NCBI RefSeq assembly: GCF_036488675.1 | Contig: NZ_CP133151.1 | Span: forward strand, 310,001 to 374,000 | From: Sinorhizobium chiapasense | GTDB lineage: Bacteria > Pseudomonadota > Alphaproteobacteria > Rhizobiales > Rhizobiaceae | Reading direction: 5' to 3' | Length of the DNA stretch: 64,000 nucleotides | In this document: in pieces, positions 1 to 64,000 of the stretch | Position numbering within the stretch: the first letter of the stretch is position 1 | Layout of the letters: each line of letters begins with the position of its first letter | Made by a program: the position numbers and the translations under genes | Notes under the pieces: model-generated | Seen by the model: only the letters and a program-made list of their open reading frames with translations | Database searches by the model: none | What the model was told of the DNA's origin: nothing

Positions 1-747
1 GCACACCATCATGGCCGCCTGGGCGCGGTGCGCCGAGGCAACGTCGAGGTAGCGCGCGTCGCCCGGAATGCAGGCGCGCACCCGGATGCCGAGCCGGTCA
101 AGGAGCGGCTTCACCAGCCAGAACTCGCCGGAAAGGTTGAATTCGCCAAGGATGTTGATGTCGTAAGGGCCGATATCGTCGGGCTCAACCGTGCCGATGA
201 CATGATCGAGCAACGCCTCGCCGGCGAGTTTGTTGCCGAGGTTTTTGGAGCCGACGAAGCCCGGTGTATTGACCGGCACCACCGGTAAGCCGCACTTTTC
301 CGCAGCGCGCTTGCAGACCGCCTCGATGTCGTCGCCGATCAATGCCGTCACGCAGGTCGAATAGACGAAGATCGCTGGCGGGGCATAGGTTTCCTTAATC
401 TCGCGGATCGCTTTGAAAAGCTTCCGCTCGCCCTGCCCCATCACCACGTCGAGTTCGGTCAGGTCGGTCGAGAAGCTTGTGCGCCATAGCGTTGGCCCCG
501 ACGAAGCTGCGCCGCGGTTGTCCCAGGAATTGCCCTCGCAGGCGATCGGTGCATGGATCAGATGCGCAACATCGGTGATCGGCTGCAGCACGATCTTGGC
601 CCCGTCGAAAGCGCAGCCGCCGGCGGCCGCCCCGGGGGTCAGCGGCTTCGAACATCCCTTCTGGCGCGCCTTGGCATCCTTACCTAGATTCTTCTCGCAG
701 GCGGGCTCATTGAAGACATCCTGGATTTTGGCAGTGAGCGGGAGCAT
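1..747 (-). CDS. nifE: NifE, FeMo-cofactor scaffold subunit (N-terminal part, cut by window edge)
   Basis: NifE pairs with NifN to form the scaffold on which FeMo-co is completed before delivery to NifDK. I read 249 codons with no stop up to base 1, beginning [16 protein letters not shown]. Family blocks are visible: [21 protein letters not shown] near residue 30, [15 protein letters not shown] near 70, and [16 protein letters not shown] near 130, carrying the conserved cysteines. It lies 62 bp behind nifK and is probably in the same transcript. The start at 747 is preceded by TTGGAG. An in-frame ATG seven codons upstream (768) is a possible alternative. The C-terminal half lies outside the window. 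Confidence 0.95.
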
Positions 748-780
748 CGCGCCGGACTCCAAGTCCATCTGAAGATGGCT

Positions 781-797
781 GGCCTTTGGCGAAGGCC
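781..797. repeat. Small hairpin between nifK and nifE
   Basis: A perfect 6-bp stem GGCCTT/AAGGCC with a 5-nt loop occupies most of the nifK-nifE spacer. There is no T-run, so it is more likely a transcript processing or stability hairpin than a terminator. Confidence 0.4.
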
Positions 798-808
798 AAC
801 CGTCGTTC

Positions 809-2350
809 TTAGCGGGTGAGGTCATACGAATAGTCCGTCACACCTACCTTGATCGTTTCGCGATCGAGCTTGTCGAAGATCTTGTCGAGGATCGTCGTTA
901 AGACGCGCAAGCCCCCTTGGTAGCCCATGAGAGGGAATCGATGATGATGGTGGCGGTCAAAGATCGGAAACATCAGCCGGATCAGCGGCGTATCGGTATC
1001 GCGCTCCAGATACTTGCCATAGGAATTGCCGATCAGCAGGTCCACCGGCTCGGTGAAGAGCAGCGAGCGCATCGCCCACAGATCCTTGCCCGCCCAAACC
1101 TGGCCATCCTTACCGAAGGGCGAGGATGCAAGCAGTTCCTTCATCTCGGCTTCCCAGGCTGGTGTGCCGTTGGTGGCGAGGCAGTGGATCGGCTCGCCGC
1201 CGGTCTCCATCACGAATCGTGCGACGGCGTAGACGAAGTCGGGATCGCCGTAGATCGCGTATTTCTTGCCGTGCAGCCAAGCCTGGCTATCCGCCATAGC
1301 GTCGACAAGTCGGCCGCGCTCCTTACCGATTGCCGTTGGGATATCCTTGCCGGAAATCTCCGAGACCTTCATCAGGAATTCGTCAGTCGCGTAGACACCA
1401 AGAGGATAATGGAATGAGGCCGTCGCCTGCCCGACCTCGTTGCAATATTCCAGCGTTTTGCGGGTGTTGTAGTGCTGCAGCGACAGCGTCGCTTCGGCAT
1501 TGAGTGCCGCCCTCACGTCATCGATCATCGTGCCGCCGTCATACATGCGATAGATCCCGTCCGAAGGCGTGTCGAACTGGTCGGAAGCATCCTGAATGAA
1601 GGTGTAGGACACGCCCATCAGGTCGAGCAGGCGCTTCAATTCGCGGTTGTTGCCGACGCAGAAGCCGTCGAATCCCGGAATGATGTTTATCGTTCCAGCA
1701 GATTCCTTACGCTCCTGGCCCTTCCAGAAGTGCTCCAGGACGCCCTTGACCATGGCGTCATAGCCATCGACATGGCTGCCGACGAACGCTGGCGTGTGAG
1801 CGAAAGGAACATCGAAGTCGGCCGGGACTGAACCTTCGTTCTTGGCGTTCTCGATGAAGCCGTGCAGGTCGTCGCCAATCACCTCTGCCATACAGGTGGT
1901 CGAGACGGCAATCATCTTCGGGTCGTAGAGGCTATAGGTGTTGGCGAGTCCGTCGACCATGTTCTTCAGACCGCCGAACACCGCCGCGTCCTCGGTCATC
2001 GAGGACGAAACCGCTGATGAGGGCTCCTTGAAGTGTCGCGACAGATGCGAACGGTAATAGGCAACGCAGCCCTGGCTGCCATGGACGAAGGACATGGTCC
2101 GCTCGAAGCCCGCGGCCGCGAAGACGGCGCCTAGCGGCTGGCAGGCTTTGGCCGGGTTAACGACAAGCGCCTCGCGGGCGAGGTTCTTTTCGCGATACTC
2201 CCAGGTCTTGGTGTATTCGCGTTGATCGGTAACAATCTGATCCGGATGCGGACATTCGAAATTCAACTTCTTCTCGGCGAGCATCTTCCTGTATTCCGGC
2301 TCGCGGAACAGGGGAGCATGGTCGAGGACTTTTTCGGCCGACTGCGGCAT
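809..2350 (-). CDS. nifK: Nitrogenase MoFe protein beta subunit NifK
   Basis: NifK forms the alpha2-beta2 MoFe protein with NifD and supplies half the ligands of the P-cluster, which passes electrons to FeMo-co. The 513-residue length is normal for the family. P-cluster cysteines are visible in KACQPLGA, in [17 protein letters not shown] (which also holds the FKEP block) and in [12 protein letters not shown]. The start is preceded by AGAGGTGA. It is third in the leftward nifH-nifD-nifK-nifE order, 123 bp after nifD, and is expected to be transcribed from the nifH promoter. The gene appears intact, with no frameshift or missing ligand. Confidence 0.98.
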
Positions 2351-2473
2351 GGGTGGTCACCTCTTTTCATCTGGCGCGCCAGACGGCGGCCACGACATCG
2401 AGACGTTTCAGGTTTCCCGCGGATCAAGGGTCACGGGCCTTCATCGGCCCCCCTGCTCCTGGGAGGCCATTTT

Positions 2474-3976
2474 TTATTCGGCCGCGACCGCTATCGGCGG
2501 CAGGGCCTTTTTCTTCCAGGGGGCGTCGTAGAGGTCCCAGACCGGGTTGTTGATGGCCAGATCCATGTCGCGGGCGAAGATGGCGAAGCCGTCATAGCCG
2601 TGATACGGGCCGGAATAATCCCAGGAGTGCATCTGACGGAACGGAATGCCCATCTTCTGCACCGGGTACTTCTCCTTGATGCCGGAGCCCACGAGGTCAG
2701 GTCGGATCCCCTCGATGAACTTTTCCAGCTCGTAACCGGTCACGTCGTCATAGATCAGCGTGCCGTTCTTCACGTAATGGCCGGTGCGCTGATAGTCGTC
2801 GTTGTGAGCGAACTCGTATCCGGTGCCAACTATCACCATGCCGAGGTCCTCGTAGGCCGTGATGACGTGCCGAGGGCGTAGGCCGCCGACATAGAGCATC
2901 ACCGTCTTGCCTTCGAGGCGTGGCCAATACTTGTCCACGACCTCATCGACCAAGGGGCGATACTTGGCGATGACCGCCTCGGTCTTGTCCTCGATTGTCG
3001 GCCCGAAATGCTTGGCTATCTTGCGCAGAGAGGCTTCAATCTGGGAGGGACCAAAGAAATTGTATTCCATCCAGGGGATGCCGTACTTCTCCTCCATGTG
3101 CCGGCAGATGTAGTTCATTGACCGGTAGCAGTGGATGAGGTTGAGCTTGGCCTTCGGCGCGCGCTCTACCTCAGCAAGCGTCGCGTCCCCCGACCAGTTG
3201 CCGACCACGCGCAAGCCCACCTCCTCCAACAGGATGCGCGTAGCCCACGCATCGCCGCCGATATTGTAGTCGCCAATGACGTTAACGTCGTAACGGTCCG
3301 CCTCGAACTCGACTTCCCTCTTGTCGAAGACCCAGTCGCGGATCGAGTCGTTGGCAATGTGGTGACCAAGCGATTGCGAGACGCCGCGGAAGCCTTCGCA
3401 GCGCACCGGCACGATCGTCTTTTCGTGCTCCTTGGCCTTCTTGCGCGACACAGCCTCAATGTCGTCACCGATGAGGCCGATCGGGCATTCCGATTGGACG
3501 CTGATGCCATTGTTCAGGGGAAAAAGCTCCTCGATCTCGTCGATGATCTTTTCCAGCTTCTTGTCGCCGCCGAAAACGATGTCCTTCTCCTGAAAATCAG
3601 AAGTGAACTGCAGGGTCACAAAGCTGTCGATGCCCGTCGTACCGACGTAATAATTCCGGCGCTGCGACCAGGAATATTGACCGCAACCGACTGGCCCATG
3701 TGAGATGTGGACCATATCCTTGACCGGACCCCACACCACACCTTTGGAGCCGGCATAGGCGCAGCCGCGGATCGTCATCACGCCCGGAATGGACTTGATG
3801 TTCGACTTGACGCTGCATTCGGAGAGGACCTCGCTCTCCTCGTTGGCCTCCTCCCCGTTCGTCGCGACGCTGAGGTGTTTTTTGCGGCGCTTCGCCGCCT
3901 TGTCCGGATACTGCGACAGCACTTGCTTGATAAGCTCCTCATGGAGAGCGCCGTCATTCTCGTAGTCGAGGCTCAT
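2474..3976 (-). CDS. nifD: Nitrogenase MoFe protein alpha subunit NifD
   Basis: NifD carries the FeMo-cofactor where N2 is reduced. The protein has 500 residues. P-cluster ligands lie in [25 protein letters not shown] and [11 protein letters not shown]. The FeMo-co cysteine is in [11 protein letters not shown], and the FeMo-co histidine lies in the C-terminal [15 protein letters not shown] block. The N-terminal ~50 residues are lysine-rich (KAAKRRKKH), as in other rhizobial NifD. It sits 112 bp downstream of nifH, with a strong hairpin in the spacer that may set the nifH:nifDK ratio. Confidence 0.98.
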
Positions 3977-4035
3977 GGGGCCTGTTCCCTTTCAAGGTTC
4001 GGAGACGCCTCGCGGACGAGGCGTGTTCTTGGAAA

Positions 4036-4064
4036 GGGCGCGCCAACTCAAGGCCGGCGCGCCC
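4036..4064. repeat. GC-rich hairpin between nifH and nifD
   Basis: GGGCGCGCC at 4036-4044 pairs perfectly with GGCGCGCCC at 4056-4064, with an 11-nt loop. No T-run follows. Such nifH-nifD hairpins usually protect the 3' end of an abundant nifH message rather than end transcription completely. Confidence 0.6.
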
Positions 4065-4088
4065 CCTGCTGGCGGCGGGGGAGGGCGC

Positions 4089-5114
<1,026 letters not shown>

Positions 5115-5159
5115 CTATTTAGGCTAGGACACAATGAACGGTTCCGCGCAACAAGCCTG

Positions 5160-5175
5160 TGTCGCGGTTTCGACA
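5160..5175. promoter_or_regulatory. NifA upstream activator sequence of nifH
   Basis: A perfect TGT-N10-ACA (TGTCGCGGTTTCGACA) lies about 90 bp upstream of the -24 element, the usual distance for NifA acting through DNA looping. Confidence 0.9.
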
Positions 5176-5850
5176 AAGCCGACAGAGCTGTCAGCGCAAT
5201 GGTGAGACCGCCGCATAGAGCTTGTCGGAAGACGGTAGCTTGGCGGCGTCCCACACCAAGATCTACGAGCTTCGAGATCGAAACTGGCGTGGGCTGACCT
5301 GAATTGTCGTTGTGACATCAAACGCGTCGCAAAATACTCTGCCGAAGTTGAGCGGCGGCACACAAGGGAGCTTGCAGCAAGTCATCAAGCGAAGATGAAT
5401 GGGTCCGCCTGTACATCAAGAATCATCCCTCCTCGCGTGATAATATCGGGCCAATTCATCGACACGTTAATTCGCCAAATCTATATTAGCCGAAGATAGG
5501 GTTTTCTCCACACACTCTGGGCGCAACGCTGACGTCCAAGATCAGTCCCATCTGAGTTCCGGATTTCCGTGCAAGGAGGCAGACTGGCAGTTCACGCTGT
5601 ACCTGCTCCCGCCCAAAAAATCGGAAGAAGCTCCAGAATCTCCCGTGTTCCCGTTCCCATTGTTGTTCAGTCCGAACAACTGACCGCGTTCGTCGTGATC
5701 CTGCGTTTTCGCAGGCAGGTTCGCGGCGTGGAGTTCACTCGCACCAGGGGGCGAAGCGATCAAAAGAAAAGTTCACCATACCGCCCGGCATTTGGTTCAT
5801 TCCTCCGTTTAGGGCGGCGAACGGCATCGCCCCGTTCTGATTTTTCGTAG
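5176..5850. other. Gene-poor stretch between nifH promoter and flavin reductase gene
   Basis: I see no convincing gene here. Short open frames on both strands lack a ribosome-binding site or recognisable protein features. The stretch is probably spacer or old gene debris behind the nifH control region. Confidence 0.5.
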
Positions 5851-6399
5851 CTACCCGCCAAGGGCATAGTACTGCCCGTCGCGGTAGACTAATGAACCAC
5901 GATTGCCGAAGCGAATACCGACGACGCGGCCCAGAACGATCGCGTGGCTGTGCCTTTCGATGACCTCCTCGACTTCGCAGTCGATGGCCGCCGCCGCATC
6001 CTCGAGGACCGGCGCTCCGCTCACGAGGCGGGTCCAATCTGCGCCGAGATACCGTTCCGCCCCCTTCAGCCCGCCGCGGCCGGCGAACTGGTTGGCAAGT
6101 GTTTCGTGGTCGGGTCCCGCCACGTTGACGCAGAAATGGCCGTATCGCTCGACGACAGGCAAAGTTGAGGCTGAACGGTTAAGGGTGACGATCATGCGCG
6201 GCGGATCGATCGAAAGGGCGGTCGCCGACGTGACCGTCGCTCCATTCCGAGTCTCGCCCTCCCCTGCCGTTATGATGCTCACTCCGCCGCCAAGGGCGCG
6301 CAAAGCGCGTTTCAGCCCCTCGGCATCGACGTAATGGTTGGCGATATCGCCGGTGGCCTCCTTTACGTCGAAGGCGCGCAGGGAAGATTGTTCGGACAT
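5851..6399 (-). CDS. Flavin reductase-like FMN-binding protein
   Basis: The 182-residue protein has the flavin reductase split-barrel fold signature: LGGGVSIITAGEG near 38-50, SATALSIDPPRMIVTLNRSAST near 58-80 and FCVNVAGPDHETLANQFAG near 90-108. Family members reduce FMN or FAD with NAD(P)H and hand it to a partner monooxygenase. It follows a 63-residue gene by 9 bp and is probably co-transcribed from the sigma-54 promoter at 6643. A possible partner in the window is the LLM-type monooxygenase at 21252-22355, though nothing in the sequence proves the link. Confidence 0.88.
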   Translation of the reverse strand: MSEQSSLRAFDVKEATGDIANHYVDAEGLKRALRALGGGVSIITAGEGETRNGATVTSATALSIDPPRMIVTLNRSASTLPVVERYGHFCVNVAGPDHETLANQFAGRGGLKGAERYLGADWTRLVSGAPVLEDAAAAIDCEVEEVIERHSHAIVLGRVVGIRFGNRGSLVYRDGQYYALGG

Positions 6400-6408
6400 C
6401 TCAGTCCC

Positions 6409-6600
6409 TCAGCCGAAGTCTGCCGTCGTATCGACGCCGCTGTCCGACTTGTAAACGAAGGTGTCTGCACCACCGGTCTCACCGACAGTATGATTGCTGC
6501 CATCGATGTAGTAGGGGCCGTCCCACTCTAGGACCTGTTCAACATCCATAGGCGGCATCGCTTCCTTGCCATCGGGTCCGAGGTACGTTGAATCGCTCAT
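6409..6600 (-). CDS. Small acidic protein of unknown function
   Basis: A 63-residue protein starting MSDSTYLGPDGKEAMPPMD, with AGGAGA well placed before the start at 6600. It is rich in Asp, Gly and Thr and has no cysteine. It is the first gene behind a sigma-54 promoter and is followed at once by the flavin reductase gene, so it may be a partner or scaffold of the same redox system. I do not recognise the family. Confidence 0.65.
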   Translation of the reverse strand: MSDSTYLGPDGKEAMPPMDVEQVLEWDGPYYIDGSNHTVGETGGADTFVYKSDSGVDTTADFG

Positions 6601-6642
6601 CGAGAGTCTCCTCTTAATGTACCCCCCCAAAGCCCTCTAGCA

Positions 6643-6661
6643 TCGCAAGGCCCTATCCAAA
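6643..6661 (-). promoter_or_regulatory. Probable sigma-54 promoter for the small protein and flavin reductase genes
   Basis: The minus strand reads TTGGATAGGGCCTTGCGA, a GG-N10-GC element with TTGC at -12, 43-60 bp upstream of the start at 6600. The -24 half departs from TGGCAC. I found no clear TGT-N10-ACA upstream, so NifA control is uncertain. Confidence 0.6.
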
Positions 6662-6922
6662 AATCCATATTTTGCATCGAACCCATTGATCCTATGAATA
6701 AGAAGGCGGCCGAAACTCTTCGCGAGCCGCTGGCAACGTCCACGGTGCATCGAGAATCGGAATGAGCGTTCATGGCGGTTTGCAAGCGTGGGCTGAAGGG
6801 TCCCATGGTGTCCGAGCCAACTTTCCTCGTTACGCCGGGATGCTTAGGCGAGGCAACGATCATAAAACGGCCACTATGAGAACGCGCTGGTTTTCTCCGC
6901 AGCAAACAGGTTTATGTCCGCG

Positions 6923-8464
6923 TCACAGGGCAAGCAGATAGGCAACCAGCGCATCCTTTTCTCTCTGCGTAAGGTTTGTTCCCAGAACCAGGTTGAAGAA
7001 CTCGACCGTGTCGGCGAGTGTCATCAGCCGCCCATCGTGCAAATAGGGCGGCGAGTCCTTGATACCGCGCAGTGTGAAGGTCTTGATCGGACCATCCGGT
7101 AACATCACGAGATCGTTGGCGCTCTGGCCGGTTTTATAGAAGCGCTCGAGCTTGAGGTCGTGCATGTTGTTGTCCATGAAAGCAGTCTGCGGGGCGTGGC
7201 AAATGGCGCAGCCACCCTTGCCCATGAACACCTGTTCGCCCTCCAGTTCCTGCTCGCTCGCCCCGCTTGGATCGAGGCGTCCGAACGCGTCGAGCTTGGG
7301 CGCGGGCGGAAAGTCGATCATGTTCTGCATCTGGGCCATCATTGAGACCTGGCTCGCACGATCGAGTAGGTTCACGCCTTTTCTAGCGGCGCTCACATGG
7401 TCGCCGTTGAAGTAGGCGGTGCGCTGCTCGAACTCAGTAAAGTCTTCGATCGACCGCAGCGACCGTTTCGAACCATGAATCTGCTGGTTGAACAGCCCGC
7501 GCAGGCTGGTCGTGTCGAGACGAAACCGCTGCGTCTGTGGCCGGACGTCGGGCGTCAGGTGGAAGGCCGCATTGGTATGGAAGTTCGAATGGCAGTCCAG
7601 GCAGGCGACGCCCAGGCTCGCCTCGGCAGCTTTGCGGTCCTCGGTTTCGTTGAACTCTTCTTGCGGAAACGGGGTTAGCAGAAGTCGAAGCCCTTCCATC
7701 TGCACCGGCGTGATGATGCCGCTCATAATCTCATTGAAGTTCCGGATCGTCAGAAGCTCGCCGCGCGAAACGTCACCGAGTTCCGGATGCGAGGTTAGAA
7801 AGATTGGCGGCGGAAACTCCGGCGTCAGGTGATCGGGGAGGTCGAAGTCGACATCGAAACGCCTAAGACCCCTGCCTTCCTGGCGGCCTATTTCATTAAT
7901 CTGCACCTCCGGAAAGACCTGACCGCCAGTTGCGTGCTTTACATGCGGCAGCGGCATAAAGCCTGCCGGCAGTAGTCCCTGCTCTCTGATCTCGTCAGGG
8001 CTCTTCTCGGCCAAAGCGCCCCAGGTCACGCCCTTCGGAAGTTTGACGCGAACGCCGGCTTGAACCGCCTTCCGACGACCGGACATCATCAAACCTTGCA
8101 TGGGGCGGTCAGAAAGGTCATATCGCCCCTCAAGCAGGCGCCTCTGACGCTCCATGACGCGCGGCTTCGCACGTTCGTCGAATTCCTTCACTTCGGAAAA
8201 GGGACGGTTCGGAAAGGTTAGATAGATCAGATCAGCGGGCAGCGGATCAGACACGGTCGGAAAAGCGTGCGCGGAGACTGCGAATGCGATCGCCACACCG
8301 ATCAGGATAAGCGACCTAAGCCGGGGCGTGTGGGCCTTTAGGTCGCAGCCCGCGATCATAATCTTCTGACCGAGATCGGCAAGAGTATAGGGCGTCTTTA
8401 CCGAGGCGGTGAATGTTCGGATGCCTCTCTTCCAATAGAATGCGATCTGACGCAGACCTGACAT
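6923..8464 (-). CDS. Di-heme cytochrome c peroxidase-like protein fused to a NifH N-terminal fragment
   Basis: Residues 1 to about 45 (MSGLRQIAFYWKRGIRTF..., ...DLGQKIMIAGCDLKAHTPRL) are a decayed copy of the NifH N-terminus. The P-loop GKGGIGKS has become WKRGIRTF, so it cannot bind ATP normally. A hydrophobic segment follows (SLILIGVAIAFAVSAHAFP), which looks like the signal peptide of an exported protein, and then about 440 residues of a di-heme peroxidase/MauG-like enzyme with two CxxCH sites (CLDCH near 300, CAICH near 425). The C-terminal block YLHDGRLMTLADTVEFF is typical. No ATG precedes the signal peptide in this frame, so translation must use the nifH start unless a rare codon is used. 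The nifH-type promoter came with the fragment. Confidence 0.85.
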   Translation of the reverse strand: MSGLRQIAFYWKRGIRTFTASVKTPYTLADLGQKIMIAGCDLKAHTPRLRSLILIGVAIAFAVSAHAFPTVSDPLPADLIYLTFPNRPFSEVKEFDERAKPRVMERQRRLLEGRYDLSDRPMQGLMMSGRRKAVQAGVRVKLPKGVTWGALAEKSPDEIREQGLLPAGFMPLPHVKHATGGQVFPEVQINEIGRQEGRGLRRFDVDFDLPDHLTPEFPPPIFLTSHPELGDVSRGELLTIRNFNEIMSGIITPVQMEGLRLLLTPFPQEEFNETEDRKAAEASLGVACLDCHSNFHTNAAFHLTPDVRPQTQRFRLDTTSLRGLFNQQIHGSKRSLRSIEDFTEFEQRTAYFNGDHVSAARKGVNLLDRASQVSMMAQMQNMIDFPPAPKLDAFGRLDPSGASEQELEGEQVFMGKGGCAICHAPQTAFMDNNMHDLKLERFYKTGQSANDLVMLPDGPIKTFTLRGIKDSPPYLHDGRLMTLADTVEFFNLVLGTNLTQREKDALVAYLLAL

Positions 8465-8542
8465 GTTGCTTTCGCCTTCGTTCTCCGATCGCGTTTTCAC
8501 CACGATGCAGGACGGCAGCTTCTGCCGCCGCTGATGCGTGAC

Positions 8543-8560
8543 GTTCAAAATTTGTGCCAA
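8543..8560 (-). promoter_or_regulatory. Sigma-54 promoter copied from nifH, in front of the peroxidase fusion
   Basis: The minus strand reads TTGGCACAAATTTTGA, with the same GG-N10-GA spacing as nifH. The whole leader between it and the start codon matches the nifH leader with scattered changes. Confidence 0.82.
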
Positions 8561-8635
8561 GCAGGAAAGTGGTTAGAGATTATTGTTCTGCACTTAGTCA
8601 GCGCTTGATAGCTGGACGCTGGGCGAACATCGGCG

Positions 8636-8651
8636 TGTCACGTACCCCGCA
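8636..8651. promoter_or_regulatory. Degenerate NifA activator site
   Basis: TGT-N10-GCA (TGTCACGTACCCCGCA) is one base from the NifA consensus and sits about 80 bp upstream of the promoter copy at 8543. It is likely weaker than the nifH site. Confidence 0.5.
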
Positions 8652-8884
8652 AACCGGACTGTCATTCGAGGGTTGCAGTCTGCATTGCTTTTGTAGCCAG
8701 TGCCGAAACGGATGGCACGACGCACCTACCCCTGCCTGCCGAGTTGCTTGCTCTGGATATTCATCCCGCGCACGACAGACGCAATTGTTGCACCGTGGTG
8801 CCTGACAGTTCCCCAATACCATCCCTAACCCCGAGCGAGCTCTCACAGCAGCGACTTTGGTTCTTCGGGGCAGCGTGGCGGCGG

Positions 8885-10114
8885 CTAGCTGTCTTTCACA
8901 ACACGGCCCCCTTTGATGATTGTGCGGATGCGCGTGATGTCAGAGAAGATCGACAGGTCCTTCAGTGGATCGCCGTCGACCACGACCACGTCCGCGAAAG
9001 CGCCTGGTGCGATGATGCCCACCCTGCCCTCCATTTGAAGGACCCGGGCGGCATCCAGGGTGGCGGCGCGGATCACTTCGTGTGCCGGCAGAACCCGGCC
9101 GCGCAGCTCAAATTCTTGCGCCTGGTGCTCGTGCATCCCGCCGAGCAGGTCCGAGCCGTATCCCATTGTTACTCCAGCCTCCCGCAAGGTCTCCAATGCA
9201 GTGAGGCCCGCAGACAGGACGAAACCGATCTTTTCGAGCGAAGCCGCCGGTATCCCATGCTCGGCGCCCTCGCGCGCCAGCACCGCGTACGTGATGTTAG
9301 TAGGAACCACAACTGCGCCCGCCTTGCGTACCCGCTTGGCGGTCGCCGGGGTAATCAGGTTGCCGTGCTCGATCGACCCCACCCCGGCTTCTAGCGCCCG
9401 GGAAATCGCTTCGTCGGTATAGAGATGAGCGGCCACATAAGTGTGCTGGTGCGCCGCTTCCTGCACCGCCGCCTGCAATTCGGGAAGGCTGAAGGCGAGC
9501 GCATCTATAGGGTCGGTGGGCGAGGACACACCGCCGCTGGCCATGACCTTGATGAAGCGCGCGCCGGCCTTCAGCTCCTCTCTGGCCGCCCGTCGCACGT
9601 CCGCTTCGCCGTCGCAAATGCGACCAAGCGCTCCCAGCTGGTCAGGATAGTAATCTACAGGGCGCCGATCATGCCGGTCCCGATAATCAGTGTGGCCGCC
9701 CGTCGGAGACAGCGCCTTTCCGCAAATGACGAGGCGCGGACCCTCGATAAGCCCGCGTTCGACAGCGTCCACCAGCGCTTGATCAGCGCCGCCCAGGTCG
9801 CGGACAGTCGTAAAGCCACGGCTCAGCATCCCGCGCATGGTATTCGCAGCATAGAGCGCGGCGAGCGTGTTGGGCAGTTCGGCGTTGGCAGCGAGGTTTC
9901 CTTTCGCGGCGACGACATGCACATGGCAATCGATCAGCCCTGGCAAGACGATGCGCCTCTTCGCGTCGAAAATATGGGCGCCCGCCGGTGCCTTCACCCG
10001 CTCTCCGACTTCGGCAACGAATCCATCCGCTAGCAGAACATCTACCGGATCCGCGGGACGGTCCGCGGTGCCATCCACGATGGCAGCGTTACGAATAACA
10101 ATCGTCGGAATCAC
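8885..10114 (-). CDS. Metal-dependent amidohydrolase (imidazolonepropionase/prolidase-like)
   Basis: This is a 409-residue amidohydrolase-superfamily enzyme. Metal ligands are visible: HxH in LPGLIDCHVHV, the bridging lysine in ARFIKVMASGG, histidines in VAAHLYTDEA and GSIEHGN, and the final aspartate in GYGSDLLGG. Relatives hydrolyse cyclic amides or N-acyl/dipeptide bonds, but the substrate cannot be told from sequence. I chose the GTG at 10114 because AAAGGAG precedes it and the conserved protein begins there (VIPTIVIRNAAIVDG). A longer open frame upstream has no family similarity. It has its own nifH-like promoter about 260 bp upstream. Confidence 0.85.
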   Translation of the reverse strand: MIPTIVIRNAAIVDGTADRPADPVDVLLADGFVAEVGERVKAPAGAHIFDAKRRIVLPGLIDCHVHVVAAKGNLAANAELPNTLAALYAANTMRGMLSRGFTTVRDLGGADQALVDAVERGLIEGPRLVICGKALSPTGGHTDYRDRHDRRPVDYYPDQLGALGRICDGEADVRRAAREELKAGARFIKVMASGGVSSPTDPIDALAFSLPELQAAVQEAAHQHTYVAAHLYTDEAISRALEAGVGSIEHGNLITPATAKRVRKAGAVVVPTNITYAVLAREGAEHGIPAASLEKIGFVLSAGLTALETLREAGVTMGYGSDLLGGMHEHQAQEFELRGRVLPAHEVIRAATLDAARVLQMEGRVGIIAPGAFADVVVVDGDPLKDLSIFSDITRIRTIIKGGRVVKDS

Positions 10115-10371
10115 ACGCTCCTTTGGTTTGACGCAGGATGGATCGAGCACTTCAGGAACGCCCTGTAATATCCTGGTGTTCGAACCATCGCCGCCACGGT
10201 CAATGACGCCACGTTGGCGACTATGTCTATTGCGTTGCCGGCTACTCGTACTCCGCTCGCGCGAGACCTCCAGTTGTCGAGAAACATGATATCGGCTCCC
10301 CTGACAGGCGATTTGCAGTTTCAGCCTCCGCACCACGTTGAAAGCATCGACGTTTTCTCGCCGAAGACAGG

Positions 10372-10390
10372 AATCATCAGTCGTGCCAAC
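10372..10390 (-). promoter_or_regulatory. Probable sigma-54 promoter for the amidohydrolase gene
   Basis: The minus strand reads TTGGCACGACTGATGA, GG-N10-GA like nifH, with a perfect NifA site about 75 bp upstream. The leader to the gene start is unusually long (about 260 nt). Confidence 0.7.
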
Positions 10391-10460
10391 TGCGCAGAGC
10401 CTCTTTTTCGAGTTTTGTTGCAAGGTCTTGGTGCATTAGCACGCTGGCCGAACGCCACCG

Positions 10461-10476
10461 TGTCGCGAACTGGACA
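10461..10476. promoter_or_regulatory. NifA upstream activator sequence
   Basis: Perfect TGT-N10-ACA (TGTCGCGAACTGGACA), in a context that resembles the nifH upstream region (GACAAACCCGACAG follows, against GACAAAGCCGACAG at nifH). Confidence 0.8.
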
Positions 10477-10599
10477 AACCCGACAGCGCCGCGTCCCGCT
10501 CGATCGTCCCGTAGCGACTGCCGGCGTTTTGGGCGGGACTTTCAATCACTGCGTCGGCATCTCAAGGCTTGTCATCGGCGGGCGCGAGCGACCTACCGA

Positions 10600-10720
10600 A
10601 ACGCAAGGATGAAGAGCCTTCCTACACTACCAACGTGATCGACCTGATTTCGGCCCTGAAGAAGAGTCTCGAGAGGAAGACGTGGAGCGGCAAGAGTTCA
10701 CAGGCGCGGCGATACGGCCA
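10600..10720 (+). pseudogene. Possible remnant of a Ku-type DNA repair gene 3' end
   Basis: The translated stretch TTNVIDLISALKKSLERK resembles the conserved lead-in to the basic C-terminal tail of rhizobial Ku proteins (NVIDLMAALKRSL). There is no start, no core domain and no neighbour of that pathway. Identification rests on about 18 residues, so it is tentative. Confidence 0.35.
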
Positions 10721-10893
10721 TTCACGCACAATTCCGCGAAATAAATGCATGCCATACCACCAGCGCGAAAGGTCGACCAAATTTGCTTTTTTAATAGCCA
10801 AGCGTCTCATCGGGGCGCAGCATGGTGCAAATGACAAGGGCGCCGCCGGCTGAGAGATACTCGCGCTTTCGCCCCAACCAAGGAGGTCGCGCA

Positions 10894-11100
10894 ATGTATC
10901 CTTCCCGCGAATTTCACTCCGATTTTTTCCGGCCCAGGGAAATCGAATTGCTTCAGTGCATTTTCAATGCCGCGTTGGAAGCGAACGAGATCAAGTGCAA
11001 CAGTCCGGAAGCCGAAGCGCTCGCAAAGAGGCTCTTCACGCTCTACCAAGGGGGCGTGAGGGACGCAGCGGAGCTGAGCGACCGTTTGAAAGCAGCGTGA
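10894..11100 (+). CDS. Small conserved hypothetical protein
   Basis: A 68-residue protein starting MYPSREFHSDFFRPREIELLQ, with a perfect AGGAGGT seven bases before the start. It looks helical and acidic/basic mixed, with no membrane segment or cysteine cluster. I do not recognise a function. It opens a block of short genes (10.9-17.2 kb) that look unlike the nif region around them. Confidence 0.7.
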   Translation: MYPSREFHSDFFRPREIELLQCIFNAALEANEIKCNSPEAEALAKRLFTLYQGGVRDAAELSDRLKAA

Positions 11101-11146
11101 ACGAGAGACCAGAGCGAGAGAACGCCTGCCAGCGCCCACTGCCGTA

Positions 11147-11500
11147 CTAGCCTCCGTAAGGCTCACGGACGTACTGGACCTCGAATGCTGCCGTCAGCCC
11201 CGCCAGAACTCCCTGCGCGATGGCGTCCGTTGCCCCCGCCTTATCTTCGGCCTTGACGAATTGGGTGATTGTGCTCAACGGGACGCGCCAGATGGCGTCA
11301 GCGATCTCGCGGGTCACCGCGTCCAAGGTCGCCTTGTCCGAACCTCGCCAGAAAACGTAATCGTGTCCGATGCGCAGGCACAGGTGAATGGCCACCGCAG
11401 CCGTGGCGCGCGCACGATCTGACAGCAGCATGCCCCGCAGCTCGCCGTCGATCTCCAGCAGAGGCGTCTTGATTGTCGCGGAACTCAGGTTTCGCTTCAT
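11147..11500 (-). CDS. Conserved hypothetical protein
   Basis: A 117-residue protein, MKRNLSSATIKTPLLEIDGEL..., predicted soluble with alternating helices. It shows no catalytic motif I can name. It converges with the small gene at 10894-11100. Confidence 0.55.
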   Translation of the reverse strand: MKRNLSSATIKTPLLEIDGELRGMLLSDRARATAAVAIHLCLRIGHDYVFWRGSDKATLDAVTREIADAIWRVPLSTITQFVKAEDKAGATDAIAQGVLAGLTAAFEVQYVREPYGG

Positions 11501-11636
11501 GCGGCCATTAACGCACGGATCGAGAGAACCGTCGCATCGGTTATTGCGATGATCGCCCGGCGGCCGATACTCGCACTTTTGCGAGTAGCCATACTTTTTC
11601 TCCCTGCCTACCCTCGCCGTGGAAGGGAGATCTGGT

Positions 11637-11852
11637 ATGGACTATATCGCAGAGATCAAGGGAATGACGGACGAGGAGTTCCGGGCGACCTGCATGTTGG
11701 CAGTAGCCCATTGCGTGACGGACGAGATGCTGGACGACTCCATGCCGCCCTACTGGATTGAGATCCTGAAGGAAATCTATGAGCGCGGCTGGGCGGGTGA
11801 CAATCGGGAGATCATTGCCGAGAAACTGGCAGAGGCCGCTACCACCTGCTAG
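11637..11852 (+). CDS. Small acidic hypothetical protein
   Basis: A 71-residue acidic protein, MDYIAEIKGMTDEEFRATCM..., with GGAAGGGAGA placed before the ATG at 11637. The composition (many Glu/Asp, two Trp) fits a folded helical protein. Its 3' end overlaps the convergent gene at 11839-12126 by 14 bases. Function unknown. Confidence 0.6.
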   Translation: MDYIAEIKGMTDEEFRATCMLAVAHCVTDEMLDDSMPPYWIEILKEIYERGWAGDNREIIAEKLAEAATTC

Positions 11853-12126
11853 CGTCGCGCTGACGCTCCTCGACCGCCCGGCGCATTGCGTCCTCGCGGC
11901 CACATTCGTACTTCTCCATGTAGTAGCGGATCATGGACTGTCGCCGCGCTTCATCCATGATGGAGTAAACGTTCCTGAATTGCCGCTCGGCTGCTGATTT
12001 TTTCTTCGACAGCCGACCGCGGCCAATGAGCCTCGACAGCGCAAAGTAAGCCAGCAGTCCGACAAGACTTCCAACCAACAGGGCGAAACCCATTTCCTGA
12101 TTGAGAAAATCGCCAGGGACAGTCAT
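11839..12126 (-). CDS. Single-span membrane protein of unknown function
   Basis: A 94-residue protein with one transmembrane segment near residues 11-28 (MGFALLVGSLVGLLAYFAL) followed by a basic, arginine-rich cytoplasmic tail. The ATG overlaps the stop of the upstream gene (ATGA), so the two are translationally coupled. Confidence 0.6.
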   Translation of the reverse strand: MTVPGDFLNQEMGFALLVGSLVGLLAYFALSRLIGRGRLSKKKSAAERQFRNVYSIMDEARRQSMIRYYMEKYECGREDAMRRAVEERQRDASRW

Positions 12127-12446
12127 CTGTATGCCTTTCGCCACCCTGCGGCCCACGCCTCTTCCTCAGAACAGAACCAGCGCTCCCCGTATTCCGGTCT
12201 TATTCGGGTCTCGGAGTAGTACTTCTGTCCAGGCACATGAAAAATACGCTCGCCTGAATCGATGCTGATATTGCCTTTGATGTCGCAGGAGGTTCCAAGG
12301 CTGCCCAGACTGTCCCATTTGGCAATGAAGTCCGGTGCGGTCATGCCGCCGGCCGCACCTACCGCGACGGCCGCGATTACTAGCCCGGGCGCCGTTCGGA
12401 ACACCGAGGGCTGCTGTGGCTTCCGACCTCGTTGGCGATAACTCAT
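12123..12446 (-). CDS. Sunset-domain-like exported or membrane-anchored protein
   Basis: A 107-residue protein starting MSYRQRGRKPQQPS, with a hydrophobic segment (GLVIAAVAVGAAGG) near residues 20-35. The C-terminal domain CDIKGNISIDSGERIFHVPG...RWFCSEEEAWAAGWRKA matches the small disulphide or zinc domain often attached to thermonucleases and to succinoglycan protein ExoI. Here it stands alone. A separate thermonuclease gene lies 1.6 kb away on the other strand. Confidence 0.65.
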   Translation of the reverse strand: MSYRQRGRKPQQPSVFRTAPGLVIAAVAVGAAGGMTAPDFIAKWDSLGSLGTSCDIKGNISIDSGERIFHVPGQKYYSETRIRPEYGERWFCSEEEAWAAGWRKAYR

Positions 12447-12671
12447 GCCCCCTACTCCGGCAACTTCGCGCGAAGATGGTAATTCAGGGCACAAATTAGC
12501 AAAAGCTGCACAAATGGGTTAGTCGCCGCCAATGTGGTCCTGCGGCAGCCATGCGCCATTGACTCCCCTCGGAATGAGAACATAATAGGAACATTCATCG
12601 GCGCTGCGGCGCGCCAATCCGAAACCTGAAGGGGACCAACAACCGCTGCCTGCGGGCAGAGAAGGTGCGCC

Positions 12672-13121
12672 ATGCGAACGTTCGAAGATGAAGTCCGAAA
12701 CATGATTGCGGTCGACCTGACCGTCCTGCCACCCGATCGAAGACGTGCCATCGCGGGCCTCGACCAATATCGCCGCACCGTCGAGATCCACGGCGTGCAG
12801 GACGTTGCCGCCAAAATCGCTGAATCTTTCCGCTCCTTTGCCGTTTTCGATGGTGACCAGGTGCTGCGCTACCCTGCGATTGCCCCCTTCATCACACAGA
12901 CGCTGTATGCGATCCCGATCGAGCTACGACGGGAGGCATGCGACCGGGACCGGGTGAAGGCAGATCGGGCGCGCGTCAGCATGGCACAGATGATCTCGTC
13001 TGCATTGTTGCAGCGGTATCGCTTCGAACAACTGAAATGCGGCGTGGCGCCGTCGAGCACCGATTGGGACGGAGCCTTCGAAGAGCAGTTCGGTAGCGGC
13101 CGGAAGGCGGCTGAAGATTGA
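12672..13121 (+). CDS. Conserved hypothetical protein
   Basis: A 149-residue soluble protein, [21 protein letters not shown]..., without recognisable catalytic motifs. It is followed closely by two small genes and the SRAP gene on the same strand, perhaps one transcript. Confidence 0.6.
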
Positions 13122-13151
13122 AGCCGGCTTTTCAGCCAGGGAGCAAGAAAC

Positions 13152-13322
13152 ATGAGCGATGAGGCAAGCGCTGCGACCAAGCCACGCCAGGATACGGCGC
13201 TCTACGTTCATTATTGCGAGTATCCCGGCTGCGCGAAATGGGGCGGCTTCGGATTCGCTGCCGGCAAGGACGAGCCGCGATGGTTCTGCTTTGAGCATCG
13301 GCCAGAGCGGAAAGGATGTTGA
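13152..13322 (+). CDS. Small putative zinc-binding protein
   Basis: A 56-residue protein starting MSDEASAATKPRQDTALYVH. It has paired metal-type ligands, CEYPGC near residue 22 and WFCFEH near residue 46, which fit a compact zinc knuckle. It lies between the hypothetical gene ending at 13121 and the SRAP gene, on the same strand. Function unknown. Confidence 0.55.
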   Translation: MSDEASAATKPRQDTALYVHYCEYPGCAKWGGFGFAAGKDEPRWFCFEHRPERKGC

Positions 13323-13367
13323 CGCTGGCAGCGGCCCCGATACCTTTGCCGCGATAGAGGAAAGCTT

Positions 13368-14081
13368 ATGTGTGGACGCATCTACATCAAGAGCACGCTT
13401 GGAGACCTGCCGCGCAATTTCTCTTTCGCCGCAACCGAGCGCGTTGAAGGGCTCGCAAACCAGTTCCCGCGTTACAACGGCGCTCCGTCACTCTATTACC
13501 CGATCATAATCCGCGACATGGTCCGAGAGCCAGACGTTTTCGGCCCCACCTTCGTCAGCGCGCGATGGGGATTGATTCCGAATTGGATCAAGGAGCAGAA
13601 GCCCGGCCGTCCGCCGCCCGTAAACGCGCGGTGCGAGGGCATTGCGAACAATGGCATGTTCAAGAAGGCCTACGCCAGCCGGCGTTGCTTGGTGCCGATC
13701 GACGGCTTCTTCGAATGGAAGGACATCTACGGCATGGGTAAGAACAAGCAACCCTACGCAATCGCCATGAAGTCAGGCGAGCCATTCGGGCTCGCCGGCA
13801 TCTGGGAGACCTGGCGGAATCCTGAGACCGACGAGGACCTCCGCACCTTCTGTGTTATCACCTGCCCACCGAACGACATGATGGCGGCAATCCACGACCG
13901 CATGCCGGTAATTCTGCACACGGATGACTATGAGCGTTGGCTGTCACCGGAGCCGGACCCTTACGACCTGATGAAGCCATTTCCGGCCGAACAGATGACC
14001 ATGTGGCCGATCGACAGGAAGGTCGGCTCTCCGAGGAACGACACTGCAGATATCCTCGATCCCACAGAACCCGCCCAATGA
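13368..14081 (+). CDS. SRAP family protein (YedK/HMCES-like), abasic-site DNA crosslinker
   Basis: SRAP proteins bind abasic sites in single-stranded DNA through the N-terminal cysteine and protect them during replication. The 237-residue protein has the needed residues: Cys2 in MCGRIYIKS, the asparagine in FPRYNGAPS, the glutamate in DGFFEWKD and the histidine in AAIHDRMPV. The family length is normal. Its stop overlaps the start of the downstream nuclease gene (ATGA), an unusual pairing that suggests joint expression. Confidence 0.93.
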   Translation: MCGRIYIKSTLGDLPRNFSFAATERVEGLANQFPRYNGAPSLYYPIIIRDMVREPDVFGPTFVSARWGLIPNWIKEQKPGRPPPVNARCEGIANNGMFKKAYASRRCLVPIDGFFEWKDIYGMGKNKQPYAIAMKSGEPFGLAGIWETWRNPETDEDLRTFCVITCPPNDMMAAIHDRMPVILHTDDYERWLSPEPDPYDLMKPFPAEQMTMWPIDRKVGSPRNDTADILDPTEPAQ

Positions 14082-14584
14082 AGCTTTCGCATTTGTTACT
14101 CGTCGCGGTCGCGCTGGGCGCCGCCCTGCCCGCCCGTTCTGCCGGTCCGATCACGGGCCGCGCCACTGCCATTGATGGAGATACGATCGAAATCAGAGGT
14201 GAGCGCGTTCGCCTGCATGGCGTCGACGCTCCGGAGAGCTGGCAGAAATGCGAAGACGGCGATGGTAGCACCTACCGCTGCGGCAAAGAGGCGGCCTTTG
14301 CGCTCGACCGGTTTCTCGCCGAATCCCGCCCTACCGGCTGCGAGTTGGTCGAGCGTGATCGATATCAGCGGTTCGTGGGTGTGTGCTTTCGCAATGACGG
14401 TCGCGAGGTCAATCGCTGGCTTGTCGAGAGCGGCAATGCTGTGGATTGGGAGAGATACAGCAGAGGCGCGTACACCCGCGCTCAAGAGGTCGCTCGGTCA
14501 CGAGGCGGCGGCATCTGGCGCGGCAAGTTCCAGTTGCCTTGTCAGGCGCGAGCTCAGCGCGCAAATCGCGGGTCCTCTTGCTGA
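14078..14584 (+). CDS. Secreted thermonuclease-like protein (SNase domain)
   Basis: A 168-residue protein with an N-terminal signal peptide (MKLSHLLLVAVALGAALPARS) and a staphylococcal-nuclease fold: TAIDGDTIEIRGERVRLHGVDAPES holds the metal aspartates and the first catalytic arginine region, and DRYQRFVGVCF and GREVNRWLVESGNAVDW hold the second half. It starts inside the stop codon of the SRAP gene. Expected location is periplasmic or external. Confidence 0.85.
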   Translation: MKLSHLLLVAVALGAALPARSAGPITGRATAIDGDTIEIRGERVRLHGVDAPESWQKCEDGDGSTYRCGKEAAFALDRFLAESRPTGCELVERDRYQRFVGVCFRNDGREVNRWLVESGNAVDWERYSRGAYTRAQEVARSRGGGIWRGKFQLPCQARAQRANRGSSC

Positions 14585-14591
14585 CTGAAAA

Positions 14592-14940
14592 GTGTTGCCC
14601 GTCGACGAAACCCTTATAGACGACGAGACCATAGATTCAGGAAGTCGGCGCGCGAATACGTGCAGCACGCGAGGTGCTAGGCATCACTCAGCAGTTGCTG
14701 GCAAGGCACGTGGGCGTCACGTTCCAGCAGATCCAGGAATACGAGAATGGCAAAAACCGTGTCTCCGCGGCAATCCCGGTCCGGATCTGTCAGGCGATGC
14801 AGATCAGCCCGATGGAGATCATCGGTGTGTGCTTCCCTCACGAAGGGCCGACCGCCGATCGAATTGGGTGTAGGAAAAATTGCGACGGCGGAGACAAAGT
14901 TGGCCGGCGTCCAGCGGGCCTTGCGAGACGAGTGGGTGAA
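14592..14940 (+). pseudogene. Frameshifted XRE-type HTH regulator
   Basis: The N-terminal MLPVDETLIDDETIDSG is in one frame and the helix-turn-helix (GARIRAAREVLGITQQLLAR, then VTFQQIQEYENGKNRVSAA) is in another. The tail (GKIATAETKLAGVQRALR) shifts again. At least two frameshifts interrupt what would be a ~120-residue regulator, so it is probably dead unless the sequence contains errors. Confidence 0.65.
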
Positions 14941-15181
14941 CGCTGGGTCGCCTGGGCATGGAGGCTGCTTTCGCGGGCCTCTAGCCCGCCGAGAACATAA
15001 GAAAAGCTTCCCAATCCCCGCAAGCGGCGGAAGATGCCTCCAATCTGCCGTGCATGACTTTGCAACCTCTCGGTACCATGATAGTAGCTACGCACGGGGT
15101 AATCGGGGTTACTCTTCTCCCAGTCCGTCACCGCTTTGACGACGCTCCATCTTCAATCGACTGCCGTCAGAATGAGACAGG

Positions 15182-15940
15182 ATGACAATGGAAAGACGTA
15201 ATTTTCTCAAGGGCATGGCGCTGCTTGCAGCATGCCCGCTCTGCGTGAAGCCGGCCTTTGCCGCCGAGGGCGCCCACTGGGGCTATGAAGGCGACGCGGG
15301 GCCCGCTCGCTGGGGTTCCTTGAGCAAGGAGAACAGCGCCTGCGCGATGGGTTCGCAGCAATCGCCGCTCGACATCACAGGCAGCATCGAGGCCGAACTT
15401 CCCGATCTGGCAATCGACTGGAAGACGGGTGGTTCGATCGTCAACAACGGCCACACGATCCAGGTCAACGCCTCGCCTGGCGGTCTACTGCGCCGTGGCG
15501 ACAGGGCCTACGAATTGCTGCAGTATCATTTCCACGCGCCGAGCGAACACTTGGTCAATGGCAGAAATTTCGCCATGGAAGTGCACTTTGTACACCGGCA
15601 TGCCGAATCGGATGCGCTCGGTGTGCTGGGCGTGTTCCTTGTCTCTGGCGCCGCTAATCCGGCGTTCACCGCGTTGGCTGCGGCATTCCCCAGGCAAGTG
15701 GGACAAGAAAACCGGGTTGACGGTGTCAATCCATCCGGCTTGCTGCCCCCTTCGCTCGAATACTGGTCCTACGAAGGGTCCCTGACGACGCCGCCGTGCA
15801 GTGAGATTGTCGATTGGATGATCGCGATGGATCCAGTTGAGGTCGATGCGGCGGACATAAAGAAGTTCACCGCGCTTTACTCGGCAAATGCGCGGACAAC
15901 AGTTCCAAGCAATCGGCGCTACATTCTCCGCTCCGGCTAA
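15182..15940 (+). CDS. Alpha-type carbonic anhydrase, exported
   Basis: This enzyme interconverts CO2 and bicarbonate in the periplasm. The 252-residue protein starts with a twin-arginine signal (MERRNFLKGMALLAACPLC). The alpha-CA body follows: HWGYEG near 32, QQSPLDI near 60, the three zinc histidines in LLQYHFHAPSEH and MEVHFVHRH (near 115-137), and the C-terminal YEGSLTTPPCSE. ATG at 15188 is an equally good start and is better spaced from the AGG upstream. It stands alone, with no obvious operon. Confidence 0.93.
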   Translation: MTMERRNFLKGMALLAACPLCVKPAFAAEGAHWGYEGDAGPARWGSLSKENSACAMGSQQSPLDITGSIEAELPDLAIDWKTGGSIVNNGHTIQVNASPGGLLRRGDRAYELLQYHFHAPSEHLVNGRNFAMEVHFVHRHAESDALGVLGVFLVSGAANPAFTALAAAFPRQVGQENRVDGVNPSGLLPPSLEYWSYEGSLTTPPCSEIVDWMIAMDPVEVDAADIKKFTALYSANARTTVPSNRRYILRSG

Positions 15941-15984
15941 CTGGCCCTGAAGGCGGGTCGCCATCAGACTGTTCGTCGCGGAAA

Positions 15985-16073
15985 CCGTAAAACAGATTTC
16001 CCGTTCATGGGAGTGCCAAGGAACTGGGAAAGGTCTCGTGGCGAAGATTCTGAAAGACCTGGGAATTAAGTAA
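15985..16073 (+). pseudogene. hicA toxin remnant
   Basis: The translated end GKGLVAKILKDLGIK followed by TAA matches the C-terminus of HicA mRNA-interferase toxins. Upstream, the expected VHGSAKEL block is in another frame and the catalytic histidine region is missing. Only the 3' end of the toxin gene remains directly before hicB. Confidence 0.5.
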
Positions 16074-16074
16074 C

Positions 16075-16533
16075 ATGTCCCGTTCTTACGAACTCACACT
16101 CTCAATGGACGAGGCTGAGGACGGCACCATCTCGTGGATGGTAACCGCTCCGGCGTTTCCTGAAGTCATCACTTTTGGCGATACACAACCGAACGCTTAC
16201 CTGGAGGGACTCAAAGCGATCGACGAGGCTATCGCCGCGCGCATGGCGGACGGAGAAGAAATCCCCCTGCCCTTGTCGGAAACCAAGGGCGTCGGCCGAT
16301 ATGTGGAAGTACCTGTCCTCACATTTCTTAAGTGCGGGCTTTACGTGATCTGCAAAGCCAAGGACGTTTCGCGCGCCGAATTGGCGCGTCGTCTCGGTTG
16401 GCATCGTGAACAGGTGGATCGCCTTTTCCGCCTTGATCACAAATCTCAGATGGATCAGATCGAAGCTGCTTATAAAGCCCTCGATGTGCCGCTCGACGTC
16501 AAGGCCGACTTTGATTTTCCAGCAGCGGCGTAG
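16075..16533 (+). CDS. hicB: HicB-family antitoxin, orphaned
   Basis: A 152-residue HicB: the N-terminal partial RNase H fold (YELTLSMDEAEDGTISWMVTAPAFPEVITFGD) is followed by a DNA-binding helix-turn-helix near residues 95-135 (VSRAELARRLGWHREQVDRLF). HicB normally neutralises HicA and represses the pair. The toxin gene just upstream is ruined, so this antitoxin is an orphan. Confidence 0.85.
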   Translation: MSRSYELTLSMDEAEDGTISWMVTAPAFPEVITFGDTQPNAYLEGLKAIDEAIAARMADGEEIPLPLSETKGVGRYVEVPVLTFLKCGLYVICKAKDVSRAELARRLGWHREQVDRLFRLDHKSQMDQIEAAYKALDVPLDVKADFDFPAAA

Positions 16534-16558
16534 CGGCTGCTGAAGGTATCGACCATTT

Positions 16559-16595
16559 CAAAAGCCCCGCGGCGAAACTCCGGGTTTTCTCTTTT
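16559..16595 (+). terminator. Probable terminator after hicB
   Basis: A CCCG/CGGG-based stem is flanked by AAA on the left and by TTTTCTCTTTT on the right, beginning about 25 bp after the hicB stop. Confidence 0.45.
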
Positions 16596-16947
16596 CACTC
16601 GATGTTGCGAGCCAGTCTGAAGGCCTACGACAGATTGCCAGCGGGACCGCCGTTGCCGGGAGGCACAGGCCTGGTTCCCATTTGTTAACCAAAATTGCTC
16701 ATGGTCGGCGCCCCGGACTAAGAAACTTCGGAGCGCATGATGAGCTACGATTGGACTGGCGTGCGAACACGCCGAACAAGAATGCTGAGGATCGTTGGAT
16801 TGATCCTGATGACCATGGCCGTAATTGCCGCCTTAGGGGCCGTTTGGCTCTAGAAATCGTTGGCGGCCACTTGAACGCGGGGTTTCGTTCGCCGCCGCGC
16901 CGGATTAGGCATGTCACGCCAACGGGTCTCGACCCTCTCACGCATCT
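16596..16947. other. No clear gene
   Basis: Short frames on both strands lack ribosome-binding sites and recognisable protein features. I see nothing that can be annotated here. Confidence 0.4.
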
Positions 16948-17217
16948 TTGCTTCTGTCACAGACAGATGAATGCGAACTGGCGGTCCCACAACGGGGGAA
17001 ATTCTTGGAAGACGCAGACGCTGACTTTGAAATCGCGTGCTCGAAATGCGGGCTCAGGACTAAACGCAGCATTTTTCAGTACGCCGAGACTTTCAAATGC
17101 GACGCATGCGGATCGACGCGAGCATTGAACAAGGAAAACCTCAAAGAGCTCATGCGCGAGGCGGACGCGAAGACTCGCCGGCTCTGGATCGACGGCAAAC
17201 CACCATGGCTTGGCTAG
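16948..17217 (+). CDS. Small zinc-ribbon-like protein
   Basis: Up to 89 residues. The convincing part begins near FLEDADADFEIACSKCG and has CxxC twice (ACSKCG and KCDACG), spaced as in a zinc ribbon, then a helical tail ending WIDGKPPWLG. The ATG at 16948 has no good ribosome-binding site. A TTG at about 17005 (LEDADADFEI) could be the real start. Function unknown. Confidence 0.45.
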   Translation: MLLSQTDECELAVPQRGKFLEDADADFEIACSKCGLRTKRSIFQYAETFKCDACGSTRALNKENLKELMREADAKTRRLWIDGKPPWLG

Positions 17218-17639
17218 GTCACAAGCGGCACAGAGAGCTCACAGGTTTGTCGCGGCGCTCCACATGGCGTCGATCTTTTCATCAGCCAGGCCCAGCGCCG
17301 CGCCGACCAACGAAATCAGCGGGTGCATCCGATGGAAGTTCGAGGCGCCAACGCGACTCAGCTGGCCGGACTGCTCAGCACCCTCCCCTCGGGTTCGGGC
17401 CGATCAACGCCACTGCCCGGCATTCCGGGCTGCGCGCGCGTCGGCGGCGCTTCGCATAGTAACCCGAAATCAGCAGGTCTGGCAGCTTCGCCATCACTTA
17501 TCGTGCAAACGGGTGAGGCTCGTCGGTCCCCCCCAGAATCGCTGAAGCGCCGACGACCTCAGCATTCCCCGACAGGACCGAACGTGTATCTTATTGAAAG
17601 CTCCCGGCTAGCCGAGGCGGAATGCCGCTTCAGGCTTTC
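17218..17639. other. Spacer downstream of groEL
   Basis: No convincing gene on either strand. A weak interrupted hairpin lies just after the groEL stop, but without a T-run. Confidence 0.45.
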
Positions 17640-19271
<1,632 letters not shown>

Positions 19272-19307
19272 TCACTCCTTCGCTGAACTTTGGTCGGTCG
19301 CACGCTC

Positions 19308-19622
19308 TCAAGCGACTTTCTTGTCGGCGCCCAAATCTTCGATGACCCCGAGCACGTCGGCTTCCTTCAGGATGAGCAGGTCCTCGCCATCGACCTTGAT
19401 CTCCGTGCCTGACCATTTTCCGAAGAGCACGCGATCTCCTACCTTGACGTCGAGCACCACGAGTTGACCCTGCTCGTTGCGAGCGCCCGGACCGACGGCG
19501 ATCACTTCGCCTTCCTGCGGTTTTTCCTTGGCCGTATCCGGGATGATGATGCCGGCTTTGGTTTTCTCTTCGGACGTGACGCGGCGGATAAGAATGCGAT
19601 CGTGGAGCGGTTGGAACTTCAT
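19308..19622 (-). CDS. groES: GroES co-chaperonin (10 kDa)
   Basis: The 104-residue cap of the GroEL chamber starts [14 protein letters not shown] at 19622, with AGGAGGAAGG directly before it. The mobile loop [19 protein letters not shown] is near residues 17-35. It is the first gene of groESL and is preceded by a CIRCE element about 140 bp upstream. Confidence 0.97.
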
Positions 19623-19760
19623 GCCTTCCTCCTGGATAAACGGATCGATGAATGCCCTTTGCCGGACCAATGGACTCCGTACGGGCAGCCCGTCCCGGCA
19701 ACTGGCAGTAGTTGATCTGGTTGTGTCGAAAATCGAATTCAAGAGGAGGCGACCAACTTT

Positions 19761-19787
19761 TTAGCACTCTTCGGTGGAGAGTGCTAA
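19761..19787. promoter_or_regulatory. CIRCE element (HrcA operator) of groESL
   Basis: Perfect TTAGCACTC-N9-GAGTGCTAA. HrcA binds CIRCE and represses heat-shock genes. The element sits between the presumed promoter and groES. I did not find a sigma-54 element here, so this groESL copy appears heat-shock rather than NifA controlled. Confidence 0.95.
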
Positions 19788-20048
19788 AAAGTGCATTCCG
19801 CAAGCGCCGAGTGAGGGATGGCGCACGCGGACGACGACAGGCCCGCACGTTGGACCCGCGTCTGATTCTATCGCGACAACAGCTTAACCGAAGCGCGCTG
19901 GCCGCACGCTTCGGCAAGAGTATCCTCCGGCCCGCGCCGAGGATGCAATGTCGAGGGATTTCAAAAAGGGGAGAGCAATACTAGCTTCATGGAAGGCTGG
20001 CGATGACGAAGCGCACTTTTTGCGAGCAGCGCCTCATCCGCGCGAGAG
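19788..20048. other. Spacer between groESL control region and nodD 3' end
   Basis: The groESL promoter should lie at the left edge. I could not assign a -35/-10 pair with confidence, and I see no gene. Confidence 0.4.
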
Positions 20049-21008
20049 CTATTGAACGACGAGATCAAATCCAGGAGCCTCCAGGGGTTCCGGGGCACGC
20101 GGCAAACCCATACGGGACGCCTCCTGGAATAGCATCTCGCGCATCCAGAGGCTTGCCGGATCGCTATCGTGAAGGGCCGGCCACTGAACGGCCTCGGTGA
20201 GTGGGGGAAGTGGCAGCGGAAGTTCGACGATCCGCAGCGGCATTGTCTTTGCGAAATGCTGCGCCAGCCGCAAGGGCACGGTCCCTATACGCTCGGTCCC
20301 CACCAGCATGGGCGGAATCATGCTGAAACCCTGTACGACAACCTCGACACGTCTCTTGAGACCGTGCTCGCGCAAATACCACCCTTCGATGGTGGGTCTC
20401 CGCATATTCCCGAATTTGACTGCAACATGCCCCATCGACATGTATCTCTCGAATGTAAGTGGCTCTGACAGTTGCTCGTTCGTCCGGCAGCCGACGCACA
20501 CGAATTTATCCTCAAACAGTGCTGTGTGAGGATGCGTCGACATGAACACGTCCGGCATAATCAGAAAATCGATGTCGCCGCGCCGGAGAAGCTCCTCGAA
20601 GTCGTCGGCGAGTGGCAGACAATCAAAGCTGACTCCGGGAGCTTCTTGCGCCGCACGCTCCACGATCTTTTCAAAGAACACGAGGGTGACGTAATCGGAA
20701 AGGATGATCCTGAAGCAACGATCCGACTGGGCCGGGTTAAACGGTTGCCGGGAAACAATCGAGAGCTGGATGTGCAGCAGAGCCTCGCGCACCGCGGAGG
20801 CGAGCCCTTCAGCACGCGGTGTTGGAATAAATTCGCGGCCAGCCATTGTAAATAGCTCATCGCGGAAATAGGTGCGTAACCGGGCGACGGCCGCGCTCAT
20901 CGCTGGCTGGCTCAGGTTGATGCTGCGTGCCGCCGCCGTGAGGTTCCGCTCGGCCATTAGAGCGTCGAGCGCGACGAGCAGATTTAGATCAAGGCCCTTG
21001 AACCGCAT
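20049..21008 (-). CDS. nodD: NodD, LysR-type regulator of nodulation genes
   Basis: NodD binds nod boxes and activates nod operons in response to plant flavonoids. The 319-residue protein starts [20 protein letters not shown], the classic NodD N-terminus, with the HTH near residues 22-45 ([20 protein letters not shown]). The inducer-binding half has the NodD blocks [35 protein letters not shown] and [13 protein letters not shown] longer frame upstream was rejected because it would run through the nod-box-like sequence. Several NodD copies are usual in this group and I cannot say which this is, although a NodD2-like role is plausible. Confidence 0.95.
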
Positions 21009-21017
21009 ATCTTCATC

Positions 21018-21066
21018 TATCCATAGCGTGGATGTATGCCATCCCAAACCACCAGTTTTCTTAATT
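21018..21066 (+). promoter_or_regulatory. nod-box-like element facing away from nodD
   Basis: The sequence begins TATCCATAGCGTGGATG and continues TATGCCATC, matching the first half of the rhizobial nod box (YATCCAY-NN-YRYR-GATG-N4-YN-ATC). The AAAC and TTTT blocks of the second half are recognisable but imperfect. It starts 10 bp upstream of nodD and points rightward, where no gene follows. It may serve nodD autoregulation or be left over from a lost nodABC-type operon. Confidence 0.7.
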
Positions 21067-21251
21067 AGTAATACAATTGGTTCGAAATCAAGGCGGACGC
21101 CGGCAGACTTTCGTAGGGGTCAGCCGACGCGGTCGGATGACTGTTTTGTATCGCGGTTCGCTTCCGATCCTGCCTTGCAGCGGGTCCCGACAAGCCGCCC
21201 ATGTCCAAAGAGCACACAGCACGGTCTGAGAGACATTGCTTGAACCCGCGC

Positions 21252-22355
21252 CTACGCCGGCCGTATCGCTACCTCACGTCGAGCATGGCCGGATAGAGCC
21301 TCGGCCGGGCCGTTGCGCGTGACCGAGTTGACCGCGGGGATGATCTTGTCTCCCCAAAGCTCGATTTGCCGGAGCATCGTCTTCTGGTCGAAATCGCCCA
21401 ACTGGGTCTGAATGGCGATCTGAGACGGTTTCAACACACTAATTTCTTCCAGCAGCCGGTCGATCACCCGATTCACACTGCCGATCGGCAGGTTATCGCG
21501 CATACTCTCGAACGACAGGTCCTGTTGCGTCGGGGTTTCCTCAAGCAGATAGCCGTCCCGGCTCTGCTGGCGGCGCTGATGCAACGCTTCAGATAACCGT
21601 CGCTGGAAGCGGGCGTTGTCGAGATAGCTGTTGATCTCCGCCTCGTGGTCGCTGGCAAAGCAGCAGCGTAGCAGCGATATCTTGGCATTCGTGACATTCT
21701 TACTCTCGGAGGCCGCCGCGCTCTCGATGCTTTCGCGCCGCGCGCCTAAAGCATCCAAGCCGTCGTGAAATGCTGTGACGAACAGATTGTGGCCCTCGCG
21801 ATAGGCCCTTCTCATCCTGCGCTCCGACCCGGCCGCAATCCAGATCGGCGGGGTCGGCTTCTGGATGGAGCGCACTGAAATCGCGGTGGGAGGTATCGTC
21901 TCATACTGGCCGTCGTGCTCGAAGATCTCCTGGTTTAGCCCCTTGAGGAGGATGTCAAGGTATTCCGAAAAGACGGCCGGCGCCTCGTCGACATCGACGC
22001 CAAAGCGCTCGAACTCGAACTTCTGGTATCCAGAGCCGACGCCGAGCTCAAGGCGACCGTTCGAAACGATATCGGTGAAGCCGACCTCGGAAAGCAGGCG
22101 CTGCGGTTGATAGAGCGGCAGCACGCAGACGGCGGTGCCCAGGCGAATTGTGGTCGTCAGGCCTGCACAATGCGCAACCATCATCAAGGGCGACGGCACC
22201 AGACTGTAGTTGTTGAAATGGTGCTCGGCAAACCATGCGGTGTTGAAGCCAGCCTGCTCGGAAAGCACTGCCTGTTCGATTGAGTTGCGGATGACTGTGT
22301 CGGACGATTGATGATAGCCGCGCTGGGCGGCAAGGATGAATGTCGCGAATTCCAT
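21252..22355 (-). CDS. Luciferase-like (LLM) flavin-dependent monooxygenase
   Basis: A 367-residue bacterial-luciferase-fold protein that would use reduced FMN supplied by a reductase. It starts MEFATFILAAQRGYHQSSDT with AAGGAA upstream. Family blocks are FNTAWFAEHHFNNYSLVPSPL near 40-60, RLGTAVCVLPLYQPQRLLSEV near 75-95 and LELGVGSGYQKFEFERFGVD near 105-125. It is the last gene of the leftward P450 operon and resembles NGR234 y4vJ. The flavin reductase at 5.9 kb is a candidate partner. Substrate unknown. Confidence 0.88.
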   Translation of the reverse strand: MEFATFILAAQRGYHQSSDTVIRNSIEQAVLSEQAGFNTAWFAEHHFNNYSLVPSPLMMVAHCAGLTTTIRLGTAVCVLPLYQPQRLLSEVGFTDIVSNGRLELGVGSGYQKFEFERFGVDVDEAPAVFSEYLDILLKGLNQEIFEHDGQYETIPPTAISVRSIQKPTPPIWIAAGSERRMRRAYREGHNLFVTAFHDGLDALGARRESIESAAASESKNVTNAKISLLRCCFASDHEAEINSYLDNARFQRRLSEALHQRRQQSRDGYLLEETPTQQDLSFESMRDNLPIGSVNRVIDRLLEEISVLKPSQIAIQTQLGDFDQKTMLRQIELWGDKIIPAVNSVTRNGPAEALSGHARREVAIRPA

Positions 22356-22528
22356 GGCAATTCCTTCGGGTTGCGGAGAGGTTGTCCATCGGGCTGCTCG
22401 AGAGGTTCGCGAATGTCGTGGCCGCAACGGGCGATGTTTGCGGCCAACGGTTTTTCGGCAATTCGCCTGCCATTCGCGGTCGCGAGTTCCCTATGCCTGG
22501 GATTGTTTCGACGGGCCGCCGCGGTCGC

Positions 22529-24148
22529 CTAGGGCATAGTCCACAACCATTTGGCGGCCTCCATTGGCTGTTCCGGATCGAGGTCGCCTGCAAATCCAGC
22601 ATCGCCAGAAGAAGAGCGGCCGCCGTTCACGCAAAGGGTCGAACCGTTGACGTATGAGGCGTCAGGCGAAGCCAGGAAGAATGTTGCGTCAGCTACGTCT
22701 CCCGGATTTCCTATCCCGGCCACGGGAATACTCGGCCGAAACCCTTTCGGCGCGATGCTGCCGACGTTTGCGGACTGAGCGACGGCCGGCGTGCTGGTGT
22801 AGCCGGACATGACGGCGGCTGTTCGAATGCCAACGGGCCCGAGTTCGGCCGCCATGCACCTCGTCAGGATTTCGATCCCGGCTTGGGATGCTTCATAGGC
22901 GTGGCGCGGCGCGAAGGGCAGAAAGGTGTGGGCCGTGCCGACATTCAGAATCACGCCGCCGGGGCGCATCGTCTTGATAGCTTCACGCGCGCAGATGAAG
23001 GCGCCGGTGAGATTGACATCCAGGACGTGTTTGATCTCATCTGTTGTTTGTTGGAGGCGTGGGACAAAACTGTCGACCACAACAGTGGCGTTGACGAGGA
23101 CGTCTAGCCTGGCAAAGCGCACTCGCAGCTCCTCGAACAGCGCCACCACGTCACTCTCGACGGCAACGTCCACGGATTTCGCCATATGCTTGCCACCGAG
23201 AGAGCCCGCGAGCGTTGCTGCTGCAGCACCATCTTTATCAACAATAACGACAGTATCGCCGTTTGCGGCAAAACGGCGAGCGACGGCGGCGCCTATACCG
23301 TTCGCCCCGCCTGTGACAAGCACGACTCGCGCACCGACGTGCCCGACCGGACGAAAGAGTTCGGCTGTTGGCGTCCCATCCGCTGACAGGTTCGCATTAC
23401 CCGGCTGGTTGAAGGACATCCAACCACCGTCAATAGTCAGCACCGAACCGTTGATGTAACCCGCGTGCCGGCTAGCCAGAAACCGCACCGTCCGGGCGAT
23501 CTCGTCGGCGCGCGCCATCCGCCCCATCGGCACGCGGCGGCGAACAGCGGCGAGATCCGCCGCGCCGGCACGCTCCAGTTGCTCGACCATCGGCGTGCGC
23601 ACATAGCCCGGCGCTACTGCGGTCACGCGGATGCCGCGCGGCGCCAACTCGCATGCCAAAGATTTCGTGATCGAGATCAGGCCCGCTTTGGAGGCGGCGT
23701 AGGCGTTGCGTTTGGGATTGCCTACTACGCCCGCCAGCGAGGCTACGTTGACGATGACAGCGCCAGGCTCCATCCGCCGCGCCGCCTCCCGCGTCATAAC
23801 GTAAGGCGCGATCAGGTTTACTGCCAAGACGCGTCGGAAAGCGTCGACACTGGTGTCGACGGTCGCATCCATGCTAGGCCCGATAGCCGCGTTATTGACG
23901 ACCACGTCGATGCGCGCGAACTGTGCGTCGACATGGTTATAGAGCGCAACAATATCCACCTCTCGCGAGACATCGAACTCAAGTCCGAGATGCGGGTGGC
24001 CGAGACCGCGGGCAAATTCAAGGATGCCGCTGCCTGGGAGGTCTACGGCGACCACAGTGCCTCCGTCCGCCGCAAAAGCATTGACCAGGGCACGGCCGAT
24101 CCCGCCTGCAGCGCCTGTAATGATGACGACGCGCTCTGCTTGCTTCAT
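22529..24148 (-). CDS. Tandem short-chain dehydrogenase/reductase (two SDR domains)
   Basis: The 539-residue protein is a duplication of the SDR fold and resembles NGR234 y4vI. Domain 1 (about 6-255) has TGAAGGIG, NNAAIG, the serine in NVASLAG and YAASK, so it should be active with NAD(P). Domain 2 (about 270-520) keeps TGGANGIG for the cofactor, but its catalytic site reads NVGTAHT...YEASQ, with serine replaced by threonine and lysine by glutamine. This half is probably non-catalytic or structural. It lies mid-operon between the NTF2-like and LLM genes. Confidence 0.92.
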   Translation of the reverse strand: MKQAERVVIITGAAGGIGRALVNAFAADGGTVVAVDLPGSGILEFARGLGHPHLGLEFDVSREVDIVALYNHVDAQFARIDVVVNNAAIGPSMDATVDTSVDAFRRVLAVNLIAPYVMTREAARRMEPGAVIVNVASLAGVVGNPKRNAYAASKAGLISITKSLACELAPRGIRVTAVAPGYVRTPMVEQLERAGAADLAAVRRRVPMGRMARADEIARTVRFLASRHAGYINGSVLTIDGGWMSFNQPGNANLSADGTPTAELFRPVGHVGARVVLVTGGANGIGAAVARRFAANGDTVVIVDKDGAAAATLAGSLGGKHMAKSVDVAVESDVVALFEELRVRFARLDVLVNATVVVDSFVPRLQQTTDEIKHVLDVNLTGAFICAREAIKTMRPGGVILNVGTAHTFLPFAPRHAYEASQAGIEILTRCMAAELGPVGIRTAAVMSGYTSTPAVAQSANVGSIAPKGFRPSIPVAGIGNPGDVADATFFLASPDASYVNGSTLCVNGGRSSSGDAGFAGDLDPEQPMEAAKWLWTMP

Positions 24149-24279
24149 TGAGATAAGTTCTCCTGATCAACGTTAGCGATTTCAGGGTAAGGACCGCGTC
24201 GCGGTACAGCAGCCCGTGGTGGTGACGACCAGCTCCGCCCCGGATCGACGTCGCGCGTTGCAGCCCAGCAGCGATTGCC

Positions 24280-24825
24280 TCACTTTCTCGCTCTTGGAGG
24301 GATGCGGCGTTTCCTAAGCGCGTAGACCGGATCGTCCGGATGCGATACTCCGATCGGCCGGCGGAGACCGAACCGCTCTATTTCCGAGGCCGTCTGCGGG
24401 CTCTGCTCCTCGAGCCAATCGTAGACGACCGTGCGCTCGGCAATTCGCCACTCCCCTTCCCTCTTTTGAAACAGGTCACAGTATCGACCGCAAAGCAGAA
24501 CCTGCCGGATCGTCCTGCCGCCGTCCGGTCCGCGTTGCAGCGCGGTGAAGTAGCTCTCGACGGCGGCCTCTCCCGGGCCTATGAACTCGATCAGAACGTT
24601 CGTGATCTGATGGATGTTGCGCGGTTCGGTTTTGAAGACACCGAGCGCGAACTCAATGAAGCCTTCGGCCGAGCCGGCATAGGCCCCGTGGTTGTCATAG
24701 GCATCCGGCCAGTAGGAGCTGCGCAGCGCCGCCTCATCCGCGCGGTCTATCCCCCGGCAGTATCGATAGAGGCAGTCGCGGATCGCCTCCCGGTCAAGCA
24801 ATTCGACGATTTTTTTGTGGTCCAT
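24280..24825 (-). CDS. NTF2/SnoaL-like protein
   Basis: A 181-residue protein whose first ~140 residues form an NTF2-like cone: [22 protein letters not shown], then [16 protein letters not shown] and [24 protein letters not shown]. Relatives act as isomerases, cyclases, dehydratases or small subunits of ring hydroxylases, often in steroid, polyketide or terpene pathways. It sits between the ferredoxin and SDR genes of the P450 operon and is likely to act on the same small lipophilic substrate. Confidence 0.85.
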
Positions 24826-25047
24826 GGCTTGGTAGCAGGTTCTGAGATTGAAATGGCGCTTTTGCGTATCCGTATACGCAGCAACGATTTCGGACTAAGG
24901 CACAGCCGCACTCCAGCCAAAAACGGCCTGCCGCTGCGCACCGATGTGAAGCACCTCAGTGCCGGAGGCGTTGACAGCGTTGAGTGGCTTCCCGCACGCG
25001 GTGTCTGGATAGAGGCCACGCGCCGTCCTGTGCCGGCGAAACTCCAT

Positions 25048-25299
25048 TTAGGTGTTAAACCCTCCACAGGCTTGATTGAACAAAAACCGATCAAGCAACG
25101 CATCGAATGCGCGATCGATTTCGAGCGCACGTTCGGGGCAGGATCGAGCGCCTCGCGTCGCGAGTAGTTCGTCCCGCTCCGCGACCTCGATGTCACCGGC
25201 TAGGATGTAGCCCTCGTCATCCAGTTTGAAGACGTCCGGCGCATGCGCCCAGCAGCGAGCATGCCCCTGGCATTTGTCATTGTGGACGATGATGCGCAT
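25048..25299 (-). CDS. [3Fe-4S] ferredoxin, P450 redox partner
   Basis: The 83-residue ferredoxin begins MRIIVHNDKCQGHARCW. The cluster ligands are the two cysteines of CQGHARC and the one in ARSCPERAL. The position that would carry a fourth cysteine is not one, so a 3Fe-4S cluster is expected. It starts 36 bp after the P450 gene and should pass electrons to it. Confidence 0.93.
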   Translation of the reverse strand: MRIIVHNDKCQGHARCWAHAPDVFKLDDEGYILAGDIEVAERDELLATRGARSCPERALEIDRAFDALLDRFLFNQACGGFNT

Positions 25300-25334
25300 G
25301 CGGTACCTCCATGTCTTTGCTCCCTCGCCTATAT

Positions 25335-26573
25335 TCAGGACCAGTCCAGAATCAGATTCTCGATTCCGAACACATGGCCACCATAGGTGATGGGCGCCGT
25401 GTCTTCCTTGATACGGAAGTCAGGGATGCGGGACAGCCACTCCTCCAGGCCGATGACGATCTCCCGCCGGGCGAGGTGCGAGCCAAGACAACGATGGGGA
25501 CCATAGGCGAAGGCGGTGTGGCGGTTGTCTTCCCGTGCCAAATCGATCGTGTTCGGGTTCTCGAACTCTGCCGGATCGCGATTGGCGATCATCGTGGCAC
25601 AGGAAATGTAGTCCCCCTTACGGATCGGCGCGCCTTCGAACTCGATGTCTTTCTTTGCCACGCGGATCATTTGCACGGTGGAATAGGCGCGCAGCAATTC
25701 TTCGGCCGCGAGCCCAATTCGATCCGGTTCTCTCCGCAGCAATTGCTGGTCTTTCGGATTGCGAGCGAGATAGGCCAGGTCAAATCCTATTGCCGTTGCG
25801 ACCGTGTCGAGGCCGGCGACGAACACAAGTACGCCAATGCCACGGACTTCCTCATCGGTCAGCGGGCGACCATCGACCTTAGCCTCCACGACGAAGGTCA
25901 TGAAATCGTCGGTCGGTTCCTTGCGGCGCACGGCCGCAAGGTCATCGATGAACGCCACAATCGTCCGGGCGGCTGCCGTTCGCTTGACGCCCTCGCCGTG
26001 GAGCAGATCCTTCCCCCAGCCGACGAATGTGTCGAGCCGCTCATCCGGCAGGCCAAGAAAGTGAAGGAAAATACTGACCGCAAAGGGAAAAGCGAAATCC
26101 TTCATAACGTCGCAGTTTGTGCTCGCCGCGGAGATCCCGTCGATCAACACGATCGCGCGCTCACGGATGGCCGGTTCCAGAACCATCACCCGCTTGGGCT
26201 CCAACAACGGGTTGAGCAGCGAACGAAAGACACCGTGGGCTGGTGGGTCGAGTTCCAGCGGTATCATCGGCCAGTTTTCGCCGAGCGCGGAGGCGAAGAT
26301 GCTGCGATGGCTGGAAAATGTTGCGGTGTCGTGCAGTACCCTGCGCTGGTCCTTGGCACGCGTAATGACCCAGGTACCCCGGCCGTCGCGAGTGTTGTTG
26401 GGAGAATAAAAGATGGACGGCGCGTCATGGGCGCAGGCGACAGCTGCGTGAGGATCCCCGTCTGGCGTGGGCCCCATGCCGGGCGACGTGAACAAACTGA
26501 AATCCCTTACCATTTCCGGCGGGACATGATCTGGAATCGGCTTGCTCACGACTTGGTTTCCCCTCAAGGTCAT
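25335..26573 (-). CDS. Cytochrome P450 (CYP127A-like)
   Basis: A 412-residue soluble bacterial P450. The heme-thiolate loop FAYGPHRCLGSHLARREI puts the ligand at Cys362. The I-helix reads VFVAGLDTVATAIGFDL and the K-helix EELLRAYSTVQMIR. Overall it matches the CYP127A group known from the NGR234 symbiotic plasmid. It is first in a leftward operon with ferredoxin, NTF2-like, double SDR and LLM genes, behind a sigma-54 promoter and a perfect NifA site, so expression in bacteroids is expected. The substrate is unknown; the set of enzymes suggests oxidation of a terpenoid or similar molecule. Confidence 0.93.
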   Translation of the reverse strand: MTLRGNQVVSKPIPDHVPPEMVRDFSLFTSPGMGPTPDGDPHAAVACAHDAPSIFYSPNNTRDGRGTWVITRAKDQRRVLHDTATFSSHRSIFASALGENWPMIPLELDPPAHGVFRSLLNPLLEPKRVMVLEPAIRERAIVLIDGISAASTNCDVMKDFAFPFAVSIFLHFLGLPDERLDTFVGWGKDLLHGEGVKRTAAARTIVAFIDDLAAVRRKEPTDDFMTFVVEAKVDGRPLTDEEVRGIGVLVFVAGLDTVATAIGFDLAYLARNPKDQQLLRREPDRIGLAAEELLRAYSTVQMIRVAKKDIEFEGAPIRKGDYISCATMIANRDPAEFENPNTIDLAREDNRHTAFAYGPHRCLGSHLARREIVIGLEEWLSRIPDFRIKEDTAPITYGGHVFGIENLILDWS

Positions 26574-26844
26574 GCACTTATGCGCTCGATTGAAATCACC
26601 CGGCGATCCTCGATGTTAATTACTGGTGCGGCCCGTCACAGGCGCCTCGAGATTCCGCTGCACGATGCGCCGACCCACGCACCAGCGCGGATGAGATCGT
26701 CGCTAATTTGAGCAGCACAGTATCCTGGTCGGCCCCTGGTCCATGAAGGACCGCCATCAGCTTACGCGCGTTGAAAGTCAGATGCTGATCAATCACCCGT
26801 TAGCTCCTTGAGGCACTGCAGACATCCGCCCTGCAAAATTATCG

Positions 26845-26862
26845 AAGCAAGTTGCGTGCCGT
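26845..26862 (-). promoter_or_regulatory. Sigma-54 promoter of the P450 operon
   Basis: The minus strand reads ACGGCACGCAACTTGCTT, a GG-N10-GC element with TTGC at -12. The distance to the P450 start is about 270 bp. The same core recurs near 62.5 kb. Confidence 0.82.
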
Positions 26863-26936
26863 TGACCCGGAACCACTTGTCCACACCGGCGCCTATGTCT
26901 CTTCGGCAACTGTTTTGGTCCGGTTTGCGACATACT

Positions 26937-26952
26937 TGTTCTGCTTGGGACA
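26937..26952. promoter_or_regulatory. NifA upstream activator sequence of the P450 operon
   Basis: Perfect TGT-N10-ACA (TGTTCTGCTTGGGACA), about 78 bp upstream of the -24 element. Confidence 0.85.
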
Positions 26953-27290
26953 CACGGAGGCTGGCGGATCGACACGCGCCGGGGAACGCATGCAAACGCC
27001 GCGATCCAATCCAAACTCAAACACTCGCCTAAACGTGAGCCGGTGTAAGCCGGATGAAATGCCCTGCCATCAAACACTTGAGCACTATCTGGATGACTAC
27101 CTCCACGCGGGAGGCTTCAGATCAAGTTCAGATCACTGGTCATGTAGGTTCCAATTTGCGGCGAAGCGCACGTGGATGCATCCGCTATGTCGATGTGTGC
27201 TATCCAAACAATCAATTACTCCAATTGCCCGATACGGCATATGAATGAGTCCAGTGGCGTCGTGGGGCTGTTTCATAAAGAGGACTCGCG
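26953..27290. other. Spacer between the P450 promoter and the RTX gene
   Basis: This stretch should hold the rightward promoter of the RTX gene, which I could not define. No gene is evident. Confidence 0.4.
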
Positions 27291-28109
27291 ATGGAAAAGA
27301 CAATTCAGGGCGGCCAGGGCAGCAACAGTCTCTTTGGCAGCAATGGTGATGATGTGATAGTCGATCCCACGGGAAATGACTGGATCGACGGTCGCGCCGG
27401 CAGCGACTCCATCTCGGCCGGCGAGGGCAATGACCGAGTCTTCGGTGGCGTGGGCAATGACCACGTCTTTGGCGACGAGGGCAACGACTACCTCTACGGC
27501 GACCTTGGCCGCGGCAACCCGCGCATCCCTGCTCCGGCCATCCTCGGCGCGGACAACGACAAGCTCTACGGCGGCCCCGGCGACGACGCCCTCTTCGCGG
27601 GCGACGGCAGGGACTCTTTGACCGGAGGTGCCGGCCACGACACCTTTGTGTTCCAGTTCCACAACCCGCTTCCCGGGTTTGATCAAAACTACGGGCCGAA
27701 CGCGGAGGACCACACCACCATTGTGGATTTTGACCCAGCGCAAGATACTTTCGCCTTCGATGCGGTAGGCCTTGGCAGCGATGGTCTTGAAGCTAATTTC
27801 GTTAATCACGCCGGGCCTGGCAATCAGGTGGATACCTTCTACAGCGGCCCCGCCAATGGCGCGAACGGCGAGCACGTCGTAGTGATCACTGATCACAGTT
27901 TCGCCGACGGCTCGGCCGCAGCCAGGGATATCTCCGGCGAGGCTGCAGGCGATATCATTGCCTATTTCGATAATAGGACCATGACGGCGGATCTGGGTTA
28001 TGTTACCTCCGAAAACCACGTGGACGACTTCGCGCACCTGGGCAACGTGCAAAGTTTGCTCCAATTGGCCGGCCTGGGCCTGACCGCGTCGGATTTCATG
28101 TTCTGTTGA
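27291..28109 (+). CDS. RTX (hemolysin-type calcium-binding repeat) secreted protein
   Basis: A 272-residue protein whose first ~120 residues are GGxGxDxLx nonapeptide repeats (such as GNDRVFGGV, GNDYLYGDL, GDDALFAGD, GRDSLTGGA). They should bind calcium and fold into a beta-roll after type I secretion. The remaining ~150 residues form an acidic beta-rich domain ending AGLGLTASDFMFC, with a hydrophobic/acidic C-terminal secretion signal typical of the class. There is no N-terminal signal peptide and no catalytic domain I can name. No type I exporter gene is in the window. A good terminator follows. Confidence 0.9.
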   Translation: MEKTIQGGQGSNSLFGSNGDDVIVDPTGNDWIDGRAGSDSISAGEGNDRVFGGVGNDHVFGDEGNDYLYGDLGRGNPRIPAPAILGADNDKLYGGPGDDALFAGDGRDSLTGGAGHDTFVFQFHNPLPGFDQNYGPNAEDHTTIVDFDPAQDTFAFDAVGLGSDGLEANFVNHAGPGNQVDTFYSGPANGANGEHVVVITDHSFADGSAAARDISGEAAGDIIAYFDNRTMTADLGYVTSENHVDDFAHLGNVQSLLQLAGLGLTASDFMFC

Positions 28110-28131
28110 TTCAGAAAACCCATGCGGAATT

Positions 28132-28156
28132 GCGCTGCGCCCCCCAAGCGCAGCGC
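28132..28156 (+). terminator. Terminator-like hairpin after the RTX gene
   Basis: GCGCTGCGC and GCGCAGCGC form a perfect 9-bp stem with a 7-nt loop, followed by TTTCCCTTTCC, 23 bp after the stop. Confidence 0.7.
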
Positions 28157-28277
28157 TTTCCCTTTCCGCTCCCTTGACCGTGGGCCATCCAGGAGCAGGC
28201 GCAGTGTTGTTCAGCTTGATGAAGCTCTGTACATTGCGTCGGCTGCAGACCCAACCCTAATCGAGCCTTGATCACAT

Positions 28278-28535
28278 TCAGAGAAAATCATAACTGCACC
28301 ACTTGGCGAGCAGATGGGCGGCAAGGCTGTGCCGCAGCATGTGCACGCTGATCCGCTTGGTCAATGCGGTCGCCTTGGTCGCCGAACGGCAGGCGGCATG
28401 GAGTATCTGCACATCAATCGGCTTATCGCCCCGTCCGGGAAATTGCCAGTCCTTGAGGCGTTCCAAGCGCCAAGGTTCACCCTGAATACCATCGCCGCCG
28501 TAACCGCCGGGCTCTCCCAAACCGCAGTCGATCAA
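28278..28535 (-). pseudogene. Tyrosine recombinase/integrase remnant
   Basis: The fragment RISVHMLRHSLAAHLL carries the HxxR box of phage-type integrases such as those beside IS91-like elements. The upstream half and the catalytic tyrosine are missing and the reading frame opens from unrelated sequence. It is a relic of a mobile element. Confidence 0.6.
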
Positions 28536-28797
28536 TTCGGAATCCTTCGTCCAGGCATGTTTTTTGCTCCTCGGTTAGGGCCGCGGTGGAGAAAGACGCG
28601 CCGGCAGATGCAAGCGCTGACAGGCGTGGAGTTCAACTAATGATATCGCCTTCACCTCGGGCGGGACTGAAAGTCATGATGCAGCAATACTTTCGGCAGT
28701 TGAGGTGATGTCTGAACGCACAGAGGATTGTGATTTCCGCGGTCGAGCATCCGGCAGTGGTCACGCGCTGCACGCATCAAGGAAGTGACCCGAGAAA

Positions 28798-29550
28798 GTG
28801 GGCAAGCCGTTGGATACTGAAGTGATCGGGCTCGCGGCAGCCTTCCTTGTCATCGCATTGGTATATGCGGCAGTCGGGCAGGCTGGAGCGTCGGGCTATA
28901 TCGCCGCAATGGCACTTGTCGGTTTCGCCCCGGCGGCCATGAAGACTACAGCCCTTGCCCTGAACCTCTTGGTCGCCGCGATCGGCACGTTCCATTTCAT
29001 GAAGTCTGGACGCTTATCGTGGCGGAATGTCTATCCTTTTGTCATTTTGGGCTTCCCTTTCTCCCTGGTCGGCGGAGCCGTTCATCTTCAGGAAGAACTT
29101 TACTATCCGATTGTGGGTGTGATCCTCGTGCTCTCTGCGGCCCAAATGGTCCGGTCTGCACTTTGCAAAGGTGCAACTGTCGCCTCACCAAGCGTGCCGC
29201 CCTTCTGGCCTGCTTTAGCGACAGGAGCTATTGTCGGTTTCTTCGCGGGGACAACCGGTACGGGCGGCGGCGTGTTCCTTGCCCCATTGATGCTGGTTAT
29301 GAATTGGGGAAGCGCGCATCAAACAGCAGCTACAACAGCAGCTTATAATCTGATCAACTCTGCCGCCGCCTTGATAGGCGCCTATGCATATTGGAATGCC
29401 CTGCCAACATCGTTGCCATTTTGGTTATTTTCCGTGGCGGTGGGCGGATCGATCGGCGCATTCGTTGGAAGCCGATATCTGGCAGATCGTTGGTTGCGCG
29501 CGATCCTCGCTGCTATTTTGCTGATGTCGGGCCTCAAGCTGCTTTGGTAG
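28798..29550 (+). CDS. TauE/SafE-family membrane permease
   Basis: A 250-residue protein with seven to eight hydrophobic segments and the duplicated TauE/SafE core. The conserved glycine-rich motif GAIVGFFAGTTGTGGGVFLAPLM lies near residue 145, and a weaker equivalent (AVGQAGASGYIAAM) near residue 20. Family members move sulfite, sulfonates or other organic anions across the inner membrane. The start is GTG at 28798, with AAGGAAG upstream. It lies near the phosphonate genes, but no sequence feature links its substrate to them. Confidence 0.85.
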   Translation: MGKPLDTEVIGLAAAFLVIALVYAAVGQAGASGYIAAMALVGFAPAAMKTTALALNLLVAAIGTFHFMKSGRLSWRNVYPFVILGFPFSLVGGAVHLQEELYYPIVGVILVLSAAQMVRSALCKGATVASPSVPPFWPALATGAIVGFFAGTTGTGGGVFLAPLMLVMNWGSAHQTAATTAAYNLINSAAALIGAYAYWNALPTSLPFWLFSVAVGGSIGAFVGSRYLADRWLRAILAAILLMSGLKLLW

Positions 29551-29968
29551 CGAGGCGTGAGCCCGCGCAAAGCCTGCTGGATTATGCCGAATGCCGCATC
29601 AAAAAAGGTAGCATTACACCGACTGAACTCGGCCGTGCGGCAAAGGCTTACGACACAATGGGTGTTGGACTAACCGCTCCGCCACGGGCGGAGCGGCAAG
29701 GGGGTCGTGTATTCAGCAGGAGCCCCAACTTGCTCCATCGGACAGCGGAGCTCGCCCGATTGACGGAGATCCTGAAGCGGAACGCCTAAGGATACGCTCC
29801 TGCCGAATGCCCAATGGACGATTAGGCATACCTTGGATGTTGCAGTGCTTCCCACTTCAGCCGAAGCACCGCAAATTGCCCCGATGAACTTAATTGGAAG
29901 GGGTGAGTTCCTCCTGATGTAGGCGTGTACATTGGACCTGCTTTCCCTCCTTGGAACGGGGGAATTGA
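29551..29968. other. Spacer with a strong inverted repeat
   Basis: CCGCTCCGCC at 29674-29683 and GGCGGAGCGG at 29687-29696 form a perfect 10-bp stem with a 3-nt loop and no T-run. A short frame across 29560-29790 (SLLDYAECRIKKGSITPTELG...) may be a gene remnant that I cannot identify. Confidence 0.45.
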
Positions 29969-30005
29969 CTTACAAGCTTCTCGCTACAAGGGGGAAGCTT
30001 GTAAG
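29969..30005. repeat. 12-bp inverted repeat at the end of the GntR gene
   Basis: CTTACAAGCTTC (29969-29980) and GAAGCTTGTAAG (29994-30005) are perfect inverted repeats with a 13-nt loop, overlapping the stop codon of the regulator gene. It could be a terminator or processing hairpin for that gene. Confidence 0.55.
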
Positions 30006-30689
30006 CCATCGTGTGTTCATATCCTGCACGACACGCGGCAGAGCACCCAGTTCCAAGTCAAGGTGGCTTATTAATGCGGATTCCACCACGCCCGTTGCGC
30101 TGCCGAGTTGGCGCATCGCGTCCGTTAGCGTTGCGATGCTTCTCCCGAAAGAAGGTGAAAGCTCAGATGCGGCTATTTCCATGCGTACGGTGTGAGTGCA
30201 AAAACAGAACTTGTCGATGATTTTGCACATCTCGCAGTTCGATGCCGCCTGGGCGATTTCGGTGAAGATCGCTTCCGCTCTAAGTGCGATTTCGGCCGGC
30301 CTCAATTGATCGCAGGGCGCGGGGTGGCATGTAGCCTGAGGCCGTACGCGCGCTAATGCGAAGGTAAGAATTTCGCGTGCCACGGCATATGAGTCCAACA
30401 GAGCCCACTCGATGAGGGGCCTCGTGAAGTAGCCCTTTTGGGGAAGGGATACGATCTTTCCTTCAGCTGCAAGTCGGATAAGTGCTTCGCGGAGGGGAGT
30501 TCGGCCAATCTTGAGTTTCAACGCCAGGTCCCTGTCGCTGAGATGCTGTCCCGGCACCAAGGCGTGGCTGCAGAGCAATTGAACCAATGCATCGTAGGCT
30601 GCGTCGGCCTTTCCACGCGCCGCCGGTTCGGTGGGAAATTTTGATAGGTCTATTCCATGACACTGGGCGGCCTTTTCACAGAACCACAT
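29970..30689 (-). CDS. GntR-family (FadR-like) transcriptional regulator
   Basis: A 239-residue protein with a winged HTH near residues 25-85 (AYDALVQLLCSHALVPGQHLSDRDL, then IGRTPLREALIRLAAEGKI) and an all-helical effector domain behind it. I chose the start at 30689 (MWFCEKAAQ) because GGAGAG precedes it. Upstream in-frame ATGs lie in AT-rich control sequence. It is divergent from the PEP mutase operon and the two share an AT-rich intergenic region with a palindrome, so it probably controls that operon. The effector is unknown. Confidence 0.85.
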   Translation of the reverse strand: MWFCEKAAQCHGIDLSKFPTEPAARGKADAAYDALVQLLCSHALVPGQHLSDRDLALKLKIGRTPLREALIRLAAEGKIVSLPQKGYFTRPLIEWALLDSYAVAREILTFALARVRPQATCHPAPCDQLRPAEIALRAEAIFTEIAQAASNCEMCKIIDKFCFCTHTVRMEIAASELSPSFGRSIATLTDAMRQLGSATGVVESALISHLDLELGALPRVVQDMNTRWLTSFPLVARSL

Positions 30690-31035
30690 CTCTGCGCTCT
30701 CCTTTGTCGTTTTTTGAACGATATCCAAACTGCATGCCAGAAAAGTTCGTTCTGTCACACGCCCCATATATCTGGCGACAACCATTAATAGATGTTTTGT
30801 GGCTCGGTTTAGCACACCGTAATATTACGACAATCATTGTCAGAGACGACGCGTTGTCGATGCGATATATTTTTAAATATAATTCCGTTGTATTATTATT
30901 AGTTTGCAACGACTCCCAACTATTAATTCTATGATGGAATTCGTCGCGAGAGTATTATTTGAAATATACCAGATTAGTCTATTGCATTTCGCGACAAAAG
31001 CATTCAGCCTCGGCTTTTATGAAGGAGGGATGACA
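30690..31035. promoter_or_regulatory. AT-rich divergent control region between the GntR gene and the PEP mutase operon
   Basis: The base composition drops sharply to AT-rich, with runs such as ATATATTTTTAAATATAATT. GACAAT-C-ATTGTC at 30829-30841 is a perfect 6+1+6 palindrome of the size bound by GntR dimers. No sigma-54 element or NifA site was found, unlike the other symbiotic operons in the window. Confidence 0.55.
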
Positions 31036-31947
31036 ATGAATCGGGCAGCTTTTATAGCCAGGCCGATCGACGCCGTTGAGGACCCGACGACGATCCTTCG
31101 TGCGCTTATTTTCTCCAGCGAGCTGTCTTTCCTCATGGAGGCCCATGACGGGCTTTCGGCAGCAATCGCCGCTCAGGCCGGCTTCAAGGGACTTTGGGCC
31201 TCCGGACTTTCGATCTCCTCAGCGCTCGGCTATCGAGACGCAAACGAGGCGAGTTGGACTGAAGTCGTGGACGTGGTGGAGCGCATGGCCGACGCCAGCG
31301 GACTACCGATCCTCGTCGATGGCGAGTCTGGGTTTGGCAATTTCAACAACGCCCGGCTACTGGCGATGAAGCTCTTGCAGCATGGCGGCGCCGGCGTCTG
31401 CCTGGAAGACAAGGTCTTTCCGAAGAGAAACAGTTTCGTGGGAGACCACCACCCGCTGGTCGATATCGATGAGTTTTCCGGGCGCCTCAAAGCAATCAAG
31501 GACACGACGGGGGACGACCTCTTGCTGGTCGCTCGCATCGAAGCGTTGATCGCCGGTTACAGTCTGGACGAGGCGCTGCGCCGCGCAGACGCCTACGCTG
31601 ACGCTGGCGCCGACGCGATCCTGATCCATTCACGTAAGAGCGAGGCGGACGAGATTCTCGCTTTCGCGAAAGAGTGGCAGACGCTTCCGATCGTGATCGT
31701 GCCCACGAAATACTACCGCACGCCGGTCTCGGCTTATCGAGATGCCGGCATCTCGACGGTGATCTGGGCCAACCATGCGATGCGGGCTGCAGTCGCCGGG
31801 ATGCGTGCGGCGTGCGCTCGCATAGCCGCCGAGGAGAGCATTGCCGGAGTTGAGCCGGAAGTCGCCACACTCGACGAGGTCTTCCGCCTCTTGGGTTACG
31901 ATGAATTGGCAGCGGCCGAAGATCGCTATCTGCCGAAGCACTTATGA
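31036..31947 (+). CDS. Phosphoenolpyruvate mutase
   Basis: PEP mutase makes the C-P bond, turning PEP into phosphonopyruvate, the first step of nearly all phosphonate biosynthesis. The 303-residue protein has the family-defining motif EDKVFPKRNS at residues 124-133 (consensus EDKxxxKxNS), which separates it from isocitrate and methylisocitrate lyases. The substrate and magnesium region reads VDGESGFGNFNN near 94-105; many mutases have DGDTGYG, so the second acidic residue is Glu here. GGAGGG lies six bases before the ATG at 31036. It leads a rightward operon, and no phosphonopyruvate decarboxylase gene follows. Confidence 0.95.
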   Translation: MNRAAFIARPIDAVEDPTTILRALIFSSELSFLMEAHDGLSAAIAAQAGFKGLWASGLSISSALGYRDANEASWTEVVDVVERMADASGLPILVDGESGFGNFNNARLLAMKLLQHGGAGVCLEDKVFPKRNSFVGDHHPLVDIDEFSGRLKAIKDTTGDDLLLVARIEALIAGYSLDEALRRADAYADAGADAILIHSRKSEADEILAFAKEWQTLPIVIVPTKYYRTPVSAYRDAGISTVIWANHAMRAAVAGMRAACARIAAEESIAGVEPEVATLDEVFRLLGYDELAAAEDRYLPKHL

Positions 31948-32004
31948 CGGAGCACGCCGCTGAGAGAATCGCGGCGACTCCGATATCAATTCGAGGAAGC
32001 TCTC

Positions 32005-33195
32005 ATGCTTGCGGAGCGGACAGCCTTGTTCAAATCGTCGGGGACGGCTGCGGCGCGCGCTGCGGCCGAGGCGGCAGCCGGGTCGGGAAAAGAGATCATC
32101 GATTTGACTGCCGGCGAGATCTGGAGCGATCTTGCCCCGACGATCCGGGTCGGTGCGCTCAATGCGATCCGCAGGGGCATCAACCGTTACACCGACACCA
32201 TCGGAATGATAGAGCTTCGCGAGGCGCTCGCCCAGAAGATCTCCGGCCATACCGGCCAGGTCTGGCGCGCCGATGAGGTCGCCGTAACGTGTGGCGCCAA
32301 ACAGGCGCTGTTCAACGCTGCCATGGTCCTGCTCAATCCTGGTGACGAGGTCATTATTCCCGCGCCGTACTGGACGACTTTTCCGGCGCAGGTACTGATC
32401 GCTGGCGGAAAGCCCGTCCACGTGGAGACGCGCGCCAATGGCTATGTACCGAGAGTCGAGGATATCGCGGCCGCAATCACCGACCGAACCCGCGCCGTGG
32501 TTGTCAACACCCCGAATAATCCAACCGGCGCCGTGTATGGTTCCGAAACGTTGGTTGGCATCGGGAAGCTTGCGATCGAACGCGACCTATGGATCATTTT
32601 CGATGAATGCTATGGCGATTTCATTCACGTTGACGATGCCCATTGTCCGATCGTCTCGATCCTTCCGGAAGCTCGCTCGCGCACCCTGATTGTCAACTCC
32701 TTTAGCAAGTCGCTGGCACTGACGGGCTGGAGGATCGGTTATCTCGCCGGACCAAAAGAGGTGATCAGCGCGGTGAAGGCCCTGCAATCACATACAACCT
32801 CGAACCCGAACGTGATCGCGCAGCACGCAGCGCTCGCACACCTTCTAAACAGCGATGGCAGCTATGAGAGGCACCTGCGGTCGCACCTCGCGGGAGCCCG
32901 GCAGACGGGTCTCAGCGCGCTTTCGACCCTGACGCGGATTCCCGTGCCGAAGGCGACTGGAGGCTTCTATTTCTACCTCGACGTTTCCGGTCTGCTGCGC
33001 CTGAGATTCGGCAATGATGAGCCCATGACGGCCGACGATATCGTGCACGTTCTATTGACGAGAGCGGGGGTGGCCGCGGTTTCGGGCACGACATTCGGTG
33101 ACCCGGCTGGCCTTCGCCTCTCCTACGGAGTACCGCCCAAAAAACTGGAGATCGGCCTCACCCGGCTCGTCGAGGTCCTGAACGCCTGGGAATGA
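32005..33195 (+). CDS. Class I/II aminotransferase, probably acting on phosphonopyruvate
   Basis: A 396-residue PLP enzyme of the aspartate aminotransferase fold. The PLP lysine is Lys235 in NSFSKSLALTGWRIGY. The Asn/Asp/Tyr ligands lie in VNTPNNPTG and FDECYGDF, and a late arginine is present in LRLSYG. It is not the class V fold of the usual 2-aminoethylphosphonate transaminase PhnW. Its place directly after PEP mutase, with no decarboxylase gene, suggests that it transaminates phosphonopyruvate to phosphonoalanine and so drives the unfavourable mutase reaction forward. This assignment is inference from context. GAGGAAG precedes the start. Confidence 0.9.
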   Translation: MLAERTALFKSSGTAAARAAAEAAAGSGKEIIDLTAGEIWSDLAPTIRVGALNAIRRGINRYTDTIGMIELREALAQKISGHTGQVWRADEVAVTCGAKQALFNAAMVLLNPGDEVIIPAPYWTTFPAQVLIAGGKPVHVETRANGYVPRVEDIAAAITDRTRAVVVNTPNNPTGAVYGSETLVGIGKLAIERDLWIIFDECYGDFIHVDDAHCPIVSILPEARSRTLIVNSFSKSLALTGWRIGYLAGPKEVISAVKALQSHTTSNPNVIAQHAALAHLLNSDGSYERHLRSHLAGARQTGLSALSTLTRIPVPKATGGFYFYLDVSGLLRLRFGNDEPMTADDIVHVLLTRAGVAAVSGTTFGDPAGLRLSYGVPPKKLEIGLTRLVEVLNAWE

Positions 33196-33235
33196 CAAGA
33201 TCATGCAGCGGCGCCAACAGAAGGGAACTACAAGG

Positions 33236-34012
33236 ATGACGAATGCTCCCAAGACGGCAGTCATACTCGCCGCAGGTTGCGGATCTCGCCTGCGGCCTTT
33301 GACCGACCTGCGGCCGAAGCCGCTCGTCGAAGTCAACGGTATCCCCATCCTCCACAACGCGCTGCGCAACCTTGAAGCTGTCGGCGTCGAGGAAGTCACC
33401 ATCGTCGTTGGCTACCGCAAGAATGATATCCAGTACTCCTGCGGCAACCACTTCGGTAATCTCGAAATTAGCTATGTCGAATCCCCTGTCTTCAACAAGA
33501 CCGGCAGTGCCTATTCCCTTTGGTTGGCGCGCCATGCGCTGCTGACCGGCGACATCTACCTCCTGGAAGGGGATGTCTTTTTCGAGCTGGATGCACTTCG
33601 CTATCTCGGGACGGTAGAAGCAGAAAATGTCGCCGCGGTCGCACCCTTCGACCGGTCGATGGAAGGCTCTGCTGTTGTCCTAACAGAGAACGGCGATATC
33701 GCCGAAGTGCGGATGAAGCAGACGGCCACAAACCTGATTGACGGGTCGCCGCCGCTCTTTAGGACGATGAACCTGATCCGCTTTTCCGGCAACGATCTCC
33801 GCGAGACGATTGTCCCACACCTCGACGATCTCATCGGCAGTGGCGCCGTAATGTCGTATACTGAAGAGCTACTCTCCGGGCTGGTGCAGAAAAAGGACTT
33901 GCGGATCGCCGCGGCCAGATGTGACGACGTAAGGTGGTATGAGATCGATAACGAGGATGATCTGCGCATCGCGGAAGCGCTGTTCCTGACTGCCCGCAAT
34001 ATCGCGTGTTAG
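33236..34012 (+). CDS. LicC/PntC-like nucleotidyltransferase (probable phosphonate cytidylyltransferase)
   Basis: A 258-residue sugar-phosphate nucleotidyltransferase-fold protein. The N-terminal VILAAGCGSRLRPLTDLRPKPL binds the NTP. The block FNKTGSAYSLWLARHAL near residue 88 resembles the choline-phosphate and 2-aminoethylphosphonate cytidylyltransferases LicC and PntC. EGDVFFELDAL carries the metal aspartate, and WYEIDNEDDLRIAE closes the fold. In this operon it probably activates an aminophosphonate as a CMP derivative for transfer to an alcohol. The exact substrate (phosphonoalanine or a later product) cannot be read from sequence. Confidence 0.88.
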   Translation: MTNAPKTAVILAAGCGSRLRPLTDLRPKPLVEVNGIPILHNALRNLEAVGVEEVTIVVGYRKNDIQYSCGNHFGNLEISYVESPVFNKTGSAYSLWLARHALLTGDIYLLEGDVFFELDALRYLGTVEAENVAAVAPFDRSMEGSAVVLTENGDIAEVRMKQTATNLIDGSPPLFRTMNLIRFSGNDLRETIVPHLDDLIGSGAVMSYTEELLSGLVQKKDLRIAAARCDDVRWYEIDNEDDLRIAEALFLTARNIAC

Positions 34013-34035
34013 CGGCTCGGTCGAGGAGAAAGGTG

Positions 34036-34200
34036 ATGCTTCGCTATCTCGTGAATCCCGCCAATGCGATCACGATGTTCGGCCTGTTACGCTCGTCTAT
34101 TGCGCTTTGTTTAGCGTTGGACAGGCGCCTTGGTCTCGCTGTTGCCGCCGGTCGTGGGCGGTCCTCGCCGACCACCTCATCAGCCTGAAGCATCTCCCCG
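34036..34200 (+). pseudogene. Truncated, frameshifted CDP-alcohol phosphatidyltransferase gene
   Basis: It begins MLRYLVNPANAITMFGL, clearly related to MIRYLFDAANAITALGL of the intact gene at 57797-58411. After about 35 codons the frame breaks, and the next recognisable piece, WAVLADH, is in another frame. Sequence similarity ends soon after, before the second half of the catalytic motif. It sits 24 bp after the cytidylyltransferase, the natural place for the enzyme that would transfer the CMP-activated phosphonate to an alcohol. Confidence 0.8.
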
Positions 34201-34453
34201 CCCTACATCGCTCGCGACAATACAGGATGTGCCGAAAAATCGCTCGTCATGCATCTCCTCGTTTGAAAAGAGGGGATCAGTTCGTTAGGGGTTAGTTTTC
34301 ATTTCGCCCGAAAGCATGGGCATCAGGTTGATCTGCTGACATAAGCATGACGAGCCTCCAGATTTTGACGAACCCACTCTGCCACGATGCGGGGGACCCC
34401 CCCTATCCACTCCCCGTAGGATATTGTTCCAACTCGACTAAAGGTCCGGAGTC

Positions 34454-35242
34454 CTAAGGGCACTCGCATGGTGCTTTGCGGAACACCGACATGTATCGCG
34501 AAGATTTATTGTCAAACGGGTGCCTCAGCCAGTTTCCGTGACGCTCAAGAAGCTCAAGTCCGCTGATCCTTGCGAGCAAGTCGAGTTCGGTTGGATAGAC
34601 ATATCGCATCTTAAGCGGCATCGTCCGACTTCCTGCCGGTGTAATCCAGAAGTCCAGAGAAATAAAATGCTGCTGATTGCGGTCGTGTCTGGCAAAGCGA
34701 ACCATCGCACGCTGCTCATCGACATGCATGACTGTCGTTCGCTGGTCACGGCAGATGCCTTCTCCGACGAAGTCAGCGGTATATGGATAGCTCAAATCAA
34801 CAACAAAGCATCCGTTCGGCTTGAGAGCCTTTGCAGTTGATTTCAAGCAACTGATCTGTTGCTCGACGGTCACCATATGCGAGAAGGTGTTACCAACACA
34901 GTACACGAGATCATATTGAGTACCCAGGTCGAACTCCGCCATGTCACCTACGTGTGCTGTGACAGACTGCCCACCTTTCTTTGCGCGAAGCGAGGCAAGC
35001 ATACTTTCCGAGTTATCGAGACCGTGAACCGAAACTCCTGTCTCCGAAAGGGGCAAGGCGAAGTGGCCGTTTCCGACGCCCAACTCGAGTGCGCTTCCGT
35101 TCTTTGCAAGGGCCGCAAGAAAACTGACTGCCCGCTCGATCTCGATCGACCTGTCGAGCGCTTCTACATATTCGTCGTATACATCACTCCATATTTCGCC
35201 ATAGGCGGTATAAGCATCCCTTTCTTTCACAGGGTCGTTCAT
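34454..35242 (-). CDS. SAM-dependent methyltransferase (class I)
   Basis: A 262-residue Rossmann methyltransferase. Motif I is ALELGVGNGHFALPL near residues 52-66, the acidic ribose-binding residue is in VHGLDNSESML, and the post-I region is AHVGDMAEFDLG. The C-terminal part has mixed beta strands seen in small-molecule N- or O-methyltransferases. It is transcribed toward the PEP mutase operon and has its own sigma-54 promoter with a perfect NifA site, so it should be on in bacteroids. The acceptor is unknown. Confidence 0.88.
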   Translation of the reverse strand: MNDPVKERDAYTAYGEIWSDVYDEYVEALDRSIEIERAVSFLAALAKNGSALELGVGNGHFALPLSETGVSVHGLDNSESMLASLRAKKGGQSVTAHVGDMAEFDLGTQYDLVYCVGNTFSHMVTVEQQISCLKSTAKALKPNGCFVVDLSYPYTADFVGEGICRDQRTTVMHVDEQRAMVRFARHDRNQQHFISLDFWITPAGSRTMPLKMRYVYPTELDLLARISGLELLERHGNWLRHPFDNKSSRYMSVFRKAPCECP

Positions 35243-35376
35243 GAAGTTTCCTCGCTTGCTGACAAATCAATACGTCGAGACGACCCCTCCCGGACTTGCC
35301 CATGAGAGTTGCATCTACCGGACCTGCACTGCCTTTGCGCTCGCGAAAACAGGTCTCTTTTTTGCTTCGATAATAC
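35243..35376. other. Leader between the promoter and the methyltransferase gene
   Basis: About 135 nt of untranslated leader. Nothing else is seen. Confidence 0.4.
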
Positions 35377-35394
35377 CAACAAAAGTCGTGCCAA
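35377..35394 (-). promoter_or_regulatory. Sigma-54 promoter of the methyltransferase gene
   Basis: The minus strand reads TTGGCACGACTTTTGT, GG-N10-GT, nearly identical to the nifH promoter core. Confidence 0.82.
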
Positions 35395-35479
35395 TTTGCT
35401 GATCCAGGCCGAAAGAAAACTTTGCGATTGCTTCCAGCTATTTAGTCACAGGCAAATCAAGATGACCTAAACACACCTG

Positions 35480-35495
35480 TGTCGAAACCCGGACA
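35480..35495. promoter_or_regulatory. NifA upstream activator sequence
   Basis: Perfect TGT-N10-ACA (TGTCGAAACCCGGACA), 86 bp upstream of the -24 element. The flanks (CAGCTATTTAG, CCTGTGTCG) match the nifH upstream region. Confidence 0.85.
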
Positions 35496-35841
35496 GACAC
35501 GACAGAAGGTGTAGGATAGCGTTACTTCCTATCGCTTAACGTTGATCTTGCCGGAGAGGCGCAATTGGTGTCCTTTCTGTAATTGGCTGGCGGGGAGTAT
35601 CTGGGGAAGCGATCGCCGCTTTCTGCTCTACTGAGAGTTGAATTTGCTGCATTTTTCTCTGGATCGAGGCAATGTGCCGTTGCGGGCTTCGGCATATTTA
35701 CCGCCTATCCGGCTGCGGCAATGATCTTCGAGCCACGTTTCATGTTACAGCGATGGCGGTGAGGTGGATCTGATGAGGCCATGGCAAGCCGTTTCGGCAT
35801 CGCATGCGTCAAAGGCTTTAGCTTCGCTTCTTGGTGCCGAA
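35496..35841. other. Non-coding stretch left of IS66
   Basis: No clear gene. Joining this side to the sequence right of the IS (over the target duplication) gives on the minus strand a short frame, DYIRGGIEKIFGTKKRS-stop, which looks like the end of an interrupted gene I do not recognise. Confidence 0.4.
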
Positions 35842-35871
35842 GATCTTCTGTAAGCGACAAGCTGAGGCCGT

Positions 35872-37464
35872 TCAGCCGGCGTAGTTCCACGGCATGAGCG
35901 CGTCGATTTCTGAACTCGGCCAGCCATTGGCGATGCGCTCGAGGCTCTGAGTGAGCCAGGCAAGCGGATCGACGTTGTTCAGCTTGGCCGTCTGCAGCAG
36001 CGTCGCGATGGTTGCCCAGGTCCTTCCGCCGCCGTCGCTGCCGGCAAAGAGCGAGTTCTTGCGCGTTATGGCCTGGGGCCGGATTGCTCGTTCGACGATG
36101 TTGGAGTCGAGCTCAATGCGGCCGTCGGTCAGGAAGCGTTCGAAGATGGCGCGACGCGAGATGGCATAGCGGAGCGCCTCGGCGAGCTTCGATTTGCCGG
36201 AGACGCGTGGCAGGGTCTTCTGCCAGAGGGCGAAGAGCTCGGTGACGATCGCGGCGGAGGCCTCCTGACGCGCCGCGACACGGGCCTCAGGGCTTTTGCC
36301 GCGGATGGTCTCCTCAACCTGCCAGAGCTTCGCCATCCGCTCGACCGTCGCCGTTGCAACCTCGGAACTTTTGCCGACATGCAGCTCATAGAACTTGCGC
36401 CGGCTGTGTGACCAGCAGCCAGCCAATGTGACGCCGTCATTGCCGCCATCGGAGCGGACCAGCTTGTTATAGGCGGCATAGCCGTCGACTTGCAGGATGC
36501 CGCGATAGCCGTTCAAATGACGGGCGACGCATTCGCCGGCTCGACTGTCCTCGAAGCGGTAGGCCACCATCGGTGGACCGCTGCCACCAAATGGTCGGTC
36601 ATCCCTGGCATAGGCCCAAAGCCAGGCCATCTTTGCCGATCCGGAGCCGGGAGCGAGCGTCGGCAAGGTGGTCTCGTCGGCGAAGATCCGCTCGCCCTTC
36701 TTGATCTCATCGAAGAGATAGTCCGCGAGGATCTCCAGCTCGAAACCGAGCTTGCCCATCCATTGCGCCATCAGCTTGCGGTCGAGCTCGACCTTGTCGC
36801 GGGCATAGATCGTCTCCTGTCGGTAGAGCGGCAGGCCATCGGCATATTTGGAGACGGCGATCTGCGCCAGAAGCGCTTCCGTCGGAATGCCGCTCTCGAT
36901 GATGTGTGCCGGCGCCGGCGCCTGGATGACGCCGTCCTCATTTTTGAAGGCATACTTCGGCCGGCGGGTGACGATGACGCGGAACTTCGCCGGCATGACA
37001 TCCAGCCGCTCCGAGACGTCCTCGCCGATCAGCACCTTCCGCTTGCCGGCATGCTCCGGCAACTCCTCCGGCTCGATGACGACTTCGACCCGCTCCAGGT
37101 GAGGTGCGAAGCCCTTGCGTGGCCGCGGCGGACGTTTGCCATCCGGACGCTCGCGGCCCTTGTTGACCTGTGCCCTGATCGCGGCGATGCCGGTCTCGAT
37201 CTCCTCGAAGACAAAGGCCTGCTGCTCGTCGTCCGTGGTGGGAGAGCCGAGCTTTTCCGATCGCCGGCCGAAGCGGGCGCGATCGAAGGCCTTCAGGATC
37301 TGGGGCAGCCGCTCGATGCGCTCGTCGGCATCGGCGTTTCGCGCCTTGAGATCAGCGACCTCGCTCTCCAGGGCGTCGGCGCGCACCGCCTTTTCGGCCA
37401 TGGCAAGCACCATGGCTTTCAGCGCTTCTACGTCATCCGGGAGATTGAGATCGGGCGGCGTCAT
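35872..37464 (-). CDS. tnpC: IS66 transposase TnpC (DDE)
   Basis: The 530-residue IS66 transposase: an N-terminal coiled-coil/leucine-zipper region (VEALKAMVLAMAEKAVRADAL), a zinc-finger/linker region with lysine-rich blocks, and the DDE domain including FADETTLPTLAPGSG, VDGYAAYNKLV and the C-terminal GRIELDSNIVERAIRP. No frameshift is visible. Confidence 0.95.
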   Translation of the reverse strand: MTPPDLNLPDDVEALKAMVLAMAEKAVRADALESEVADLKARNADADERIERLPQILKAFDRARFGRRSEKLGSPTTDDEQQAFVFEEIETGIAAIRAQVNKGRERPDGKRPPRPRKGFAPHLERVEVVIEPEELPEHAGKRKVLIGEDVSERLDVMPAKFRVIVTRRPKYAFKNEDGVIQAPAPAHIIESGIPTEALLAQIAVSKYADGLPLYRQETIYARDKVELDRKLMAQWMGKLGFELEILADYLFDEIKKGERIFADETTLPTLAPGSGSAKMAWLWAYARDDRPFGGSGPPMVAYRFEDSRAGECVARHLNGYRGILQVDGYAAYNKLVRSDGGNDGVTLAGCWSHSRRKFYELHVGKSSEVATATVERMAKLWQVEETIRGKSPEARVAARQEASAAIVTELFALWQKTLPRVSGKSKLAEALRYAISRRAIFERFLTDGRIELDSNIVERAIRPQAITRKNSLFAGSDGGGRTWATIATLLQTAKLNNVDPLAWLTQSLERIANGWPSSEIDALMPWNYAG

Positions 37465-37538
37465 CGGCCCGACCAGAGCACATTTTGCTCCGGTTTTCCT
37501 GCCCTTTCAGGCCGCTGATTCACTTCGCCGCAGGGCCT

Positions 37539-37883
37539 TTACCTAACAATTTCCGGCGGCTTGACCGGCACAGATCGAACCCGCTTCCAGTCCATGCCAT
37601 CGATGAGCGCCAGAAGCTGGGCATGGTTGAGCTGAACCCGGTTATGACCGATGCGGGGCCAGCAGAACTGCGATTTTTCCAACCGCTTGGCATAAAGGCA
37701 GACCCCAGAGCCGTCCCACCAGACGATCTTCACTCTATCCGCCCGTTTGGCCCTGAAGACGTAAAGCGCACCGTTGAACGGATCACTGCCGGCGTCCCGC
37801 ACCAGCGACAGCAAGCTGTCTGGTCCCTTGCGGAAGTCGACAGGATGACTGGCCAGGAACACCTTCACGCCGGAGGGGATCAT
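37539..37883 (-). CDS. tnpB: IS66 accessory protein TnpB
   Basis: The 114-residue IS66 Orf2 type protein: MIPSGVKVFLASHPVDFRKG..., GALYVFRAKRADRVKIVWWDGSG and the tail QLLALIDGMDW are characteristic. Its start overlaps the tnpA stop (ATGA), showing translational coupling. Confidence 0.95.
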   Translation of the reverse strand: MIPSGVKVFLASHPVDFRKGPDSLLSLVRDAGSDPFNGALYVFRAKRADRVKIVWWDGSGVCLYAKRLEKSQFCWPRIGHNRVQLNHAQLLALIDGMDWKRVRSVPVKPPEIVR

Positions 37884-38257
37884 GCCGAACGCACCGCCCG
37901 GATCACCCGCTGCAAGTGCGCCTCGTCGACATCTGCGCCGGCGCGCACGACAATGTCGCCAAGGACAACCTCGATCACCGGGGCAGCCGCGCGCGCCGAG
38001 GCCACTTCGCCAGCCGAATGCTGCGGGGAGGCATCGTTCCGAGCGTCACGACGCCAGGCGAAGAGCTGGGAGGGATGAATGCCGATCCGATGGGCGATCG
38101 CCGATACGCTTGCGCCGGGCTCCAATGCCTCTGCCACCGCCTGAGCCTTGAACTCATCCGACCAACGCCGGCGCAATTGCCGTGGAGCACCCTCAAGTCG
38201 CTCGGCGACCGCTTCGATCTTACGGAAGGTTCTAGTTCCAGAACTAGGCGCAGACAT
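37880..38257 (-). CDS. tnpA: IS66 accessory protein TnpA (HTH)
   Basis: A 125-residue IS3/IS66-type helix-turn-helix protein: RRRWSDEFKAQAVAEALEPGASVSAIAHRIGIHPSQLFAWRRD is the DNA-binding region. It is the first gene of the element. Confidence 0.93.
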   Translation of the reverse strand: MSAPSSGTRTFRKIEAVAERLEGAPRQLRRRWSDEFKAQAVAEALEPGASVSAIAHRIGIHPSQLFAWRRDARNDASPQHSAGEVASARAAAPVIEVVLGDIVVRAGADVDEAHLQRVIRAVRSA

Positions 38258-38438
38258 AGAAGCTCACTTAGGCTCACAACGTGCGCTACCGATATCCGAC
38301 CGCTAACCCCTACGCCAGACGGGGTCTCCTTGCCGCTTACGATCTTCTCGATCCCGCCACGGATGTAGTCACCTGGAGAAGCCGCCGCAGGAACTAGTCA
38401 TAGTCAACCGGCTCACGGTCCTCTCCGACCGCGACCGG

Positions 38439-38580
38439 TCAGCTGATAACCCGGCGCATGAAGCGAACGCGAGGATCATCTTTGTGGCGGCTTCGCACAT
38501 AGTCGATCAACGTGTCTTTGCCCGCACCGCTTAGCCCGACAACAAGGATAAGTGTGCTCCACGGGGCGACCTCATTGGCC
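38439..38580 (-). pseudogene. phnN: Truncated phnN (ribose 1,5-bisphosphate phosphokinase)
   Basis: Only the first ~40 codons remain: STLILVVGLSGAGKDTLIDY with the Walker A, then RVRFMRRVIS followed by TGA where PhnN normally continues RRVITR. No good start codon is visible in this frame. PhnN makes PRPP from ribose 1,5-bisphosphate at the end of C-P lyase catabolism. Its loss may be covered by a chromosomal copy or by PhnN-independent routes. IS66 sits about 90 bp further along, so this end of the operon has been eroded. Confidence 0.8.
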
Positions 38581-39306
38581 TCAGATCGCCGCCTTGAGCA
38601 GCGCTTCGCCTTTCAAGGCGAACTGGGAACGAGCAATAAAATTGCCACCGTCGTTCTCCTGGACGAACAGGGACAGGGTGTCGATGCGGTAATCCTCGGG
38701 CAGGTACGGCCGGAAGACCTTTTCCAGACGCGCTCTTGTTTGTACGCGATCCTCTTCGGCAACGCGGCCGGTCAGCGTCATATGAAACCGGAAACGATCG
38801 AGCACGTAAGGATAGCCCCACCGTACGAGATGAACGGTCTCGATCTCATCGAGCGGAGTTTGCAGCCGCCGCTGGAGTTCCGATGCAATCATCGGCGCCC
38901 GGAAACGATCGAACTCTTCTACGATCTGCGCAGCAAAATTACGCAAGGCGGGGATGGGGCTGGCGGGGACGAGCGCGAAGAAGCCACCGAGAAGATCGAG
39001 CCTGAGAGGACCTATCGGACAAGAAGACCGCGACGCGGCGAATCTCCTGATCGCCTGTTCGAGGTCGTCGACCGAAGTGCCTTCTCTCAACCGGAACGGT
39101 GCCTTGAGCGTGGCGTGGAAACCATACCGTCGCGGTTCGGACGTTAGCAGGCCGTCCGCTTGCGGTCGGACGTCACCGGCTGCATCAAACTTGCCGAACG
39201 CATCGCGGCCAAGCCACCCACTCGCCGCTACGCTCAGTGGGTGTTCCCGAGCCGGTGCATAGTAAATGGCGTAGCGAGGAGTGGATGGTGCGGGCATCAG
39301 GCGCAT
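38581..39306 (-). CDS. DUF1045 protein, 2H-phosphoesterase-like, phosphonate-associated
   Basis: A 241-residue protein typical of alphaproteobacterial phn operons. Two HxT motifs, [11 protein letters not shown] near residue 62 and FRFHMTLTG near residue 172, form the active site of the 2H phosphoesterase fold. It has been suggested to open cyclic ribose phosphates made by C-P lyase in place of PhnP, which is absent here (family context, not proven by this sequence). It overlaps the phnL stop by 10 bp and precedes the phnN stub. Confidence 0.85.
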
Positions 39307-40034
39307 GCCTCCGCCAGAGCAACCATCGCGGCCGATCGATTGCCGACCTCGAACAGCGTGTCCGTAACGGCTTCGCGCACTTCCTCGTCGTGAAAGATGC
39401 CGACGATGGCGGCGCCACGGGCTTTCGCCTCGTTGATCAACTCGACGACGGTCGTGCGATTGGCCGCGTCAAGCGAGGCGGTCGGTTCGTCGAGCAGCAG
39501 GACGGGGTAATCGACGATGAAGCCCCTGGCGATGTTGACGCGCTGCTGCTCGCCACCGGAGAAGGTGGCCGGCGCCAGCGACCAGAGACGCTCAGGGATT
39601 CGAAGCCGTGTCAGCAGGGTTTTGGCGAGCACCTTGGCGTTGTCGGCCGGCATACCGTTGGCGATCGCCGGCCCCGCGACGACATCGAGGGCACCGACGC
39701 GCGGGATGACGCGCAGGAATTGGCTAACATAGCCGATCGTCCGGCGACGAATTTCCACCACCTCCCAGGGCTCGGCGGCGAGCAGGTCGATGGTCTCGCC
39801 GCCATGCTCGAGAAGGATCTGGCCTTCATCCGGCTTATAGTTGGCGTAGAGCGAGCGCAGCAGGGTCGACTTGCCAGCGCCGGATGGTCCGTGCAGGCAG
39901 ACGCATTCGCCGGATCTCACCGTGAGCTCGATGTTGTCGAAGACGGGCAGGACGATGCCGCCCTGCGTGTGGAGCGTGAAGCTTTTGGAAAGGCCAATGG
40001 CGTGAAGCGCGGTGTTCGTTAGCACGGATTTCAT
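39297..40034 (-). CDS. phnL: PhnL, ABC-type ATPase of the C-P lyase complex
   Basis: A 245-residue ATP-binding protein. Walker A is [11 protein letters not shown], the signature is [14 protein letters not shown] and Walker B is [12 protein letters not shown]. Despite its fold it is not part of a transporter: with PhnK it binds the PhnGHIJ core. In the first step the complex joins the phosphonate to ATP ribose, displacing adenine. I chose the start at 40034, preceded by GGGAGA. It lies directly downstream of phnM. Confidence 0.93.
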
Positions 40035-40088
40035 GGAACGGTTCTCCCGGTGTCTGGTCGAAGACACCGTCTTGTGGCCTGCGTTCTG

Positions 40089-41294
40089 TCAAAAGACCTG
40101 CCGGCCTTCTTTCCAGACTCTTCGGACAAGCGGCATGTCGTTGATCCCGGTGATGTGGCAGAGATCGGCTCGGCTGCCGATTTTGATCGCACCTCTGTCG
40201 GCAAGGCCGGCGGCCGAGGCTGGGACTGAACTGACGGTAGAGATCGCCTGTGGCAAGCTCATGCCGACCGGATCTCTCGTCAGCTGAAAAGCCGCATGCA
40301 GGAGGCTTGCCGGAACGTAATCCGAGGCGAGGATATCGAGATGTCCTGTTGTCGCCAAATCCCGGGCGCTTACGTTTCCCGAATGCGAGTTGCCGCGAAC
40401 GACGTTGGGTGCGCCCATCAGGACACGAACGCCGAGCGAATGCGCCGTTTCCGCCGCAGGCCGCGTCGTCGGAAACTCGGAGATCAGCACACCGGCAGAT
40501 TTCGCCTCTCGAACATGCTCGGCTGTTTCATCATCGTGGCTGGCGATCGGTAGTCGTCGAGCACGGGCAAGCGCGACGATCCGGGCCTGATTTTGAGGTC
40601 CGATCGTTCGGGACGCGTCCATCCATGCTTCGATACGGCGATCGGCATCCTCTTCCGACCAGCCGTACTGCGTGATCTGCATCTGGCGGAAACGGTCGAG
40701 TTGCCGCGACTGGCGATGACCGGGGGCGTGATCCATCACCGAGACGAGCTTCACAAGCGGATCGTCCACCAACGGCGTGAATCGGGCCAGAACGTCCTCG
40801 TCCGTCACCTCACAGCGCAGATGCAGAAGATGGTCTGCTCGAAGCACGCCATGGTCTTGGGCTTTATGGATACCATCGACGAGGATGGGCAGAATGCGAG
40901 CGCGATCGTCTTGCTTTCTGTGATCGCGGGTCATTGACCCGATACAAAGGGAATCGAAAACCGTCGTAACGCCGGCTGCGGTCATCACGGCATCATGCGT
41001 TACGACAGCGGATAGCGGATTCCAAACCACGCCGGCCCGCGGCAGAGCATGCTTCTCCAGATTGTCGGTGTGAAGATCGATGAGGCCTGGGATCAGATAG
41101 CCTCCTTCGAGATCGATCGCACCGGGCATCTTGCTTCTGCCCGGAGTGACGTCATTGATGTAGCCGTCAACCACATGGACGGTTCCTTCGTAAACCTCGT
41201 CCAGCAAGACGACTCTTGCGCCGCTCAAGGTCAGCTCGTTGTTGATGGAGCGTTTGACCGCCACACCGCACGATGAAGTGTCAGTTCCGAACAT
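40089..41294 (-). CDS. phnM: PhnM, ribophosphonate triphosphate hydrolase
   Basis: A 401-residue amidohydrolase-fold enzyme that removes pyrophosphate from ribose-1-phosphonate 5-triphosphate. Metal ligands are visible in GLIDLHTDNLEKH, VMDHAPGHRQ and SHDDETAEH, and the late aspartate in ILASDYVPAS. The start codon follows directly after the phnK stop, so the two genes are tightly coupled. Confidence 0.95.
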   Translation of the reverse strand: MFGTDTSSCGVAVKRSINNELTLSGARVVLLDEVYEGTVHVVDGYINDVTPGRSKMPGAIDLEGGYLIPGLIDLHTDNLEKHALPRAGVVWNPLSAVVTHDAVMTAAGVTTVFDSLCIGSMTRDHRKQDDRARILPILVDGIHKAQDHGVLRADHLLHLRCEVTDEDVLARFTPLVDDPLVKLVSVMDHAPGHRQSRQLDRFRQMQITQYGWSEEDADRRIEAWMDASRTIGPQNQARIVALARARRLPIASHDDETAEHVREAKSAGVLISEFPTTRPAAETAHSLGVRVLMGAPNVVRGNSHSGNVSARDLATTGHLDILASDYVPASLLHAAFQLTRDPVGMSLPQAISTVSSVPASAAGLADRGAIKIGSRADLCHITGINDMPLVRRVWKEGRQVF

Positions 41295-42092
41295 CTAAAG
41301 CACCGATGATACTAAAAGTTGGGTGTAGGCGTGATGCGGATCATCCAGGACCTGGTCTGCCAGACCGGTCTCCACAATGTTGCCCCGCCACATGACGATG
41401 ATGCGGTCCGCCAATAGCCGGGCAACGGAAAGATCATGGGTGACGATCACCGCGGAAATCGCAAAATCTTGGACCAACTGTCGCAGCAGATCCAACAGCC
41501 GGGCCTGGACCGAGACATCGAGGCCGCCGGTCGGCTCATCCATGAAGACGAGGCGCGGTTTGGTGACGAGAATTCTGGCGATCTGCAGACGTTGCTGCAT
41601 GCCGCCGGAAAAGGTTCTCGGGTGGTGATCGATGCGCCGCAGGTCAATCTCGACCCGGGCCAGCCAATTCTGAGCCTCTTCGCGTATGCGGCCATAGTGC
41701 CGGGCACCGATGGCCATCGGTCGCTCGCCTATGTTGCCTCCCGCGCTGACTTCCATTCTAAGGCCATCGCGCGGGTTCTGGTGCACAAGTCCCCAGTCGG
41801 TACGCATCAGCTTGCGTCGTTCTGGCTCTGACAAGGTCAGAATATCCGTTGGCCCCTTGTCATTGAGGTCGTAAACCACCGAGCCTGTGTCCGGCATCAA
41901 CCCTCCCGAAAGGCAGTTGAGCATCGTCGACTTACCGGATCCGGATTCGCCAACGATGGCGATGATCTCCCCTGGAAAGAGGTCGAAGGAAATGTTCTGG
42001 CAGCCGATCGTCTTTCCATAGCCCTTCGTAAGATTTTGCACGGAAAGCAGTGGTTGCCGGCGACTGGGTTGGACCTGGATTGCAGTTCTCAT
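41295..42092 (-). CDS. phnK: PhnK, ABC-type ATPase of the C-P lyase complex
   Basis: A 265-residue ATP-binding protein. Walker A is [11 protein letters not shown], the signature FSGGMQQRLQIARI, and Walker B LVFMDEPTGGLD. PhnK docks on PhnJ of the PhnGHIJ core and is needed for phosphonate turnover. It lies between phnJ and phnM. Confidence 0.95.
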   Translation of the reverse strand: MRTAIQVQPSRRQPLLSVQNLTKGYGKTIGCQNISFDLFPGEIIAIVGESGSGKSTMLNCLSGGLMPDTGSVVYDLNDKGPTDILTLSEPERRKLMRTDWGLVHQNPRDGLRMEVSAGGNIGERPMAIGARHYGRIREEAQNWLARVEIDLRRIDHHPRTFSGGMQQRLQIARILVTKPRLVFMDEPTGGLDVSVQARLLDLLRQLVQDFAISAVIVTHDLSVARLLADRIIVMWRGNIVETGLADQVLDDPHHAYTQLLVSSVL

Positions 42093-42106
42093 CGTGGTTC
42101 CGATCC

Positions 42107-43036
42107 CTATTCGGTTTTCGAGTTCGGGAGCGAACCAAAGGGAGCCCGACCTTCACCCTCCGGTCCAACGTGACCTTGGTCTCGACGCGTTGCGCAGTAG
42201 TCGGTGTCAGAGCAAACGAACATTCGTTGCCCGCTGTCATTCACGACGATCTCGTCGAGGTAACTGTCACTTGCCCCACAAAGCGAGCAACAGTGCCTCC
42301 ATTTCTGCACCCGGAACGGATGGTCTTCAAAGTCGAGGTTCTGCACTCGCGTGTAGGGCGGGACGGCATAGATCCGCTTTTCGCGGCCCGCGCCGTAAAG
42401 CTGGATCGCCGGACTGTTCGCGATCTTTGGATTGTCGAATTTGGGAATAGGCGACGGCGACATCAGATAGCGCCCGTGGGTCATCACCGGATAGCTGTGA
42501 GCCGTGGCAATATGGCCGAAGCGTGCAATGTCTTCGTAAAGCTGGACGCTCATTAACCCATATTCTGCATAGGCATGCATCTTCCGCGTCTCAGATTCCC
42601 TCGGCTCCAGACTGCGCAATGGTTCCGGCGACGGGACCTGGTATACGATGACTTGACCCTCTCTGAGAGGGGTTTCGGGGACGCGATGACGGGTCTGAAT
42701 GATTGTGGCCGCATCGGTTTTTTCGGTCGTCTCGATTCCAGCCACGCGCTTGAAAAATCGGCGGATCGAGACCGCGTTCGTGGCGTCGTCCGCACCCTGG
42801 TCGATCACCTTGAGCGTGTCGTTGGGTCCGATGACACTGGCCGTCACTTGTATACCGCCGGTGCCCCATCCGTAGGCGAGCGGCATTTCGCGGCTGCCAA
42901 ACGGAACCTGCAGGCCGGGAACGGCCATCGCTTTCAAGATGCATCGGCGGATCATCCGTTTGGACTGCTCGTCGAGATAGGCAAAGTTGTAGGCTTGGCG
43001 GCCACGCTTGGCCGCATTTTCATGCGCGTCGATCAT
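42107..43036 (-). CDS. phnJ: PhnJ, carbon-phosphorus lyase (radical SAM)
   Basis: PhnJ breaks the C-P bond of ribose-1-phosphonate 5-phosphate with a radical SAM mechanism. The 309-residue protein shows the unusual cluster motif C-x2-C-x21-C (CSLCGASD...RMFVC) and, six residues after the last ligand, the cysteine (SDTDYC) that forms the thiyl radical, spaced as in the E. coli enzyme. All key residues are present. It overlaps the phnI stop. Confidence 0.97.
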   Translation of the reverse strand: MIDAHENAAKRGRQAYNFAYLDEQSKRMIRRCILKAMAVPGLQVPFGSREMPLAYGWGTGGIQVTASVIGPNDTLKVIDQGADDATNAVSIRRFFKRVAGIETTEKTDAATIIQTRHRVPETPLREGQVIVYQVPSPEPLRSLEPRESETRKMHAYAEYGLMSVQLYEDIARFGHIATAHSYPVMTHGRYLMSPSPIPKFDNPKIANSPAIQLYGAGREKRIYAVPPYTRVQNLDFEDHPFRVQKWRHCCSLCGASDSYLDEIVVNDSGQRMFVCSDTDYCATRRDQGHVGPEGEGRAPFGSLPNSKTE

Positions 43037-44139
43037 TCCGCCGCCTCCTTCGTTGACGGGCTGCCGACCTGCTCCTCGCGCAGCTGTCGTATGAACTGCA
43101 GGTCACCCTGAAAATCAACGTAGTGAGGCAAGGTCAGATGTGAAACGAACCCAGCCGCCTCGAGATTGTCGGTATGAGAAAGAACGAACTCTTCGTCCTG
43201 TGCGGGGTATTTCACATCCTCGCCATATTCACGGGACCGCAATGAGCGATCGACGATCGCCATTCCCATCGCCTTCCGCTCACTCTTTCCAAAGGAGAGC
43301 CCGTAGCCCCGCGTGAAGCGTGCCGGCTCGTCGTCCGAGCCTGCAAACAAGTCAAGCATCTGGCATTCGGTGACGGTGATGTCTCCAATCGAAACTGGAA
43401 AGCCCAGTTCCTCGGGAACCACTTCGATCGCGACGTCTCCGACCCGGGTTTCGCCGACATAGGGATGGGCTGCGCCATAGCCACGCAGAGCGGAATAAGC
43501 CAACCCCACGACAAATCCCTCATCGCCACGGGCAAGATTTTGCAAACGCTGATCGCGACCGGCCGGCAATGCCAGGGGCTCTCGCGTCAGATCGAAAACC
43601 GACGCTTTGCCAGGCGCAGGCACTTCTGCCTCGATCAGACCTTCATCGGAGATGCTATCGAAAGCACGTGGACAATTGGCATCGAGCGGGGTCGCAGCCA
43701 GTTCCGCCCTTGTCACCTCGGCATCAGCGTTGTCGAGGAGGTCGAAATCAAGCAGTCTATGCGTGTATTCGTAGGTCGAACCGAGGACCTGTCCCCCAGG
43801 AACGTCCTTGAAGGTTGCGGAGATCCGTCGCTGGATGGCCATCCGATCCGTCTCGATCGCATTCGACACTGCGAAGCGCGGTAAGGTCGTACGAAACGCC
43901 CGGAGGAGGAAGATCGCCTCGACTGCGTCGCCCTGGGCCTGCTTTAATGCCAAGGCCGCAAGCTCTCTATCGTAGACAGAGCCCTCGCACATCACGCGGT
44001 CGACGGCGAGACCGAGTTGCTCGGCGATCTGAGAAACGGTAAGTTCGGGAACTTCAGGATCGCCGCGTCTATCCTCTGCGATCAAACGGTGCGAGTTGAG
44101 GATAGCCTGCTCGCCGCCTTTTACAGCCACATAGGCCAT
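43033..44139 (-). CDS. phnI: PhnI, C-P lyase core subunit
   Basis: A 368-residue protein starting MAYVAVKGGEQAILNSHRL. PhnI is the nucleosidase-type subunit of the PhnGHIJ core, where ATP loses adenine in favour of the phosphonate with the help of PhnG, PhnH and PhnL. Family blocks RGYGLSFGKSERKAMGMAIVD and FVLSHTDNLEAAGFVSHLTLPHY are present near the C-terminus. The length is normal, and it is directly after phnH. Confidence 0.96.
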   Translation of the reverse strand: MAYVAVKGGEQAILNSHRLIAEDRRGDPEVPELTVSQIAEQLGLAVDRVMCEGSVYDRELAALALKQAQGDAVEAIFLLRAFRTTLPRFAVSNAIETDRMAIQRRISATFKDVPGGQVLGSTYEYTHRLLDFDLLDNADAEVTRAELAATPLDANCPRAFDSISDEGLIEAEVPAPGKASVFDLTREPLALPAGRDQRLQNLARGDEGFVVGLAYSALRGYGAAHPYVGETRVGDVAIEVVPEELGFPVSIGDITVTECQMLDLFAGSDDEPARFTRGYGLSFGKSERKAMGMAIVDRSLRSREYGEDVKYPAQDEEFVLSHTDNLEAAGFVSHLTLPHYVDFQGDLQFIRQLREEQVGSPSTKEAAE

Positions 44140-44745
44140 TTAGATCTCCACCGATATGCTGCGGGGAAGAGCAATGATTGCTTTTCCGGAGGTAAAGAGG
44201 ACATCGACCCCGATCGGATAAAGCTCCTGATTGAGCTGCCACTCTTCCCAAAACCACGACGGAAGCCCTTCGATGGTGGCCGAAACCTCGTGCTGGATCC
44301 CTGGCCCTTGCCATCGAACCGAGGGACCATCCGTAAAGGAGGGCACCTGGACAACAATGGTCGTCGAAGTCTGGGGCTCCAACTCAGTTCCGAGGCGAAA
44401 CCCTGCTAGGCGTGGCATCGTCGTCGAATCGGCCACGATGGCAAATGCTGCTTCGTCCGCGCCATTGGCGAACGGCGTCCCGCAGTGAAACCCAAGGTAA
44501 TTACGGACGTCGCCACGATTAGATCGGGAATCGAGCCAGACCGGCGTTTCGAAGTCTGCCAATGTGAGGCAAGCGGAGACGGTCGCCGGCGCGAGCGGCC
44601 CAACTGCCGTAGCTACAGAGCCAAGCGTTTGCGGGCGGCCCACATAAGCATAGGCATCCAGAATACGGCGGAACGTGTCTTGGCTGTCGAAAACGGGATT
44701 TGTGAATCCGGGCTTGATCCCGGCAGTGTCCATACCGCTGTTCAT
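44140..44745 (-). CDS. phnH: PhnH, C-P lyase core subunit
   Basis: A 201-residue subunit of the PhnGHIJ complex. Typical features are GFTNPVFDSQDTFRRILDAYAYVGRP at the N-terminus and a central FHCGTPFANG. Its start overlaps the phnG stop (44742), and its stop abuts phnI. Confidence 0.95.
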   Translation of the reverse strand: MNSGMDTAGIKPGFTNPVFDSQDTFRRILDAYAYVGRPQTLGSVATAVGPLAPATVSACLTLADFETPVWLDSRSNRGDVRNYLGFHCGTPFANGADEAAFAIVADSTTMPRLAGFRLGTELEPQTSTTIVVQVPSFTDGPSVRWQGPGIQHEVSATIEGLPSWFWEEWQLNQELYPIGVDVLFTSGKAIIALPRSISVEI

Positions 44746-45191
44746 TCCGGGCTCGTGCCTCGCGCCATTGCAAAAAAGTCGACCTTTGTGGAAGCCGCCT
44801 TGCGGCTCTTCAGCTCACGCCGTCTCGCTTGCATCGCTTCAAATTGAGCGACCAATTCGCGACTCTCGGCCGCCCGCTGCAGGAGCGCATCGAAGACTGC
44901 CGCCAGTTCCGCATGGCGCTGGTCGCGTCCGAGTACGAAGGCGAACCCCGTCGTGCCCTCGGTTAGCCTCAGGGCACATCGGGTCATCGTGACCTCACCG
45001 AGGTTGAACGCACCGCCGGTACCGCCTGCGCGTCCACGCACCAGCACGAGGCCGGTTTCGGGTCGACGCAGCCATTCATATTGAGGAGCGATGGGCAGAT
45101 CGTTCCACGCACGCTCAAGGTCATCACACTTGGTTCGCGCCAGAACCGCCATCCATCGCCGTCTGTTTTCAATTTGATTGCGCACTTGCAT
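44742..45191 (-). CDS. phnG: PhnG, C-P lyase core subunit
   Basis: A 149-residue subunit starting MQVRNQIENRRRWMAVLART; the family block RRPETGLVLVRGRAGGTGGAFNLGEVTMTRC is near residues 42-75. A longer open frame to 45281 was rejected because it would read through the palindromic operator at 45234-45255. First gene of phnGHIJKLM. Confidence 0.93.
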   Translation of the reverse strand: MQVRNQIENRRRWMAVLARTKCDDLERAWNDLPIAPQYEWLRRPETGLVLVRGRAGGTGGAFNLGEVTMTRCALRLTEGTTGFAFVLGRDQRHAELAAVFDALLQRAAESRELVAQFEAMQARRRELKSRKAASTKVDFFAMARGTSPE

Positions 45192-45233
45192 TCGCCGCTT
45201 CGATTGCAGGCCTCGGTGGGCCGGGCCTAAGAT

Positions 45234-45255
45234 GATACCTAGATGTCTAGGTATC
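45234..45255. promoter_or_regulatory. Palindromic operator before phnG, probably bound by PhnF
   Basis: GATACCTAGA-TG-TCTAGGTATC is a perfect 10+2+10 palindrome 43 bp upstream of phnG. A second copy with the same 17-nt core lies in front of the ABC importer genes at 52929-52950. Two copies, each before one catabolic operon and with phnF beside the first, point to PhnF as the binder (inference). Confidence 0.8.
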
Positions 45256-45390
45256 TGCTTTTTGCAACACTTTGATGACAAGAGGCTGGTTCAGCAGAAA
45301 AGTGTTAGTCGGAGCAACAGAAGGAAATGGCCGGCGCTGGTAGGCTGAACCCGCGAATGAAGCTCCCTTCCCGTTCGCCAGCAATCTCGT

Positions 45391-46092
45391 TTAGTCATCG
45401 GCTTCTATCAGGTATTCATATCTGTCGGCTCGTATGACGCCGAAGGCGTATTTGATAGGTAATCCATCCGGAGCCACATCGACATTGGTCTCGAAGAGCA
45501 CCGGGCTGGACGATGATATTCGCAACAGACGGGCCTCTTGCTGGGTGGGCCTTCGGGCGGTAATCCGCGTCCATTTTCGCTTGTATTTCGGAATGCCACA
45601 GCGCTTCAGGGCCGCAGTCGGAGAGTTCAGCCCCTCGAACGCCGTGGCGAGACCAGGAACTCGCTCGACCGGAAAATAGGCCGTCCCGGTCGCCAGGGGC
45701 CAATCGTTGATGAACGAAGTCGTCCTGACGGCCGTCACGAGCGCCGAGGGCGCAATCTTCAAATGCGTCGCAATATCCGGTTCGACAGAGATCTCGTTGA
45801 TCGACAAGATCTCCCGCTTGACCGACTTGTTCTGGCCAAGAAGTTTGAACGTAAATCTCGGATCACTGCCCAAGGTGTGCGAAATGAAATCGTCGGCAAC
45901 GAAGGTACCGACACCATGTTGCACGCGCAGAGCTCCTTCAGACTCCAAAATCTTGATGGCGTTTCGAACGGTGTGGCGATTGACGCCAAATCGTTCTGCC
46001 AAAGCCAGGTCCCCAGGCAGGCGACCGTTCTCGAAGGCTCCTGCATGGATATCGCTGAGTATTCCGGAGCGAACCACTTCCCAACGTTTCAT
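45391..46092 (-). CDS. phnF: PhnF, GntR/HutC-family regulator of phosphonate use
   Basis: A 233-residue regulator: a winged HTH at residues 8-70 (ILSDIHAGAFENGRLPGDLALAERFGVNRHTVRNAI) and a C-terminal UTRA-type ligand domain (TRITARRPTQQEARLL near 180). PhnF normally represses phosphonate genes until an inducer binds. It lies between the hydrolase gene and phnG, so it is part of the importer transcript and directly precedes the C-P lyase operator. Confidence 0.9.
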   Translation of the reverse strand: MKRWEVVRSGILSDIHAGAFENGRLPGDLALAERFGVNRHTVRNAIKILESEGALRVQHGVGTFVADDFISHTLGSDPRFTFKLLGQNKSVKREILSINEISVEPDIATHLKIAPSALVTAVRTTSFINDWPLATGTAYFPVERVPGLATAFEGLNSPTAALKRCGIPKYKRKWTRITARRPTQQEARLLRISSSSPVLFETNVDVAPDGLPIKYAFGVIRADRYEYLIEADD

Positions 46093-46156
46093 TAAGCACC
46101 ACTTCAACTGCCGATACGACTATTGCATTCCCCAAAATGGGTGCAGGAAACCCTGT

Positions 46157-47386
46157 TTACCCGAAAAGCGGCCGATCAGGAAACATCTCTGTGGATAGCC
46201 CAAGGATGGATGCAAGCGTCGGCGCAAGGCGTGTGGCTTCAGCTCCTTCCGCCACCGCACTTGGCAGACCGGCCCCGGACATAATGCAGATACGATCGTC
46301 CGCAGGCATGCCTGGTCGAAATCCATGGGTGGCTTTGTATTTCGGTCGACCGAGCGGTTGGTCAGCCGGATGCCCGGCTGGCACTAGTTCGAAATCATGC
46401 TGCGGCGGAGCCACGAAAGTAGCAATGCGCTCGCGAAGTTCTACCGGCAAATGTGCATCATTCCAAGGTTCCGCCCCCACGGCGGCGAGCCTTCGCGTAA
46501 CCTCCGCACGATCGGCATCGTTGTCGACCAGGACGTGCAGCGTCGCACCCTCAGTGCAAAACGTTTTTCCGGGAATAACCAGCTCAGGCAGGATCGAAGT
46601 GTTGATGTTACCGTGACCGTGATCGCTGGTAATCGCGATCACGTAGTCGTCGAGCCGGCCGGATCGGCGCAAGGCGTCCAGGCAAAGTCCAACGAGAGAG
46701 TCGGCAAAGGCAATAGAGAAATGGGCCTCTTCGCTCTCGCAGCCGAACTCATGCTGGAACATGTCCGGGGCATTAATTTCGGTGACGACCAGATCAGGCG
46801 GTTCTTTAGAACCGATCAGCCTTGCGGCGACGGAGACGGTCAATTGGTCGTCGATGAGCGTCGCAGTGACCCGAGAGACGAGATCCGGCCTTGCGGACTC
46901 CTGAACGAAGGAAGGCAGGGGAACACCTGCCAAGCGACCGCGCGGATCTTTGACTCTCAGGAGGTAGGGGGCACTGCCGTCGATCGGAACCTTGGTGAAA
47001 CCGGGGCCGCGCATCCAACTGGGCGGAACATAGACGGAGGTATCTTCCGGGTCGATGAGAGCATGCCCGACGCAGGCCACGTCCAGGCCCGCGCGTGAAG
47101 CAAAGGTTGCAATTGTCGGCACAAGAAGATGCTCCACCTCGGCCGCGATGAATGCTCCGTCGATCAGAACGCGATTACCAAAAACCCCGTGCCTGTCTGC
47201 ATCGACACCTGTGAGGATGGAAGCCCGACCCGGCATGGAGGTCGCCGGTACGGCGGAACGCATCCGGCGAACGCGATATCCGCTGTCGGCCAGAGCAGAT
47301 AAATTCGGGAGCCTCTCCCGATGGTTCTCAAGATAGTCCGAGTTCACGCCGTCGATCATGATCAACAGGAGTTTACGACGCTTCAT
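46157..47386 (-). CDS. Alkaline-phosphatase-superfamily phosphodiesterase/phosphonoacetate hydrolase-like enzyme
   Basis: A 409-residue zinc hydrolase of the type I phosphodiesterase/NPP group, which includes phosphonoacetate hydrolase. Metal and nucleophile sites: KLLLIMIDGVNSDYLE near 5-20, ATSMPGRASILTG near 48-60 (Thr/Ser nucleophile), TEINAPDMFQHEFG near 205, ITSDHGHGN near 252, and a late histidine in KATHGFRPGMPADD. No signal peptide, so cytoplasmic. It lies between the importer and phnF. It could free a phosphonate from an ester or nucleotide form before C-P lyase acts, or cleave a phosphonate directly. The substrate is undetermined. Confidence 0.85.
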   Translation of the reverse strand: MKRRKLLLIMIDGVNSDYLENHRERLPNLSALADSGYRVRRMRSAVPATSMPGRASILTGVDADRHGVFGNRVLIDGAFIAAEVEHLLVPTIATFASRAGLDVACVGHALIDPEDTSVYVPPSWMRGPGFTKVPIDGSAPYLLRVKDPRGRLAGVPLPSFVQESARPDLVSRVTATLIDDQLTVSVAARLIGSKEPPDLVVTEINAPDMFQHEFGCESEEAHFSIAFADSLVGLCLDALRRSGRLDDYVIAITSDHGHGNINTSILPELVIPGKTFCTEGATLHVLVDNDADRAEVTRRLAAVGAEPWNDAHLPVELRERIATFVAPPQHDFELVPAGHPADQPLGRPKYKATHGFRPGMPADDRICIMSGAGLPSAVAEGAEATRLAPTLASILGLSTEMFPDRPLFG

Positions 47387-47393
47387 TTCAATC

Positions 47394-48440
47394 TCACCCC
47401 TTCAAATCGAAAGATTTTTGTTTGATGCAGGCCGTCCAGTGCCCTGGCGCAACCTGGCGCAGTGCCGGTGAAGCCGCTGCACATTCCGGGCTTGCAATCG
47501 GGCACCTGGTTCGAAAGACGCAGCCGGACGGCGGTGACACGGCACTCGGAACTTCGCCTTTCAGAACCACCCGGTTTCGTCGAAACTTTGGATGCTCGAC
47601 CGGCAGAGCGGCCAGCAGCGCTTCGGTGTAGGGATGCGCAGGCCCATCCCAGAACATTGCCGAAGGGGCGATCTCCATGATCCGACCGAGATACATGACG
47701 ATCACCCGGTCGGCGATGTGGCTGACCGCGCGCAGATCATGCGAGATGAAGAGCATTGTCAGAGACAGCTTGTCCTTCAGCTCCAAGATCAAGTTGATGA
47801 TCTGCGCCTGAACCGAAACATCGAGCGCCGAAATCGGCTCATCAGCGACGATGAAATCCGGCTCGGTCGACAGTGCTCTGGCGATGGCGATCCGTTGGCG
47901 TTGACCGCCGCTGAAGCTGTGCGGGTAGCGCACGGCATGCGTCGGCGAAATTCCGACCCGTGAGAGGAGTTCTGCCACACGCTCAAGCCGTGCTCGTGCG
48001 GTCAGATGAGCATGATGGATCGACAGCGGTTCACCGACGATTTCCCCGACGGTCATGCGTGGGTTGAGGCTGCTGTAGGGATCCTGGAACACCATCTGCA
48101 TATGGCGCCGAAAGGAACGCATTTCCTTTGGCGTCAAGGTCGTCAGATCGACCCCTTTGAAGCGAACCCGGCCGGAACTCGGCGGCGTCAGCCGCAGCAA
48201 GCTGCGCCCCAGCGTCGTCTTGCCTGAACCGGATTCGCCTACCAGAGCGACGATCTCGCCGGGCAATATCGAAAACGATGCTCCGTCGACAGCTTTGATG
48301 AACTGCTTGGGACGGAACAGCGACCTGCTGCGCAGTGGCAGGTGAACCCGAAGATCCTCGACGTCAAGCAGAGACGCACCGCTGAAGGGCGGCATCACAC
48401 CGCCATTGGGCGACCCATAATGTGCAAAGGACGCATTCAT
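47394..48440 (-). CDS. Oligopeptide-type ABC importer ATPase (OppF-like)
   Basis: A 348-residue ATPase starting [14 protein letters not shown]: Walker A GESGSGKTTLG, signature FSGGQRQRIAIARAL, Walker B FIVADEPISALD, and the C-terminal cysteine-rich Opp/Dpp extension (GCVFRTRCPIASPEC). Its start overlaps the stop of the OppD-like gene. Paired with it, it powers the permeases encoded upstream. Confidence 0.95.
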   Translation of the reverse strand: MNASFAHYGSPNGGVMPPFSGASLLDVEDLRVHLPLRSRSLFRPKQFIKAVDGASFSILPGEIVALVGESGSGKTTLGRSLLRLTPPSSGRVRFKGVDLTTLTPKEMRSFRRHMQMVFQDPYSSLNPRMTVGEIVGEPLSIHHAHLTARARLERVAELLSRVGISPTHAVRYPHSFSGGQRQRIAIARALSTEPDFIVADEPISALDVSVQAQIINLILELKDKLSLTMLFISHDLRAVSHIADRVIVMYLGRIMEIAPSAMFWDGPAHPYTEALLAALPVEHPKFRRNRVVLKGEVPSAVSPPSGCVFRTRCPIASPECAAASPALRQVAPGHWTACIKQKSFDLKG

Positions 48441-49456
48441 GCTACAGCCTCCCGCCTCGCGGCAGATGCGGTGATTTCTCGCCAACGCCAACAACGGACA
48501 CTGTGGCCGTCGGCGATGTCGAGTTCCGGCATCTGCCGTGCACAGTCGGCGACGGCATGGCTGCAGCGCGGACGGAAGGAACAGCCGCTCGCCAGATGAG
48601 CAAGTTCCGGAGGGCTGCCGGGGATGGCGGAAAGCCGCCGCGGAAATGCGCGGCCAGGCTGCAATTGCGGCCGCGCTTTCAGGAGACCGCGCGTGTAGGG
48701 CATCCATGGCGTGTCGAAGATCTGCATGACATTGCCCTCCTCGACAATCCGGCCGGCATACATCACCACGACCCGATCGGCGATTTCGGCAACGACACTG
48801 AGGTCATGCGTGATGAACAGCATGGCCATGCCGGTCTCCTGCTGTAGTTCGTGTAGAAGGGCAAGGATTTGCGATTGGACCGTGGCATCGAGGGCCGTCG
48901 TCGGCTCGTCGGCGATCAGCAATTTCGGACGACATGACAGCGCGATCGCGATCATTGCCCGCTGGCGCATACCGCCGGAAAGTTGATGCGGATAATCATC
49001 GAGGCGCCGCTCGGCATCGGCGATACCGACCCGATCGAGCAGTTCTCTGGCTTGGCGTCGAGCTTCGCGAGGAGTGCATCGTTGATGGGCCCGCAGAACC
49101 TCGGTCAATTGGTTGCCAATCGTGTAGACCGGATTGAGCGCTGACGCGGGCTCCTGAAAGATCATAGCGATGTCGTTGCCAAGAATGCCGCGCAGACGTC
49201 GCGCCGGAATTTGGAGAAGGTCCTCCCCTTGATAGAGGACCTTCCCCGCAACAATCCGGCCCAGTGACTTCGGAATGAGGTTCAGGATGGAAAACGCGGT
49301 TGCCGATTTGCCTGAGCCGGATTCTCCGACAAGGCAGACCGTACTTCCTTGCCGAACCGAGAACGAGACCCCTTCAACTGCTTTGACAGTTCGATCGTGG
49401 GCATGAAAATGGGTGCGCAAATTCTCGACGCGCAGGAGTTCGGCATCGTTCATCAT
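48437..49456 (-). CDS. Oligopeptide-type ABC importer ATPase (OppD-like)
   Basis: A 339-residue ATPase starting [17 protein letters not shown]: Walker [12 protein letters not shown], signature [15 protein letters not shown], Walker [13 protein letters not shown] and the C-terminal [12 protein letters not shown] motif. It lies between the substrate-binding protein and the OppF-like gene. The Opp/Dpp type is unusual beside C-P lyase, which normally has PhnCDE. Confidence 0.95.
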
Positions 49457-49491
49457 AAAACCGTCCTGGTAGCTGAGCGGAACAGTGACCT

Positions 49492-51003
49492 TCACTTGAA
49501 GTGAATGTTGTCCGGCCGGAAATCCATCGTGTAGTCGGTGTTCGGCAGCCACTGGATGGTGGTCCGAACCCCGTAGAATTCCGGCGCACGATAGAGGTAC
49601 GTACCGGGCGCTTCGTCCTCGAAGATATCGATCATCTTTTGATAGATGTCGTAGCGACGTTTGGTATCGAGCGTGGTCTCGCCTTCTTTGGCGAGTTCGA
49701 CGAAGCGCTCCTGGTCTTTCCAAAAACGCTTCGCCCAGGTCATGTAAAGCGTGACCGCGGGGTCGGTCGGCACGACCCAGTCAGACGCGTTCCTCACGGT
49801 GAGGGCCGGGTCCTCCTTTTTGAGCTTCGTCCAGCCTTCGTCGACACGAACGCTGGCATTGACGCCGATCGCTTTCCACATCTGAACGACAGCTTCCGCG
49901 ACTGCAACGCCATTCGTGTAGTAGACCGGGTGAGTTACGAATTGGATCGGCTCCCCCTTGTAGCTCGATTGCGAGAGCAACTGGCGCGCGCGGTCGGGAT
50001 CGAAGGCCGGAGTTGGCCGATCGGGATTATAGAGTTCCGGTCCCCAGGCCTCGTATTGGGCGGAGTGCGGCAGCGTAGCCTTGCCATCCCACAGGGTGTC
50101 GACAAGCAGCTGGCGATCGACCGACAGATTGAGTGCCTGCCGCAGTTTCTTGTCGGCCATCACTGGGTTGAAGGTGTTGTAGATAAGGAAGTGATGGTTC
50201 ATCAACGCGCTGCGGAGGTCGCAACAACCCAGGTTCTTTACCGCTTCCAATTGATCCGGCGGCAGGCTGTTGATGACATCGACCTCACCGTTCGCGAGCG
50301 CAGTGATCCTCGCAGAAACCTCCGGGATGGCCTTGAAGGTCAAGCTCGAGATTGTCGGCCGACCGCGAAAGTAGGAGTCGTTGGCCTTCAGTTCCATGCT
50401 CTCGTCAGGCTGGAGCTTGACGAAAGCGAACGGACCCGTCCCGACCGGCTTTTGGCCGAAGCCGCTCTCTCCCACCGACTCGAAATAGGCTTTCGGCACG
50501 ATATCGCTCGAATGATAGGCAAGCAGGTGTAGCAGTATCGGGCTCGGAGCTGTCGTGGTAATCCGGACAGTCAGATCATCGACGATGTCGACGCGTTCGA
50601 TCACCTTGAGGAGATTCTTGGCAAAGACGTAGTCCGACTCCGGATTCAAGATTCGATCAAAGGTGAATTTGACATCAGCACTGGTAAAGGGCTGACCGTT
50701 GTGAAACCGCACATCCGGCCGCAGCGAGAATTCCATGGTACGATCGTCGATCCGCTTCCAGCTTTGTGCTAGGCCGGGAACAAGCTCATAAGCTGTCCGA
50801 TCCTTGCTTTTGGAAAAGTCCCGCGCAACGAGCGTGTCGAACATATTGTATGTCATTGGGAAGTCGACATTGCCAAGTGCCAATGCGGGATCGAAGTTTG
50901 CGCGGACCGCGTTGACGCCGACAGTGAGGGGGGGTCTTGTGTCTTCCTGCGCGACCGCGAAGGTCGGCAGTAGCATAGCGACCGCTACGAGTAGGTTTCG
51001 CAT
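49492..51003 (-). CDS. Periplasmic substrate-binding protein, DppA/OppA type (SBP_bac_5)
   Basis: A 503-residue exported protein; signal peptide MRNLLVAVAMLLPTFAVAQ, start at 51003 with AGGAGAC upstream. The family block ELVPGLAQSWKRIDDRTMEFSLRPDVRFHNGQPFTSADVKFTFDRI is near residues 55-105. Such proteins bind peptides, nickel chelates, opines or other small amphiphilic molecules. In this operon the ligand is likely a phosphonate or a conjugate such as a phosphonopeptide or headgroup (inference). Confidence 0.93.
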   Translation of the reverse strand: MRNLLVAVAMLLPTFAVAQEDTRPPLTVGVNAVRANFDPALALGNVDFPMTYNMFDTLVARDFSKSKDRTAYELVPGLAQSWKRIDDRTMEFSLRPDVRFHNGQPFTSADVKFTFDRILNPESDYVFAKNLLKVIERVDIVDDLTVRITTTAPSPILLHLLAYHSSDIVPKAYFESVGESGFGQKPVGTGPFAFVKLQPDESMELKANDSYFRGRPTISSLTFKAIPEVSARITALANGEVDVINSLPPDQLEAVKNLGCCDLRSALMNHHFLIYNTFNPVMADKKLRQALNLSVDRQLLVDTLWDGKATLPHSAQYEAWGPELYNPDRPTPAFDPDRARQLLSQSSYKGEPIQFVTHPVYYTNGVAVAEAVVQMWKAIGVNASVRVDEGWTKLKKEDPALTVRNASDWVVPTDPAVTLYMTWAKRFWKDQERFVELAKEGETTLDTKRRYDIYQKMIDIFEDEAPGTYLYRAPEFYGVRTTIQWLPNTDYTMDFRPDNIHFK

Positions 51004-51065
51004 AGTGTCTCCTAAGGTTGGAGTTGTTGAGTTTTCCTGCAGGAAGCGTTTGAGAGGGGCGCGAT

Positions 51066-51968
51066 TTAGCTGCGGCTCCGGGGATCGAACGTGTCGCGCA
51101 GCCAATCGCCGATCATCGATGCCGCCAGCGTTATTGCGACGATGACAAGACAGGGAAATACCGCCAGCCAGGGTGTGGTGATCAGGTAGTTCCTTGACTC
51201 GCCAAGCAACGAGCCGAGAGAAACATTTGGCGGCTGGATACCGACTCCAAGGAACGTGAGCGACGACTCCAGAACGACAATCTCGGCGAAGCTCAGGCTG
51301 GCCAATACGATGACGGGCGACAACGTGTTGGGAAGCACATGACGCATCGCGATATGGTAAGGGGAAGCGCCGGAGGATCGAGCCGCCTCTACGAAACTGC
51401 GTCCGCGCAGAGCTTGCACTTGGCCCCGGACAACCCGAGCATATTTATAGTAATCCGCGAACCCGACGATCAGCACCAAGACAAGCGGACTCGGGCCGAT
51501 GAGGGCGACCGCAGTCAACGCCACCAATGTGACCGGCACCGAAGCCTGCGCATCGACCACAGCCATGAAGCAATGGTCGATCCATCCTCCCATGCTTCCC
51601 GAGACTAGCCCACTGAGCGTGCCAGTGATGACGCCTACGAGAACTCCGGCACCGGCGATAAGCAAGGTGGTCTGGGTTGCGAACAGAAGCCGAGAAAAAA
51701 GATCTCGGCCGAGATGATCCGTTCCAAGGAGGTATTCGGTCGTACCCCCCGCGAACGCCGGCGGCCGAAGCCGGTGTAAAAGGCTCTGACCGGCGAGATC
51801 ATGCGGTGCGATCACCGGCGCGGCAGCGGCCAACAACGCTGCCAACATAAGAATGAGGCACGAGGCGATCGCCACTGTCGGCGGCCGACGCCTTCCGGTA
51901 TTGGTGGCGAAGAGGCCCTCTTCGGTTTGGGAAGCGCTCACTCCCGGCGCGCTGGTCTCGATGCTCAT
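51066..51968 (-). CDS. ABC importer permease, DppC type
   Basis: A 300-residue inner-membrane protein with about six transmembrane segments. The family EAA-type loop EAARSSGASPYHIAMRHVLPNTLSPVIV is near residue 200, and the N-terminal DppC block YLLGTDHLGRDLFSRLLFAT is present. Its ATG overlaps the stop of the upstream permease gene. Confidence 0.94.
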   Translation of the reverse strand: MSIETSAPGVSASQTEEGLFATNTGRRRPPTVAIASCLILMLAALLAAAAPVIAPHDLAGQSLLHRLRPPAFAGGTTEYLLGTDHLGRDLFSRLLFATQTTLLIAGAGVLVGVITGTLSGLVSGSMGGWIDHCFMAVVDAQASVPVTLVALTAVALIGPSPLVLVLIVGFADYYKYARVVRGQVQALRGRSFVEAARSSGASPYHIAMRHVLPNTLSPVIVLASLSFAEIVVLESSLTFLGVGIQPPNVSLGSLLGESRNYLITTPWLAVFPCLVIVAITLAASMIGDWLRDTFDPRSRS

Positions 51969-52882
51969 CACGACCTCCCGCGCACCCGCGGATCGAGCAA
52001 GCCGTAACCCACGTCAACGAGAAGATTGGTCAAGATTATTGCTGCCGAAAATACGAGAATTCCGAATTGCAGCATCGCGAAATCGCGTTGCATGACCGCA
52101 TCGATCACGAGGCGTCCTGCTCCAGGCCAGGCAAACACAGATTCCGTCACCACCGCGCCGGCGATCAGTCCGCCAAGTTGCAGGCCCAGAATGGTCAACA
52201 CCGGGAGGATTGCATTTCTCAGCCCGTGCTTCACCACAACACGGAACGGACTCAAGCCTTTGCTGCACGCATAGCGTATGTAGTCCTGAGACAGGACCTC
52301 CAGCATGCTGCTGCGAACGAGCCTTGCAATGTTGGCGCAGGTCGCAAGAGCAAGGGTAATTGCAGGCAGGACCAGATGTTTCCACGTGCCCATGCCGCCG
52401 CTCGGCAGTAGTTTCAGGGAGAAGCTGAAGATCAGAATGGCGGCAATGCCGACAACGAAGTTCGGAATGGCTTGCCCCGCGATTGTTGCGGTCGTGAGGG
52501 AGCGATCAAAGACCGTGTTGTGATGTAGTGCGGCCCAGAGGCCGGCAGCCATGCCGATGATCATCGACAACACGAAAGCTGGAATGGTCAGGAGGAGCGT
52601 ATTGGGAATGCGTTCCACGAAGAGTTCGACCACGGACCGGTTCGAAAAGAAGCTCTGCCCGAAATCGCCGCGCAGGAGTGCGGCGCCGTACCGCACATAT
52701 TGCGTCGCCACATCTTCATCCAGTCCGAGCCTTGCCCTCAGCTCAACGCGTTGTTCCTCGGGCAGGTCAGGCGGAATGAGGAAGGACGTGGGATCTCCAG
52801 TCATTCGTGTCGCAAAAAACACGATGGTGAGGATCGCCCAAAGCGTGAACACGCTACGCAAGCCTCGCGAGATGAAAAACAT
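51968..52882 (-). CDS. ABC importer permease, DppB type
   Basis: A 304-residue permease starting MFFISRGLRSVFTLWAILTI, with AGGAGAG upstream. DppB features include VFFATRMTGDPTSFLIPPDLPEEQ near the N-terminus, YGAALLRGDFGQSF and the C-terminal PGAGRLVIDAVMQRDFAMLQ. It is the first gene of the importer operon, 47 bp after the second operator copy. Confidence 0.94.
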   Translation of the reverse strand: MFFISRGLRSVFTLWAILTIVFFATRMTGDPTSFLIPPDLPEEQRVELRARLGLDEDVATQYVRYGAALLRGDFGQSFFSNRSVVELFVERIPNTLLLTIPAFVLSMIIGMAAGLWAALHHNTVFDRSLTTATIAGQAIPNFVVGIAAILIFSFSLKLLPSGGMGTWKHLVLPAITLALATCANIARLVRSSMLEVLSQDYIRYACSKGLSPFRVVVKHGLRNAILPVLTILGLQLGGLIAGAVVTESVFAWPGAGRLVIDAVMQRDFAMLQFGILVFSAAIILTNLLVDVGYGLLDPRVRGRS

Positions 52883-52928
52883 TAACTCTCCTCCACCCAA
52901 AGCAAGAAGTCGAAACAGCTCCTACGCA

Positions 52929-52950
52929 TGCGATCTAGATGTCTAGGTAT
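52929..52950. promoter_or_regulatory. Second copy of the phn operator, before the ABC importer operon
   Basis: GCGATCTAGATGTCTAGGTATC shares the 17-nt core CTAGATGTCTAGGTATC with the site at 45234-45255. The outer left arm is changed, so the palindrome is shorter. It lies 47 bp upstream of the permease start, a good position for repression. Confidence 0.78.
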
Positions 52951-53926
52951 CTCTCGAAGTAAGGCGTGCATGTTACGCTTTGATGACATTCGCGACAAAA
53001 GTGTCGGATAATCTCTCAACGTTTGTAATGTTTGCGACGAATTCACACCGAACACAGGCAGCGAGAGCGCAAGGCGGGCGCACAGATGATTTTCCGGACC
53101 CAATCGCTTACGTCGAATTGCCGCTGCACCTGATCCGATTGGGTTACGATTTTCCGCGTGCCGGACGGCTCGTTGATCGGTTCGACGAGGTGAGGCGGAA
53201 TGCTTCCTTTCCTTTCGGGGCAATGCCTTTCATGCTGCGGCGCGGCCCTCGTGGACGAGGTAGCAAAGAGCGATGTTCGCCACCGATCTTCACCTTGGCC
53301 CTGATGATGCCGATGGTCCGAATGAAGAGCTTCATCTTGTCCTTTGACGAGCGAAGACGTGTTTGATGGCGGACTTCACACGCTGTCTTTCCAGCAACTC
53401 CTCGTTGGATTTCGAGCGATAGGCGCTGTCCGCCCAGCCCGTCGCCGACGGCGACAGCCAAATCCACGATCCCCCATAGGATCGAGCTTCTCCCCCAACC
53501 ACCGGGCCGGGGGCTTTGCGATGGGGGATCCATCACCAGTCTGGAAGAGCTCATCGAGAAGCTGGAGGTGACGCGCCGCAGAGGCTGGGCACTTTGCGAC
53601 GAAGAGGCTGAAACTGGCGCCATTGCAATCACCACCCCTATTACACTGGAACCGACCAGACGGTCGGCACCAACCGATTGGTAGCGCCCTTCAACGATTC
53701 AACTTATTAGAAAAGACACATCACGATGACGGCGTTCGCGAACTCCTTTGCCCTTGCCGCGGAAACCAACCCACACCCACTCTGGTCGTTCTCGATGATT
53801 ACCGCACTCCGGGGTCGAACCATCCCGGCGGCAGCGAAGGCCGGGCCGACTTAGTGCGGCGGCGCAGGCGGCGGGCCTCGCCCAGGCCGGAAAGCGCTAC
53901 CAACGGCGCGCGCGAGCGGAGCCAGC
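52951..53926. other. Junk-rich spacer with an IS5-type transposase remnant
   Basis: No intact gene. The left part should hold the importer promoter. Minus-strand pieces at about 53230-53470 match the C-terminal end of an IS5-family transposase (listed separately). The rest, up to the acyl-CoA dehydrogenase scrap, is unrecognised. Confidence 0.5.
53230..53470 (-). pseudogene. IS5-family transposase C-terminal remnant
   Basis: Minus-strand frames give DSAYRSKSNEELLERQ, then KMKLFIRTIGIIRAKVKIG and NIALCYLVHEGRAA, the usual end of IS5-type transposases, but split over more than one frame and without the catalytic core. Confidence 0.65.
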
Positions 53927-54187
53927 TTGGTGATCCTTGATCAGGCCATGCAGTTCATGCTGGCCGACATGTCCGCAGCCCGATTGCTGATCTGGAATGC
54001 CGCCTGGCGTTGCGATGCAGGCTTGCCTTTCACCAAGGAATCATCGCACGCTAAGCCCTTCGCCGGCGACTTGTGCGCGAGGAACGTTTGGAACGCCCGC
54101 AAACATTCGGAGCTACTCCAAGGAATACCCATCGAGCGCTTCTACCGCGACGCCAAAATCCACGAGAAGTGGGACGGGACCAGCTAG
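53927..54187 (+). pseudogene. Acyl-CoA dehydrogenase C-terminal remnant
   Basis: The stretch FMLADMSAARLLIWNAAWR, then GLPFTKESSHAKPFAGDLCA and, after a frame change, SKEYP and ERFYRDAKIHEKWDGTS, is the C-terminal domain of an acyl-CoA dehydrogenase with an internal loss around the HGGYGY block. The N-terminal two thirds are absent. Confidence 0.65.
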
Positions 54188-54287
54188 ACTCTACACATGA
54201 TCATCGCCAGACAGACCAAAAAGGAAATGGAAGCCGGAACCCTCTTCTGAGGGTGTGGCGTATGCGCGAAAACTGGGGGAGAACAAC

Positions 54288-55079
54288 TTGTCACACTCAA
54301 AACGCATCATAATTGTTCCAGCGCGTTTCGCCTCGACAAGATTTCCTGGCAAACCGCTTGTTGAGCTGAACGGCAAAACCGCCATTCGACACACCATTGA
54401 CGTCGCGAGAAAGGTCCGCGGCATCGACGCGATTTACGTCGCAACTGATGACGTTCGGATCGCGAACGACGTAGAAAGCTACGGTTGCGCGGCAATTTTC
54501 ACCAGTGCTTCGTGCCGCAATGGCACCGAGCGAGTGGCAGAGGCAGCTGGTACTCTCGGGCTTGACGGGGGAGATCTTGTGGTAAACCTTCAGGGCGATG
54601 CCCCGCTAACGCCGCCGTCATTCATTGAACACGTCTTGGAGTTCCTCAACGGCCGTCCAGAGGCCGATGCAGTTACGCCAGTGCTAAGATGTGACCGCTC
54701 AAACTATCTGCGTATCGCCGCGGATATTCGCAACAACCGCGTCGGTGCGACAACGAGTGTCTTCGACGCACGAGGGAGGGCGCTTTACTTTTCGAAAGCG
54801 CTCGTCCCTAGTGGCACTTCTGCAGAGACGCTTGCAGAACTGCCCGTATACCACCACGTCGGACTCTACGGATATCGGGTAAGCTGCCTAAAAGGCTTCG
54901 GCGAGTTGCCCATTGGACCGCTCGAGCAAGCCGAGAAACTTGAACAGTTGCGCTTTTTGGAGAACGGGCTCTGCATGTACGTGCTTCAAGAGCACGATGA
55001 CGGGACCGAGTTTTGGGAACTCAATAACCCAGAAGACGTTTCCCACCTCGAAAGAACTCTCCCAAAGCCCACCGCGTAG
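54288..55079 (+). CDS. KdsB-like cytidylyltransferase (CMP-Kdo synthetase family)
   Basis: A 263-residue protein with the KdsB landmarks: KRIIIVPARFASTRFPGKPL at the N-terminus, DLVVNLQGDAPLTPP near 95, PVYHHVGLYGYR near 185 and EQAEKLEQLRFLENG near 212. KdsB makes CMP-Kdo for LPS, while relatives activate other acidic sugars or phosphonates. I favour the TTG at 54288, preceded by GGGGGAG; GTG at 54255 is an alternative. It stands alone on the plus strand, convergent with the sialidase-like gene. A plasmid-borne extra copy suggests a surface sugar or specialised metabolite role rather than housekeeping. Confidence 0.88.
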   Translation: MSHSKRIIIVPARFASTRFPGKPLVELNGKTAIRHTIDVARKVRGIDAIYVATDDVRIANDVESYGCAAIFTSASCRNGTERVAEAAGTLGLDGGDLVVNLQGDAPLTPPSFIEHVLEFLNGRPEADAVTPVLRCDRSNYLRIAADIRNNRVGATTSVFDARGRALYFSKALVPSGTSAETLAELPVYHHVGLYGYRVSCLKGFGELPIGPLEQAEKLEQLRFLENGLCMYVLQEHDDGTEFWELNNPEDVSHLERTLPKPTA

Positions 55080-55259
55080 CCAAGCTTCGGCTTTGTAAAG
55101 TCGACCTATCTTCCGAGCTGATCGCGTTTTTTGTTGGTGCGTGGCCTCCCCACCCGTTGACCATGCGTTTAGATGGAATAACGGTCGAGCCGTATCGGGC
55201 CGGAATGATGATAGTGACTGTGTGCTAGGCATGTTTCCCCTTCTCTCATATAGCAAATA

Positions 55260-56519
55260 TCAATAGACGAGTTTGCGGAACTCCTTGACGCGATGGAGCG
55301 TGATCAGGTTTGTATATTGAGGATCTCTGCCCTCCTCGTCCCCTGACCGGCACAACACGAGAAGATCATCGCCATCGACGGCCATGCTCGCGTAGTTCCG
55401 TGCGTGACGCTCTGTCTGACCCGCTGCGACAAGTCCGGCAAAGCACCAATCGATGCAGTTTCTGGAGAAGTGCAGCTGTAGCCTATGGCGTTCATTGTTA
55501 GGCAAGTTGTAGCGCGCCCGCGGCATGTGCGTAAGCCGCACCATTGAGTCGGTTGCTTGTGAGCTCAACAGCCAGTAGAGCTGCGTTCCGTCATCATAAT
55601 GCAAGAAGAATTTCAGATGACCTCCGGGAAATGGAATAAAGAGAGCCTTTTTCCCAGATGGCGTGGATTGCAATGAGGTGAACAGACGGCCGTCATCCTG
55701 CTCAACAACCTTGACCAATGCAGCATAGCCCGTTCCGCCTGTGTTAGTGCGCAAAAAGAGGTGTAATGTGCGTCCAGCCGGATCGTGCCACAGATGCGCG
55801 GGATCGTGGAATTGAACAATATTCGGTTCGAGCCAGCCCATCGGTGCACATAGGCGTCCCGATCCGAGTTCGGCCGGAGCTCGTACTAGCGTGCTATAGA
55901 ACGGGACGCCAAATAGATCGAGATCGCTTGGCGAGACTATCTCGTTGAATGAAAACGACTCCGAAATAGTCCAGCTATTGGGGTCCAGGAGATCCTGGTC
56001 AATTCTTGCGCGCAACAGCCTCGGTGCCAGACCGGCTACGTTCCATCCCTTGACGGCAAGATCTCGCCGTTCGTCCAGGGCGAGATAGACGTAAGGATCG
56101 GCGTGAAGCACATTACAGGAAGACCCGTGCCATTTCATATTCGCGGTTAGCGCGACCGGCACGCTCCATGTCTCCCCTCTATCGTCAGAAGCGATGATCA
56201 TGAGGTCGCCAGCATGACCAAGAATATAGAGTCGTCCGGCAGCTATAAACGGCCGAGCGTGCCAGAATGGAAAAGTACAGCGCTCAGCCCAGGAAGAGCC
56301 ACCATCGTCCGAGACATAGACCTTGCCCATTCCGAAGCGCATACCGCGTGCGCGAGATCCCTTCGGCCCGGGGAGATCTCTGACCCCATCACCGCCGAGA
56401 TCGAAGGTAGCTATCAGCCTGCGGCTAGCGGTCACGACAATGCCCGGTGTGTAGCAATGGACATTTTGTGGCCGCTCCGAGCGATAAACGAGCTCGAAAT
56501 CGTCCGCTAAGGCACGCAT
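55260..56519 (-). CDS. Sialidase-fold (BNR/Asp-box) protein
   Basis: A 419-residue protein with two Asp-box repeats, SDDGGSSW near 78 and SDDRGETW near 115, typical of sialidase-type beta-propellers. There is no signal peptide, so it should be cytoplasmic. Catalytic residues of true sialidases cannot be assigned with confidence. AGGAGG lies nine bases before the start at 56519. It faces the KdsB-like gene and lies downstream of the methyltransferase/phosphatidyltransferase pair after a 347-bp gap. Confidence 0.75.
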   Translation of the reverse strand: MRALADDFELVYRSERPQNVHCYTPGIVVTASRRLIATFDLGGDGVRDLPGPKGSRARGMRFGMGKVYVSDDGGSSWAERCTFPFWHARPFIAAGRLYILGHAGDLMIIASDDRGETWSVPVALTANMKWHGSSCNVLHADPYVYLALDERRDLAVKGWNVAGLAPRLLRARIDQDLLDPNSWTISESFSFNEIVSPSDLDLFGVPFYSTLVRAPAELGSGRLCAPMGWLEPNIVQFHDPAHLWHDPAGRTLHLFLRTNTGGTGYAALVKVVEQDDGRLFTSLQSTPSGKKALFIPFPGGHLKFFLHYDDGTQLYWLLSSQATDSMVRLTHMPRARYNLPNNERHRLQLHFSRNCIDWCFAGLVAAGQTERHARNYASMAVDGDDLLVLCRSGDEEGRDPQYTNLITLHRVKEFRKLVY

Positions 56520-56866
56520 CAACGAAATCCTCCTGTGATCGACAGTCCGGCCGAGCAAGCTTGCAAATCGTTCCTTGAACGATGATCACCACGAGCTGTC
56601 ATCACTCACGACATTCTTGCGGGATACGAGGCCCACAAGCCTTTCCTGATCCTGTCGTACTGGCGGAAGAACCGTAAGCCCCATCAAGAGAGAGGCGTGC
56701 CTAGAAATTGTGGTGAGCCCGTTTCTGCACATTCAACGGCCGCATGTTGCAACGCAAGTAGCCTCCACTGAGCCTTCATAATATGTCGCGACGCTGGCCG
56801 CCATTCGACTTGAAAAACAGAAATCGCTTCCGAAGCGGTCTTCTGAGATAGAGAACGCTCGGGAAT
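56520..56866. other. Spacer between sialidase-like and methyltransferase genes
   Basis: I see no gene and no good sigma-54 or NifA element. Short frames show no recognisable features. Confidence 0.4.
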
Positions 56867-57775
56867 CTAGTTCCGGGCTCCAATCATCTGAATGCAGCCA
56901 TCTCCGAACCAAAATCGCGCGAGCGGATGGTCGTAGTGTAGGTACAGGGGTGCAAGGAAACGTCGAAGGTTCTCGAATCCTTTCGTGTATCGTGACACTC
57001 GCCGAATATCGATAAATCCGTTTTCGGCGTACCAATTGCGAATTTGTTGCTCGGTGAAAGCGAATTCGTGATAGGTGGGGGCCTGGAAGCGGTCACGAAG
57101 CGTGACGAACAGGTCATCATCAAACAGGCTTCGAAAGAAACCATCCTCTCCTTTAAGGAATGGAGGTTCGTTCTGACTCTTAACAGCCAACAACCAGTCA
57201 AGCGCTTCTTTTGCCGTTCGGCCATCCAGATTGTCGATCGCCTGCCGGAACTGAGCGTCGGAAGCATACAGTTCACGAAGATGGTTGATGCAGCGATAGA
57301 AGATCCCGTTTCCGGTTCCGATGATGGTGATAAACAAATGCCCACCCGGCCGTGTCACCCTCGCCAGTTCGTCGAACCCTTTGCGCGGATTCGCAGTGTG
57401 GGGCAGGACACCCGCGCAGTGCACGAAGTCGAAACTTCCATCTCCGAATGGCAAGTTCAGAACGCTCCCACCGATCAATTCCGATTTCCTGCCGAATTTC
57501 GAAAGGCGTCGAGCGGCACAATCCATCCACTCCTCCCCGAGCTCAAGCGAGGTGACCTTGGCGGCACCTTTTTCGAGAAAAGCATAGGATGCATTCGCGT
57601 TCGAACCACAGCCGGCGTCCAGGACATTGAGTCCCGCGAAGCCTCCCGGATTGAACCCGAAGTATTCTTCATCGATTAGCGAGACCAATCGGGTGAAGAT
57701 ATGTTCGTTATTCTCCTGCTCTCGTTGATAGCGATCGAAGACTGCACGTGTTTCACTTTCGAAAGCCGTGTCCAT
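56867..57775 (-). CDS. SAM-dependent methyltransferase, paralogue A
   Basis: A 302-residue class I methyltransferase. Motif I is NVLDAGCGSNANASYAF near residue 50, the acidic residue is in TSLELGEEW, and the motif II/post-II region is FDFVHCAGVLPHTANPRKG. It is clearly paralogous to the protein at 61221-62147 along its whole length (shared blocks DAGCGSNANASYAFL, QAPTYHEF/QAPTYHSF, SRYTKGFENLRRF). GAGGGAGAAG precedes the ATG. It follows the phosphatidyltransferase gene by 21 bp, so both are transcribed from the NifA-type promoter at 58615. Confidence 0.88.
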   Translation of the reverse strand: MDTAFESETRAVFDRYQREQENNEHIFTRLVSLIDEEYFGFNPGGFAGLNVLDAGCGSNANASYAFLEKGAAKVTSLELGEEWMDCAARRLSKFGRKSELIGGSVLNLPFGDGSFDFVHCAGVLPHTANPRKGFDELARVTRPGGHLFITIIGTGNGIFYRCINHLRELYASDAQFRQAIDNLDGRTAKEALDWLLAVKSQNEPPFLKGEDGFFRSLFDDDLFVTLRDRFQAPTYHEFAFTEQQIRNWYAENGFIDIRRVSRYTKGFENLRRFLAPLYLHYDHPLARFWFGDGCIQMIGARN

Positions 57776-57796
57776 AGGTTCTTCTCCCTCGATCCG

Positions 57797-58411
57797 TCAG
57801 GACCCGAATTCGTCCGTCAACAAAGCGATCAAACCGACCGCCGCGAGTGCGAGGTGGGTCAGGCGTAGCGCATTGCCGGTGCCCGGAAATTTGAAGGTTG
57901 AAAGATGCAGCACCGTCAGAAGAAACGCCGCCCCAATCAACAACGTGCCAAGGGTCTGGGCCGGCAAGTACCGTTTGGTGGCAAAAAGAAGCGCCAATAC
58001 GAAGGGGTCGGTGTTCAACGGGAGACCTCTGGTGAATCCGTCAGCGTCGAGGCCGATCGTTTTTAAGTAGCTGAGACGGAAAGCCCCAGACACGACAAGG
58101 CAGATCGCGGCTGACAACGCGGCAACCGAGAACGCGTTGAAAGATAAAATCAGAACCGCTGGAAAGACGGCCAAGTTCACCAGATCTGCTAGCCCGTCGA
58201 ATAAACTCCCAACCTGCGCCGTGAATGCTGATCGATTGGCGGAACTGTTGGCGACCATACCATCAGCGTGATCGGCCAAAAGAGCGCATAACGCGAAACA
58301 AATGCCAACTTCGAAGCGTCCGACCAAAGCAAAATAGATGGCTGTCACGGCGAAGGTCAGCCCGAGAGCGGTAATGGCATTCGCAGCATCAAAGAGATAA
58401 CGGATCATCAT
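57797..58411 (-). CDS. CDP-alcohol phosphatidyltransferase family protein
   Basis: A 204-residue membrane protein with five to six hydrophobic segments. The catalytic motif near residues 46-75 reads DHADG...AN...G-S-L-F-D-G-L-A-D, fitting DxxDGxxA(R)...GxxxDxxxD except that the usual arginine is asparagine. Family members join a CDP- or CMP-activated group to an alcohol such as diacylglycerol or inositol. The start at 58411 has GGGGAG upstream. It is homologous to the broken gene at 34036, which is next to the cytidylyltransferase, so it may supply that missing step. It has its own sigma-54 promoter and NifA site. Confidence 0.88.
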   Translation of the reverse strand: MMIRYLFDAANAITALGLTFAVTAIYFALVGRFEVGICFALCALLADHADGMVANSSANRSAFTAQVGSLFDGLADLVNLAVFPAVLILSFNAFSVAALSAAICLVVSGAFRLSYLKTIGLDADGFTRGLPLNTDPFVLALLFATKRYLPAQTLGTLLIGAAFLLTVLHLSTFKFPGTGNALRLTHLALAAVGLIALLTDEFGS

Positions 58412-58612
58412 CCTACTCCCCAGTAGCGGCCGCGAGAGGCCTGCCGCCATTATTCAGTGGCCGGTCAAGGCGCTAAAGCACTCTCAGCCGCGCGCGGTCT
58501 CTTTTACCGTCGATTTCGAATGGTCAGAGATCGTCGCAGCGTGCGGCCGCTACTGGAGGTCGCGTTTGCCGATCAGTGTGCAAGGAACTCCTCGGTGGAC
58601 GTCACAGTTCAC

Positions 58613-58631
58613 AACGCAAGAGCTATGCCAC
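58613..58631 (-). promoter_or_regulatory. Sigma-54 promoter of the phosphatidyltransferase-methyltransferase operon
   Basis: The minus strand reads GTGGCATAGCTCTTGCGT, GG-N10-GC with TTGC at -12, about 205 bp upstream of the gene start. Confidence 0.8.
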
Positions 58632-58702
58632 CTTAAAAGCGGTTTTAGTTCCGTAGGTTAGCTTTTCGCCTCCGATTCTGTCGGTTTGCGACGACGCAAT
58701 TC

Positions 58703-58718
58703 TGTCAGGTTTCCGACA
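58703..58718. promoter_or_regulatory. NifA upstream activator sequence
   Basis: Perfect TGT-N10-ACA (TGTCAGGTTTCCGACA), 74 bp upstream of the -24 element. Confidence 0.85.
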
Positions 58719-58949
58719 ATCTCCATTGGGGCTGAGGACCGTCGAGTTCGGGGGTCCGGGTTTCGGGAGACATTGTCGCGATATCGGATGCAGAATTAGG
58801 CCCGACCAACTCGCACGAGCGGGTCGGGACTGAAGAGCCGTGCCGCCGGTTACTCCCTGAAATCGTCAAGCAGAGGTCGGAGCCCCCGAGCCGGGTGATG
58901 TTAATCCAGACAGACGCTCAGACTTTGGATTTGCCGTCCGAGCGTGCGG
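58719..58949. other. Spacer upstream of the NifA site
   Basis: No gene seen. The stretch joins the control region to an IS110-type remnant. Confidence 0.4.
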
Positions 58950-59256
58950 ATGCCGATTCTCTCGATTCGGTGCGATGACCTTCAACCCTTCAACGATCCG
59001 ATCGCGGCTTTCGCCAATTGCCGGACGTTTGTCAGGCCCGATGCTCGGGCAGGCACTTTACATGTCCGCCTTCATCGCCATCCGCTTCAACCCACCACTC
59101 CAGGATAAATACGATAGCCTGCGCCGCGCCGGCAAACATGCCAAAGTCGCCATCGCTGTCAGTCTGCCGAAGCTCCTGGTCCTGGCCAATGCCTTCATCA
59201 GAGATCAGCGCAAAATGGACCCTAAACCGCGCGGGTACCATGTGGCTCGCAAATGA
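58950..59256 (+). pseudogene. IS110-family transposase C-terminal remnant
   Basis: The frame ALYMSAFIAIRFNPPLQDKY...LRRAGKHAKVAIAVSLPKLLVLANAFIRDQRK is the classic C-terminus of IS110/IS111-type transposases. The catalytic DEDD domain and the serine region are missing. Confidence 0.8.
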
Positions 59257-59295
59257 ACGCATTCCCGCGAATAGAATTTCTTTGGCGGAACGCAC

Positions 59296-61185
59296 CTACG
59301 CGAAGTGCTCCCTAAGGAATATTTCCAGGTTGCACAGCATCCAAACCTGCTTCCCAAAATCATCCGAGATCGGCCGGTTGGCGCCCAGCCATGATCTCAA
59401 CCGGGACCCGTCAAGATACGAGACAATGGCGGAATTGCTGTCTAGCAGCAAGCGCCGAAAGGGAGCCGAGGCCGTACCGGCTGCCCATTGACCCAACGGT
59501 ACTGGAAACCCTAGCTTCCTGCGTTTCAAAATAGCTGCCGGAAGAACATGTCCGTACGCTTCACGAAGCGCGACTTTCGACGTATCGGCTCGTTCAGAGA
59601 ACAGAGAGATAGGCTGGACTGCCGCGGAAAGAAAAGCTGCCGTGCTATTCCACTTCAATCTCGCTCTTGCCGGCATGTTCAGAGCAACGGACGTTAGCGC
59701 GTGGTCCACAAACGGTACTCGAGCCTCAAGCCCGACCGCCATTGTCGTGTTGTCTACCATTTCGAGCAGCGCCGGCAGGTGCGATCGGACAAAAAAATGC
59801 GAAACTCGGTCGAAAACGGTCCCGCCGCACTCGTTCCACAGTAAACCGAAATGCTCCCTAAGTGCTGCATCACCATCCAAGTCGCCCAACCATTGGGCCG
59901 TCGCCAGCTGTTCTTTGAGCGGAAGCGGAAAATAGGAGTATCGCTCGAGGAACAGGTCAAGCGCCGAGACCCCACGTTGCGGCAGCCCCAGCGAACCGCG
60001 TATGAAACGCTGGAGACGAGGCGGTAGATGGCGAATGATCTGGCTTCTCTGGTGATCAAATGGGAGCCTGAAAATCTTTCCGTAACCAGCGAAGAGTTCA
60101 TCGGCTCCCTCGCCAGTCAGAACGACCTTGTGATCCTCGGCGACCGATCGCGCCAGGTGATACATGGCGACTTCGTTGTGCATTCCCATCGGATGCGAAC
60201 GCAGCATCACAATTTTTTTGACGAGATCGACCGAGGGATCGGGAGGAATAGCGACAATTCGATGCGGCAAACGGAATGTCTCGGCAACCAGCGAGGCGTA
60301 TGGAGCCTCATCGTAGTCCCTGCCGCGCACCGATCCCGTGAAGCAGACCACGCCAGGGGAAGCCTGCTTCGCGACCTCATAGGCTAGAATGCTCGAATCC
60401 AGCCCGCCCGATAGAAGCATCGCAACTGGGGCGTCGGCCACTAGCTGCCGCTCAACTGCCGAGCTAATAAGTGACGTCAGCTCACGTGAGTCAACTGGCG
60501 CAGGGTTGCGGTCCCATGTCCACCATCGTCGCACGGTCACGCGGCCACCACTGATGACGGCTAGGCATCCAGGTTCGAGCTTCTTTATGCCGCTGAATAG
60601 CGTCTTCTGTCCGAGGGCTGCTCGGCACGAAAGAAAGCTCGACACGCCAATAGGATCCGGGCGCCTCGGACAACTCGGCCATTGCAACAGCGCGGATGGC
60701 TGAGAGGCAAAGGCGACGCCGTCTGAAAGATCCGCAAAATAAAGTGGCTTAATGCCGACGCGATCACGAACGAGAATCGTCATCCGGTTCCTCGGGTCAT
60801 ACAAACCAAAGGCGAACATCCCGTCTAAACGATTCAGACCATTGAGCTCCCACTCGATGTAGGCCCTAACCAAAACCTCCGTGTCGGATTTGGTCCGAAA
60901 CCGATGACCCAGCTGACATAGTTGCTTGCGCAGTTCCCGATAATTAAAGATCTCGCCGTTGTAGGTAACCGTCACACCAGTTGCCTCGTCGCTGAACGGT
61001 TGATCGGATTGAGGTCCGAGATCGATGATCGAAAGACGAGCGTGCGCAAATGCGAAGCCACGACCTATTTGCACGTTGAGCGCATCCGGACCGCGATGTG
61101 AGAGCCTGCGAATACACCCCAAGACCGAGCGCTGATCGTAGTTCTCTTGTCCGGTTGCGCCGACGATTCCAAAAATTCCACAAAT
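59296..61185 (-). CDS. Glutamine-dependent asparagine synthetase-like amidotransferase
   Basis: A 629-residue AsnB-type enzyme: an N-terminal class II glutaminase (ICGIFGIVGATGQENYD, LSHRGPDAL, YNGEIFN) and a C-terminal ATP-pyrophosphatase with SGGLDSS near residue 259. The open frame beginning at 61122 lacks the catalytic Cys2. Reading on upstream restores CGIFGIVG without a stop, but the codon before that Cys is ATT, with GGGAGA six bases away. Translation may therefore start at an AUU codon. It follows the paralogous methyltransferase gene by 35 bp, forming one operon. Homologues often amidate carboxylates in special metabolites rather than making asparagine. Confidence 0.85.
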   Translation of the reverse strand: MCGIFGIVGATGQENYDQRSVLGCIRRLSHRGPDALNVQIGRGFAFAHARLSIIDLGPQSDQPFSDEATGVTVTYNGEIFNYRELRKQLCQLGHRFRTKSDTEVLVRAYIEWELNGLNRLDGMFAFGLYDPRNRMTILVRDRVGIKPLYFADLSDGVAFASQPSALLQWPSCPRRPDPIGVSSFLSCRAALGQKTLFSGIKKLEPGCLAVISGGRVTVRRWWTWDRNPAPVDSRELTSLISSAVERQLVADAPVAMLLSGGLDSSILAYEVAKQASPGVVCFTGSVRGRDYDEAPYASLVAETFRLPHRIVAIPPDPSVDLVKKIVMLRSHPMGMHNEVAMYHLARSVAEDHKVVLTGEGADELFAGYGKIFRLPFDHQRSQIIRHLPPRLQRFIRGSLGLPQRGVSALDLFLERYSYFPLPLKEQLATAQWLGDLDGDAALREHFGLLWNECGGTVFDRVSHFFVRSHLPALLEMVDNTTMAVGLEARVPFVDHALTSVALNMPARARLKWNSTAAFLSAAVQPISLFSERADTSKVALREAYGHVLPAAILKRRKLGFPVPLGQWAAGTASAPFRRLLLDSNSAIVSYLDGSRLRSWLGANRPISDDFGKQVWMLCNLEIFLREHFA

Positions 61186-61220
61186 GGTAGTCTCCCGCGG
61201 CTTTGTACGTTGAAGAATGC

Positions 61221-62147
61221 TTAGCGTGGGGACGGGGCTCCGACGCTCCGTCGCGCGATCATTTGCACATAACCGTCACCAAACCAGAATCTCGCGACAG
61301 GATGCTCATACTGGAGATACATCGGGGCAAAAAACCGCCGCAGGTTCTCGAAGCCCTTTGTGTAGCGCGAAATCCGGCGAGGTTCGACGAACCCCTCGGT
61401 CAGGAACCACTCCTGGACTTGTGTCTCCGTGAAGTCAAAGCTGTGGTAAGTTGGCGCCTGTAGCCGATCCTTTATTGTTAAAAGCAGGTCTTTATCGAAG
61501 AGGCTTCGAATGAAACTTTCTTCACCTGGGATGAGTTCCGCCTCTGTGGCGTTCTTGACGCTGAAAAGCCAATCCAACCCTGCTTCGACCGACTCGATGG
61601 ACATGTCATCAATAATGCTGCGAAACTCTTGATTCTGTGCGTAAACTTCCCGCAGCCGGTTTATGCATTGATACAGCGCACCGCTACCGGTCGCCATAAT
61701 AGTCAGGAATAAGCACCCGCCGGGCTTGGTGACGCGAGCCAGTTCGGCGAACCCGCGTCGCGGGTCTTCGGTATGGTGGAGAACGCCCGCACAGTGTACC
61801 AGGTCAAAAGTTCCTGTCTCGAAGGGCAAGTCCAGCACGCTACCGCCGACTAGTCTGGATCGATCTCCAAACTTTACCAATCTAGCTGTCGCGCATGGAA
61901 GCCATTCCTCCCCAAGCTCAAGCGACGTGACTCGTTTTGCTCCGTGCGACAGAAACGCATACGAGGCGTTCGCGTTCGAACCACAGCCGGCGTCGAGGAT
62001 TGACATATCCCGAAACGCGCCTGCTGGAAGCCCAAAGTATTCTTCGGTGATCAATGTCGTTAGTCGGTGGAAGATGTGCTCGTCACAATCCTGCAGCCGG
62101 TGATGTGCATCAAAGACCTTGCGAGTGGCGGCTTCGAAAGCATTCAT
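61221..62147 (-). CDS. SAM-dependent methyltransferase, paralogue B
   Basis: A 308-residue class I methyltransferase starting MNAFEAATRKVFDAHH, with AGGAGGTAA upstream. Motif I is SILDAGCGSNANASYAF near residue 48, then TSLELGEEW and FDLVHCAGVLHHTEDPRRG. It is colinear with the protein at 56867-57775; the two must come from a duplication. It leads an operon with the asparagine-synthetase-like gene behind a sigma-54 promoter near 62.5 kb. Confidence 0.88.
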   Translation of the reverse strand: MNAFEAATRKVFDAHHRLQDCDEHIFHRLTTLITEEYFGLPAGAFRDMSILDAGCGSNANASYAFLSHGAKRVTSLELGEEWLPCATARLVKFGDRSRLVGGSVLDLPFETGTFDLVHCAGVLHHTEDPRRGFAELARVTKPGGCLFLTIMATGSGALYQCINRLREVYAQNQEFRSIIDDMSIESVEAGLDWLFSVKNATEAELIPGEESFIRSLFDKDLLLTIKDRLQAPTYHSFDFTETQVQEWFLTEGFVEPRRISRYTKGFENLRRFFAPMYLQYEHPVARFWFGDGYVQMIARRSVGAPSPR

Positions 62148-62499
62148 GGTCGTTACCTCCTGTTTAGTACTGGTTGCATTTTGAGCGCATCTATTTGTTC
62201 TCATTCAAAGCTGTCGCGGTATCAGACGAGGGAGAACGCTTGAATGAAAGTGACGCGCCGAGCCAGTAGGATACAACCAGACATCATTAGCGCCGTTCGC
62301 TTCACCCAAACATGAGAACGTCGATTGGAAGGCTCCAGATCAGGCTAAGATGCTGGCTAGAACATCTTCACCGATGGGTGCTTGCTCGCGCGCGCGCTCC
62401 AAGCGGAATGCGGTGAAGCGTTCTTCGCTGTGCCATCGCGCACCGCTCTGCGAACCATTCGCAGATTTGCCCTTGCCGTCCGCCATGACTAACTCATTG

Positions 62500-62517
62500 A
62501 AGCAAGTTGCATGCCGT
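62500..62517 (-). promoter_or_regulatory. Sigma-54 promoter of the methyltransferase-AsnB operon
   Basis: The minus strand reads ACGGCATGCAACTTGCTT, a GG-N10-GC element almost identical to that of the P450 operon (ACGGCACGCAACTTGCTT). The leader to the gene is about 350 nt. Confidence 0.78.
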
Positions 62518-62598
62518 ATTTGCGCGCCGCTTGCGCTGCACTACCTGTCCGTAGCGTCGGCGCGGACCTGGCGCCCTTGGTCGGGTTTCCGACATTCT

Positions 62599-62614
62599 TG
62601 TCCAGCTTTAGGCA
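62599..62614. promoter_or_regulatory. Degenerate NifA activator site
   Basis: TGT-N10-GCA (TGTCCAGCTTTAGGCA) stands at the same place as the perfect site of the P450 operon, with similar flanks (GGTCGGGTTTCCGACATTCT against GGTCCGGTTTGCGACATACT). One base differs from the NifA consensus. Confidence 0.55.
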
Positions 62615-63036
62615 CAAAAAGGTTTGCCGATAGAGCACACACAGGGAGGTCTCAAGCATCAAAACACCGCGAATCGAGCGGGATTCGGTTCTCACCGCGA
62701 ATGGACCGATAGGCGGCTTGCTGAACCGCTGGGTAGTGGCACCGATCCTAATCGAGATATGCTCAAGTGTAGCCACACAAGCGCGCAACGTCAGTGCCGC
62801 GAGAAGAGTGTCTCCGCAGATCGCCGTAACTGCACACGCCCGAACACCGCGCGGACAAAGACTTCCCCCAGGTGCAGTGCTTGGCGGCGGTACGCTCGTT
62901 GGTGCAGCAGCTCGGCTTCCGACGGAGGCTTTTCTCGATGACGAGCCGTTGACCAGTCTCCCGGGAACTCCGTGAAGTCGTAGGTCAACGCGAGGCTGCT
63001 CCGGACAAGAGCAGTGTGCTTGCTGCTTTCAATAAA
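62615..63036. other. Spacer between the methyltransferase promoter and the peroxiredoxin promoter
   Basis: No convincing gene on either strand and no clear NifA site for the rightward promoter. Confidence 0.4.
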
Positions 63037-63054
63037 ATGGCATGGCACTTGCAG
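63037..63054 (+). promoter_or_regulatory. Sigma-54 promoter of the peroxiredoxin gene
   Basis: ATGGCATGGCACTTGCAGG: GG at 63039-63040, ten bases, then GC at 63051-63052, with TTGC at -12. It lies about 85 bp before the gene start. Confidence 0.78.
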
Positions 63055-63138
63055 GACATGCATGTCGGTCGAGGGTCTGCACGCATCAGGCGCAATGGAG
63101 AGCCATGCGTCCGTTTTTCTACTAGAGGAGCAATATTG

Positions 63139-63678
63139 ATGACTGTGAAAAAGAAGGTTCCCTTCGTCACCTTTCGCACGCGTGTTCGCGATGATTCTAT
63201 CGCAGGGCCAAACCCATACCGGTGGGAAGACAAGACATCCGACGACTATTTCAAGGGCAAGCGCGTTATCCTGTTCTCGCTGCCAGGCGCCTTCACCCCG
63301 ACCTGCTCCACTTATCAACTGCCCGATTTCGAGGATCTTTACACCGAGTTCCAGAAGGAGCGCATTGATGAAATCTACTGTCTCTCCGTCAACGATGCAT
63401 TCGTGATGAACGCCTGGAGCAGGGCCCAGGGGCTCAAAAAGGTCAAGCTCATTCCCGACGGCTCGGGAGAATTCACGCGCAAGATGGGCATGCTGGTCGA
63501 CAAGGACAATCTCGGATTCGGAATGCGCTCCTGGCGCTACGCTGCCGTCATCAATGACGGCGTGGTCGAGCAGTGGTTCGAGGAGGACGGTTTCTCCGAC
63601 AACTGCGAAGCCGATCCCTATGGCATTTCTTCTCCGCAGAACATTCTTGAAAGGCTAAAGGCCCCGGCCGCCGCATGA
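63139..63678 (+). CDS. Peroxiredoxin (PRX5-like)
   Basis: A 179-residue thiol peroxidase. The peroxidatic cysteine is in LPGAFTPTCSTYQLP near residue 56 (T-x-x-C). The supporting Arg/Trp region is GFGMRSWRYAAVINDG, and LSVNDAFVMNAW is typical of the Prx5 group. It resembles the peroxiredoxin found beside rpoN on NGR234-type plasmids (from memory, y4vD). AGAGGAG precedes the start. It probably protects the nitrogen-fixing cell from peroxide and is followed after 74 bp by rpoN. Confidence 0.92.
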   Translation: MTVKKKVPFVTFRTRVRDDSIAGPNPYRWEDKTSDDYFKGKRVILFSLPGAFTPTCSTYQLPDFEDLYTEFQKERIDEIYCLSVNDAFVMNAWSRAQGLKKVKLIPDGSGEFTRKMGMLVDKDNLGFGMRSWRYAAVINDGVVEQWFEEDGFSDNCEADPYGISSPQNILERLKAPAAA

Positions 63679-63752
63679 CCTAAAAGAGCCGCCGTCTCGC
63701 AGCTACCATTACGCACCGCGCAGTGCGTCGCTCGACAGGAGTTTCGCTCTAC

Positions 63753-64000
63753 ATGGAGTCCGTTGTAAGCCTTCTTCAACGCCAGCAGCAATCGCTGGTT
63801 ATGACGCCGCAACTCATCGCGTCGATACGCTTGTTGCAACTGGCGCATGCCGAACTGCATCAGTTCGTCGAGCAGGAAATAGAGAAGAACCCGTTCCTCG
63901 AGTTGGCGTCAGACGACAGTGCGGCGTCTGTCGATCTATCGCCGGTCTCGGAGCGAGACCAGAACATCGGCGCGCGCGAAAACGATGGTGATGGGGCAAT
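63753..64000 (+). CDS. rpoN: RNA polymerase sigma-54 factor RpoN (N-terminal part, cut by window edge)
   Basis: The 82 visible codons encode region I of sigma-54: MESVVSLLQRQQQSLVMTPQ, then LIASIRLLQLAHAELHQFVE and EIEKNPFLEL, followed by an acidic linker. Region I interacts with the activator (here NifA) and holds the polymerase closed. It lies downstream of the peroxiredoxin gene and probably shares its sigma-54 promoter, giving positive feedback during nitrogen fixation. The DNA-binding RpoN box lies outside the window. Confidence 0.93.
   Translation, partial: MESVVSLLQRQQQSLVMTPQLIASIRLLQLAHAELHQFVEQEIEKNPFLELASDDSAASVDLSPVSERDQNIGARENDGDGA

Follow-up and report, generated by a model that had tools for sequence, protein, structure and literature searches.

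A putative phosphonate-based, rhizopine-like gene system on the symbiosis plasmid of Sinorhizobium chiapasense

Synthesis, breakdown and tailoring genes

The window, meaning the whole 64,000-nucleotide stretch analysed here, is part of a Sinorhizobium chiapasense symbiosis plasmid and contains an intact aepX-aminotransferase-cytidylyltransferase operon. This operon and its flanks comprise:

28798..29550, + strand: TauE/SafE-type membrane protein (PF01925)
29970..30815, - strand: GntR-type regulator, divergent from aepX (weak GntR-family matches)
31036..31947, + strand: aepX/pepM, phosphoenolpyruvate (PEP) mutase, PEP to phosphonopyruvate (TIGR02320, motif, solved matches)
32005..33195, + strand: class I/II PLP aminotransferase, AT (PF00155)
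33203..34012, + strand: LicC-type cytidylyltransferase, CCT (PF00483/PF12804)
34036..34188, + strand: remnant of a CDP-alcohol phosphatidyltransferase gene belonging to this operon, now broken (reading frame)

The family searches (TIGR02320, PF00155 and PF00483/PF12804) confirm that a PEP mutase, an aminotransferase and a cytidylyltransferase lie side by side, as an earlier sequence-only reading had claimed. AepX scores 335 bits against TIGR02320 (cut-off 319.6), its best solved match is PEP mutase 1m1b (343 bits, versus 194 bits for phosphonopyruvate hydrolase), and its motif EDKVFPKRNS matches EDK-x5-NS, the PEP mutase signature. AT, which adjoins aepX in the window and in many relatives, is closest among solved proteins to aspartate aminotransferases and probably converts phosphonopyruvate to phosphonoalanine. 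CCT is closest to the CTP:phosphocholine cytidylyltransferase 1jyk, with weaker similarity to 6pd1 (presumably a PntC-type enzyme), and on this homology probably activates the phosphonate as a CMP ester. The remnant that ends the operon (frame MLRYLVNPANAITMFGL.. followed by a stop) was absent from the earlier reading; S. terangae L081 is among the loci in which the transferase broken here is intact. An annotated GntR occupies the equivalent position in S. mexicanum and S. terangae, and the GntR-type regulator is the probable controller of the aepX operon. The TauE/SafE-type gene belongs to a neighbourhood common to the window and the same two species, and its product is a candidate exporter.

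The catabolic genes lie on the same symbiotic plasmid as the synthesis genes and linked to them, at 38.6-52.9 kb:

38581..45281, - strand: C-P lyase operon, DUF1045, phnL, phnM, phnK, phnJ, phnI, phnH, phnG (NCBIfam, S. mexicanum homology)
45236..45253: PhnF-type palindromic operator before phnG (perfect match to the relatives' motif)
45391..46107, - strand: phnF regulator (TIGR02325, above cut-off)
46157..47386, - strand: APsf, type I phosphodiesterase/nucleotide pyrophosphatase superfamily (PF01663)
47394..52900, - strand: five-gene ABC importer, two ATPases, binding protein (about 49492-51066) and two permeases (family search)
52932..52949: second PhnF-type operator copy, before the importer (2 mismatches to the relatives' motif)

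All of phnG, H, I, J, K, L and M are present and open, with the phnG start probably near 45203. While phnG, H, K, L, M and phnF exceed their NCBIfam cut-offs, phnI and phnJ gave no match in that search and were identified from the annotation of a near-identical S. mexicanum plasmid; the cysteine cluster of PhnJ is present. A search for perfect-arm palindromes upstream of phnG and the importer in the window returned nothing, and the operator was later located with a motif, TACCTAGACATCTAGGTA, that was derived from relatives and then searched in the window (0.03 matches expected). The earlier description of a C-P lyase operon with its own importer and palindromic operators, before phnG and before the importer, is thus borne out. 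The solved proteins closest to APsf are phosphodiesterase-nucleotide pyrophosphatases, a weak match (45 bits over a short stretch), and APsf probably opens a phosphonate ester. For the importer binding protein the closest solved protein is the agrocinopine-binding AccA (4ra1, 294 bits), with the best non-AccA solved match at 122 bits. Together with two others it makes up a set of three divergent binding proteins, mutually 31-36% identical, that all show this preference (AccA 294, 263 and 307 bits; best non-AccA solved match 122, 87 and 113 bits). Linked importers in relatives are AccA-like or sugar/UgpB-like.

The candidate tailoring genes flank this breakdown set on both sides:

34454..35242, - strand: MT34, methyltransferase (closest solved protein CcbJ)
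35378..35495, - strand: NifA-type promoter of MT34, sigma-54 element 35378-35393, UAS 35480-35495 (strict scan)
56867..57775, - strand: MT57, SAM methyltransferase (family search)
57797..58450, - strand: CDPAP58, CDP-alcohol phosphatidyltransferase (PF01066, motif)
58615..58718, - strand: NifA-type promoter of CDPAP58-MT57, sigma-54 element 58615-58630, UAS 58703-58718 (strict scan)
59296..61122, - strand: AsnB-like amidotransferase (TIGR01536, above cut-off)
61221..62204, - strand: MT61, SAM methyltransferase (family search)
62501..62594, - strand: weaker NifA-type promoter candidate before MT61-AsnB, site 62501-62516, UAS-like element 62579-62594

CDPAP58 lies barely above the PF01066 cut-off (24.3 bits versus 22), carries the motif DHADG..G...D...D and is a homologue of the transferase broken at 34036, which it could replace. 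It is 73-74% identical to the transferase within the Mesorhizobium/Aminobacter aepX cluster, and in four such loci (L073, L074, L076 and L089) aepX-AT-CCT-CDPAP58-MT57-AsnB form a single one-strand gene run, so that the NifA-driven genes at 57-61 kb of the window belong with aepX. MT61 is related to MT57, falling in one sequence cluster with MT57 homologues.

NifA-type promoters and bacteroid expression

Strict NifA-type promoters were defined as a sigma-54 element together with TGT-N10-ACA, a pair found 80 times in loci totalling 1.78 Mb, many related to each other, versus 4.4 times in Markov-model sequence. The sequence-only reading had placed all the tailoring genes behind such promoters; this stands for MT34 and CDPAP58-MT57, while MT61-AsnB has only the weaker site, whose UAS-like element contains one mismatch and lies outside the strict scan. 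The MT34 promoter sits within a nifH-promoter-like stretch (35380-35558), and the MT34 upstream region aligns with the R. gallicum nifH promoter over 188 bp (68.6% identity, E=2e-8). The corresponding nifH-promoter copy before MT34 in the R7A-type island reaches E=4e-56. Promoter capture of this kind is not limited to phosphonate genes, since nifH-like promoter copies in these regions also precede a P450 gene and nifQ.

The earlier statement that the PEP mutase operon has no visible NifA site is correct for the window, where none was found within 500 bp of aepX and a GntR-type neighbour is found instead, an observation that counts against a rhizopine-like reading. Some relatives do have a NifA-type promoter there. 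Of 79 loci, 8 have a strict promoter in the 500 bp upstream of aepX, compared with 0.05 expected from the Markov rate and 0.9 from the loci's own site density. All eight are related Mesorhizobium loci, carrying two unrelated upstream sequences, and the association with nifH status is not significant (8/64 versus 0/15, P=0.17). Most Bradyrhizobium loci have neither a strict NifA site at aepX nor a partner within 10 kb. In one further genome (G222, L104, outside the 79 loci) a nifH promoter copy precedes aepX and the nifH start is fused in frame to the PEP mutase. NifA appears to gate the later steps in the window and the whole operon in some relatives.

Published lacZ fusions in M. loti R7A bear on the homologous locus. 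In nodules, beta-galactosidase activities in the wild type versus a nifA2 mutant were 827 versus 7.7 for pepM, 2456 versus 16 for aatA, 862 versus 22 for asnB and 320 versus 12 for msi321 (PMC3538637), so that bacteroid expression of all four genes depends on nifA2. Mutants in pepM, aatA and asnB already exist and were fully effective in symbiosis with no fixation phenotype (PMC3538637), and for pepM this would fit an unimportant gene too. The same authors thought it highly unlikely that NifA controls pepM, aatA and asnB directly (PMC3538637), and the aepX promoter of the R7A-type island is a predicted one whose -24 element begins with C. By gene order, msi321 is probably the MT34 homologue of that island. 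CJ3Sym is described as carrying the R7A island, and about 50 kb of the CJ3Sym contig holds nifHDK, phn, importer, MT34, the aepX cluster, rpoN2 and nifQ, so that the R7A island contains both halves of the system.

Linkage of the two halves across genomes

Both halves recur side by side in related symbiotic plasmids and islands, though far from always. The earlier reading had named rarity of this pairing as grounds for refutation, and on that point the comparison favours it. On one alternative the halves are chance neighbours, symbiosis plasmids having gathered nif-driven metabolic genes and phosphorus-scavenging operons independently. C-P lyase is indeed common (phnJ in 75 of 76 genomes), catabolic copies occur without aepX on another replicon of the window's genome and in P. 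zundukense, and the window itself contains both an IS66 element and a broken gene. In addition, most loci with only 10 kb of flank show no breakdown enzyme: among core-cassette loci only 26 of 57 have any importer or breakdown gene within that distance and 14 of 57 a breakdown enzyme. Against chance, aepX and phnJ lie no more than 30 kb apart in 8 of 75 genomes besides the window's, where 0.97 would be expected, and the linked PhnJ come from several parts of the PhnJ tree (8 changes, at least 5 of them forced, the 20 regions for unlinked copies being our choice). APsf is rare (12 of 72,556 plasmid records at E<=1e-30), and at least 9 of these 12 carry aepX too, as counted among 60 listed of the 78 aepX records. 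The full set also recurs in S. fredii, R. gallicum IE4872 and the R7A-type island. Chance neighbourhood, already disfavoured, is very improbable.

The neighbours of aepX were mapped in 19 plasmid records (L080-L083, selected by DNA matches to the window; L085-L089, selected as plasmids with APsf and aepX; and L090, L109-L113 and L134-L137, drawn from aepX/CDPAP lists with neighbours not known beforehand). By our own reading of the neighbour classes, cassette genes lie near an importer together with APsf, PalA or C-P lyase in 13 of the 19 records, near a C-P-cleaving enzyme in 8, near an importer only in 4 and near neither in 2; importer neighbours alone were not counted as proof. In L088 aepX itself lies about 170 kb away.

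The breakdown enzyme varies. PalA-like, PalB-like, LysR and transporter genes adjoin the cassette on plasmids of R. gallicum M101, M. huakuii 583, R. indigoferae and Mesorhizobium AR10, one of the four passing the NCBIfam cut-off for PalA and the other three falling 7-20 bits short. The idea that C-P lyase is the general breakdown route is accordingly not supported, PalAB taking its place elsewhere. PalAB constitutes a described phosphonoalanine degradation pathway (PMC10574752) which is lacking in the window, where C-P lyase is found, and its position beside the cassette points to phosphonoalanine. From these neighbours in other strains and the homology of AT, we infer phosphonoalanine as the putative product. 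A paper on M. huakuii 7653R lists phnN (2.41) and a phnG whose level falls, and the passages covered here do not connect them with this operon.

Confinement of the system to symbionts is likewise not supported: 15 of 79 loci lie in genomes scored without nifH, several of these with importers, and in S. meliloti M270 the full pair sits on an accessory plasmid. Across 199 genomes of the family, nifH is present in 2 of the 4 aepX genomes besides the window's (P=0.016), which is weak evidence. Ti plasmids carry a related cassette beside genes for cysteine synthase, ornithine cyclodeaminase and an ABC importer, and the tailoring genes differ among loci. Both observations would suit a nodule-made phosphonate antimicrobial, plant-active compound or metallophore, with importer and C-P cleavage serving reuptake, self-protection or metal recovery; phosphonates are often bioactive (PMC6697681), with an example from Pantoea. 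However, the linked C-P lyase or PalAB would presumably destroy the compound for phosphorus, a step that a metallophore does not need, the binding protein is closer to AccA than to nickel or metallophore binders, and R7A pepM, aatA and asnB each gave less than 20 units in broth (Sullivan et al. 2013, PMC3538637). We consider this explanation improbable.

The presence of the core cassette in genomes without nifH is also compatible with a phosphonolipid or surface phosphonoglycan, CDPAP58 loading phosphonate onto a bacteroid membrane lipid or glycan and phn recycling or scavenging phosphorus. CDPAP58 resembles archaetidylserine/phosphatidylserine synthases, Rice et al. (PMC6697681) state that the majority of predicted ppm clusters specify phosphonoglycans or phosphonolipids, and phosphonoalanine is a phosphonolipid component (review PMC10574752). 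On the other side, the importers linked to the cassette (AccA-like or sugar/UgpB-like), together with a phosphodiesterase, suggest an ester that is soluble and taken up from outside, the cassette is paired with different breakdown modules, and MFS genes lie within or near it in Mesorhizobium AR10 and S. terangae. A lipid or glycan product is unlikely.

A putative phosphonate nutrient

We favour, with a probability of roughly 0.6, a putative phosphonoalanine-derived, rhizopine-like nutrient, which follows the opine concept with phosphonate chemistry. In bacteroids AepX would convert PEP to phosphonopyruvate, AT would probably transaminate this to phosphonoalanine and CCT would activate it as a CMP ester. 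The NifA-controlled CDP-alcohol transferase would then join the phosphonate to a putative alcohol, which may be a sugar, and the resulting soluble ester may be tailored by the methyltransferases and AsnB. On leaving the nodule the product would be taken up by free-living kin through the AccA-like ABC importer and opened by the linked phosphodiesterase, and C-P lyase, induced through PhnF, would free phosphate (plus carbon and nitrogen). The occurrence of the same pairing in different versions among related bacteria suggests that nodule bacteria share a food currency of their own with free-living kin. More broadly, and with the odds evenly balanced, at least four rhizobial genera may make diversified phosphonate opines, esters of phosphonoalanine produced in nodules. 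Each strain's tailoring would be matched by its own AccA-like or UgpB-like importer and by C-P lyase or PalAB, recruited separately for C-P cleavage. NifA control would have been gained repeatedly, partly via nifH promoter capture, and phosphorus plus nitrogen and carbon would be exported to kin.

Uptake of agrocinopines, which are phosphodiester opines, through acc in Agrobacterium offers a close parallel for the import step, given the AccA-like binding proteins and the linked phosphodiesterase-family gene; by analogy a phosphorus ester is the expected substrate of the AccA-like importer. The two differ in that agrocinopine is made in transformed plant cells, whereas here bacterial genes under NifA would make the compound, and in that it would be a phosphonate rather than a phosphate, with C-P cleavage afterwards.

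In the classical rhizopine loci one mosaic piece of mos is a nifH promoter copy. The mos/moc system of S. meliloti L5-30 is a further counterpart, to which the present system can be likened for its NifA-type promoters, linkage, patchy occurrence and, in R7A, mutants lacking a fixation phenotype. Rhizopines are made in nodules under NifA and consumed as a nutrient by rhizobia (PMC6668481); their catabolism is linked on the Sym plasmid, and mos is described as having a 'mosaic structure' (titles cited in PMC6668481). The two are set apart by inositol versus phosphonate chemistry, by the several interchangeable breakdown modules here and by a supply of phosphorus besides carbon and nitrogen. The rhizopine logic proposed earlier is partly supported, in that the halves recur linked and the R7A homologues depend on nifA2. 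In the family searches with window genes, which gave phosphonate, transport and tailoring families, nothing points to an inositol-derived rhizopine.

The R7A pepM-aatA-asnB genes (ICEMlSymR7A) are homologous, from an island of the same origin, bacteroid-expressed and nifA2-dependent, but PMC3538637 presents them as metabolic genes lacking NifA promoters; in a search of its text 'phosphon' is absent and the sole mention of 'rhizopine' concerns moc genes. PntC-type activation (PMC6697681) shares the combination of PEP mutase and LicC-type cytidylyltransferase and differs in that the window operon contains no decarboxylase gene, the aminotransferase step would precede activation, and NifA control and a paired breakdown set are present. 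In the open-licence literature, our scope (subscription papers lying outside it), we found neither a paper linking phosphonates to rhizopines nor pepM clusters as nodule-made nutrients.

The rhizopine concept has so far been built on inositol derivatives, and the proposed nutrient, if real, would constitute a second, phosphorus-bearing class spanning Sinorhizobium, Rhizobium, Mesorhizobium and Aminobacter and using an importer type common to crown-gall opines. Strongly nodule-expressed genes without a phenotype would gain a role, and why bacteroids feed free-living kin would become testable in the tractable M. loti R7A. The system would also supply soil with natural phosphonates and give rhizosphere engineering a new orthogonal signal.

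Several neighbouring possibilities were set aside. An AEP pathway was dropped, the three genes of the window aepX operon not including a phosphonopyruvate decarboxylase gene; aepX clusters with the decarboxylase (L012 type) have a different arrangement. A second cytidylyltransferase, at 54255, is KdsB-like, and this gene and a BNR/sialidase-like gene at 55260 were dropped as parts of the system, their panel-map matches being confined to the window and S. mexicanum.

Synthesis genes of the window as one set

The enzyme classes named in the sequence-only reading are all present in the window with open frames. The synthesis genes comprise aepX (PEP mutase), AT (aminotransferase), CCT (cytidylyltransferase), CDPAP (CDP-alcohol phosphatidyltransferase), AsnB and the methyltransferases MT34, MT57 and MT61, and lie among the following features.

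0–5 kb: nifHDK
8392–8529: further nifH-promoter-like fragment (E=5e-17)
8545–8559, minus strand: sigma-54-like element by this fragment
~22000–26861: P450, ferredoxin, NTF2-like, SDR and LLM oxidoreductase genes, led by a NifA-type promoter at 26861
34036–34188: remnant of a CDP-alcohol transferase gene, all that remains of it 3' of CCT
35872–38343: IS66 element, separating MT34 from the phn operon
58 kb: CDPAP58, a CDPAP gene, behind a NifA-type promoter

CDPAP58 is homologous to the transferase broken at 34036–34188, and in S. terangae and others the CDP-alcohol transferase of the aepX operon is intact. The order aepX-AT-CCT-CDPAP58-MT57-AsnB forms a single gene run in Aminobacter anthyllidis, Mesorhizobium L-8-3, M. 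loti CJ3sym and Mesorhizobium 131-3-5, with CDPAP 73–74% identical to that of the window in the first three; a split layout resembling the window's is found in R. gallicum IE4872 and S. fredii CCBAU 83666. The Sinorhizobium mexicanum plasmid pEmeITTGR7b matches the window at 97.9% (89% of 30.5–54 kb) and 99.5% (54–64 kb), carries peroxiredoxin, rpoN, nifQ and nifS genes next on its right side, and has no IS66 element annotated between MT34 and the phn operon. The closest solved protein to MT34 is CcbJ, an N-methyltransferase.

NifA control of the synthesis genes

Strict NifA-type promoters (a sigma-54 element with a TGT-N10-ACA UAS) number four in the window, leading nifH, the P450 cluster at 26861, MT34 and CDPAP58-MT57. 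The earlier placement of the synthesis genes behind NifA promoters holds for MT34 and CDPAP58-MT57, but MT61-AsnB has a weaker site only; the weak point conceded there, an aepX operon lacking a NifA site, is borne out in the window, where none was found at aepX. The strict-pair scan found no such promoter in the catabolic half.

Published lacZ fusions in M. loti R7A bear on this point. Wild-type bacteroids give 827 units for pepM (aepX), 2456 for aatA (AT), 862 for asnB and 320 for msi321, while the last column, which the text indicates to be the nifA2 mutant, gives 7.7, 16.2, 22.0 and 11.7; in broth pepM, aatA and asnB are each <20 units, the R7A mutants are fully effective in symbiosis, and expression of the P450 gene msi332 is nifA2-dependent (Sullivan et al., 2013; PMC3538637). 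The CJ3Sym island was acquired from R7A through laboratory mating (PMC4572658), and its contig (loci L094-L096) carries in order nifHDK, the phn operon, APsf (phosphodiesterase superfamily), importer, PhnF, MT34, a HisC-like gene and AsnB, followed by MT57, CDPAP, CCT, AT, aepX, the P450 cluster, rpoN2 and nifQ. By order and product msi327, 326, 323 and 321 fit aepX, AT, AsnB and MT34, a mapping that leaves only two numbers for the three genes CCT, CDPAP and MT57. The R7A authors give no NifA promoter for pepM, aatA or asnB and consider direct activation highly unlikely (PMC3538637). Contrary to that view, a predicted site before the R7A-type aepX (CGGCACGCGCCTTGCT, UAS 82 bp upstream, ~188 nt ahead of aepX) suggests direct NifA control.

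In eight of 79 aepX loci (taken from 259 confirmed stretches, of which the best 80 were kept) a strict NifA-type promoter stands in the 500 bp ahead of aepX, against 0.05 expected from a Markov rate and 0.9 from the loci's own site density, and all eight lie in nifH-positive genomes. These loci belong to related Mesorhizobium and are of two kinds with unrelated upstream sequences, the site lying ~185 nt before aepX in each. Three further loci (L019, L070, L073) have a sigma-54 element at aepX without a strict UAS. In one genome (G222) a nifH promoter copy leads aepX (299-bp alignment, 74%, E=3e-38), with the first codons of nifH in frame with aepX. nifH-promoter copies likewise lead MT34, with alignments of 366 bp (E=4e-56) for the R7A-type island and 188 bp (E=2e-8) for the window, and similar copies lead P450 genes (L073, L074, L082, L083, L089) and nifQ (L080). 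The mosaic piece of the mos rhizopine genes is reportedly nifH. Genes of the P450 group of the window also occur near the phosphonate cassette in several relatives.

Association of synthesis with breakdown genes

The observed association of the two halves is real and non-random. Leaving the window's genome aside, a hand count gives 8 of 75 genomes in which no more than 30 kb separates aepX from phnJ, where chance would give 0.97; one of the pairs (G074) has a partial aepX. The halves recur together in relatives, though not at every locus: within 10 kb flanks of aepX, CCT and CDPAP are both present in 57 of the 79 loci (best 80 of 259), and only 26 of these 57 have an importer or breakdown gene and 14 a breakdown enzyme. 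PhnJ proteins with a link to the cassette, or to its CDPAP/AsnB genes, number 14 and are scattered across the PhnJ tree: linkage changes 8 times (starred branches force at least 5 of these; gains are not distinguished from losses, and long branches leave some placements unsure), against a mean of 11.3 on label shuffling. APsf is found in 12 of 72,556 plasmid records (E<=1e-30), nine of which are also among the 60 matches listed of 78 aepX records. Of the three remaining APsf records, that of P. zundukense holds a breakdown set in a stretch where aepX is not annotated, and that of Microvirga VF16 two breakdown sets, with no aepX match in the fetched stretch. In that of M. mediterraneum (L107, NZ_CP088153.1, 7.9–23.2 kb) CCT-CDPAP is present and aepX was not found in the mapped stretch; a GHMP kinase and an aminotransferase accompany CCT-CDPAP, next to importer and APsf genes resembling those of the window, and the cluster is possibly a phosphate-ester counterpart.

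A second kind of neighbour is PalAB, which degrades phosphonoalanine (PMC10574752). The cassette has PalA-like and PalB-like, LysR and sugar-type importer genes as neighbours in four plasmids, those of R. gallicum M101, M. huakuii 583, R. indigoferae and Mesorhizobium AR10, whose PalA-like proteins score 362, 354, 390 and 367 bits to TIGR02321 (cut-off 374.4) and 272, 269, 294 and 280 bits to PEP mutase.

Some loci fit poorly, among them the majority in Bradyrhizobium; no partner was found within the mapped stretch on the plasmids of B. guangdongense and Bradyrhizobium 187. Genomes scored without nifH hold 15 of the 79 loci (best 80 of 259), two genomes with split nifH being entered as nifH-positive in this scoring, and by hand count aepX and nifH lie within 40 kb in 16 of 76 genomes, the window's included. 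Among 199 genomes of the family, again with the window's, aepX is found in five, nifH in 12 and APsf in two. Bradyrhizobium also has another type of aepX cluster, with O-methyltransferase, phosphonopyruvate decarboxylase and phosphonoacetaldehyde dehydrogenase genes in L012, which L013, L015, L018, L020, L024, L025, L027 and L047 join by sequence clusters.

Proposed product and its uptake

The step from PEP to phosphonopyruvate is firmly indicated; beyond it we infer the product chemistry from the genes. Phosphonopyruvate would be converted to phosphonoalanine, to judge from AT and from the PalAB-like neighbours in relatives, and the CCT and CDPAP families point to CMP activation of the phosphonate followed by transfer to an alcohol. 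The product would be a soluble phosphonate ester, given the phosphodiesterase and the AccA/UgpB-like importers. The binding proteins of the window, Mesorhizobium 131-3-5 and R. leguminosarum Vaf10 modules share 31–36% mutual identity and match AccA with 294, 263 and 307 bits, the remaining solved proteins reaching <=122; this similarity hints that the alcohol may be a sugar. The S. terangae, S. numidicum and Ti-plasmid binding proteins are further from the window's (25–28% identity), and the PalAB-linked binding protein matches sugar and UgpB binders. The importer and C-P lyase operons of the window share a PhnF-type operator and so probably form one regulon.

The system looks like one that works in the manner of rhizopines; the gene-family matches of the window give no hint that it belongs with the inositol-derived ones. 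Among open-licence papers, with co-mentions judged by title and abstract, none was found that joins phosphonates and rhizopines as one system, and the pairing is more interesting than the sequence-only reading could show.

The window (G000:C4:310001-374000) holds the sole aepX match of its genome. A second breakdown set on another contig (L091, G000:C3:1-20000) runs from an AccA-like binding protein to phnN (0.1–13 kb), with APsf 100% and PhnJ 95% identical to the window's. Ti plasmids of walnut Agrobacterium (L090, NZ_CP048484.1, 8.7–21.7 kb) carry aepX-AT-CCT, a longer CDP-alcohol transferase, an ABC importer and genes for cysteine synthase and ornithine cyclodeaminase, a bacterial phosphonate cluster of related type borne by opine plasmids; A. 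vitis plasmids likewise carry aepX.
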